IMG/VR virus record: IMGVR_UViG_3300010373_000940
Location: 1-27,661 of that record
Source: a virus
Length of the DNA: 27,661 nucleotides
Reading direction: 5' to 3' (one strand)
The notes below the pieces were generated by a model. That model saw only the letters and a list, made by a program, of their open reading frames with translations, was not told the DNA's origin and made no database searches. Shown piece after piece: positions 1 through 27,661 of this stretch. How positions within the stretch are numbered: the first letter of the stretch is position 1; the number at the start of each line of letters is the position of its first letter. The position numbers and the translations under genes are program-made.

Positions 1-349
1 CACGACCTCGAAGCTTTACACGAGTCCCGACCTCACGACGTGGACGACGCGCACGATCTCGACGACCACGGTCTACTCGGGCGTGGCGGTCTCGAACGGC
101 ATGTACGTGGCGATCGCGCAAGGCACTCCGGGTACGACCGGCACCTCGCGCGCGGCGTACACGACGGACCAGGGCGCGACGTGGAAGTTCTGCCTCGGCT
201 GCTCGCTGCCGTGGATGTTCGGCACGTACACGCTCACGGGCGATCTGGGCGAGCGCGTGAAGTCCGCAGGCGGCCAGCAGTTCGCCGTCTACAACTTCGA
301 CAGCGTGAACTTCTCGCACTTCGTCGGCCAGTCGCCGGCGGTGTTCTGA
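1..349 (+). CDS. C-terminal part of a BNR/Asp-box tail-associated protein (partial)
   Basis: The reading frame is open from base 2 and ends at the TGA at 347-349; the N-terminus lies outside the window. About 115 residues are visible. They include YTTDQGATWKF, a good match to the Asp-box (S/T-x-D-x-G-x-x-W) of sialidase-like BNR beta-propellers, and a second, weaker repeat, YTSPDLTTWTT, near the start. In phages such repeats occur in tail fibre, tailspike or receptor-binding proteins, which would place this protein at the virion surface. It ends one base before the stop of a convergent lipoprotein gene. The Asp-box is visible; the virion role is inference. Confidence 0.6.
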   Translation, partial: TTSKLYTSPDLTTWTTRTISTTTVYSGVAVSNGMYVAIAQGTPGTTGTSRAAYTTDQGATWKFCLGCSLPWMFGTYTLTGDLGERVKSAGGQQFAVYNFDSVNFSHFVGQSPAVF

Positions 350-350
350 T

Positions 351-851
351 TCACTCGCACGTGCCGGAGATGAACCCGGCGTCGGTGCCGGACACGTAGC
401 AGGTCGCGCCCGGCGCGCAGGTCGCCCGCAGGTTCGTTCGGGTGCCCTGGCAGTCGAAGTCCTGCCCGTCGGTGCCGGTGCCCGACACGCTGTAGGCGTG
501 GTACTGGCCGTCGCAGCCGACGTAGAGCTGGCCGCCGGCGGAGCACCAGACACTTCCGACGTGGTCCGGCGCCGGCGCGTCGACGCCGGTGTCACGAAGT
601 GTCGAACCGTCCGCGCTGGAGTCGACGTTCGGTAACACGTCCGGGATGTCGGCGTCCGGCGACATCGAAGAATCGATACCCGTATCGGGATCTCGATTCG
701 AGCTCGCGTCTTCGAGCGGCACGAGCTGGACGTCTGGCCCTGCGTCGGCCGCCGGTTCCCCTTCGACGCGCACGGGCGTCTCTTGCATCGGAGTGGCAAC
801 GCTCGACGAGCAGCCAACGAGCGCGACCGCGAGAAGCGCGTGACGGATCAC
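351..851 (-). CDS. Putative phage-encoded lipoprotein
   Basis: About 166 residues from a GTG at 849-851 that overlaps the stop of the upstream regulator gene as GTGA, so translation is probably coupled. A longer frame extends upstream, but that part is antisense-like shadow of the neighbouring gene. The N-terminus (VIRHALLAVALVGC) is a short signal peptide with a lipobox, L-V-G-Cys14, predicting a lipid-anchored exported protein. A low-complexity linker rich in Asp, Pro and Ser follows. The C-terminal 65 residues carry six cysteines (near VWC, VGC, FDC and three x-T-C), suggesting a disulfide-bonded extracytoplasmic domain. The linker style resembles Myxococcota lipoproteins. Function is unknown; superinfection exclusion or lysogenic conversion are possibilities. 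Confidence 0.72.
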   Translation of the reverse strand: MIRHALLAVALVGCSSSVATPMQETPVRVEGEPAADAGPDVQLVPLEDASSNRDPDTGIDSSMSPDADIPDVLPNVDSSADGSTLRDTGVDAPAPDHVGSVWCSAGGQLYVGCDGQYHAYSVSGTGTDGQDFDCQGTRTNLRATCAPGATCYVSGTDAGFISGTCE

Positions 852-1171
852 GACTCGTCCTTCTTGTCGGCGTCCTCGAACTGGAAGGACCAGCGCTCGA
901 GGAGCTCGTCCTCCTTGCTCTTCTGCTCGGCTGCTACTTCCTCGAGCAGAGGATTGGGGACGCCCTTCTTCTGCGCGAGCAGTGCGATGGCAACCTGCGA
1001 AGGACCGCTCGGCCGCATCCCGCGAAGCGCCCACTTCTGCACGACGTTCGGAGTCGTGTTCAGTTCCTGAGCGAGCTTATCCGTGCCGCCGCAAGCCTCC
1101 CGCAGCTTCGCCCACGCGCCTTTGAAGCTGGAAGGTCGACCTGGCCTCATCGAGGAGTTCGCAATCGCCAT
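848..1171 (-). CDS. XRE/YdaS-like helix-turn-helix DNA-binding protein
   Basis: 107 residues from an ATG at 1169-1171. Residues 17-60 (AWAKLREACGGTDKLAQEL, then NTTPNVVQKWALRG) read as a helix-turn-helix of the Cro/YdaS type: a recognition-helix pattern followed by 'W..RG..P'. The C-terminal third is a charged helix rich in Glu and Lys. It is the first gene of a two-gene operon with the lipoprotein. Its start has no clear Shine-Dalgarno site but has a -10-like TAAGTT six bases upstream, so the mRNA may be leaderless. A phage regulator of early genes or of the lipoprotein is plausible; the target is not identifiable. Confidence 0.7.
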   Translation of the reverse strand: MAIANSSMRPGRPSSFKGAWAKLREACGGTDKLAQELNTTPNVVQKWALRGMRPSGPSQVAIALLAQKKGVPNPLLEEVAAEQKSKEDELLERWSFQFEDADKKDES

Positions 1172-1183
1172 GCTCGGAACTTA
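1169..1183 (-). promoter_or_regulatory. Candidate leaderless promoter (variant)
   Basis: On the minus strand TAAGTT is followed by six bases (ccgagc) and the ATG of the HTH gene. This is a looser version of the TANNCT-GAT-NN-GTG element found at nine other gene starts: the GAT is missing and the spacer is one base longer. Confidence 0.35.
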
Positions 1184-1216
1184 GCATCCGGGGGAGCGAT
1201 CGCAAGCCCAGATAGT

Positions 1217-1672
1217 TCAGAGATTGAACCTCCGGTTCGTGAACGCCCACTTCGCAAGGCCGACCGCATCCATGCCATTGTGGCGGATGGACTCGGTTAG
1301 CGCAAGCATCGCTTTAGTGACAACGGTCTGTTCTCGCGCACTTAGAATCGACCACACGCGCGGATGGTGGATCTCCTTGGGCAGGGTGCCCTTCCACTCC
1401 CGAGGTTCGACCAGTAGGACGTTTGCGACTCCGAGATGCTTGAGGACGCCGACGTACGTGCCGACCTGGACCGCGAGAGTGATGAGATCATTCGGGTCCC
1501 CCTTCGAGTTACGCGCGGGGTAGACCTTCGGCTTCTCGATGATGGCGGCACGCGGAAGGACGAAGTCGGGACGATAGATCGGGTGCCCGACGGAACAGGC
1601 CGTCACTTCGCCCCGTTCGTCAACGGTGCACCAGCCGGTATCTCGTCCGGGATCGATGGCTAGGAACGTCAC
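1217..1672 (-). CDS. RuvC-like Holliday junction resolvase
   Basis: 151 residues from a GTG at 1670-1672. The RNase H-fold pattern of RuvC is clear: strand 1 with Asp7 in FLAIDPGRDTGW, Glu46 in AAIIEKPKVY, a WKGTLPKEIHHPRV segment typical of phage RuvC-like enzymes, and C-terminal Asp135 in HNGMDAVGLAKWA. These are the expected acidic metal ligands of an endonuclease that cleaves four-way junctions, needed to debranch DNA before packaging. The length is normal for the family. It is a single-gene unit behind its own leaderless promoter. Two endonuclease VII-like genes elsewhere in the window may overlap with it in function. Confidence 0.82.
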   Translation of the reverse strand: MTFLAIDPGRDTGWCTVDERGEVTACSVGHPIYRPDFVLPRAAIIEKPKVYPARNSKGDPNDLITLAVQVGTYVGVLKHLGVANVLLVEPREWKGTLPKEIHHPRVWSILSAREQTVVTKAMLALTESIRHNGMDAVGLAKWAFTNRRFNL

Positions 1673-1683
1673 CGATCAGAGTA
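1670..1683 (-). promoter_or_regulatory. Leaderless promoter element TACTCT-gatcg-GTG
   Basis: Minus strand: TACTCT, five bases, then the GTG start codon of the RuvC-like gene. It fits the strict consensus TANNCTGATNNGTG. Upstream lies CACATACCGAC, sharing a CAC(A/G)T element eight bases before the -10 with the promoters at 6399 and 12337. There is no room for a Shine-Dalgarno site if transcription starts at the GTG. Confidence 0.6.
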
Positions 1684-1702
1684 GTCGGTATGTGCGAAGG
1701 CC

Positions 1703-2305
1703 CTAGTGGACCTTCGGACTGTTCTCTCCGGCCTCGAGCTTCGCGGCGAGATCCTCGGCAGCGCGAAGCTCCTCGAGCGTGAGGCCCGACAGGTCCGCCA
1801 CCTTCGCGTGGTTCTCCGTCGACTCACCGCGAATCAGCCGGTCGCCCTTGATCACGAGGTCGACGAGACGTGCGAGGTCGGACAGCTTCGCGTCGCTGAT
1901 CTCGATTGTGCGCGCGTCCTTCAGCTTCCGCTCGACGTGGATGGCGACGAGCTCGCGCAGGTCTCGCAGTACCGCCATGTGCTCGGCGGCGATCTCGCGG
2001 GCCTCCTGCTTGATGAACGACTCCACCTCGCGGTCGCGGACACGCTGCCAGTGGGTGTCGTACGCCTCCACGCGCTCGTGCCAGCGCCACTCGTTCGACA
2101 GATCACAGATCGACTGCGTGTGTCCAACGCCCGGGCGAATCAGCCGACGGGGCCGGGGCGCGTCGAGGAAGTCCTTGAACTTCAGGTACGCGGCCTCGGG
2201 CTCACCGGGCTGGCGGTGCCACGGCGGAACGTACGTGCCCGGGACGGGCTCCTGGCGGGCCTCCGCGGGAGGGGGCGGTACGAGAGGGGTAATTCGGTCG
2301 GCCAC
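1703..2305 (-). CDS. Putative terminase small subunit-like DNA-packaging protein
   Basis: 200 residues from a GTG at 2303-2305. After a Pro-rich N-terminus, residues 38-95 contain EAAYLKFKDFLDAP, then a region ending in NEWRWHERVEAYDTHWQRVRD. The 'W.W..R..AYD.HW...R' signature recurs in phage proteins encoded beside terminase and portal genes and interpreted as small-terminase-like. The remainder is charged helix with likely coiled-coil character. It lies upstream of the portal gene on the opposite strand; terL is about 4 kb away. The packaging role is inferred from signature and context, and a generic HTH-like phage protein is the alternative. Confidence 0.5.
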   Translation of the reverse strand: MADRITPLVPPPPAEARQEPVPGTYVPPWHRQPGEPEAAYLKFKDFLDAPRPRRLIRPGVGHTQSICDLSNEWRWHERVEAYDTHWQRVRDREVESFIKQEAREIAAEHMAVLRDLRELVAIHVERKLKDARTIEISDAKLSDLARLVDLVIKGDRLIRGESTENHAKVADLSGLTLEELRAAEDLAAKLEAGENSPKVH

Positions 2306-2316
2306 GGATCAGCGTA
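2303..2316 (-). promoter_or_regulatory. Leaderless promoter element TACGCT-gatcc-GTG
   Basis: Minus strand: TACGCT, gatcc, then the GTG start codon of the small-terminase-like gene. Strict match to TANNCTGATNNGTG. Confidence 0.6.
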
Positions 2317-2332
2317 GCGAATTACGTCGGCG

Positions 2333-2581
2333 TTATTCGTCGTCCGGCATCCGCGCGGGCTTCCCCTTCGACAGCGCGGGGTGCTGGTCCTTGTGGGTCT
2401 TGCCGGCGCAGACATTGTAGACGGTCCCGAGCGACAGCCCGAGCTCGGTGGCGATCGCTTGAAGCGTCCACTTCTTCGACGGCTCCTTCGGGTCGCCGGC
2501 GCCGTCGTAGGCGTCCCTAAGCTCGTGGATCTTGGCGACGCCGGCTTCACGCAGCCGGCCCGCAGATGTCTTGTACTCCAT
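2333..2581 (-). CDS. Small helix-turn-helix protein
   Basis: 82 residues from an ATG at 2579-2581. Residues 38-62 (KWTLQAIATELGLSLGTVYN) form a clear helix-turn-helix of the resolvase/Hin or homeodomain-like type, followed by a basic tail. No catalytic domain is attached, so it is either a small regulator or a DNA-recognition subunit, for example for packaging. Its start lies 70 bases from the divergent portal gene start, so the intergenic strip could be a control region for both. No Shine-Dalgarno site is seen; the ATG sits five bases after a -10-like TAAGCT. Confidence 0.65.
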   Translation of the reverse strand: MEYKTSAGRLREAGVAKIHELRDAYDGAGDPKEPSKKWTLQAIATELGLSLGTVYNVCAGKTHKDQHPALSKGKPARMPDDE

Positions 2582-2592
2582 GCAATAGCTTA
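2579..2592 (-). promoter_or_regulatory. Leaderless promoter element (variant) TAAGCT-attgc-ATG
   Basis: Minus strand: TAAGCT, five bases, then ATG. Same -10 (identical to that of terL) and same spacing as the strict class, but the GAT is replaced and the start is ATG. ACGTTCC lies directly upstream, as at the terL and 12337 promoters. Confidence 0.5.
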
Positions 2593-2639
2593 GGAACGTA
2601 GTAGCCCTAACCCGATAATCGATTAGGAGGTCGAACGCC

Positions 2640-2653
2640 TACACTGATCCGTG
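2640..2653 (+). promoter_or_regulatory. Leaderless promoter element TACACT-gatcc-GTG (portal)
   Basis: Plus strand: TACACT, gatcc, then the GTG start codon of the portal gene. Strict match to the consensus. It is divergent from the variant promoter of the small HTH gene. Confidence 0.6.
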
Positions 2654-4132
2654 AAGCTCCAATACGAGCCCGATCCGTTTCCGCCGCATCGCCATGAGGA
2701 CGGCTGGCAGAACCCGATAACGGGTGTCGGTACATGGGATCGCGATAAGGCGCAACACGTCGAGTTCCGGACGCCGGAATACTCGCTCACGATGGACTTC
2801 GCGCGTCTGTCGTCGATGTACCACTACGACCCGCTGTCCCGGAAGATCGTCGACGCCTGGCCGAAGCACATGTTCCGGCGTGGCTGGGACCTCGAGATCG
2901 TCGGCGAGAAGAAGACGAGCCAGACGTACGCCGCGATCGCCAAGGACGTGAAGCGCATCGCGCTCGTCCCCAAGATGCGCAAAGCCGCCAGCCTCGGGCG
3001 CAACTACGGCGGCTCGCTGATGATCCTAGGCGCGAAGGACGGACGCCCGCTGGACCAGCCCCTCGACGAGGCGAACATCCGCTCTGTCGACTACATCAAC
3101 GTGCAGGACCGCCGCTACATCCAGGTGGTTGCGTACTACACGGACCCGAAGCTGCCAAAGCTCGGAGAGCCCGCCGTGTACCGCGTCTTCTCGGGACCGA
3201 CCACGGGCATGCCGAGCGTCGGCGCTCCGCCCGTCGAGTCGGCCGCGCTGTTCGACGTGCACGAGTCCCGCGTGATCCGTTTCGACGGCGCGGAGACGGA
3301 CGACGTCGAGCGTCTGCGCCTCGGTGGCTGGTCTCACTCGGTGCTGCAGGCGCCGTACGAAGAGATCAAGCGCTTCATGCAGAGCTTCCAGAACGCGGGG
3401 CATCTGCTGAACGACGCGAGCCAGGGCGTCTACAAGCTGAAGGGGCTGATGCAGCAGCTCGCCAGCAAGCAGGGGCGGGCGAACCTGAACGCGCGCATGG
3501 CGATGATGGACATGGCGCGCAGCGTGGCGCGGTCCCTCCTCCTCGACGCGGACGGTGAGGAGTTCTCGCGCGTCGTCACGTCGTTCACGTCGGTTCCCGA
3601 GCTCCTCGATCGCTTCATGCAGATGCTCTCGATGGTGACGGGCATCCCGGTGACGATCCTCATGGGCCGGTCGGCGGCCGGCATGAACGCCACGGGCGAC
3701 TCCGACTTCCGCGCGTTCTACGACGAGGTGCAGAGCGCGCAGGTTGACGAGCTCGAGCCGAAGCTGCTCCGCGCGTACCACGTGCTGCTCCTCGCGAAGA
3801 GCGGGCCGACGAAGGGGAAAGACCTCGACATCGGCTTCAACTTCCGCCCGCTCTGGGTCCCGACCGACGTCGAGAAGGCGGACGCGAACCTGAAGCAGGC
3901 GCAGGCCGACGCGATCTACCTCGATCGCGAGGTCTTCTCCCCGGAGGAGTGCGCGATCAACCGCTTCCGCGACGGCCGCCCGAACTTCACGACGACCATC
4001 GACCTCGACGCGCGCGAGGAAGCGATGGAGCAGGGCGTGAGCTTCGACGCGCACCCGAACGACCCCGAGGAGACGCCGGAGGACGGAACCGATGCGGCGA
4101 ACGCCGGCGAAAACGACTCGGCCAAGTCCTGA
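2651..4132 (+). CDS. Phage portal protein (DUF1073-type)
   Basis: 493 residues from a GTG at 2651. The sequence reads as a DUF1073-type portal: an N-terminal block with the paired DPLSRKIVDAWPKHMFRRGW, a middle WSHSVLQAPYEEIKRFMQSF followed by a 'DASQGVYKLKGL' segment, and a long helical region with VTGIPVTILMGRSAAGMNAT, the characteristic 'G.P...L.G.S..G.NATG' motif near residues 334-353. The C-terminus is acidic. The portal forms the dodecameric ring at the capsid vertex through which terminase pumps DNA. The next gene, for head morphogenesis, overlaps by 41 bases, the usual order in phages. Length is typical. Confidence 0.88.
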   Translation: MKLQYEPDPFPPHRHEDGWQNPITGVGTWDRDKAQHVEFRTPEYSLTMDFARLSSMYHYDPLSRKIVDAWPKHMFRRGWDLEIVGEKKTSQTYAAIAKDVKRIALVPKMRKAASLGRNYGGSLMILGAKDGRPLDQPLDEANIRSVDYINVQDRRYIQVVAYYTDPKLPKLGEPAVYRVFSGPTTGMPSVGAPPVESAALFDVHESRVIRFDGAETDDVERLRLGGWSHSVLQAPYEEIKRFMQSFQNAGHLLNDASQGVYKLKGLMQQLASKQGRANLNARMAMMDMARSVARSLLLDADGEEFSRVVTSFTSVPELLDRFMQMLSMVTGIPVTILMGRSAAGMNATGDSDFRAFYDEVQSAQVDELEPKLLRAYHVLLLAKSGPTKGKDLDIGFNFRPLWVPTDVEKADANLKQAQADAIYLDREVFSPEECAINRFRDGRPNFTTTIDLDAREEAMEQGVSFDAHPNDPEETPEDGTDAANAGENDSAKS

Positions 4133-4859
4133 GCTTCGGACGCGGCTCGAGGCCGCTTCGCTCGCGGGCTCGCACACGTACGTCGCCGAACTGCGCGCGC
4201 TCATGCGGGCGTTACACAAGGCGGTGCTCGCCGACCTCCGTCCCTTCATCGCGCTGTACGCCGGACGCCGGCAGGACGGCGGGATCTCGGACCTTGCCAC
4301 GCGCGTAGGACACTTCATCGCGCAGGTCCCGGGCAAGGTGGCTCGCTTCTTCCGCAAGATGGCGGCGACGCTGGTGCAGGCGAATCGCGCGGTCATGTCC
4401 GAGATCCTGGGCAGGCCGCCGGCGGCCCCTTCACCCGGCGTGCTCGAGGCCGCGGAGCGGGAGAGCGTCCGGCTCGTGAAGCTGGCCGCGGAGCGATACG
4501 GGGACCAGATTCGCTCGACGCTGGCGGCCGGCGGGACGATGACACCCGAGGATCTCGAGGCCGCGCTGGCGAAACGGGGCGAGGTCTCGGAATCGCAGGC
4601 GGCCCTCATCGCGCGCGACCAGACTGTGAAGCTCAACGCGCAGCTCACGCGCGACGCGCAGCAGGCCGCCGGATACGAGCGCTATTGGTGGTTGACTTGC
4701 AGGGACGACCGGGTCCGACCGACGCACGAAGCGAACGAGTCGATCATCTTCGCGTGGTCGAACCCGTCTCCCATCACGGGACACCCGGGGCACGATCCGC
4801 TCTGCCGCTGCAACCCGATTCCGTACGACGGCCCGCTGGCGCCCGGCGAGAGGGTCTAG
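4092..4859 (+). CDS. Phage head morphogenesis / minor capsid protein (SPP1 gp7 / Mu F-like)
   Basis: 255 residues; the start at 4092 overlaps the portal gene end. The C-terminal half holds the family hallmark: LIARDQTVKLNAQLTRDAQQ, YWWLTCRDDRVRPTHE, then GHDPLCRCNPIPY, with a Cys-x-Cys in the R.T.H..CRC pattern of SPP1 gp7/Mu F minor head proteins. The N-terminal half is helical. Such proteins are internal minor capsid components associated with the portal during prohead assembly. It is the last gene of the portal unit and ends 16 bases before a convergent operon; I see no strong hairpin there. Confidence 0.82.
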   Translation: MRRTPAKTTRPSPELRTRLEAASLAGSHTYVAELRALMRALHKAVLADLRPFIALYAGRRQDGGISDLATRVGHFIAQVPGKVARFFRKMAATLVQANRAVMSEILGRPPAAPSPGVLEAAERESVRLVKLAAERYGDQIRSTLAAGGTMTPEDLEAALAKRGEVSESQAALIARDQTVKLNAQLTRDAQQAAGYERYWWLTCRDDRVRPTHEANESIIFAWSNPSPITGHPGHDPLCRCNPIPYDGPLAPGERV

Positions 4860-4875
4860 GACTCGTCGACACCCC

Positions 4876-5532
4876 TCACACGTCCGCCAGGCTAAATTCC
4901 TTGTCGGACAGGATTCGACGTTTCATGGTTTCCAGATTCTTCTTGGAGAATCTCGACAGATTGTTCTTCACGAAGAAGTGCGTCTTGCGTCGAATCATCC
5001 AGGTGAGAATCTGAGAGGGTGTCGGGGCGCCTTCTCGGAGATATGCAGTCTCGTTGAACTTGGCGACAACGGACTTCACGGTGCCCGCAATTGTCGGAGA
5101 CGTGGATGAACTACGCAGGAGTTCCAAGCCGGCTCGTCCCATAATCTCCAGCACGTATCGAATGTGACCCAGCGTTTTGGCCGGCGGATTCACTGCACCG
5201 TCCGTGTCCAGATAAATCTCCAGCCAGTCATCGGAGATGAGGGGTCGATGCGTGTTGAGGGCCTCGAATCGCTCCTCCGCATTCTTCTGTTGTCTGTTCA
5301 CGATGGCCGGCACGTCGGCCATTCCGAGAATGCGGGCGCAATAGACGCGACGGTGCCCGTCGTCGGTGAGGTATGTTCCGTCTTGCATCTCGCTCAGTTG
5401 CACGGGATTCAGCATCCCGTGTTTCTTCAGGCTTTCGAGGAGCCCGGAAACGGACCGCTGGCTCTTGGCCCTCGACTTGGGGTTGAAGTAAGCCGGAAGA
5501 ATCTTGGACACTGAAACGTATTCGATTTCCAT
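4876..5532 (-). CDS. ParB/Srx-like nuclease-fold protein
   Basis: 218 residues from an ATG preceded by a good AGGAG site on the minus strand. Residues 1-80 form a ParB N-terminal domain: an opening VSVSKILPAYFNP, a central helix SVSGLLESLKKHGMLNPVQL, and the box DDGHRRVYCARILGMADVPA (canonical DGHHR..AA...G...VP). The C-terminal 120 residues are basic with no recognised fold; no ParA is nearby. Phage ParB-like proteins can be nucleases, DNA-binding accessory factors or nucleotide-binding switches. Its base composition looks less GC-rich than its neighbours, which may indicate recent acquisition. It is the last gene of its operon. Confidence 0.72.
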   Translation of the reverse strand: MEIEYVSVSKILPAYFNPKSRAKSQRSVSGLLESLKKHGMLNPVQLSEMQDGTYLTDDGHRRVYCARILGMADVPAIVNRQQKNAEERFEALNTHRPLISDDWLEIYLDTDGAVNPPAKTLGHIRYVLEIMGRAGLELLRSSSTSPTIAGTVKSVVAKFNETAYLREGAPTPSQILTWMIRRKTHFFVKNNLSRFSKKNLETMKRRILSDKEFSLADV

Positions 5533-5554
5533 CTTCTAATCTCCTTCTTCTCTT

Positions 5555-5848
5555 TCAGCTCTCGACGTCGTACTCTTCGCTAGGCGTGACGATGTCCTCG
5601 AAGAGGGTACCGTCCGGCTTCTTGATCGTGATCTTGAACCAGCCGTCGTAGACCGCGTGCTCCCGGAGCTCGCCGACGACGGTGCCGACGAACTCCTTCT
5701 TGTCCCAGACGCGATAGAGCCGGTCGCCGTCGCGAAGCGTGGTCGCCTTGCGGCGGGTCTTCTTCCCCGTGACCGGCGGCCCGACGCTGGGCTCACAGTG
5801 CATGCACGGCTTCAGGAGCATGTGCTTCGGACAGGTCGGGTATCGCAT
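5555..5848 (-). CDS. Small hypothetical protein with Cys/His N-terminus
   Basis: 97 residues from the ATG at 5846-5848, chosen because a GGAGGT Shine-Dalgarno site sits nine bases upstream and the ATG overlaps the previous gene's stop as TGATG. The N-terminus has a possible metal-binding set, CPKHMLLKPCMHC (Cys, His, Cys, His-Cys). The rest resembles a small beta-barrel: RLYRVWDKKEFVGTVVGEL, then a strand pair ending in an acidic tail. No family is recognised. It lies in an operon between a SDY-type protein and the ParB-like gene. Confidence 0.62.
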   Translation of the reverse strand: MRYPTCPKHMLLKPCMHCEPSVGPPVTGKKTRRKATTLRDGDRLYRVWDKKEFVGTVVGELREHAVYDGWFKITIKKPDGTLFEDIVTPSEEYDVES

Positions 5849-6252
5849 CAGATGACCTCCCAAGCCCCGTTTCGACGCTCGGAGTGCAGCGCGTGAGCGG
5901 CGAGCGCGGAGGCGCGACGCTCGGCTGCGATCTTGATCGCCTCTCCCTCGTGGTCGGCCTGCACAGTGATCGACGCATTGCCGTGCTTCTGATAGTGGTG
6001 CTTCCCGACGAACATGTAATTCGCACCAATCAGACCGTCGACCCTACGAACGCGCGTGCCGTTTTCGTAGAACTCCACGTTCCACCAGGGTCGAGCGACC
6101 GAATCCGAGTCCAGAACGTACTCCTCGATCTCTGCGTCCTTCCGTCCTAGCCGCTGAATCTCGGCCTCCGCCTTCTCGCGCGTGGTCCAGACAGATTCCA
6201 CGCGGTAGTCGCTGTAGCAGCCGGACGTGACGAGAAAGATTGTGCGATCCAT
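5848..6252 (-). CDS. Small hypothetical phage protein (YSDY/EKAE type)
   Basis: 134 residues from the ATG at 6250-6252, which overlaps the upstream stop as TGATG; a GTG three bases earlier is also possible. The opening (TIFLVTSGCYSDYRVESVWT followed by TREKAEAEI) is a pattern shared by many small phage and bacterial proteins that start with a strand, a YSDY turn and a 'T.EKA' helix. No catalytic residues are recognised. The C-terminal part is His- and Ala-rich helix. Function unknown. Confidence 0.62.
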   Translation of the reverse strand: MDRTIFLVTSGCYSDYRVESVWTTREKAEAEIQRLGRKDAEIEEYVLDSDSVARPWWNVEFYENGTRVRRVDGLIGANYMFVGKHHYQKHGNASITVQADHEGEAIKIAAERRASALAAHALHSERRNGAWEVI

Positions 6253-6401
6253 CACTCCGCCCCTTTCCGGAGAATGACGATGAGGTCCGCGCGACGATCG
6301 ATGAGCTTCTGCTCGTCGTGTCCGAGGTCCGCCGGATAGCTGGCCTTCTTGGGGTTGGCGATCCAGGAATCGGGTGACGGAGCGTTGGGGTTGGTTTTCA
6401 C
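6252..6401 (-). CDS. Small leaderless protein, 49 residues, unknown function
   Basis: Begins at the GTG at 6399-6401 directly behind a strict leaderless promoter element and ends with TGA at 6252-6254. The product starts VKTNPNAPSPDSWIANPKKA and continues with a charged helix (DEQKLIDRRADLIVILRKG). Its reality rests on the promoter, on GC-rich codon use like its neighbours, and on the coupled TGATG junction with the next gene. It is the first of four genes in the operon. No family is recognised; an adaptor or leader role is possible. Confidence 0.55.
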   Translation of the reverse strand: MKTNPNAPSPDSWIANPKKASYPADLGHDEQKLIDRRADLIVILRKGAE

Positions 6402-6412
6402 TAATCAGTGTA
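6399..6412 (-). promoter_or_regulatory. Leaderless promoter element TACACT-gatta-GTG
   Basis: Minus strand: TACACT, gatta, then the GTG of the 49-residue gene. Strict match. Upstream, TTTTACACATAGCCAC closely parallels TTTTTACACGTTCCAAC at the 12337 promoter, with CAC eight bases before the -10 in both. Confidence 0.62.
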
Positions 6413-6450
6413 GTGGCTATGTGTAAAAGCCCAACTCGATCGGTCCGACC

Positions 6451-8076
6451 TCAGAGCACACGCGACATGCCGAAGAGCATGAGCAGCCCCTCCTCGGCGT
6501 CCTTCACGTCCTCCGGCGAGGCGGCCGACTGCTCACACTGGTCCGGGACGATGGCGCCGGCGAACTTCCGCATCGCCTCGGCGAACGCGCGGAATTGGCG
6601 AACGAGGTAGATGATGGCCTGCGAGCAGGCGTCGACCCGGTCGTCGTTCTCGCCGAACGGGAAGCTGGTGAGCTCGTTGCGGTGATCGATGACCCACGGG
6701 TTGAACAGCGGGTCGGGGTGGTAGACGTGCCCCGCGTGGAAGTCGCCGGTCACCGCGTTCGCGCGCGCCGTCTTGCCGCCCTCCGGGTTCACTTCCTCGA
6801 TGCCGGGGATCTCCTCCTTCAGCACCTTGATGACGGCGGGGCCGTTCGCCTTGTCCTCGATGAGGACCTTCCCCCGCGACGCCGGCCAGCGGTCGCACAT
6901 GTTCCGGATTGCCTGGCACGTCGAGGGGAAGTCCATGCGCGCGTGCACCTCGTCGAGCAGGAAGAAGTCCCCGCCCTTGCGTGCCCAGACCTGCCCGCAC
7001 ACGTAGTCGCTGCCGTCCGTGTCCTTGAACGCGCAGTCCCAGGACTGGATGACTTCGTCGAACGTCTCCGGGAGCGCCATCCACTGCCCGCTACCGCCGT
7101 ACGCTACCTCGGACTCGATGTGCTGGTCGTCGTTCTGCCCGGGCCGGACCCAGGTCCGGAACCAGACCTTCTGGAACGTCGCGCCGCCCTCGGGCGCCGG
7201 CCGCTGCTGCAATTGCGACGCGGTGCCCGACGGACCCAGCTGGCGCTCGAGGTCCCGGACCTCCGACTCGGGGAAGCGCGCCGGCCAGAGCAGCTGTCCG
7301 GCCTCGGTGCGAGGGTCCTTGAACCCGAGCGGCGTGATCGAGACGGCCTTGGGCTCGTACCGCATCGGGATGCGGAGCACGACGTAGCCGTCCTTCTCTG
7401 AGTACCCGGCGAGGTCCTTCTCGTGAAGACGCTGCATCACTAGCACCGCGCGCGTCGTGGCGGGATCGCGCTTGCGCGTCTGCAGCGTGCCGTACCACCA
7501 CTTCCGCGACTCCTCGAGCGTGACCTTGGAGATCGTCTGCGGCTTGTGCGGGTCGTCGATCAGCCAGTAGTCGTAGTGCCACCCGGTGGCGTCGCCCTTC
7601 GGCGTGGTGCTGGCGAACCGGAGCCCGTTCCCCGTCGTCCAGTATTCGCCCATGGCGGGCGCGCGGTCCTTGATGATGACCCGGTCGCCCCAGCGAGCTC
7701 GGAACCACTCAGACCTGATCAGGTCGAGCGAGTCGCCGGCTTCGCGCAATACGAGGTCCAGGTCGAACGACCACGAGCCCCAGCGCGAGTAGCCGCCGTC
7801 CCGGACCCACGCCCACACGGGCCAGAACAGGCCGGTGAGTCGGGACTTCATGCAACCCGGCGGGATGTTGATCACGAGCCGCTTGATCTGCAAGTTCGTG
7901 ACGGCCTCGAGATGCTCGGAGACCGCGCCGATGTGCCAGTTGTCCTGGAACGGCTTGCCGGGCTCCGCAATGGGCCAAGCCATCTTCACGAAGTCGCGCA
8001 GGCCGCCGCGGAGCCCAAGCTCGCGCTGCAGGTCGACGGAACGGTCGACGAGCTTCTGCGCTTTTCGTGCTGCCAC
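6451..8076 (-). CDS. terL: Terminase large subunit
   Basis: 541 residues from the GTG at 8074-8076. The ATPase domain has a Walker A-like NIPPGCMKSR (residues 70-79) and Walker B WLIDDPHK (171-178). The C-terminal RNase H-like nuclease domain has Asp347 in QSWDCAFKDTDGSD, Glu408-Asp409 in VLIEDKANGP, and Asp478/479/482 in NDDRVDACSQA. This is the complete motor and nuclease of phage DNA packaging, docking on the portal. Residue Cys in the P-loop (PPGCMKS rather than PPGTGKS or PPRHGKS) is seen in some phage terminases. It is a single-gene unit with its own leaderless promoter, oriented opposite to the portal gene. Confidence 0.92.
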   Translation of the reverse strand: MAARKAQKLVDRSVDLQRELGLRGGLRDFVKMAWPIAEPGKPFQDNWHIGAVSEHLEAVTNLQIKRLVINIPPGCMKSRLTGLFWPVWAWVRDGGYSRWGSWSFDLDLVLREAGDSLDLIRSEWFRARWGDRVIIKDRAPAMGEYWTTGNGLRFASTTPKGDATGWHYDYWLIDDPHKPQTISKVTLEESRKWWYGTLQTRKRDPATTRAVLVMQRLHEKDLAGYSEKDGYVVLRIPMRYEPKAVSITPLGFKDPRTEAGQLLWPARFPESEVRDLERQLGPSGTASQLQQRPAPEGGATFQKVWFRTWVRPGQNDDQHIESEVAYGGSGQWMALPETFDEVIQSWDCAFKDTDGSDYVCGQVWARKGGDFFLLDEVHARMDFPSTCQAIRNMCDRWPASRGKVLIEDKANGPAVIKVLKEEIPGIEEVNPEGGKTARANAVTGDFHAGHVYHPDPLFNPWVIDHRNELTSFPFGENDDRVDACSQAIIYLVRQFRAFAEAMRKFAGAIVPDQCEQSAASPEDVKDAEEGLLMLFGMSRVL

Positions 8077-8087
8077 TAATCAGCTTA
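8074..8087 (-). promoter_or_regulatory. Leaderless promoter element TAAGCT-gatta-GTG (terL)
   Basis: Minus strand: TAAGCT, gatta, then the GTG start of terL. Strict match. CACGTTCCAC lies immediately upstream, with CAC seven bases before the -10. Confidence 0.62.
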
Positions 8088-8097
8088 GTGGAACGTG

Positions 8098-8433
8098 CTA
8101 TTCGGTGACCTCGTAACAGAGGTCGTTCGGAGGGTTCGCGAGCTTCTCGCACGTGATCTGGTCGAGATCGAGAATCACGTCGTTGTGCACGCCGCGCAGC
8201 GCGTAGAACCAGACGTTCTCGTATTCGACGCCGGCGCGCAGGAGCACGGCCTCGACCTCTCGCTGGTTCACGAGCTGCCGGAGCTTGAAGCGCGACTGGA
8301 ACTCCTTCTCGATGTTGACGAGGCAGCCCGACGTGACCTTCCGGTTTCGGTACCTCGCAGTGAGCCAGTCGATGTCCGGAGCGAGCAGTTCCACGAAACG
8401 CGGGCCGAGGTCGGTCACGATCTGCGGTCTCAC
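8098..8433 (-). CDS. Hypothetical protein
   Basis: 111 residues from the GTG at 8431-8433, which overlaps the upstream stop as GTGA. The frame is open further upstream, but that part is low-complexity shadow of the neighbouring genes. The product mixes helix and strand (PRFVELLAPDIDWLTARYR; SGCLVNIEKEFQSRFKLRQL; a C-terminal VHNDVILDLDQITCEKL). No family is recognised. It is the last gene of the operon that begins at 12291. Confidence 0.6.
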   Translation of the reverse strand: MRPQIVTDLGPRFVELLAPDIDWLTARYRNRKVTSGCLVNIEKEFQSRFKLRQLVNQREVEAVLLRAGVEYENVWFYALRGVHNDVILDLDQITCEKLANPPNDLCYEVTE

Positions 8434-8636
8434 GGCTCGCGCTCCACGCAGACCTCTTCGTCCCCGTAGCCGTACATGGGCCGCATCTTGTGGTCCCACG
8501 CCACGATGGTGAAGACGTGGTGCTTCGTCTCGTAGCGCTCGCACGGGTGCTCGATGTCCTCGCACGTCACCGCTCCGACCACGAGCGCCGCGAACGTCAC
8601 GACGAGGAAGAGGATGAACTTCTCGGTGCTGCTCAT
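8430..8636 (-). CDS. Small membrane-anchored or exported protein
   Basis: 68 residues from an ATG that overlaps the sigma-factor stop as ATGA. Residues 7-24 (FILFLVVTFAALVVGAVT) form one hydrophobic segment, a signal anchor or signal peptide. The remaining 44 residues contain three cysteines and are polar, so they would lie outside the cytoplasmic membrane. The cysteine after the hydrophobic segment is not in a good lipobox. Function unknown; its position directly after the sigma factor could mean an anti-sigma or envelope role, but nothing in the sequence shows this. Confidence 0.58.
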   Translation of the reverse strand: MSSTEKFILFLVVTFAALVVGAVTCEDIEHPCERYETKHHVFTIVAWDHKMRPMYGYGDEEVCVEREP

Positions 8637-9424
8637 CCCTGTACCCGCGCGCGGAGCTTCTCGAGTGCCGATAGACGCGCCTGCCGGACCATCTCTTCGC
8701 TGATGTCGAGGGCGGCGCAGACCTGCTTGTACGAGAGCTGCTCGATGAAGAGCGCGTCGATGACGAACGCCTCGCGCTCGTCCAGGTCGACCATCCCGTC
8801 GGCAATCAGCGCGGCGAGCTCCGCGTTGCGGAACTGCATCTCGGGGTCCGGCTTACGGTCGGGCAGCGCCTCGTGCAGGCCGATCGGTCCGGAGGAGCCC
8901 GCCGACGAAAACGTGATACCCGCCGAGCGCGCGATCACGTTCGGGTTCAGCGGCTCGTCAATCGACGCAACGATCACCGGCGCGTTGTTCCACTCGTCGA
9001 GCTGCGCCTGCGTGATCCCGAGCTCCTCGGCCGTCGCATCACGCCCGGTGCGCGCGCGGATCTCCTCCTGTTTCTTGTGCACCGTCCACGGCTTGCCGCT
9101 TTGGCGCGGACGATAGATGGGGAGATTGTCCGAGATGCAGTCCTGCACCTCGTGGCGAATCCAGTGGGCCGCGTACGTCGAGAACCTCCCGCGCTCCGGA
9201 ACCCACTTCTTCCACGCGGTGAGCATCCCGATACAGCCGGCCTGCAGGAGGTCCGCCTCCTCGACGTTCACCGGGATCGTGAGGCGCTTCTGAAGCTTCG
9301 CCACGAGCTTGCGAACGAGGTTGTAGTTCTCGCGGATCATCCGATCCTCGATGCGCTTCGCCCGCTTCGCGTCGGACTTCGAGAGCGCATCCTTGTATTC
9401 TGCAAGCAATTCGGGCGTACTCAT
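8633..9424 (-). CDS. Phage-encoded RNA polymerase sigma factor (sigma-70 family)
   Basis: 263 residues from an ATG preceded by a GGGAGG site. Region 2 is clear: EADLLQAGCIGMLTAWKKW, then VPERGRFSTYAAHWIRHEVQ (compare DL.QEG..GL..A...F.P.RG.RFSTYA.WWIR). Region 3 follows (ARTGRDATAEELGITQAQL). Region 4 is at the C-terminus: DLDEREAFVIDALFIEQLSY, then KQVCAALDISEEMVRQ and ALEKLR, a typical -35-binding helix-turn-helix. Region 1 is absent. Region 2.4 (HWIRHEVQDC) differs from the housekeeping WWIRQAITR, suggesting altered -10 specificity. It would redirect host RNA polymerase, plausibly to the TANNCTGAT promoters in this window. Confidence 0.85.
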   Translation of the reverse strand: MSTPELLAEYKDALSKSDAKRAKRIEDRMIRENYNLVRKLVAKLQKRLTIPVNVEEADLLQAGCIGMLTAWKKWVPERGRFSTYAAHWIRHEVQDCISDNLPIYRPRQSGKPWTVHKKQEEIRARTGRDATAEELGITQAQLDEWNNAPVIVASIDEPLNPNVIARSAGITFSSAGSSGPIGLHEALPDRKPDPEMQFRNAELAALIADGMVDLDEREAFVIDALFIEQLSYKQVCAALDISEEMVRQARLSALEKLRARVQG

Positions 9425-9456
9425 CCTCAGTTCCCTCCCAAGGCTTCAGGGGTCTT

Positions 9457-10245
9457 TCAGGCCGCGCGCGAGGCGAAGTCGACCAGCATCGAGACGCCCT
9501 TGTGGATGGGGACGTTGATGTGGATGAAGCGCCCGGAGGGCGCGATGAACTGGACGCCATAGCCGTGCGTCCACGACGTGGGCGCGGTGTGGCGGTAGAG
9601 CGGCTGCAGCTTCGCCAGCGTCCCGGGACACCACGCGCCGAATCCGTCGCTGGTCACGGTGCGCTCGACGGTGCTCTGCGATCGGTGCACGTGTCCGAAG
9701 ACGACGTTCGCGCCGAAGCGGGCCAGGTGCGTCGCCGCCGCGTGCCTCGAGTGCGAGACGCCGTGGACGAAAAAGCACTTTCCGAGGCGGATCGCGCCGG
9801 GGATGCTCAGGCCCATGTAGTGCGTCGCGCGGTCGTAATACTTGATGCCACGGTCCTTCAGCCGGAGCATCGCCGACGGCGCGTACTTCGAGAGGAGCGA
9901 CTTGGCGTCCTTCTGGCTGGAGAACGTCGACGCCACCCAACGTTCGACGCGGGCCTCGTGGTTCCCCTCGATGTAGTGGCAGACGGCCTTCGGCGCTGCG
10001 TGCTGGATGTCGTCGAGGAAGTCGTTCGCCGCCGCGCAGTCGTCCTCGTATGACTCGGTCATCTCGTGCGTGTAGCTGCGCGCGTGCGTCGTGAAGACGC
10101 CGCCGCAGTCGACGTGGTCGCCGAGGAACACGACCTCGTCGGCGGAGAGCTTCTTGATGTCGCGCACGCACGCCTTCGCGGCGGCCGTGTCGATGTGCGT
10201 CCCGTGCGAGTCGGGGATGATGACGCGGACCTTGGAACGGTTCAC
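9457..10245 (-). CDS. Calcineurin-like metallophosphoesterase
   Basis: 262 residues. I chose the GTG at 10243-10245 (GTGA overlap with the upstream stop, AAGG seven bases before it) over a GTG six bases upstream. All five signature blocks are present in order: PDSHG (D-x-H), GDHVDCGG (GDxxD), YIEGNHEAR (GNHE), FVHGVSH (H) and FGHVHRS (GHxH). These bind the two metals of a phosphomonoesterase or phosphodiesterase. The substrate cannot be read; phage relatives act on nucleic-acid ends, cyclic nucleotides or phosphoproteins. It lies between an HExxH protein and the sigma factor in an operon rich in nucleotide enzymes. Confidence 0.85.
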   Translation of the reverse strand: MNRSKVRVIIPDSHGTHIDTAAAKACVRDIKKLSADEVVFLGDHVDCGGVFTTHARSYTHEMTESYEDDCAAANDFLDDIQHAAPKAVCHYIEGNHEARVERWVASTFSSQKDAKSLLSKYAPSAMLRLKDRGIKYYDRATHYMGLSIPGAIRLGKCFFVHGVSHSRHAAATHLARFGANVVFGHVHRSQSTVERTVTSDGFGAWCPGTLAKLQPLYRHTAPTSWTHGYGVQFIAPSGRFIHINVPIHKGVSMLVDFASRAA

Positions 10246-10619
10246 TTGCACGCCTTGCTGAGCGCTGCTGAGATGGTTTTGAGTTCGGAGAATGACGAGT
10301 TGATCGCCGGGGAGAGCATGTCGATCAGGTCATCCTCGACGACGTCGAACTGCTCGGGCGTCATGCCGAGCTTCGAGCGGAGGTAGTGACGTGCGCCGCT
10401 GATTGCGAACCAGGCGTGACCTAGCTCGTGAAGGAGGTAATGCCACGCGGCCGTCGGCTCGGAGCACGAGTCCTTGTTTAGACGGATCGTCTGCGTGTCC
10501 TGCTCGTACGTGGCGTTCACCGCGGTGCTGAGCAGATTGGAATCGCCGATCTCATCGACCGTCGCCATCACGACGCTAACGGCGACGTTGAGCACGGAAA
10601 CACGGCCGACCCTCTTCAC
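10242..10619 (-). CDS. HExxH zinc metalloprotease-like small protein
   Basis: 125 residues from the GTG at 10617-10619, overlapping the 5'-nucleotidase stop as GTGA. A longer frame exists, but its N-terminal 48 residues are basic shadow of the preceding gene. The centre holds YLLHELGHAWFAISG, a zincin HExxH motif with the H-E-L-G-H-A-W form of ImmA/IrrE-like and phage metallopeptidases. Upstream strands (TYEQDTQTIRLNK) also fit that fold. A third zinc ligand may be one of the acidic residues in EDDLIDML. ImmA-type proteases cleave phage or host repressors, which would suit a regulatory role; this is inference. Confidence 0.62.
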   Translation of the reverse strand: MKRVGRVSVLNVAVSVVMATVDEIGDSNLLSTAVNATYEQDTQTIRLNKDSCSEPTAAWHYLLHELGHAWFAISGARHYLRSKLGMTPEQFDVVEDDLIDMLSPAINSSFSELKTISAALSKACK

Positions 10620-11197
10620 GCGGCCCTCGACTTCTTGGCGCCGGTACGGATCGCGTCGACGGCCTCGAGATACGACCTCACTCGAACAGCGTAGGGAGCA
10701 GCCTGGCGGTTCCAGGGGCGGTCGATCAGAACGGCCAGTCCGTCGGGCTGCACGCCCTTCCACGACTCAAGCGTCTCCGCGCGGTCCTCGACGAGAACGT
10801 CGGCGAACTGCGTGACGAGGTGCTTCTTCTTCGTGGGGACACTCACGATGTCGTTCGCCTGGACGTACGGGTCCAGCCACTTCGCTCGCTCGTCCTGCCA
10901 CGTCGGCGAGCCGCGGAACGGCGCCGTCGCGATCGTCACGTCGCCGAGGTCCTTCAGGATCGAGAGGAAGAGCCGGGCGCCGGGGTACCAGTCGAGCTCC
11001 CGGGCGAAACCGGGCGCGGCCATGATGTCGTTCGCGACGTGCAGGGCCTCGGGCGTGAGGGTCCGGGACAGCTCGAAGTGCTTGACGTCGTCGACCGCGT
11101 AGCGGTGCCCCCTCGGGGCCAGCCGCTGGAGCAGCCCCCCGACGAAGTCCGCCAGCACCCCGTCGACGTCCACCGCGATGTTCAGAGACAGCTTCAC
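10616..11197 (-). CDS. HAD-family 5'(3')-deoxyribonucleotidase-like protein
   Basis: 193 residues from the GTG at 11195-11197, six bases after a GGAGG site. Motif I is AVDVDGVLADF, with Asp10 nucleophile and Asp12, as in pyrimidine 5'-nucleotidases of the NT5C type. Motif II is in VTIATAPF, and motif IV is around ADVLVEDRAETLESW. It would dephosphorylate (deoxy)nucleoside monophosphates in the cytoplasm, and so fits the nearby dNTP diphosphohydrolase and MazG-like genes. A 165-base non-coding leader with strong alternative RNA stems precedes it. Confidence 0.8.
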   Translation of the reverse strand: MKLSLNIAVDVDGVLADFVGGLLQRLAPRGHRYAVDDVKHFELSRTLTPEALHVANDIMAAPGFARELDWYPGARLFLSILKDLGDVTIATAPFRGSPTWQDERAKWLDPYVQANDIVSVPTKKKHLVTQFADVLVEDRAETLESWKGVQPDGLAVLIDRPWNRQAAPYAVRVRSYLEAVDAIRTGAKKSRAA

Positions 11198-11237
11198 CGG
11201 AAACCTCCGCCGTTGTCGAATATCAATCCTTACGACT

Positions 11238-11335
11238 CGCCTCTGCCGGATTCAAACCGGAATGATTCCGATCGATCGATTCATTGCTGAGGCGCAAGCG
11301 TTGCGCACGCACGCTCCGGTTGCGCGACCTCAGCA
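11238..11335 (-). promoter_or_regulatory. Structured leader RNA with mutually exclusive stems
   Basis: Lies in the 165-base gap between two operon genes, just before the 5'-nucleotidase. Read as minus-strand RNA, TGCTGAGG (11335-11328) pairs perfectly with CCTCAGCA (11292-11285), extended by CGCAA/TTGCG past a three-base bulge and by AGCGT/ACGCT at the tip. The same CCTC bases can instead pair as CGCCTC (11294-11289) with GAGGCG (11243-11238), closing a 57-base domain that holds AATGA/TCATT and a CCGG-TTTGAAT-CCGG hairpin. The two folds cannot coexist. This suggests a switch, attenuator or small RNA; no known riboswitch class is recognised. Confidence 0.4.
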
Positions 11336-11362
11336 CATGCGAAAGAAGCTTCGCGTTTCTGG

Positions 11363-11950
11363 CTACTTCTGCGTGTCGCCGATCGTGTAGTGACGTGGGT
11401 CCTTGTCCGCGTATTGCGTCCGGAGTTTCTCCATCTGGGCCTCGATCTCGGCATAGGTCGGCCGCAGGTTCACGCTCGGCGGGCGGTCGTCGGTGAGCTT
11501 GCCGGCGGCCTTTGCATCCAGGAGAATCGCGCAGCACGCCATCACGTTCGCGAGGTGCTCCGTCCCGTCGACGGGGTCCAGCTCCTCACCGCTGATGTAG
11601 GCGTCGAGGTGACGCTTCGCCGCGGACAGGTAGACGCTCGACCGGACGCCGGCGACGCGCCAGTTCCAGGCGCCGTACTTGATCATCCCGGCGAATTGCG
11701 CGAGTGCCCACTTGGCCGTCGCGATCGGCGAGCAGAGCCAGAGCGGGACCTTGTTCCCGGCGATCGCGTCCTTGGGGTTCGTCTCCTTGCCGAAGAGGGT
11801 CTGGTTCGCCGAGCCGAGGCACTTCGAGCAATCGGCGCGAGCTGTCGAGTGAGTCCACGTGTGACTCACCGGCATCCGGGAGACCATCGCGCCGCAGACG
11901 GTAAACAGCTTCCCGTCCGTGACCTTGCCGGCGAGATGATAGACGTCCAT
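11363..11950 (-). CDS. dATP/dGTP diphosphohydrolase N-terminal domain-like protein
   Basis: 195 residues from an ATG that follows GGAGG by five bases and overlaps the upstream stop as TGATG. Residues 60-135 carry the family pattern: ETNPKDAIAGNKVPLWLCSP, then AQFAGMIKYGAWNWR, SAAKRHLDAYISGEELDP and TEHLANVMACCAILLDA. This is the phage dATP/dGTP diphosphohydrolase-type (all-alpha NTP pyrophosphatase-like) domain with its conserved Asn-Pro-Lys, Glu-His and Lys-Tyr-Gly blocks. N-terminal cysteines (near 27 and in DCSKC) may bind zinc. Relatives remodel purine dNTP pools in phages, including some that replace adenine. The family call is from recognition of the pattern only. Confidence 0.68.
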   Translation of the reverse strand: MDVYHLAGKVTDGKLFTVCGAMVSRMPVSHTWTHSTARADCSKCLGSANQTLFGKETNPKDAIAGNKVPLWLCSPIATAKWALAQFAGMIKYGAWNWRVAGVRSSVYLSAAKRHLDAYISGEELDPVDGTEHLANVMACCAILLDAKAAGKLTDDRPPSVNLRPTYAEIEAQMEKLRTQYADKDPRHYTIGDTQK

Positions 11951-12291
11951 CACATCCTCCGCAGCGCGTTCGTGAGCGTGGACCGAGCGACGCCGAGCGT
12001 GCGGGCGATCTCCCGGAGCGAGAGCTTCATCGCGAGTAGCGCCGACGCGCGCTCCAGCGTCTCCGTGTCGATCGCCGGCTGCCGGCCGACCTTCGGCTGT
12101 CGCGAGCGCCAGGACTTGCACGACGTCGCGTTCGCCTTCGGGTTGCGCGCGCGATATCGGCGGTCCTTCAGCGCGCCCTCACGCAGACGCAGACCGGCCT
12201 CCTCGAAGTTCTCCTCGCCGATCTTGAGCATCTGCGCGAGCGAGAACTCACGATGCACCTCGGCCCTCAGCAATTCGGTGTCGAACGCCAT
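11950..12291 (-). CDS. Helix-turn-helix protein (resolvase/Hin-type HTH)
   Basis: 113 residues from an ATG preceded by GGAGGCGGGTGA. The C-terminal 30 residues (KLSLREIARTLGVARSTLTN) form a textbook helix-turn-helix of the Hin/resolvase or FIS-like class. The N-terminal part is basic, with a segment RYRARNPKANATSCKSWRSR that could be a disordered DNA-contacting arm or an AP2/HNH remnant. It is the first gene of an operon leading to nucleotide-metabolism genes and the sigma factor, so it may regulate that operon. Unlike most first genes here it has a 5' leader of about 40 bases. Confidence 0.65.
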   Translation of the reverse strand: MAFDTELLRAEVHREFSLAQMLKIGEENFEEAGLRLREGALKDRRYRARNPKANATSCKSWRSRQPKVGRQPAIDTETLERASALLAMKLSLREIARTLGVARSTLTNALRRM

Positions 12292-12331
12292 TCACCCGCC
12301 TCCGGTTGTCGGGCCGCCTCGCGACCCTCTC

Positions 12332-12353
12332 CAATCAGGTTAGTTGGAACGTG
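12332..12353 (-). promoter_or_regulatory. Promoter of the sigma-factor operon (same -10, but with leader)
   Basis: Minus strand: CACGTTCCAAC, TAACCT, then GATTG. The -10 and the following GAT match the leaderless class, but GAG replaces GTG, so translation starts about 40 bases downstream at an ATG with a Shine-Dalgarno site. It begins within the U-tract of the DNA polymerase terminator, so terminator and promoter abut. Confidence 0.55.
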
Positions 12354-12354
12354 T

Positions 12355-12377
12355 AAAAACCCCACCAGTTAGGTGGG
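12355..12377 (-). terminator. Intrinsic terminator after the DNA polymerase gene
   Basis: Minus strand: stem CCCACC, loop TAACT, stem GGTGGG, then G and a run of five T. It begins three bases after the polymerase stop codon and ends the long replication operon. Confidence 0.8.
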
Positions 12378-12380
12378 AGA

Positions 12381-14513
12381 TCAAGCCGCCTTCAGCTCCG
12401 ACTCGCGCGTGTGGTTCGCGCACGTGTGCTGCTCCGGCGGCGTCGGCCCGGTGAAGAGCTTCCCGCACGACGGGAGCTTCACGCCCTTCGGTCCACCGCT
12501 GCCGTCGCAGACCCACTCGCCGTTCCACGGGGCCAGCCTGCCGTCGGCGTCCTTCACCGCGAACGCGCCCTTCGACCAGTACGACATGATGACCGGGGGC
12601 GCCTTCGCAGGGACATCGGGGAGGAAGTCGTTCGCGCCCGTCTCCATTCGCTCCGACCAGGCGTGCGCCTTCTCGTGGAGCATCCTATCGATCTTCGTCT
12701 CGCCGATGTTCTCGTCGTGGACGTGCACCACATTCCGCGAGCCGAAGAGGATCGATTTGCGGTCCACGTAACACGCCTTCGCGAGGAGCCAGATCCCGCG
12801 CCCCGCGGCCGACGCGCCCAGCGACTGGAAGTTCGTGTTGCACGCGGCGCAGTACGGCGCGAGGCCACGCAGCCAGCCACTGATGGGCACCTCGACGTTC
12901 GCCATCCGCGTTGGGTTCGCGCAGAGACGGTTGATGTACTCGAAGTACAGCTCCATCTCCGGGAACGCCGTCATCCAGTCGTCGGTGTACTGTTCGGCCT
13001 TCTCGAGCGCGCGCTGCGGGTCCGCGTCGAACGTGACGTCGTACGTCTTGCGCGCCCAGAGCAGGAGCTTCTCGTTGCCGAGGCCACCGGGCTTGCCGAA
13101 GTTGAAGACCTTACCGACCTGGCGCGCGTTGTCGACGTCGGGGCGCTTCTTGTGCTTCTTCGCCTCGTCGTACGCCATGCCGAGGATCTTGGCGGCGACA
13201 ATGAGGTGCGGATCGAGCCCGGCGTTGAGCGCGTCCGCCAGCGCGGAGCGACCGAACAGCTTGATGCAGACCTGCGCGAGCGTCCGCAGTTCAAGCATCT
13301 CATAGTCGGCCTGCAGGAACACGTACCCAGGCCTCGGGACGAAGCACTCCCGGGGGCCGACGCCTCGCCCCCAATTCTGCATGTTGGGCTTCGAGCTCGT
13401 CGTGCGCCCGGTCGCCGCGATGTCGAAGCGCGTGTGGATCGGATAGACCGTGCCCTTCATCAGCGCGGCGCAGTCCTTGTTCAAGACCGTGCCGAGGCGC
13501 GTGTAGTCGGCGTAATCCATGAGGAGAGGGTCCTCCGTCATGTCGCACGCATCCTCGGAGAGCGCGGTGTACTTGTCCTCGAGATCCTCGAGCGGGATGT
13601 TCTTGTCCGCCTTCCGCTTCTCCGCGCCCGTCTTCGTGAGCGGCACCTTCAGGCCCGACTCGCGACAGACCTTGCGCATGTACGCCGCGGCGGCCTTCGT
13701 GTCCCTCGAGCCATCCGCGCGCACGAAGCCGACCTCGCGCAAGCGCTCCGCGATCTTGTCGCGCTCTTGCTCGGTGCGCTGGGCCAGCTTGGCGACACGC
13801 TCGGGGTTCGTGCGAACACCCCACGCGGAGCAGAGCGCAAGCGCGAACGCGCGGCGGGCCTGCTCGTACTGCAGACGCAGGTACGGCACCGCGTGCTTCT
13901 CCTGCGCGACGTGCGCGACGGCGGTGACGACCGAGTCCTCCTTCGCGTAGACGGTCGGGGAGGGGCCCGTGAAGCCACGCCCGGCGGCGATCTCGTCCCA
14001 ATCCTCGACGCGGAGGGGGATCAGTTCGCCGTACCGCAGGCGCGTGTGCCGCGGGTCCTCGATCATCTTGCCGTCGGGGCCCTTCACCTTCTGGGGCTTG
14101 TCGAGATCCATTCCGTACTTCCGCGCCACGTCGGCGAGGCTGTACTTCGGCTTGATCCAGCCGCCGCTCTCGGAGTGGAATCCCTGGTACCTGCCGGCGG
14201 CTATGTCGAGGAGCTTTTCCCGGATCTGCACGTCGGTGACGCGGTCGTCGTCGTACGCCTTGAAGACCTGATCGACGAACTCGGGGAAGTTCGAGCAGAC
14301 GACCGCCGCGTCGAACGCCGTGTTCGCGCCGGAGAGGGTGACGCTCGGGTCGTAGAGCTTCGAGTGGAGGAGGTCCCTGGCGTCGCGCGCGTGGAGGATG
14401 CCAGCCGCCGACTCGCCGACCGTAAGCCACGTGAGGCACGCCATCTCCGGCGCTGTCACGCCCGGGCGAATGAGCGCGGTCTCGCTATCGAAGGACCAGA
14501 TCGATGACGCCAT
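12381..14513 (-). CDS. Family A DNA polymerase with 3'-5' exonuclease domain
   Basis: 710 residues. The proofreading exonuclease is at the N-terminus: SFDSET (Asp9, Glu11) and GANTAFD (Asp68). The polymerase domain has DIAATGRTTSSKPNMQNWGR (residues 364-383), motif A ADYEMLELRTLA (Asp403), motif B R464-xxx-K468-xxx-F472 followed by GKPGGLG, and motif C VHVHDE (Asp600). Phe472 sits at the E. coli Phe762 position, while Tyr766 is replaced by Gly, as in a group of phage enzymes with 'NFG.PGGLG'. About 60 C-terminal residues beyond the fold contain cysteines and histidines (CDGSGG, SCGK, HTCANH) that may form a zinc knuckle. This is the phage replicase, last in the long operon. Confidence 0.92.
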   Translation of the reverse strand: MASSIWSFDSETALIRPGVTAPEMACLTWLTVGESAAGILHARDARDLLHSKLYDPSVTLSGANTAFDAAVVCSNFPEFVDQVFKAYDDDRVTDVQIREKLLDIAAGRYQGFHSESGGWIKPKYSLADVARKYGMDLDKPQKVKGPDGKMIEDPRHTRLRYGELIPLRVEDWDEIAAGRGFTGPSPTVYAKEDSVVTAVAHVAQEKHAVPYLRLQYEQARRAFALALCSAWGVRTNPERVAKLAQRTEQERDKIAERLREVGFVRADGSRDTKAAAAYMRKVCRESGLKVPLTKTGAEKRKADKNIPLEDLEDKYTALSEDACDMTEDPLLMDYADYTRLGTVLNKDCAALMKGTVYPIHTRFDIAATGRTTSSKPNMQNWGRGVGPRECFVPRPGYVFLQADYEMLELRTLAQVCIKLFGRSALADALNAGLDPHLIVAAKILGMAYDEAKKHKKRPDVDNARQVGKVFNFGKPGGLGNEKLLLWARKTYDVTFDADPQRALEKAEQYTDDWMTAFPEMELYFEYINRLCANPTRMANVEVPISGWLRGLAPYCAACNTNFQSLGASAAGRGIWLLAKACYVDRKSILFGSRNVVHVHDENIGETKIDRMLHEKAHAWSERMETGANDFLPDVPAKAPPVIMSYWSKGAFAVKDADGRLAPWNGEWVCDGSGGPKGVKLPSCGKLFTGPTPPEQHTCANHTRESELKAA

Positions 14514-14676
14514 GCCGGCTCGGCTCCTGTTCGACGAACTCGATGGTCCACGGGCCGCCGGCGGGCATCGTCGTGTAGACCTCCGCGCAATCGCGTCGCG
14601 AGCTCCACACGTGGCCGATGCCGCCGGCGACCCTCGCGCGGAAGTGATTCCCGCAGCGGATGACGAAGGGCCTCAC
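14485..14676 (-). CDS. Small hypothetical protein overlapping the polymerase start
   Basis: 63 residues from a GTG at 14674-14676, following GGGGC and five bases after the previous stop; its end overlaps the polymerase gene start by 29 bases. Sequence VRPFVIRCGNHFRARVAGGI continues with a compact alpha/beta pattern (CAEVYTTMPAGGPWTIEF). Without it the operon would have a 167-base gap, unusual in this tightly packed run. No family is recognised, and the evidence is mostly positional. Confidence 0.45.
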   Translation of the reverse strand: MRPFVIRCGNHFRARVAGGIGHVWSSRRDCAEVYTTMPAGGPWTIEFVEQEPSRHGVIDLVLR

Positions 14677-14680
14677 GCCC

Positions 14681-15094
14681 CTACGCCAACTCCAGGTACG
14701 AGGAGGAGTCGCCTCGCTTCGCTGTCTCGAGCGCGTCCGTCGCCTCGGCCTCGGTGAAGCGCAGCGCCTCCGCCTTCGTGGCCCGCCACGGGCCGAAGCA
14801 CGCGCTGATAGGAACGCCTAGATACGTGTACCCGCCCCACGCTGATCGACGACGAATGACGTACTGTTTCGGCGGCGCCGGCTTCTTCGGCACGAGCGTG
14901 ACGATGCGGAGGCGCTCTCGGATGTCCGGCTCCGGCAAGAACGAATTGTCGTTGATCACCTGTCGTCGCTGTATGACGGCCTGTTCGTACGAGTCGTGCT
15001 TCTTCGCGTTGCGCTGCTTGAACTCCCAGCGGTTGTCCTCGCCCACGTAGGGCAGCGACGTCTTGCTCATATCCTTGACGATGTACTTCGACAT
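14681..15094 (-). CDS. Hypothetical phage protein
   Basis: 137 residues from the ATG at 15092-15094, with a near-perfect AAGGAGGT five bases upstream and TGATG overlap with the preceding stop. The N-terminal half is charged helix. The C-terminal half (YVIRRRSAWGGYTYLG, then FGPWRATKAEALRFTEAEA) follows a pattern common in small phage proteins: a 'YV.R' strand, aromatic hairpin and an 'A.RF..AEA' helix. Function unknown. Confidence 0.65.
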   Translation of the reverse strand: MSKYIVKDMSKTSLPYVGEDNRWEFKQRNAKKHDSYEQAVIQRRQVINDNSFLPEPDIRERLRIVTLVPKKPAPPKQYVIRRRSAWGGYTYLGVPISACFGPWRATKAEALRFTEAEATDALETAKRGDSSSYLELA

Positions 15095-15333
15095 CACGCA
15101 CCTCCTTCGTCCAGCGACGGCGCCGGCTTCCCCTGCAGGGCCGCGACTCGCTCGATCTGCCGCTGCACTGCGATGCCCGACGCCGAGAAGACGTCGACGT
15201 TCATCGAGCCGCAATTCAGCACCGGGCACGTGTCGAACACGCCGCCCTCCTCGAGGCCAAGGTCCGTCTTCTCCGTCTCCGAGCGCGGGCCTTCCCATCC
15301 GCACGCATTGCAACGCACGACGCAATCGGGCAT
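15094..15333 (-). CDS. Small zinc-ribbon protein
   Basis: 79 residues from an ATG with GGAGGGG three bases upstream. The N-terminal half has two cysteine pairs, RCNACGWEGP and DTCPVLNCGS, spaced as in a zinc ribbon. The rest is a helix with IERVAALQGKP. Small zinc ribbons of this type are common in phage replication operons and bind nucleic acid or protein partners. It follows the tRNA-like element. Confidence 0.65.
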   Translation of the reverse strand: MPDCVVRCNACGWEGPRSETEKTDLGLEEGGVFDTCPVLNCGSMNVDVFSASGIAVQRQIERVAALQGKPAPSLDEGGA

Positions 15334-15375
15334 ATGCCCCTCCTGTTGTGGGACTCCCGAATTGGGAGTCGATTA

Positions 15376-15460
15376 TGGCGGCGCCGTGAGGGCTCGAACC
15401 TCACTGGACCGGAGCTGGCCCTCACCCCGAAGTCCGCCTAGCCCGTTACCGGGCCGCGCC
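15376..15460 (-). tRNA. tRNA-like element with encoded CCA; anticodon not assignable
   Basis: The 85-base minus-strand stretch has a strong T-arm (TGAGG-TTCGAGC-CCTCA), a 3' end CGGCGCC-G-CCA with CCA encoded, and a 5' end GGCGCGG that pairs with it at six of seven positions. A D-loop-like GGTAACGGGCTAGGC follows. The middle does not form a canonical 5-base stem with a 7-base loop; the best fold is GGAC/GTCC plus CGGGG/CTCCG around a 10-base loop (TGAGGGCCAG). It may be a degenerate tRNA, an unusual tRNA or a tRNA mimic. GTGAGGGC (15425-15418) can also pair with GCCCTCAC and compete with the T-arm. Confidence 0.45.
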
Positions 15461-15464
15461 AGAT

Positions 15465-15478
15465 GGCCCCGAAGGGCC
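15465..15478 (-). terminator. GGCCC-TTCG-GGGCC hairpin
   Basis: A five-base GC stem capped by a UUCG tetraloop lies ten bases after the stop of the 15488 gene and five bases before the tRNA-like element. There is no U-tract, so it is more likely a processing or mRNA 3'-end-protecting hairpin than a full intrinsic terminator. Confidence 0.4.
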
Positions 15479-15487
15479 GGAAGCTAA

Positions 15488-15985
15488 TCAGCCGAAGTCG
15501 ATCCGGGAATCGACCGGGAAGAAGTCGTGTCGCGTGAAGTTCTGCTTCTTCTCCTTCGTGATCTTCGCCGTCGTCTCGACGCCGACCTTGCGGCCGCGCA
15601 TCGGGTTCTTCGACTCGTCGCACGCCTCGAACGTGATGGTCTCGATGACCGGGTCCACCTTCGCCCTGAGGTACTCCTTCTGCTTCGGATCGCTGTAGTC
15701 GTACCCGAGCGCGGCGTAGAGGAACGCCTTGATGGCCGGGAACGCGACGTCCAGGTCCTTCATGCTCTGGAACCACGACCGCTTCGCGCCGACGGGGTCC
15801 TTCTCCTCGTTCGACGACTTCGTCACGGCGCACTCGACGATGAAGCCCTTCCCGCTCCTCCGCGTCTCCTTCAGGATGATCTTCTGAATCTCCAGCTCGT
15901 ATCGACCGCCGGCTTCGAGGTACTGGCCGTTCTCGTAGATGCCCTTCTCACGCAACCCCGCAAAGGGATTCACCGCACCGCTCAT
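15488..15985 (-). CDS. Putative single-stranded DNA-binding-like protein
   Basis: 165 residues from an ATG at 15983-15985. The sequence opens NPFAGLREKGIYENGQYLEA, then a strand-rich stretch (RYELEIQKIILKETRRSGKG; FIVECAVTKSS) that suggests an OB-like barrel, and it ends with an acidic tip. Gene neighbourhood (helicase, polymerase, nuclease) and the 'G.Y...G.Y.L.I' beginning resemble phage proteins thought to bind ssDNA or to act as recombination accessory factors. No motif proves it. It has no clear Shine-Dalgarno site and follows a 230-base gap, so it may have its own promoter. Confidence 0.45.
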   Translation of the reverse strand: MSGAVNPFAGLREKGIYENGQYLEAGGRYELEIQKIILKETRRSGKGFIVECAVTKSSNEEKDPVGAKRSWFQSMKDLDVAFPAIKAFLYAALGYDYSDPKQKEYLRAKVDPVIETITFEACDESKNPMRGRKVGVETTAKITKEKKQNFTRHDFFPVDSRIDFG

Positions 15986-16215
15986 TCGTACTGACCGATC
16001 TTGATCTGCGAAACACTATCAACCGCAGGGGCGCGCGAGCCGGGAGCGTAGCGTGTCGCCGTTACTCGACTTGCCCGCTGTTTCATGAGGATAACGCTCA
16101 AACCCCTCGCGGGTTCTCCCCGCGTAGCATGGCGGTACAATGCTCCGTCCCCCGCCCGCGCGCCCCTGACACAATGAGCGTAGGAGATACGTATGAACTC
16201 CCAACCAGTTCGCTC
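15986..16215. other. Non-coding gap inside the replication operon
   Basis: No convincing gene is seen here on either strand. It contains one clear hairpin at 16108-16124 (CGCGGG-TTCTC-CCCGCG) without a U-tract, and an isolated palindrome ATACGTAT near 16188. A plus-strand ATG at 16193 has a good AGGAG site upstream, but its reading frame runs antisense through the helicase gene. The gap could hold a regulatory RNA or promoter for the 15985 gene. Confidence 0.5.
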
Positions 16216-18024
16216 CTACATCGCGAACGGGATGGCGCCCGGTGTCTGCTTCATCTGCACGACCTTCTGCCAGCGGGCGCCCTTCAGCGCGACGATCTCC
16301 GCCTCGCTCGGGAAGTCGACCGTCGCGATGAGCACCTTCTGGTCGGCGCCGTACGTGTCCTCGGTCGCGCGCGCTTGCGACATGACCCGCTGCCAGGCGT
16401 CCCAATGCTCGCGGCAGCCGAGGAGGAACTCCGCGCTCACCTCATCGGCCTCCTGGCCGTCACGGTGCGTGCGCCCGAGAAGCTGCTCCGCGTCGGCCGC
16501 CTGCGTGATGCCGGTCGTGATGAGGTTCTGGTTCCAGGGCTGCAGGTTCTGGCCCGTGCCGCACGCGGCGACGGAGCAGATGATCGGACGGACCTTCTCC
16601 CTCTTCTCGCGAATCGCCTGGGCCAGCTGCGGGAGCGACTCGCCGGTCTTCGTGAGCGCGCCCTGCGCGAAGTACGGGATGCCCGTGCGCCGAGACAGCT
16701 CTTCGGCGAAGAACGTGTGCTCGACCCACACGATTCCGGGGTTCTCTTCCATCCACGCTTGACAGGTCTCGAGCGCGGAGTCATCGTGCCATTGGGCCCT
16801 GGGTACCGGCGTGAAGGTTGGCTTGATTCGCAGCCAATCGTGGAGCTCCGGTGAACGCAGGGCCCCGCTCTTTACCGCGTTGACGACCTGAAGCTCCGTG
16901 TCGAGCGTCCGGCTCCGCGAGAGGGTGTCGCGCACGAACTTCGCCCATGCGCGTCGCGCGTCGAGCCACTCCTGCGGCGGGCGCGGGTCCCACACGTAGT
17001 GGAGGCCGAGCGCGAGCTCGCGGGCGTGCCGCCAGATCGCGACCGCTTCGGACTCCTGCCAGCCGTCGGGCGTCTCCCACTTCGATCGCAAGGTGTCGAA
17101 GTGCCCGTTCGTGACGGGGTGCTCCGGGTAGCGCTTCGCCGTGATGTTCAGGCTGCAGTCGACCTGATCGCCCGTCGTCTCGACGAAGCCCGGCGTCTCG
17201 CTGAGTCGCTGGCGGAACGCACGGCGCGCGTCGGTGAGCTCGTCGCCCGTGCGAGGTCCGCTGGCGGCCAGCTCGACGAGCGGGCCCGGGTTCACGCGGC
17301 GGAGCGCGTTCACGCCGTCATCGAGCGCGTCGGCCCACTCCTCGAGTTCGCCGTCGTGCAACGGAATGGGGGAGTTGTCCTTCAGCGCCCAGCGAATCAG
17401 GTGCGCCGCGTCCTTCAGCGACTTCTTGACGACCGTCCCGGAGAGGACGATGACGCGCGTGTCCGGTAGCTCGCGCATGTAGCGGAGCAGTCGCTTCGTG
17501 ACGCCGGCCTTCTTGTTCTTCGCCCGGTGCGCCTCGTCGAGGATGATGAGGTCGGGCGTGTACTGGCTGAAGAGGTTCGCCGCGCCGATGCGTCCGAGGA
17601 ACTCGTACGACAGGATGCGGAGATTGCGCGCGACCTTCCAGTGCTTCGCCAGCTCCTTGCGCTCGTCCTCCGTCTTCTTGATCAGCGACGCGGGGAGGAT
17701 GAGTAGCGGCACGCGCGCCGGCGGATCGAGCACCGTCGGCGCGAGCATCGTGATGAGCGTCTTGCCGGCGCCGACGCGCAGCGAGCCGACGAGGCCCCCG
17801 TACACGCCGATGTCGTGCAGCGCGAGGGCCTGCTTCGGTCGGAGCTTCCACGTCCCCTGCGTCGTCTTGAGCCGCTCGGTCATCTGCGACGCGAGCCACT
17901 CCAGCTCCGCGTCCGACCACGTGCGCCGCGGGAGGTTCTGGATGCGGTGCCACTCGTCGGTGCGAGCGATCGACCGCTTCGAGAACCAGCCCGGCGGCGG
18001 GTTGGCGGGGAAGGGGTTGCTCAG
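16216..18024 (-). CDS. SNF2-like superfamily 2 DNA helicase/translocase
   Basis: About 602 residues. No ATG, GTG or TTG lies at the expected start; the first plausible codon is a CTG at 18022-18024 overlapping the MazG-like stop as CTGA. The first ATG is about 47 codons in, and the region between reads as real protein (GWFSKRSIARTDEWHRIQNL). Motifs in order: Walker A SLRVGAGKTL (81-90), DEAH box LIILDEAHRAK (159-169), motif III VLSGT (193-197), a long insert, and motif VI QLLGRTHRDGQEADEV typical of SNF2 proteins. It would remodel or unwind DNA during replication or recombination. Confidence 0.85.
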   Translation of the reverse strand: MSNPFPANPPPGWFSKRSIARTDEWHRIQNLPRRTWSDAELEWLASQMTERLKTTQGTWKLRPKQALALHDIGVYGGLVGSLRVGAGKTLITMLAPTVLDPPARVPLLILPASLIKKTEDERKELAKHWKVARNLRILSYEFLGRIGAANLFSQYTPDLIILDEAHRAKNKKAGVTKRLLRYMRELPDTRVIVLSGTVVKKSLKDAAHLIRWALKDNSPIPLHDGELEEWADALDDGVNALRRVNPGPLVELAASGPRTGDELTDARRAFRQRLSETPGFVETTGDQVDCSLNITAKRYPEHPVTNGHFDTLRSKWETPDGWQESEAVAIWRHARELALGLHYVWDPRPPQEWLDARRAWAKFVRDTLSRSRTLDTELQVVNAVKSGALRSPELHDWLRIKPTFTPVPRAQWHDDSALETCQAWMEENPGIVWVEHTFFAEELSRRTGIPYFAQGALTKTGESLPQLAQAIREKREKVRPIICSVAACGTGQNLQPWNQNLITTGITQAADAEQLLGRTHRDGQEADEVSAEFLLGCREHWDAWQRVMSQARATEDTYGADQKVLIATVDFPSEAEIVALKGARWQKVVQMKQTPGAIPFAM

Positions 18025-18431
18025 AGCTTCTTCCCGCCGTGCTTGTGCGGCCGCGTCTTGTTGAACGCGAGCTTCTCCGCCACCGCGGCGTCGAGGTCGA
18101 TGCCGTAGTGGACCGCAAGGTCCGCGATTCGAATGATGGCGTCCGCGAGCTCGCTCGGGATGCCGCACGGCTTCCGCAAGCGCTCGTTGACCTCGTCTTG
18201 ATCGACCACACGAGCGACCGGCGAATCGAACCGCCCCTTCGACGGCAGCACGCCGCTCGGGTTCTCGTACCAAGTCTGATCCGGCCGCTCTCCGGCGCGG
18301 AAGTCCTCGAGCGCCTCGCTCAGCTCCGAATGGATGAGCGCGATGCGCTCTCCGAAGGTCGCCGGCGAGTCGTAGAAGCCCTTGGCCTTCCCCGTCTCGT
18401 AGGCGTCCAGCCCGATCTCGCGGAGGTTCAT
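18021..18431 (-). CDS. MazG-like nucleotide pyrophosphohydrolase
   Basis: 136 residues from the ATG at 18429-18431, overlapping the upstream stop as ATGA. Helix 1 carries FGERIALIHSELSEALEDF, the E-x-S-E-x-x-E-A-type metal-binding helix of all-alpha NTP pyrophosphatases. The second metal site is in SELADAIIRIADLAVHYGID (E-L-A-D-x-x-I-R-x-x-D). The tail KLAFNKTRPHKHGGKKL matches the MazG-like end 'K...N..R....GK'. It hydrolyses (d)NTPs to monophosphates. In this phage it sits in the replication operon, with a second diphosphohydrolase in the adjacent operon. Confidence 0.82.
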   Translation of the reverse strand: MNLREIGLDAYETGKAKGFYDSPATFGERIALIHSELSEALEDFRAGERPDQTWYENPSGVLPSKGRFDSPVARVVDQDEVNERLRKPCGIPSELADAIIRIADLAVHYGIDLDAAVAEKLAFNKTRPHKHGGKKL

Positions 18432-18745
18432 GCGTCCCTCTGCAGACAGAAGAGCGCCCACGCGAGGCGCTTGCGCGTTCGCTTCTGCTCCGCCGCCTCG
18501 AGACGCGCGTGGTCCGCCGGCGTGGTCGGGGTCTTGGCCGCCGGGAAGCCGCCACGGGCGTAGACGCGACGCGCGCGAGCCGCCGCCGAGAAGAGCTTCC
18601 CGCGCTCGCGCGAGACCTCGATCTGCTTGAGCGTCTCGCGCTGCGCCTCGTGCAGCCCCTCGATGCGATCGACCTGCGCGGAGCACGCGGCGATGATCCC
18701 CGCGACGGCCGATGCGATGAGCGCCCGAGTCGGGTAGCGGTTCAC
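18428..18745 (-). CDS. Small helical protein with hydrophobic N-terminus
   Basis: 105 residues from the GTG at 18743-18745 (GTGA overlap). Residues 7-20 (RALIASAVAGIIAA) are hydrophobic and may be a membrane segment or buried helix. The rest is a long charged, Ala-rich helix likely to form a coiled coil (EGLHEAQRETLKQIEVSRER). A longer upstream frame was rejected as shadow. It is part of a chain of six overlapping genes. No family is recognised. Confidence 0.55.
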   Translation of the reverse strand: MNRYPTRALIASAVAGIIAACSAQVDRIEGLHEAQRETLKQIEVSRERGKLFSAAARARRVYARGGFPAAKTPTTPADHARLEAAEQKRTRKRLAWALFCLQRDA

Positions 18746-19143
18746 GCCGACACCCGCTTCTCGAGGCGGGCGATCGTGCGCTTGAAGACCGCGATGACGT
18801 CCTTCTGCGTCGTCTTGGGCACGTCGTTGAACACAACGATCGAGCACCCCTTGTACTTGCCGACCGCCACGTAGCCCGTTTCGCGCAGCTCGGCGATCGC
18901 TGCGTCGGCGACCTTGTCATCGGGCGTGGCGGCGAACACTGCACCGACGGCGCACCAGCAATTCGCCTCCGGCTTGCGCGCCGCCTGTCGTCCTCCCATC
19001 CAGCTCCACGCACGGATCGTGACGCCGTTGGAGTTGACCTCACGCCCCCAGGCCCCCTTCGCCCACGCCACGGGCTTCGAGATGCGCTTCATCGCGCGCT
19101 TGAGGGCGGACAGGATCTTCTTGGTCTCGGTCTTCGTCTTCAT
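18742..19143 (-). CDS. DUF6197-like protein
   Basis: 133 residues from the ATG at 19141-19143 (ATGA overlap). It matches the pattern I know for DUF6197: 'W..GAWGRE...G' (AWAKGAWGREVNSNG), a central CWCAVGAVFAA block, and a C-terminal VVFNDVPKTTQKDVIAVFKR where the family has W/F-N-D followed by 'T..EVI..F..A'. The family is widespread in phages and actinobacteria without a known activity. The N-terminus is a basic helix. Confidence 0.62.
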   Translation of the reverse strand: MKTKTETKKILSALKRAMKRISKPVAWAKGAWGREVNSNGVTIRAWSWMGGRQAARKPEANCWCAVGAVFAATPDDKVADAAIAELRETGYVAVGKYKGCSIVVFNDVPKTTQKDVIAVFKRTIARLEKRVSA

Positions 19144-19337
19144 TGTTCGCTCCACGCTCGCTTGTTGTTCATCGCCGCCGTGGCTTCGAGCACACGACCG
19201 TCCTCTCCCCGGACGAGGGACCCCTTCTCGACGCGCATCGCGTACGCCTGGCAGCACTTCGCCGGCATCGCGCTACGGTCTTCGTTCACGCTCCCGCACG
19301 CGGCGCAGAGCCACGTCTCGCCCGTCGGGGCGATCAA
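19140..19337 (-). CDS. Small Cys-rich protein with TTG start
   Basis: 65 residues from a TTG at 19335-19337 that overlaps the upstream stop as TTGA. The N-terminal LCAACGSVNEDRSAMPAKCC has a cysteine pair and a CC that could form a zinc ribbon. The remaining sequence is strand then helix. TTG is used here where neighbouring junctions have ATGA or GTGA. No function is recognised. Confidence 0.55.
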   Translation of the reverse strand: MIAPTGETWLCAACGSVNEDRSAMPAKCCQAYAMRVEKGSLVRGEDGRVLEATAAMNNKRAWSEQ

Positions 19338-19789
19338 CCGCCGAGCACCTCGCGCATCGTCGCGATGATCTGCGCAATCTCGTGCACCTGGACGTTCTCC
19401 ATCTCGACGTCGACCGTGCCGAGCGCGCCGTTCAAGCTCACTTTCACCTTGTCGACCGTGAAGTGCTTCAGCGCCGGCGCATCCTCACGCGGCGGAACAC
19501 ACGGCACCTCGACGCGCTCGGTAGGGCGCTTGGTCGGGAGCTCGGTCTTCGGCGCCGTGTGCTTCACTGCGATGAGCTTCTCCCGGAGAAGGTGCTCCTC
19601 CAGCTCGCGCTTCGCCTGGGAGCGCTCGATCATCTGTCCGCGAGAGGACCAGGGCTCCATCGGCCCGTTGTCGTCGATGTTCCCGCTCGAATACTGGATC
19701 ACACCGGGGTGATCGAGCGGCACCCAATCCTGGGGACCGTGTCCGAGGAAGCGGTCGAGCGTCCCGTTCTGGCGGAATACCCAGCTCAT
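19334..19789 (-). CDS. Hypothetical protein
   Basis: 151 residues from the ATG at 19787-19789 (ATGA overlap with the nuclease stop). It starts MSWVFRQNGTLDRFLGHGPQ; the middle is a charged helix (RSQAKRELEEHLLREKLIAV), and the last 45 residues are strand-rich and acidic (VSLNGALGTVDVEMENVQVH) and close with a helix. No family is recognised. Its place directly after the nuclease gene, with coupled translation, suggests a partner, possibly ssDNA- or protein-binding. Confidence 0.58.
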   Translation of the reverse strand: MSWVFRQNGTLDRFLGHGPQDWVPLDHPGVIQYSSGNIDDNGPMEPWSSRGQMIERSQAKRELEEHLLREKLIAVKHTAPKTELPTKRPTERVEVPCVPPREDAPALKHFTVDKVKVSLNGALGTVDVEMENVQVHEIAQIIATMREVLGG

Positions 19790-21339
19790 CGCCCGAGCCC
19801 CATCACGGTCACGGCCGCCTTCGCCATCAGCGCCGACTTGCACGCCGCGCCTTCCGGGGTCCTGGAGTCCAGGACGATGTCCCCGTACGTGCCCTCGTCC
19901 ACGTACTTCACGACGAGCGCGGACAGGACGCCGGGTCCCTGCCCGTAGTCGTGCATGCGGTAGTCGGCCTTGCCCGTCGCCGCCGTGTTCTCCGCCTGCG
20001 CGCGGGCGACGAGCTTCTCCAACGTGGTCGCCTGGCGACCGATGGGGAAGCAGTCGACGTAGAGCGTGAAGCCCGACTCCGTCTCGGCCTTCGGCGTGTT
20101 CGCGGTATTGGGCGAGCTCGCATCCGTGCGACCGGTCTCCGCCGCGCTTGCGTCGTACGTGATGATCTCGTCCTTGGGCTTGTTCTTCGAGCCCTTCGGG
20201 CGACCTCGGCCCTTCTTCTCCTCGGTCTCGGGGGCCGGCGCGTCGGCCGTCTGTCCGGCGAGCACCGCGGCGGCCTCCGCCTGGGTCGTCGGTGCGGAGG
20301 ATTGCTCCGGCGGGTTGATTGGCTGGTCGGAGACGGGCAGCGTCGACGCCTTCGGCGCGCGCAGCGGATCGACCGGGGTCTGCGCCGGGTCCGCCCACGC
20401 CGGGAGCTTCGGCTCCTCGGGGGCGGGCGTCGGAGCGGGCTCCGCCGGCTTCGCGCCCATCAGGCGCCCCAAGAGTCCGCCGGCGGGCGCGGGAGCGGGC
20501 TCGGCGTTCTGCGTCCCGAGGCGGGAAAGGAGCGAGGTCGTCTTCTGGTCGGCGTTGCTCATTGCGCGGATCGTCTCCTCCGGCGACAGGTTGCACTGCG
20601 CCGTGAACGGGCAGCCTCCGAACATCCCACACGCCCGAGGATTGGGCGGAAGTTCGAGCGGCTGCTGCTTTCCAATGAGTGTAGTAACAATCTCCTGAGC
20701 ACCCTTTTCGATTAGTGGGAACATGTAATCCACGTGTTCCCGACTCACCTCCTGCAGCACGGGTAGGGACTTCCGCGTCTTGCGCGTCTGGAAGTACGTC
20801 CACTGCAGGCGGACCTTCGGCGCGTCGGGCCACCGTAGGAGAGCGCTCTTCGCGTACAGGATCGCCTGCGTGTCCTCGAGCAGATCCTCCGGCGTCTTCG
20901 CCCACTTCACGTCGCCCGTCGTCTTGTGGTCGAGCACGTCCGGGATGCCGTCCTCGCCCGGCGCCTTCAGCACGTCGATGAAGCCTCGGTACCAGATGCC
21001 CGTCGCCGGGGACTGGAACTTGAAGTGCTGCTCGATCTCGAGCCCCGGCGCCCCTGGCTTCGGTAGATGGTGCAGGCCGCTCGCCGCGATGTTCCCCGCC
21101 TCCGAGTCCGCCACGAAGTCCGGCATCTCCCCGGTCTTCAAGTAGCGCTCGAGTTGAGCGTGCACCTTCACGCCAAGTGCCGCAGACTTGTGCGCTTCCG
21201 GCCGTAGCTTGGCAACGTACTTCCACGCCCACTTCCGCTGGCACTCGTGCCACACGTTGAGCTGGCTCGCGCTCATAATGCGCGGGTCATCTTCTCCCGC
21301 CGCTCGATTCGTCTCCGGGGCGGTGGGGGGCTGTTGCAC
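19786..21339 (-). CDS. PD-(D/E)XK nuclease (Cas4/AddB-like, Fe-S type) with AT-hook and unknown C-terminal domain
   Basis: 517 residues from the GTG at 21337-21339. The nuclease core spans about residues 20-250: SASQLNVWHECQRKWAWKY, His60, GFIDV (Asp122), LDHKT (Asp137, Lys139) and a Q-x-x-x-Y motif (DTQAILYAK). Four cysteines, one at 33 and three near 237, 243 and 249 (CGMFGGCPFTAQC), match the iron-sulfur cluster layout of Cas4 and AddB. A Pro/Ala-rich linker follows, then an AT-hook, KKGRGRPKGSKNK (375-387), and a C-terminal domain (about 410-517) that I do not recognise. It probably processes DNA ends for recombination or replication. First gene of the longest operon. Confidence 0.83.
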   Translation of the reverse strand: MQQPPTAPETNRAAGEDDPRIMSASQLNVWHECQRKWAWKYVAKLRPEAHKSAALGVKVHAQLERYLKTGEMPDFVADSEAGNIAASGLHHLPKPGAPGLEIEQHFKFQSPATGIWYRGFIDVLKAPGEDGIPDVLDHKTTGDVKWAKTPEDLLEDTQAILYAKSALLRWPDAPKVRLQWTYFQTRKTRKSLPVLQEVSREHVDYMFPLIEKGAQEIVTTLIGKQQPLELPPNPRACGMFGGCPFTAQCNLSPEETIRAMSNADQKTTSLLSRLGTQNAEPAPAPAGGLLGRLMGAKPAEPAPTPAPEEPKLPAWADPAQTPVDPLRAPKASTLPVSDQPINPPEQSSAPTTQAEAAAVLAGQTADAPAPETEEKKGRGRPKGSKNKPKDEIITYDASAAETGRTDASSPNTANTPKAETESGFTLYVDCFPIGRQATTLEKLVARAQAENTAATGKADYRMHDYGQGPGVLSALVVKYVDEGTYGDIVLDSRTPEGAACKSALMAKAAVTVMGLGR

Positions 21340-21350
21340 TAATCAGGTTA
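21337..21350 (-). promoter_or_regulatory. Leaderless promoter element TAACCT-gatta-GTG (replication operon)
   Basis: Minus strand: TAACCT, gatta, then the GTG start of the nuclease gene. Strict match. It is back to back with a second strict element on the plus strand 29 bases away, so the two operons are divergent and may be co-regulated. Confidence 0.62.
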
Positions 21351-21378
21351 GTCGATTCCAGATACCTCGTAGGTCGCC

Positions 21379-21392
21379 TACGCTGATCCGTG
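21379..21392 (+). promoter_or_regulatory. Leaderless promoter element TACGCT-gatcc-GTG
   Basis: Plus strand: TACGCT, gatcc, then the GTG start of the endonuclease VII-like gene. Strict match. The intervening 28 bases contain CCTCGTAGG and overlapping short inverted repeats. Confidence 0.62.
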
Positions 21393-21815
21393 ACGGCGTC
21401 GGAGAAGACCTGCTCTCGATGCCGAACGCTGAAGCCGCTGTCGGACTTCTACCGACGCGGGCGAAGCGGACGGCTACACTCGCACTGCCGCGCCTGCCAA
21501 TACGAGTACAGCAAAGCGTGGGCGGCTAAGAATCCGGAGGCGCGAAGAGCGCAGAACCGACGCGCGTCTCGGAAAGCGTCTGCTAATCGACGAGGCCATC
21601 GCGAACCGACGGACGTCCCGCCGAGACCTCCGAACGGAACCCCGTGCACAATCTGCGGAGATCCAATGAAGGAGGTGTGCATGGATCACTCGCACGCGAC
21701 GGGATTCTTTCGCGGATGGTTGTGTCACTCGTGCAATCTCGGATTGGGCAAGTTCAGGGATTCCCCGGATCTTCTTGTGCGAGCTGCGGCGTACCTGCAG
21801 CGAAAGGATCAATGA
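21390..21815 (+). CDS. Endonuclease VII-like HNH/zinc nuclease (copy 1)
   Basis: 141 residues from a GTG behind a strict leaderless promoter. The N-terminus is a zinc ribbon (CSRCRTLKPLSDFYRRG, then CRAC). The C-terminal half is the T4 gp49-type His-Me finger: CTICG, CMDHSHATGFFRGWLC with the D-H-x-H active site, then HSCNLGLGKFRDSPDLLVRA. Enzymes of this family cleave branched DNA such as Holliday junctions, or act as homing-type nucleases. The N-terminal ribbon plus basic linker is typical of free-standing phage nucleases. It overlaps the primase-helicase gene as ATGA. Confidence 0.82.
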   Translation: MTASEKTCSRCRTLKPLSDFYRRGRSGRLHSHCRACQYEYSKAWAAKNPEARRAQNRRASRKASANRRGHREPTDVPPRPPNGTPCTICGDPMKEVCMDHSHATGFFRGWLCHSCNLGLGKFRDSPDLLVRAAAYLQRKDQ

Positions 21816-23995
21816 GTCTCGACTTCGACCGTCTCGCGGTCTTCCCCCTGTATGGAGTGGGAGAAGACGGGCGGTGTGGGTGCGGTGCGATCGACTGCAA
21901 GGCAGCCGGTAAGCACCCCCTCATGCCATACGCACAACTCGGCATTGCGGAGAAGTGGAGCGGGGGAGAGGACTCGAGCTTCGGGATCGCCACGGGCCAT
22001 CGCAGCGGCGTGTTCGTCGTCGACGTCGACGTGCGCGACGATCGCAACGGGCTCGAGGCGCTCGCCGCCATGGGCGAGTTCCCCGAGACGTACACGGTTC
22101 GCACACCGACGGGCGGGTACCACTTCTACTTCGCGCTGCCCGACTTCCCGGTGAAGACGTCGGGGAATCAGGTCGCGCCCGGCGTCGACATCCGAGGGGA
22201 AGGCGGCTTCGTCGTCGCGCCCGGCATGCCGCACAAGAACGGGGGCACCTACGAAGAGGTCGTCGACGTTCCGCCGGCGGCCGCACCCGCGTGGCTCCTC
22301 GAGCTCCCGTGCCTGCGCGGCTCGGTGCGCAACGTGTCCGAAGGTCCGCAGTCGCCCAACGCGCCGATTCCGATCGCGCCCGAGGACCCGGACTACGGCC
22401 GGAGAGTCGTGCTCGGGCGCGAGCACTGCGAGACCGCGCCGCCGGCGGTGGAGGGCGACGGCGGGAGCGTGGCGCTGCTCCGAGTGTGCATCTACCTCGT
22501 ACGTAGATTGGAGCTTCCAATTGCCGTAGCTCGGCAGTTGGTCGCAGAGGTTTACAACCCCCGCTGCTCGCCGGAGTGGAGCGACTTCGAGATCGACCAC
22601 AAGCTTGAATCGGCGCGCGACTCGTCGGAGATCATGCCCGGCATCGCGCCACCGACATGGAACGAGATGGTGGAGCGCGCCGCGGCGCCTCGTGCCATGC
22701 GTGAGGTCGGTGGGTCCGCCGGCGGCCGACGCACGCGCTCGGACACGCACGTCTATACGTACACGGCGGCGGAGAGCCCTGCGGCCTCCGAGGTCCGCAA
22801 GCTCCCGCCGGCCGAGGTCGCGTTCATCCTCGCATCGAACGCGGAATGGACGGGCGTCCTGCAGTACGATCTCTTCCGCCGTCGCGTGTGGGCCGTCGAT
22901 CCGCCACTGAAGCTCGATTGCGAGACGCTCACCGGGCTCACGAAGGAAGACGTCGTCGACATCCAGTATTGGCTATGCTCGAACGGCGTTGCGGCCTCGA
23001 AGGAGGTCGTCCTCGACGCGATCATCGCCGCGTCCCGACGCAACGCCTACCACCCCGTGAAGGAATACCTCGAGACCTGCCGCGCGCGCCGGGTGCCGGG
23101 GATTTTAGACCAGGCCGCCACCGTTCTCTTCGGCGTGCAGTCCCCAATCGCGAACCTGTTCCTGCGCCGGACGCTGATCGCCGCCGTTCGACGCATCTAC
23201 TCCCCGGGGACCCAGGTCGACACGATGCTCGTCCTTCACGGCGCGCAAGGCGCTCGGAAGAGCACGTTCGTGCGCGAGCTGTTCGGCCGCGAGTTCATCC
23301 GCTCCCAGATGCCGAGCCTGGACACGAAGGATGCCTCGAACGCGCTCCGCGGATATTGGGGTATCGAACTCGCCGAGCTGGATCGCATCGCGCGCGCGGA
23401 AAACGCCACGGTGAAGGAGTTCCTCACTCGAGTGGACGACGACTACCGCAAGGTCTTCGGCATCGACGAGAACAAGTACCCGCGCGAGTGCGTGTTCGTC
23501 GGCACGACCAACGAGAACGACTTCCTTCGGGACTCGACAGGGAATCGGCGCTACTGGCCCATCGCCGTCGAGAAGGTCGACCTCGAGTGGCTGCTCGCGA
23601 ACCGCGACGCGATCTGGGGCGAGGCCCTGCACCTGGCGGAGGCGGGCGAGCCACACTGGATGGATCGCGTCGAGGAAGAGCACGCCGAGGCGGCGCGCGA
23701 TCCGTTCGTCGTTCACGACCCGTGGCACGACGACATCCGCGACTTCCTCCGGGGACGCAAGCGCGTGAAGGCGACCGAGGTTTACGAATACGCCATCGCG
23801 CGCGGTACGACCGACAAGACCAAGTATGGGCGCGCCGAGCAGCTCCGGGTCACGGACACGCTCCGCCGACTTGGGTGTGAGCAGAAGAAGTCCAACGGAG
23901 AGCGCGTGTGGACGGTCCCTGCCGAGCTGGCGGAGTCGGCGCCGGTCGATCCCGCCAAGCGATTCGCAGAGGCATTATCCGCGCGCACGAACTGA
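21812..23995 (+). CDS. Bifunctional primase-polymerase / VirE-type helicase
   Basis: 727 residues from the ATG at 21812 (ATGA overlap). The N-terminal prim-pol (archaeo-eukaryotic primase) domain has CGCGAIDCKAAGKHP, GIATGHRSGVFVVDVDVRDD (Asp71, Asp73), GGYHFYF (His104) and GVDIRGEGGFVVAPG (Asp126). After a linker, residues 390-700 form a virulence-associated E-type ATPase: Walker A LHGAQGARKST (about 475-486), Walker B WGIELAELDR, an arginine-bearing TRVDDDYRKVFG, and a sensor FVGTTNENDFLRDSTGNRR. The C-terminus is a winged helix. It would prime and unwind DNA at the phage origin. A strong terminator follows 22 bases later. Confidence 0.9.
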   Translation: MSLDFDRLAVFPLYGVGEDGRCGCGAIDCKAAGKHPLMPYAQLGIAEKWSGGEDSSFGIATGHRSGVFVVDVDVRDDRNGLEALAAMGEFPETYTVRTPTGGYHFYFALPDFPVKTSGNQVAPGVDIRGEGGFVVAPGMPHKNGGTYEEVVDVPPAAAPAWLLELPCLRGSVRNVSEGPQSPNAPIPIAPEDPDYGRRVVLGREHCETAPPAVEGDGGSVALLRVCIYLVRRLELPIAVARQLVAEVYNPRCSPEWSDFEIDHKLESARDSSEIMPGIAPPTWNEMVERAAAPRAMREVGGSAGGRRTRSDTHVYTYTAAESPAASEVRKLPPAEVAFILASNAEWTGVLQYDLFRRRVWAVDPPLKLDCETLTGLTKEDVVDIQYWLCSNGVAASKEVVLDAIIAASRRNAYHPVKEYLETCRARRVPGILDQAATVLFGVQSPIANLFLRRTLIAAVRRIYSPGTQVDTMLVLHGAQGARKSTFVRELFGREFIRSQMPSLDTKDASNALRGYWGIELAELDRIARAENATVKEFLTRVDDDYRKVFGIDENKYPRECVFVGTTNENDFLRDSTGNRRYWPIAVEKVDLEWLLANRDAIWGEALHLAEAGEPHWMDRVEEEHAEAARDPFVVHDPWHDDIRDFLRGRKRVKATEVYEYAIARGTTDKTKYGRAEQLRVTDTLRRLGCEQKKSNGERVWTVPAELAESAPVDPAKRFAEALSARTN

Positions 23996-24017
23996 TTATC
24001 CGGGAATAAACAATTCA

Positions 24018-24051
24018 AAGCCCACCCAGCCCCGGCTCGGTGGGCTTTTTC
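24018..24051 (+). terminator. Intrinsic terminator after primase-helicase
   Basis: Stem AAGCCCACC (24018-24026) and GGTGGGCTT (24039-24047), loop of 12 bases, followed by a run of T. Ends the endonuclease VII-like/primase-helicase unit. Confidence 0.85.
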
Positions 24052-24294
24052 GTGCCCTGAAGGGGCGGTTCGGGGTGTCATCGGTCCCTGAGAGAAAAGC
24101 CAATGATTTCGCAAGATAGGCACGAGACAGGGACAGAGGGACAGAGATAGATAATGGGTATGATTGGTAGCGGTGGGGGAGGGGTGCCCGGCGGTGGGGA
24201 CGAATCTCCCGGTATACGGAGGGACTGTCCCTCCTGTCCCTCCGTCCCTGTTTGACATGTAGGTAGGAGCACATCCCGGTCACTACGCTGATCG
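24052..24294. other. Non-coding intergenic region upstream of capsid operon
   Basis: No gene is supported on either strand. It contains a G-rich strip (24170-24200) with several GGGG runs, and the GGGACAG/GTCCCTCC inverted-repeat cluster described separately. At its end lies the leaderless promoter of the protease/scaffold gene. A TTGACA at 24252-24257 has no matching -10 at 16-18 bases. Confidence 0.6.
24127..24254. repeat. Iteron-like direct and inverted repeats (GGGACAG / GTCCCTCC)
   Basis: Two tandem AGGGACAG copies at 24129-24144 face a run of GTCCCTCC (24227-24234, 24236-24243) and GTCCCTG (24244-24250) with a nine-base period. ACGGAGGGAC (24216-24225) and GTCCCTCCGT (24236-24245) form a perfect ten-base inverted repeat with a ten-base spacer, and GGAGGGAC-T-GTCCCTCC is a nested palindrome. 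The two halves of the region could also pair over about 16 bases with one bulge. It may be a replication origin, protein-binding array or mRNA leader structure. Confidence 0.6.
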
Positions 24295-24297
24295 GTG
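24284..24297 (+). promoter_or_regulatory. Leaderless promoter element TACGCT-gatcg-GTG (capsid operon)
   Basis: Plus strand: TACGCT, gatcg, then the GTG of the protease/scaffold gene. Strict match. CACAT lies 11 bases before the -10. Confidence 0.62.
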
Positions 24298-25410
24298 AGC
24301 GAGATTCTGAAGAAGCAGCGGCGACTGGACATCCAGACCGCGCCCGTCGACATGAAGCTGCAGCGCACGCCCCAGGGTGGCCTGATGGCGCGCGCGACAC
24401 CGACCCGGTGCGGGGTGCTCGAGTACACGTACCCGGGCGGCAAGAAGGTCCGCGAGCTCCGACATCCCGACGAGGTGTTCCGCTCGGACAGCCTCGAGTC
24501 GCTGCGTGGCGCTCCCATCACGGTCGGACACCCCAACGTCCCCGTCGACGCCGCGAACTGGCAGACCCTGGCGAAGGGGCACGTCGGCGATGACGTCCAC
24601 CAGGACGGGAAGTTCGTCGCGGCGAAGGTCCGCATCCAAGATGCGGCGACCGTCGAACGCTGCATCGACGCGACCCGGCCCGATCGTCTGGTGGAGATGT
24701 CGTGCGGCTACGACGCGGACGTCGAGTTCACGCCCGGCGTCTGGCAGGGAGAGCGCTACGACGCCGTCCAGCGGAACATTCGATACAACCACGTGGCGCT
24801 CGGACCTCGTAATTGGGGCCGTGCGGGCAACGAGGTGGGTCTCCGTCTGGATGCACAAGAGGGAAGTGAGGATATCACTCCCTACACTTATCTTGTGAAT
24901 CACATCGATCAAGCCGACCCGGCGGCGCCGGTCACCGTTCTGGACGCGAAGGACTTCGTGTCGAAGGCGGACCACGAGAAGGCGTTGGGCGTGAAGGAGT
25001 CCAAGATCGCCGAGCTCGAGGCGAAGCTCGCATCGCAGACGAAGCGCGCGGACAGCGCGGAAGCGCAGATCGCCCCGGCGGCTCTCGACGTGCTCGTCGC
25101 TGAGCGACAGTCGATCGTCGACACGGCCCGCTCGGTCATCGGCAAGGAGTTCAAGGCCGACGGCAAGAGCGCGCACGCGATTCGTCTCGAGGTCGTGACG
25201 AAGGCACGCCCGTCAATGAAGTTTGACGGCAAGTCCGAGGCGTACGTCGCCGGCGTGTTCGAGACGCTCGCGGCTTCGGAAGCGGCGGCGACCGCGTCGC
25301 ACGAGAAGGTGTCGACCGCGAAGACCGATTCGACCAGCGCCGACAAGGTCGGCACCGCGTTCGACGGGATGATCAAGGACCTCCACGGCCAGTTTCAGGA
25401 GAACAAGTAA
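24295..25410 (+). CDS. Prohead protease (DUF2213-type) fused to scaffold
   Basis: 371 residues from a GTG behind a strict promoter. Residues 20-190 match DUF2213: GGLMARATPTRCGVLEY, VRELRHPDEVFRSDSLESLR, GAPITVGHP, then KGHVGDDVHQDGKFVAAKV, VEMSCGYDADVEFTPG and NIRYNHVALGPRNWGRAG. The His/Ser blocks (GHP, MSCGY, NHVAL) are the expected protease positions. From about residue 215 the chain is a charged coiled coil (KADHEKALGVKESKIAELEA) and then an Ala/Ser-rich tail, as in internal scaffolds. It cleaves and shapes the prohead before DNA packaging. The stop overlaps the next start as TAATG. Confidence 0.85.
   Translation: MSEILKKQRRLDIQTAPVDMKLQRTPQGGLMARATPTRCGVLEYTYPGGKKVRELRHPDEVFRSDSLESLRGAPITVGHPNVPVDAANWQTLAKGHVGDDVHQDGKFVAAKVRIQDAATVERCIDATRPDRLVEMSCGYDADVEFTPGVWQGERYDAVQRNIRYNHVALGPRNWGRAGNEVGLRLDAQEGSEDITPYTYLVNHIDQADPAAPVTVLDAKDFVSKADHEKALGVKESKIAELEAKLASQTKRADSAEAQIAPAALDVLVAERQSIVDTARSVIGKEFKADGKSAHAIRLEVVTKARPSMKFDGKSEAYVAGVFETLAASEAAATASHEKVSTAKTDSTSADKVGTAFDGMIKDLHGQFQENK
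24883..24897 (+). promoter_or_regulatory. Candidate internal leaderless promoter for a free scaffold protein
   Basis: TACACT (24883-24888), six bases, then GTG at 24895-24897, which is codon 201 in frame. It stands in a local AT-richer patch with codons unlike the rest of the gene. The product would start VNHIDQADPAAPVTVLDAKD and contain only the scaffold coiled coil. It lacks the GAT of the strict class and has a six-base spacer. Confidence 0.35.
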
Positions 25411-25940
25411 TGGCGGGCATTCAGATTCCCCAGACCGATTACGAGCAGACCCCGACCACTTTCGCCGCGGGCATGCCGGCTCGGCCGCTCGGGAACGGTG
25501 AGACCGTCGAGCACTTCGTGGCTTCGGTCGACATCGATCCGGGCACGCTCGTCGAGGTCGTGAACGGCGCGGTCCGTCCAGCGCAGTCGCTGAACGGCGC
25601 GCTCAAGCCGCTCGTCGGCGTGGCGCTCCGCATGCTCACGCACACGAACGCGACGTCGTTCTCGCCGCCCTTCACCACGTGGAAGGCGGGCCAGCAGGTC
25701 CCCGTGATGCGCAAGGGGCGCATCTACGCGAAGTGGAGCGGCACCACGCAGCCCGAGTACGGGAAGCTGAACTACTCCCACTCGAGCGACGGCACGCACA
25801 ACCAGGGCGTGTTCACCGACGCGGCGACGGCCAGCACCGCGGGTGCGGAAGTCGACAACTGCCCGAACGGCGTTCTCTCGGTGAAGTCGACCGGCTCCAC
25901 GTCGGTTTGCCTCGTCGAGCTCAACCTGCCCGCCGGCTGA
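25410..25940 (+). CDS. Capsid structural cement / decoration protein (DUF2190-like)
   Basis: 176 residues; the ATG overlaps the previous stop as TAATG and has an AGGAG site nine bases upstream. The sequence is beta-rich with Gly, Thr and Pro: an opening AGIQIPQTDYEQTPTTFAAG, VDIDPGTLVEVVNGAVRPAQ and KPLVGVALRML, the 'G.A.....GQ.VPV...G' type run (WKAGQQVPVMRKGRIYAKW), and a closing LSVKSTGSTSVCLVELNLP. This pattern and the place between protease and major capsid gene match DUF2190-like cement proteins, which stabilise the outer capsid surface. Confidence 0.72.
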   Translation: MAGIQIPQTDYEQTPTTFAAGMPARPLGNGETVEHFVASVDIDPGTLVEVVNGAVRPAQSLNGALKPLVGVALRMLTHTNATSFSPPFTTWKAGQQVPVMRKGRIYAKWSGTTQPEYGKLNYSHSSDGTHNQGVFTDAATASTAGAEVDNCPNGVLSVKSTGSTSVCLVELNLPAG

Positions 25941-25966
25941 TTCTCAGGAGACGGAGACACAATCAC

Positions 25967-27013
25967 ATGAAGAGGGTTTTCCGCGCCGACGCGATTCAGG
26001 CGCTCGTCAATCAGGGGCACCTCGACGCAGGCGAGGGCATCGTCTTCGCTCGCGAGCTCGAGAACATCGAGGCGCAGGTCTACGAGATCAAGTACCCGGA
26101 CCTGAAGGGGCGCTCGATGCTCCCGGCGTTCGGCGGCCTCTCGCCCACGGACGAGACGTGGACCTGGCGCATCATGGACAAGCAGCTCGCCGAGGCGGAC
26201 GAGGCCGAGCTCACGACCGACGAGATCCCGACGGTCGACGTCCTCATGGCGGAGACCCACTCAGGCTTCGTCGACATCGTTCAGGGCTACGGCTACACGA
26301 TCGACGAGATCCAGAAGTCGCAGCGCCTCGGGCGCCCGCTGGACCTCACGCGCGCGACGCTGGCGCGTGAAGCGGTCGAGCGCAAGTTCGACTCGATGAT
26401 CGCGCTCGGCTCGAAGAACGCTTCGCTCAACGGGCTGTACGGGTTGCTGAACCAGCCGCTCGACACGGCGTCTGGCTTCGTGCACTCGGTGAGCGTGGCG
26501 AGCGGAGACCTCACGGCGGGCGCGTCGGGCACGGGGACCGTGTGGGACCCGAACGCGGCGTCGAACGCCTGCACGGTCAAGGAGATCGTTCGGCAGCTGA
26601 ACCAGGCGTTCGCGTACGTCACGGTGGGGACGAACATGATCCACCGCCCGGATACGCTGGTCCTCGACACGAAGACCTACACGGCCTGGGAGACCACGCC
26701 GGCGAGCCTCGCGGACGCGAACTACTCGGCGTCGGACAAGAGCCTGCTCGATTACATCAAGGGCCAGTGCAAGTGGCTCAAGAACATCGACTGGTGGCTC
26801 AAGTGCAACACGGCGGGCCCCTCGAGCAAGGCGCGCGCGGTCCTGTACGAGAAGAAGCAGGAGAACGGGTGCTACGGCATCTCGCGCGAGTTCACGCAGA
26901 TGCCGGTGCAGGTCAAGAACTTCAAGTTCTGGATTCCCTGCTTCGGCAAGTGCGGCGGCGTGAAGATCCGCTACCCCAAGTCGATGGTCTACATCGATGG
27001 CATCCAGCCCTGA
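25967..27013 (+). CDS. Major capsid protein (DUF2184-like)
   Basis: 348 residues from the ATG at 25967; CAGGAGACGGAG lies upstream at suitable spacing. A longer frame upstream is shadow. It opens MKRVFRADAIQALVNQGHLD and contains LENIEAQVYEIKYPDLKGRS, ETWTWRIMDKQLAEADEAEL, FVDIVQGYGYTIDEIQKSQR, GRPLDLTRATLAREAVERKF and NGLYGLLNQP, the sequence order of DUF2184-type phage capsid proteins with the HK97-like fold. The C-terminus has GVKIRYPKSMVYIDGI. It forms the icosahedral shell; 29 of its residues at 26750-26960 include unusual Trp and Cys density. An intrinsic terminator follows. Confidence 0.83.
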   Translation: MKRVFRADAIQALVNQGHLDAGEGIVFARELENIEAQVYEIKYPDLKGRSMLPAFGGLSPTDETWTWRIMDKQLAEADEAELTTDEIPTVDVLMAETHSGFVDIVQGYGYTIDEIQKSQRLGRPLDLTRATLAREAVERKFDSMIALGSKNASLNGLYGLLNQPLDTASGFVHSVSVASGDLTAGASGTGTVWDPNAASNACTVKEIVRQLNQAFAYVTVGTNMIHRPDTLVLDTKTYTAWETTPASLADANYSASDKSLLDYIKGQCKWLKNIDWWLKCNTAGPSSKARAVLYEKKQENGCYGISREFTQMPVQVKNFKFWIPCFGKCGGVKIRYPKSMVYIDGIQP

Positions 27014-27037
27014 TAGCTGAGACAGGGTGACGGGCTG

Positions 27038-27069
27038 AAGCCCCTGGTCGGAAACGGCCGGGGGCTTTT
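27038..27069 (+). terminator. Intrinsic terminator after the major capsid gene
   Basis: Stem AAGCCCC (27038-27044) with GGGGCTT (27061-27067), inner GGTC/GGCC pairing around GGAAAC, then T-rich end. Reading the other strand it would also serve the convergent nuclease gene that ends at 27071. Confidence 0.78.
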
Positions 27070-27070
27070 G

Positions 27071-27418
27071 CTATTGGGGAGGGGTGGTCACCATGCCACC
27101 CTCCTTTTCGAGGTAGGTGGCGCATGCGCGCAGACGCGCCGGCGAATCGCCCGAGTGTCCGAGCGTGAGGTTGCACGCCTGGCACACCCAGCCGCGGAAC
27201 GCGCCGGACTTGGCATCATGGTCGCGATGAGGGGTGGTCATAGGATCCGCGCACACGGCGCACGCGCGTCCCACGTTCTCATTCCGTTCGTGTTGGGAGC
27301 GAGTGCTCTGCTTCACCCAGGAGCGCATGCAGACCACACATCGCCTCGTTGCCGCATATCGGGTCGTGTTGTTGCACCGCTTGCACGGCGCTGCTTCATA
27401 GGTCTCGTATTGCTTCAC
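27071..27418 (-). CDS. Endonuclease VII-like nuclease (copy 2)
   Basis: 115 residues from the GTG at 27416-27418 behind a strict leaderless promoter. It has an N-terminal zinc ribbon (CKRCNN, then CVVC), a basic linker, and the endonuclease VII core: CAVCADPM, HRDHDAKSGAFRGWVC with D-H-x-A in place of the usual D-H-x-H, then QACNLTLGHSGDSPARLRA. It parallels the 21390 gene in domain order but shares little exact sequence, so the two are diverged paralogues or independent arrivals. It ends convergently against the capsid terminator. Confidence 0.78.
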   Translation of the reverse strand: MKQYETYEAAPCKRCNNTTRYAATRRCVVCMRSWVKQSTRSQHERNENVGRACAVCADPMTTPHRDHDAKSGAFRGWVCQACNLTLGHSGDSPARLRACATYLEKEGGMVTTPPQ

Positions 27419-27429
27419 TAATCAGCATA
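27416..27429 (-). promoter_or_regulatory. Leaderless promoter element TATGCT-gatta-GTG
   Basis: Minus strand: TATGCT, gatta, then the GTG of the second endonuclease VII-like gene. Strict match. Palindromic repeats begin 28 bases upstream. Confidence 0.6.
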
Positions 27430-27439
27430 GGCGTTCTGC

Positions 27440-27535
27440 TTAGATGCCCTGCTTCAACAAGCATGCTTTTCGTAAGTATGCGGACAAGCATGCTTTTTCC
27501 ACAAGCATGCTTTTTCTACAAGCATGCTTTTTCAT
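27440..27535 (-). CDS. Possible 31-residue leader peptide made from repeats
   Basis: A short frame from ATG (27533-27535) to TAA (27440-27442) reads through the palindromic repeats and gives a Cys/Lys/Leu-rich peptide with recurring K-A-C-L. A perfect TACAAT -10-like sequence (27551-27546) lies ten bases before the ATG. It would end ten bases before the promoter of the nuclease gene. It may be only a by-product of the repeat; there is no other evidence that it is translated. Confidence 0.2.
   Translation of the reverse strand: MKKHACRKSMLVEKACLSAYLRKACLLKQGI
27457..27532. repeat. Four ACAAGCATGCTTTT(T) palindromic repeats
   Basis: Copies at 27457-27470, 27484-27498, 27501-27515 and 27518-27532; the last three have a 17-base period. 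A degenerate copy (GTAAGTATGC) lies at 27472. Each core AAGCATGCTT is a perfect ten-base palindrome, followed by T on the plus strand. They sit upstream of the 27429 promoter and could be operator or iteron sites, or small U-tailed hairpins. Confidence 0.75.
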
Positions 27536-27549
27536 TGCGCTTAGCATTG

Positions 27550-27661
27550 TAGTGGAGTGGAGTGGAGTGGAGTGGAGTGGAGTGGAGTGGAGTGGAGTGG
27601 AGTGGAGTGGAGTGGAGTGGAGTGGAGTGGAGTGGGGCGGGGTGGAGTGGAGTGGAGGGGG
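27550..27661. repeat. AGTGG pentamer microsatellite at the contig end
   Basis: Seventeen perfect AGTGG units from 27551 to 27635, then GGCGG, GGTGG, two AGTGG and G-rich units up to the last base. It runs to the end of the window. It may be a true repeat that stopped assembly or a sequencing or assembly artefact. The G-rich strand could form quadruplex structures. Confidence 0.85.

Follow-up and report, generated by a model that had tools for sequence, protein, structure and literature searches.

Leaderless promoters in which the -10 box adjoins the start codon are known in Deinococcus-Thermus and Actinobacteria (PMC12340547; leaderless survey PMC3160421). In Deinococcus-Thermus, as in the window analysed here (a stretch of 27,661 nucleotides of phage DNA), TANNNT lies a few nucleotides upstream of ATG or GTG and the transcript is taken to lack a 5'-UTR, but the genes are host genes and the boxes vary. 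The window differs in its phage-wide invariant C-TANNCT-GAT, in encoding a phage sigma factor and in having a relative with a box other than TANNNT. Excerpts of PMC3594737 describe the middle and late transcripts of the Thermus phage phiYS40 as mostly leaderless and, unlike what we propose for the window, state no role for a phage sigma factor. In the first 50 kb of phiYS40 (DQ997624) 15 of 59 starts carried TANNNT-N4-7, compared to 3 to 11 for six control patterns; unlike in the window, the -10 boxes of these 15 matches were varied and no fixed discriminator was present. The region of genes 59-77 in the Thermus phage P23-45 has early promoters that are assigned to phage polymerases (PMC10770324), and in 50 kb of this genome (EU100883) we found TTAT.C.T..RTG nine times in that region, abutting start codons, a motif from our own scan that may differ from the published one. 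P23-45 and the window share a phage-specific motif next to start codons, but P23-45 relies on phage-encoded RNA polymerases and not on a sigma factor acting on the host core.

The gp55-type late sigma factor of phage T4 uses promoters that consist of a -10 box only, and T4 late mRNAs carry leaders. In the open-licence literature we found no paper joining a phage sigma factor with leaderless phage promoters. Many messages of the phage represented by the window appear to begin exactly at the start codon of a protein, and related viruses seem to do likewise with quite different signals. On balance, and with some reserve, we favour a phage-specific leaderless promoter programme that is probably read by the sigma factor of the phage. 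We infer both the start codon as 5' end of the mRNA and the phage sigma factor as reader from sequence.

The fused element TANNCTGATNNGTG matched the window nine times compared to 0.05 expected matches, a number reached in none of 100 shuffles, and the nine GTG-fused sites listed by the first-pass annotation proved exact. In all nine copies the adjoining GTG is the first codon of a frame of 49 to 541 aa, and none has a Shine-Dalgarno (SD) site. The core CTANNCTGAT is present in ten copies (0.12 expected), and the base 5' of TA is C in all ten. Among about 1.7 million start-anchored patterns, TA...TGAT..RTG ranked highest in the window (log10 p -17.4); the same scan on shuffled upstream regions gave -7.6 as the best value in 20 runs. 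This start-anchored scan replaced an earlier one on longest-frame gene calls, in which the window pattern comprised only four genes. TANNNT-N5 occurred near starts ten times in the window versus a control mean of 3.6, a clear excess found in the window only; G013, L013 and L025 displayed a slight one. The -10 part alone, without GAT, precedes two further starts (2581 and the nested 24895). The element had been described as confined to gene starts, which is correct for nine copies and fails for the tenth (12334-12343, minus). It had also been said to stand at the head of named genes: the sites are right, and the unit headed at 6401 in fact opens with a 49-aa frame (Table 1).

Table 1. Copies of the element and associated features in the window (feature, position, strand, context).
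CTACTCTGATCG-GTG fused element	1670..1684	-	start of RuvC-like resolvase (1217-1672)
CTACGCTGATCC-GTG fused element	2303..2317	-	start of terminase small subunit (1703-2305)
variant C-TAAGCT-ATTGC-ATG, without GAT, without SD	2579..2593	-	start of 82-aa frame (2333-2581)
CTACACTGATCC-GTG fused element	2639..2653	+	start of portal gene (2651-4132)
CTACACTGATTA-GTG fused element	6399..6413	-	start of 49-aa frame, apparent head of the transcription unit down to 4876
CTAAGCTGATTA-GTG fused element	8074..8088	-	start of terL (6451-8076)
tenth copy CTAACCTGATTG-G, putative leadered promoter	12331..12343	-	no start codon; 40-nt leader with SD, then ATG 12291
intrinsic-terminator-like hairpin and T run	12360..12378	-	directly upstream of tenth copy
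CTAACCTGATTA-GTG fused element	21337..21351	-	start of PD-(D/E)XK exonuclease (19786-21339), heads leftward replication operon
CTACGCTGATCC-GTG fused element	21378..21392	+	start of endonuclease VII-like gene (21390-21815), heads rightward operon
CTACGCTGATCG-GTG fused element	24283..24297	+	start of head maturation protease (24295-25410), heads capsid operon
nested variant CTACACT-TATCTT-GTG, without GAT	24882..24897	+	in frame, codon 201 of protease; predicted 171-aa scaffold start
CTATGCTGATTA-GTG fused element	27416..27430	-	start of 115-aa gene (27071-27418)
sigma-70-family factor, regions 2 and 4	8633..9424	-	proposed reader of the element
terL	6451..8076	-	has the sigma gene upstream of it in every sigma-bearing relative found

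The tenth CTANNCTGAT copy precedes an ATG with an SD site by 40 nt, and the operon that it seems to open contains the sigma gene. The hairpin preceding it has seven pairs; seven such sites were found in 1-14000 compared to 7.5 expected in shuffles. The terminator-like hairpin on one side of this copy and the SD-led ATG on the other make a transcriptional role of the element probable, and GTG is no part of it. The notion of promoter and start codon as a single element has to be toned down: the core also occurs apart from GTG, and relatives use ATG or GTG. Internal genes were broadly confirmed to use SD sites. The nine motif starts gave SD duplex energies of 0.6 to -3.3, while 20 of 26 other positions (four of which are not start codons) reached -4.1 or stronger and the remaining six, 2581 among them, ranged from -0.5 to -3.5. 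Across four related phages, all 25 motif starts listed lack SD sites (2.8 to -4.0). No classical -35 hexamer was present 16-18 nt upstream of any copy in the window, nor was a hexamer at any fixed upstream distance or a TTGACA/TATAAT promoter found there. The CAC(A/G)T upstream element of the first-pass annotation did not hold up: three of ten upstream regions contain CACAT, compared to a mean of 3.1 that shuffles gave for their best 5-mer. AGGTC was present in five of the ten, above all 60 shuffles (maximum 4), at scattered distances of about 19 to 50 nt, and upstream 6- and 7-mers showed no excess over shuffles. With no signal at a fixed distance, we rejected both a -35 and a CAC(A/G)T element.

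We propose that the element is a phage-specific promoter in which a -10 box (C-TANNCT) is followed by GAT as fixed discriminator and to which no classical -35 belongs. At the head of at least nine transcription units it would abut the start codon, and because of this abutment the mRNA would begin at GTG and be translated leaderless; one copy would drive a conventional leader with an SD site instead. The promoter and leaderless reading is well supported by the position of the tenth copy between hairpin and SD leader, by the lack of SD sites and the fixed spacing at the fused starts, and by orthologous starts in relatives, which keep a start-adjacent element of other sequence. The element is most likely read by the RNA-polymerase core of the host when equipped with the terL-linked sigma factor that the phage encodes. 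In relatives with a divergent sigma factor the letters would have changed, the architecture and several gene positions being kept.

Four related phages (the window, L001, G013 and G009) each encode a sigma-70-like protein upstream of terL, and each has a private motif that is absent from the other three: C-TANNCT-GATNN-GTG in the window, TAGACT-N6-ATG in L001, C-TAAAAT-N5-RTG in G013 and TGCTTCATT-N6-ATG in G009. The L001 motif is found at two sites only, terS and portal, a number reached in 4 of 200 shuffles and weak evidence when taken alone. In G013, TAAAATNNNNNRTG occurs five times in 20 kb (0.10 expected; scan log10 p -10.9), and C precedes TA in all six start-adjacent TAAAAT boxes. In G009, TGCTTCATT occurs six times in 33 kb (0.13 expected; log10 p -10.7), all six copies lying 6-7 nt 5' of an ATG. 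The G013 and G009 motifs were picked from the data and the expected counts are uncorrected; for G009, two of seven scan matches that look weak (7173, 23210) were dropped and 22824 (N7) was added. The two scan values are not decisive alone, since the statistic is heavy-tailed in real genomes (S-CBS3 -9.1, phiYS40 -9.4, L014 -14.7). The S-CBS3 value was dismissed as a codon artefact, all seven matches lying inside annotated genes, and the closely spaced L014 matches were taken as gene-internal repeats. A TANNNT box with about 5-7 nt between its end and the start codon was found in the window (nine sites plus 2581 and 24895), G013 and L001, and not in G009. The portal start bears a motif in the window, L001 and G013, and the head protease start does so in the window, G009 and G013, each time with different letters. 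At the protease/scaffold junction a nested in-frame start, again with a motif of differing letters, aligns within three columns in the window, G009 and G013. G020, in which no sigma factor was detected, has no SD site at this junction either, so a missing nested SD does not set sigma-bearing phages apart. L012 and L014 contain no TAAAAT; their match covers only 13567-21973 of G013, a part in which none of the six G013 sites lies.

Searching viral contigs with the window portal, as single protein or alignment, returned L001 only, and terL, sigma, DNA polymerase or capsid of the window alone returned nothing. A terL alignment recovered 14 viral loci (one being L001 again) and four genome loci; a portal alignment found none in genome contigs. 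One exact 16-base copy of the element was found in seven viral records, which we took as chance because the 14-mer was single in six of them and double in the seventh.

The 8633-9424 product matched PF04542 (region 2, 4.8e-12) and PF04545 (region 4, 2.9e-09). The descriptions of its best 50 of 308 PDB fold matches point to sigma factors or RNA-polymerase complexes, with a best E of 2.4e-08 and a whole-chain TM of only about 0.3 among the matches listed. The sigma gene lies upstream of terL in all seven records with a region-2 match, of which G010-G013 form one near-identical group, and the terL-linked sigma factors of related phages differ in region 2.4. By layout, the phage sigma factor and a promoter cut to its -10 box can be likened to the T4 gp55 type. 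The G013 sigma factor, which gave no region-4 match, resembles that type in this respect, whereas those of the window and L001 keep region 4. In G019 a region-4 match was weak and stayed below the cut-off. Neither the G013 nor the G009 sigma protein matched anything in the phage collection at E 1e-3, and a single-sequence model of the former (pLDDT 52) was too poor for use. The proposed sigma link gains comparative support from four terL-linked sigma factors accompanied by four private motifs, that of G009 not being TANNNT, and we still infer it.

We give even chances to the wider proposition of a clade in which the specificity of a terL-linked sigma factor diverged along with a private promoter/start-codon element. 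Its genome-wide -10 box would set the starts of transcription and translation, including a nested scaffold promoter in the head-protease gene, and would lie outside TANNNT in G009 at least. The new part would be the private motifs accompanying the terL-linked sigma factor. If true, a phage sigma factor and an element of 12-15 bases together set both starts, the whole regulon is readable from DNA alone, and leaderless expression is not a host trait only but possibly a phage-encoded programme too. The element would also flag starts missed by ordinary gene calling such as that of the nested scaffold gene, and the four phages, with four sigmas, four motifs and genes in common, would offer a natural series for testing the co-change of sigma region 2 specificity and promoters.

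Could the element be something other than a promoter? A repressor or activator operator overlapping the start codons would resemble phage stoperators in layout. Some copies are near-palindromic (at 8076, CACTAA-GCTGA-TTAGTG), and divergent motif pairs form palindromes in G009 and G013. We consider this quite improbable and rejected it for want of dyad symmetry: the conserved positions are asymmetric, only two of six mirror pairs being complementary in all ten copies and the other four in 4, 5, 3 and 1 of ten. The fixed distance to the start codon, the missing SD sites and a copy that has a leader and stands behind a terminator-like hairpin also fit a promoter better. That the element adjoins start codons devoid of SD sites would equally suit a translation-initiation signal acting in the mRNA, an idea we hold to be scarcely credible. 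It was rejected on account of the tenth copy, which comes directly after the hairpin and is separated by 40 nt from an SD-led ATG, and a one-mismatch copy in G009 (17204 +) likewise has a downstream ATG preceded by AGGAG.

For a promoter, the question is which sigma factor reads it. The phage might have adopted a host sigma-A signal, its own sigma factor serving genes outside the fragment, which we regard as possible but rather unlikely. In Deinococcus the known leaderless signal is TANNNT at about 6-7 bp from the ORF on its upstream side, TACACT (at 2651 and 6401) being the commonest form there; high-GC groups often have leaderless genes; and hosts, too, use TANNCT and TAAAAT as ordinary -10 boxes. 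This reading also removes the problem that the sigma gene of the window lies within an operon that the motif itself drives (12342 copy): being downstream of it, the phage sigma factor cannot make the first transcripts, barring weak reading by host sigma or another promoter. On the other hand, GAT and C(-12) are invariant in all ten copies, which is more than a host -10 box needs, and the G009 motif makes the host housekeeping sigma an unlikely reader in that phage, as it contains no TANNNT. Start-anchored motifs were found in three of three sigma-bearing contigs above 20 kb versus none of five long records without a detected region 2 (Fisher p 0.018, from few, related and incomplete contigs), and in none of three shorter records of the latter kind (none of eight in total). 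Outside the clade, sigma-bearing records yielded no convincing start-anchored motif; those scanned were S-CBS3, 50 kb of Vibrio D506 and a Klebsiella record, the sigma factor of the last being annotated as RpoD.

It also speaks against our favoured reading that the motif is common to replication and structural genes, so that no early/late split is seen. Among 41 genomes from the phylum of the Gemmatimonadetes match, the motif was present in 23, with 47 sites versus 17 for a reversed control, a sparse excess of about one per genome.

The 14-mer TANNCTGATNNGTG, a -10-like TANNCT box with GAT abutting a GTG start codon, occurs nine times in the 27,661 bases of the window (three plus-strand and six minus-strand copies). 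Only 0.05 copies are expected, and none of 100 shuffles reached nine. Every one of the nine GTGs opens a frame, which bears out the first-pass annotation that had placed these sites at GTG gene starts. All nine full sites use GTG exclusively; fused starts in relatives are ATG or GTG. The core CTANNCTGAT has ten copies in the window (0.12 expected). All ten share C(-12), T, A, C, T, G, A, T and G(0); position -2 is C or T, and A is found at -35 in seven of them. None of the 6- and 7-mers in the ten upstream regions rose above shuffle level. The 5-mer AGGTC, possibly a regulator site, is present in five of the ten at scattered distances (shuffle maximum four in 60 runs), namely upstream of 1672, 2651, 6401, 8076 and 21390. 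A search for TTGACA/TATAAT promoters throughout the window found none. We also considered a dyad operator, against which the asymmetry of the conserved positions counts.

Motif sites, partial sites and start boxes in the window, with the corresponding boxes in related phages
Feature	Position	Strand	Window box	L001 box	G013 box	G009 box
RuvC-like gene, motif GTG	1672	minus				
Terminase small subunit, motif GTG	2305	minus				
Portal, motif GTG	2651	plus	TACACT-GATCC-GTG	TAGACT-CCGGGT-ATG	TAAAAT-GTCCC-ATG	
49-aa frame, motif GTG	6401	minus				
terL, motif GTG	8076	minus				
PD-(D/E)XK exonuclease, motif GTG	21339	minus				
Endonuclease VII, motif GTG	21390	plus				
Head maturation protease, motif GTG	24295	plus	TACGCT-GATCG-GTG		TAAAAT-TGTTC-GTG	TGCTTCATT-TGCGTC-ATG
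115-aa gene, motif GTG	27418	minus				
-10 part without GAT, start	2581		TAAGCT-ATTGC-ATG			
-10 part without GAT, start	24895		TACACT-TATCTT-GTG			
Tenth core copy, without GTG	12334-12343	minus	CTANNCTGAT			

Internal operon genes had been said to use Shine-Dalgarno (SD) sites, and the duplex energies largely agree: 20 of 26 other positions tried reached -4.1 or stronger, versus 0.6 to -3.3 at the nine motif starts. Ten genes chosen afterwards gave -6.6 to -10.8, apart from a single one at -2.4. The tenth core copy follows a terminator-like hairpin with a terminal T run (12378-12360; such hairpins are no more frequent in the window than in shuffles) that sits directly past the end of the polymerase gene. 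Position 12331 is equivalent to the G of GTG in the other copies, and forty bases past it lies ATG 12291, preceded by a strong SD site (duplex -9.5). This copy appears to head the sigma-containing operon. Given its place after the hairpin and before an SD-led ATG, the motif core acts like a promoter that does not depend on the start codon. The proposal that promoter and start codon are one element is too strong as stated: the tenth copy has no GTG, and relatives use ATG or GTG.

The product of 8633-9424 matches Pfam sigma regions 2 and 4, and its best NCBIfam match is the sigma-70 superfamily model, with FliA/WhiG behind. Among the best 50 of 308 fold matches to its predicted structure (mean pLDDT 71) were sigma factor or RNAP complex entries, with low whole-chain TM-scores. 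At the positions of W433, Q437 and T440, -10-box-reading residues in E. coli, it carries H, H and Q. Region 2 was matched in 7 of 14 records searched (the window, L001, G009 and the near-identical group G010-G013) and had no match in G014-G020 or MW202816; G019 gave a weak region-4 match below cut-off, and the G013 sigma had no region-4 match. In each of these seven the sigma gene is found upstream of terL. The two genes adjoin in G009 and in the G013 group; L001 and the window have a short gap or small frames between them. Region 2.4 differs between the phages (window FSTYAAHWIRHEVQ, L001 FSTYLAHWVRLESQ, G013 FSTHCWWRVLREMQ, G009 FTRYARLWALREIQ).

There are few close relatives; a terL alignment search returned 14 loci, L001 again among them. 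L001 (9,385 bases) matches the window at 61% in portal and terL, 48% in the small terminase and 38% in sigma. The 14-mer did not carry over to it: there was no exact copy, and the five two-mismatch matches compare with 5.2 expected. Instead, its small terminase and portal genes, which are divergent, each start with TAGACT-N6-ATG (TANNCT-N6-ATG, 0.26 expected; two sites reached in 4 of 200 shuffles). When six-letter patterns anchored to starts were scanned, with about 10^6.2 tests for each genome, the best log10 p values were -17.4 for the window, -10.9 for G013 and -10.7 for G009, and -7.6, -6.9 and -6.6 in 20 runs each on shuffled upstream regions. The Thermus phage P23-45, as control, scored -16.2 with an early-region motif. 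The tails are heavier in real genomes: phiYS40, also from Thermus, scored -9.4, S-CBS3 -9.1 (ascribed to a codon artefact) and L014 -14.7 (apparently gene-internal repeats). Such repeats misled the scan at about 21.0-22.0 kb in G013 and 0.3-1.3 kb in L014. Support for the motifs of G009 and G013 therefore comes chiefly from exact counts and positions, both patterns being data-picked: TAAAAT-N5-RTG at five G013 starts (0.10 expected in 20 kb), with TAAAAT-N6-ATG at a sixth, and TGCTTCATT six times in 33 kb of G009, followed by N6-ATG in five cases and by N7-ATG in the other. Long stretches of L012, L013 and L014 match G013 at 96-99%, and the four were counted as one phage. None of the four motifs was present in any of the other three phages. 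In G020 (45 kb), CTANNCTGAT occurs twice, in neither case with NNGTG behind it, and TAAAAT-N5-RTG also occurs twice. Some divergent genes carry back-to-back boxes (G009 32761-32794, a perfect palindrome GAATGAAGCAGCTGCTTCATTC; G013 13306-13331 and 1690-1722, ATTTTAGCTAAAAT), which from their arrangement may be compact bidirectional promoters.

Portal and head protease start behind different letters in different phages (Table). The protease gene also contains a start nested in its reading frame, at codon 201 in the window, 192 in G013 and 191 in G009. In the alignment these lie no more than three columns apart, where the C-terminal region joins on; each lacks an SD and carries the box of the phage concerned or one very like it. 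Scaffold genes nested within head-protease genes are known from other phages, and the products of these nested starts are probably scaffolds. Among relatives without detected sigma, the junction ATG of G015 is SD-led (-5.9) and the junction GTG of MW202816 has a moderate SD (-5.4); the candidate starts of G020 lack one (-1.8 and -2.2), which makes the contrast uneven. G009 has an exonuclease/primase divergent region like that of the window; it contains motif copies with one mismatch, and downstream of one of these is an ATG with AGGAG before it.

A start-anchored motif was found in 3/3 sigma-bearing contigs above 20 kb and in 0/5 long contigs without detected sigma (G015, 40.0 of 41.9 kb scanned; G016, 20.0 of 23.1 kb; G019; G020; MW202816), giving a Fisher p of 0.018 for contigs that are related, partly near-duplicates and incomplete. 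Three shorter contigs without detected sigma (L016, L019 and L020, from G014, G017 and G018) had none. Outside the clade, no convincing motif of this kind was found in sigma-bearing S-CBS3, in a Klebsiella record whose sigma is annotated as RpoD, or in 50 kb from a Vibrio phage.

Most likely, the phage sigma would direct host core enzyme to a promoter made up of a -10 box alone and a fixed discriminator. Transcripts would begin 5-6 nt downstream, at the first purine, making the start codon the 5' end; we infer leaderless mRNA and reading by the phage sigma. The main rival is that the host reads the motifs. TANNCT is a fair -10 box for host sigma-A, and host reading would in part explain the window, L001 and G013, but leaves the invariant GAT and the G009 box unexplained. 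Reading by the phage sigma raises the matter of priming: the window sigma gene is itself downstream of a motif promoter, and the motif serves replication and structural genes alike, so priming would need weak host sigma-A reading or an unseen promoter.

Published work describes TANNNT boxes adjoining ORFs in Deinococcus, TACACT being most frequent (PMC12340547), the detection of leaderless genes in 207 of the 953 genomes surveyed (PMC3160421), phiYS40 middle and late transcripts mostly without leader (PMC3594737) and the phage polymerases and promoter motifs of P23-45 (PMC10770324). New here is that a phage sigma linked to terL, a motif private to each phage and start positions in common occur together. 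In P23-45, the start-anchored TTAT.C.T..RTG falls at 39600, 39974 and 40322 (minus), whereas starts are annotated at 39675, 40016 and 40367, where the annotation may be wrong. The phiYS40 start at 29085 (minus) has TAAGCTGATATT-ATG ahead, a chance-like likeness to the window motif.

In the window, the small minus-strand gene 848-1171 has a carph-isopro domain match below cut-off and TAAGTT-N6 ahead of its ATG, perhaps another leaderless start. The last gene of the 6401 transcription unit encodes a ParB/Noc-like protein (4876-5532, minus; matches below the families' cut-offs). The window may be a fragment, because the IMG/VR record is classed linear. Its right end (27484-27657) holds about three copies of the 17-base unit ACAAGCATGCTTTTTCC, with the palindrome AAGCATGCTT, followed by about 21 copies of AGTGG, possibly a terminal or assembly feature.

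Follow-up and report, generated by a model that had tools for sequence, protein, structure and literature searches.

The window, a virus record from IMG/VR that is 27,661 bases long, contains a head maturation protease-scaffold gene followed by the genes of a capsid cement protein and the major capsid protein (Table 1). The 24295–25410 ORF matched PF09979 (DUF2213) in its N-terminal part (1.1e-36; 126.8 bits against a curated cut-off of 22; residues 24–182) and the head maturation protease family phrog_530 over residues 6–351 (1.7e-77, 262 bits). The gene order from protease to cement (25410) to major capsid protein (25967) is that expected of a DUF2213 head maturation protease. By sequence and domain order, the gene is a member of DUF2213/phrog_530. 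An inverted repeat of 18 nt (94%; arms at 24127–24144 and 24234–24251, with 89 nt between them) lies between the primase-helicase and protease genes, and a 15-nt hairpin with a T-run at 24017–24048 is likely the terminator after the VapE-type primase-helicase gene.

Table 1. Features of the protease-scaffold locus and the genes downstream of it.
Feature	Position	Strand	Details
Leaderless-type box of the full-length protease-scaffold gene, CTACGCTGATCG	24283..24294	+	One of nine TANNNTGATNN[AG]TG boxes; SD -2.9 kcal/mol
Head maturation protease-scaffold ORF, full-length	24295..25410	+	GTG start, 371 aa (371 codons)
Protease domain, residues 21-178	24355..24828	+	AlphaFold pLDDT mostly 88-98; family-invariant H79, S136
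Disordered linker with putative nested start, residues 179-216	24829..24942	+	AlphaFold pLDDT under 50
Hairpin just upstream of the box, AGGGAAGTGAGGATATCACTCCCT	24860..24883	+	MFE -12.2 kcal/mol; includes SD-like GAGG
Putative internal promoter core, CTACACTTAT	24882..24891	+	-10 hexamer TACACT, 24883-24888; matrix score 18.5, rank 11
Putative nested scaffold ORF, GTG codon 201	24895..25410	+	171 aa, 18.1 kDa; 3'-coterminal with the full gene
Predicted N-terminus of the nested scaffold			formyl-Met/Met-NHIDQADPAAPV...
Helical (coiled-coil-like) scaffold region, residues 224-369	24964..25401	+	AlphaFold helices 224-258, 261-282, 293-304, 315-346, 349-369
Capsid cement/decoration protein	25410..25940	+	PF22758, 2.3e-11; SD -7.4
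Major capsid protein	25967..27013	+	PF09950, 1.6e-40; SD -6.6

The protease-scaffold protein was modelled with AlphaFold using 56 homologues. In a Foldseek search, the folded domain matched the phage T4 gp21 protease (5jbl; E 2e-5, probability 1.00, target TM-score 0.56–0.63). H79 and S136 did not vary across the 56 sequences and are candidate catalytic residues of the predicted capsid-protease fold. The chain is folded up to about residue 178, disordered over 179–216 and helical over 224–369; therefore, codon 201 lies between the protease and the helical, scaffold-like region. The original prediction had placed an in-frame GTG at the junction of the two parts, and both the limits of the DUF2213 match and the modelled linker, which contains codon 201, agree with that placement.

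A strict box of the leaderless type, CTANNCTGAT-NN-GTG, is present at nine gene starts in the window, none of which has a Shine–Dalgarno (SD) sequence. The box, TANNCTGAT-NN-GTG, stands at the ORF starts 2651 (+), 21390 (+), 24295 (+), 27418 (-), 21339 (-), 8076 (-), 6401 (-), 2305 (-) and 1672 (-), and the portal, terminase and 24295 protease genes are among those that bear it. SD duplex energies at the nine boxed starts ranged from 0.7 to -3.2 kcal/mol, compared with -6.6 to -14.6 kcal/mol at 15 operon-internal starts; the nine had been picked by motif, and the absence of an SD played no part in the picking. The pattern TANNNTGATNN[AG]TG occurs 9 times in the 27.7 kb window, whereas 928 kb of other loci contain 7 copies, including one from L001, the locus of the window itself. 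The related pattern CTANNCTGATNNGTG had 8 occurrences in ten bacterial genomes with a combined length of about 49 Mb, and a host search by box frequency returned chance-level counts only. No -35 hexamer was found at any box, the best match being 2–3 of 6 bases, as at random positions. In high-GC Actinobacteria and Deinococcus-Thermus, leaderless genes have a TANNNT that precedes the start by about 12 bases (PMC3160421, PMC12340547), and the usual spacing between the -10 motif and the ORF in Deinococcus is 6–7 bp (PMC12340547). We infer that the nine boxes are promoters of the leading genes, of the leaderless type; the host, judged from the phage alone, would also use leaderless mRNA.

Looser versions of the box occur at two ATG starts, 2581 (-) and 1171 (-). 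In addition, CTACGCTGTTCGAGTG at 10681 (-) lies in frame inside the gene 10616–11197, at codon 173 (of 193), and is perhaps a promoter for the next minus-strand gene; the matrix scan described below put it at rank 10. The core CTANNCTNAT was present 13 times in the window against 0.455 expected; nine copies are on gene starts, and the site inside the protease-scaffold gene is another. At 12343 (-), 16183 (-) and 20684 (-), the core has no adjoining start codon. Of these, the first two precede gene starts on the minus strand and may act as leadered promoters.

Inside the protease-scaffold gene, TACACT (24883–24888) is followed by TATCTT (24889–24894) and by an in-frame GTG (24895–24897, codon 201), precisely the TACACT-N6-GTG arrangement that had been proposed. 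A weight matrix was built from the nine gene-start boxes with the internal site excluded, and both strands were scanned, allowing a spacing of 5 or 6. The GTG at 24895 scored 18.5 and ranked 11 of about 55,000 positions; none of 30 shuffled windows reached the score of its box, and the nine true sites scored 19.3–24.8 (leave-one-out) versus 18.5 here. With this rank and its CTANNCTNAT core, the internal site probably belongs to the same class as the nine boxes. Measured against the strict consensus CTANNCTGATNNGTG, it has a spacer of 6 instead of 5 and a T for the G before AT. When the protein was held fixed and codons were drawn from the phage's own usage, 0.07% of synonymous recodings reached the score (P about 0.0007). 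On these sequence statistics, TACACT-N6-GTG is more than chance.

The codons around the box were also as first described. Ten of the codons 186–200 end in A or T, compared with 14% gene-wide (permutation p = 0.0006), which bears out the AT-richer patch, and the atypical codons reported there form the stretch with the rarest codons in the gene (p = 0.0002). Rare ACT, TAT, CTT and AAT codons fall exactly at the internal box. It is quite unlikely that the nested start has been lost, leaving the full-length fusion as the sole product, to be cleaved by its own protease in the manner of phage P2 gpO, with TACACT-N6-GTG standing there by chance. The imperfect box and the lack of an SD at any plausible junction start would fit such a loss; however, the box score (0/30 shuffled windows; P 0.0007 under synonymous recoding), the exact coincidence of the rare-codon patch with the box and the near universality of the nested start in relatives (see below) all speak against it.

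The mode of initiation was then considered. At GTG 24895, the SD duplex energy was +3.6 kcal/mol, which rules out an SD-led GTG start at this position. TACACT-N6-GTG has the anatomy by which a leaderless start is defined here, i.e., a -10 hexamer 5–7 bases before the start and no SD. The proposal of a leaderless transcript rather than an internal ribosome site is thus favoured by the nine SD-less boxes, the internal site that resembles them and the +3.6 kcal/mol at its GTG. The hairpin at 24860–24883 had a P of 0.003 under synonymous recoding, and the only SD-like bases sit in it. We regard it as very improbable that the nested start is read from the long mRNA by an unrecognised ribosome site, involving the hairpin-exposed GAGG, TTG 24985 or GTG 24991. 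Weak SDs do precede 24985 (-4.8) and 24991 (-4.4), and the hairpin is located upstream of GTG 24895. However, these two SDs are far weaker than the others of the phage (-6.6 to -14.6), and a start at 24985 or 24991 would fall inside the first predicted helix.

Homologues were collected from viral contigs, bacterial genomes and annotated phages; 161 remained after dereplication and are not phylogenetically independent of each other. We scored a nested start where, no more than 50 codons after the RAG motif, an ATG lay in frame and had an SD energy at or below -4.5 kcal/mol. Such an SD-ATG was found at the junction in 137 of the 161 relatives, compared with 13 in a control stretch inside the protease and 31 in a downstream stretch; the other two frames of the junction gave 34 and 3. 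In the alignments, a methionine recurs past the protease domain, and the codons before it spell a Shine–Dalgarno sequence. Most relatives without an SD-ATG have GTG or TTG at the junction. Several of those without an ATG have such a codon with an SD, namely GTG in L017, L029, L059, L101, L125 and L143, and TTG in L030 (AAGGAGGGAACC-TTG). This exchange of start codons at one spot indicates a start site and not a protein motif. Four Bacteroidetes-like relatives (L072, L073, L075 and L077) have a nested ATG (MKKIRLDG or MKKYKIDG) in an A-rich context without an SD, as expected for hosts that do not rely on the SD. In phage PB1, codon 182 of the protease ORF21 (L214, 13171–14568) is an internal ATG preceded by an SD (GAGGGTAATGAA-ATG).

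Because an SD-ATG is present in 137 of 161 relatives and GTG or TTG in most of the others, initiation of a nested scaffold appears to be characteristic of the family. The same comparison with the controls supports the nested free scaffold of the original prediction, and we take the sequences as strong evidence for family-wide production of a free scaffold through internal initiation. Aligning the start codons by the IDG motif alone left 69 sequences unplaced; therefore, that alignment was used only as support. The nested gene was annotated in none of the 7 relatives' records examined. A statement on nested scaffold starts in DUF2213 genes was not found in the papers open to searching.

Conservation of the element was then assessed at the level of position and of signal. 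The GTG of the window lies 22 residues after RAG, and the median of the relatives is 24, with a 5–95% range of 16–39. The box core was found at the junction in none of the 161 relatives, the best of which is 44% identical over its full length (higher values are partial matches), which rules out that these relatives conserve TACACT-N6-GTG itself. The start therefore stands at the position common to the family, and among the sequences compared its signal is peculiar to the window phage; the expected conservation holds for the place and fails for the element. The window phage seems, from these sequences, to keep the nested-start position and to swap the signal. Searches for closer relatives gave one distant match for P0001 and none for the major capsid protein or the terminase in peptide scans of viral_contigs, and none by megablast against phages. 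Two environmental Myoviridae records were re-examined and gave nothing further.

Scaffold is required in large amounts for capsid assembly, protease only in small ones. We consider it probable that the protease-scaffold gene of the window phage contains a nested leaderless scaffold gene that is expressed from a gene-internal promoter. In this scheme, the extended -10 element CTACACTTAT, with no recognisable -35, would direct transcription to begin on the G of GTG 24895 or on a neighbouring base, and the first codon of the resulting leaderless mRNA would be translated as the start of a 171-residue, 18.1 kDa scaffold without the protease domain. Promoters of the same type at 24283 and 24882 would yield two 3'-coterminal transcripts. 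The long transcript from 24283 would give a 40.3 kDa fusion in few copies, supplying the protease plus a targeting tail. The internal transcript would also bear the cement and major capsid genes, and scaffold and shell protein would thereby be raised over protease. The analysis directly shows the sequence itself, the family of boxes, the nested start across the relatives and the layout of the domains; promoter activity, leaderless translation, the nested product and its function are inferred from these.

The internal promoter may be real and serve only the cement and major capsid genes, in which case the GTG at the transcription start would be incidental. These genes lie directly 3' and have good SDs, and the three CTANNCTNAT cores at 12343, 16183 and 20684 without an adjacent start codon indicate that the core can be used, or at least be present, away from leaderless starts. 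However, the start codon lies exactly at the promoter spacing, in frame and at the family position (22 versus the median of 24). A promoter for the downstream genes is moreover compatible with a nested scaffold, as one transcript would do both. Hence, we judge the incidental GTG to be unlikely.

A nested leaderless scaffold would resemble several known systems in part. The scaffold-to-protease ratio is set by translation in phage lambda and by an internal promoter in herpesviruses, and the lambda gpC protease belongs to S49. The lambda precedent, C/Nu3, is a protease gene with an overlapping in-frame scaffold gene, for which internal initiation was described by Shaw and Murialdo 1980, as cited in PMC8508860. 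The relatives match it through their internal SD-ATG, and the window gene shares an in-frame start (GTG 24895) between protease and scaffold domains. However, lambda uses an internal ribosome start, whereas the window gene has a promoter box without an SD, and its protease belongs to DUF2213, T4 gp21-like by Foldseek, not to the family of lambda gpC. Owing to the +3.6 kcal/mol at 24895, the window gene is not classed as a C/Nu3 type, although it would work like one; the relatives do qualify. The C/Nu3 precedent of the original prediction thus holds for the internal ribosome site of the relatives and not for the leaderless mode of the window. As the relatives use an internal ribosome site, the lambda mode appears to be the family rule and the leaderless mode the variant of the window phage.

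In herpesvirus UL26/UL26.5, the coding unit of the scaffold shares its frame and its 3' end with the protease gene (PMC4498786), and a 1991 paper by Liu and Roizman (reference 6 in PMC4498786) places, by its title, the UL26.5 promoter and transcription unit inside UL26. Judged by that title, this is the closest match to the mechanism suggested for the window gene; it differs in having eukaryotic transcription and translation and no leaderless mRNA. In Shigella VirF30/VirF21, one gene gives two proteins, the shorter of which is in frame and comes from a leaderless mRNA made by a gene-internal promoter (PMC5101355), although VirF is a transcription regulator and not a capsid scaffold. The nearest comparison in protein and place is the DUF2213/phrog_530 proteases themselves, which have a nested start site at the same place as that of the window but use an SD with ATG, GTG or TTG, or an SD-less ATG in the four Bacteroidetes-like cases, instead of a leaderless box. 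Gp24 of Pseudomonas phage Pa193 (PDB 9B40) is a homologue (profile E 7.8e-17) with a homologous protease domain. According to the passages on gp24 in PMC11042391, its C-terminal residues 286–326 form a helical hairpin inside the capsid at the five-fold vertices, and the protein is called a putative scaffold, the authors being unable to tell whether it is cleaved; these passages mention no nested start.

If the nested leaderless scaffold is correct, the window phage would follow a herpesvirus-like route with leaderless mRNA in a protease family that is otherwise lambda-like. Both routes would thus occur within one protease family, making the switch between them open to study inside a single family. 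We lean toward the view that the hidden scaffold gene is kept in place and that its start signal is exchanged to suit host translation, as SD-ATG, SD-less ATG or leaderless promoter; with a leaderless internal promoter in the window phage, the UL26.5 solution would have been reached independently. The nested start also offers a testable account of the capsid-interior fragment of Pa193 gp24 described in PMC11042391, to which the ATG at codon 182 of PB1 may be relevant. A family-wide nested start would add an unannotated gene to many phage genomes.
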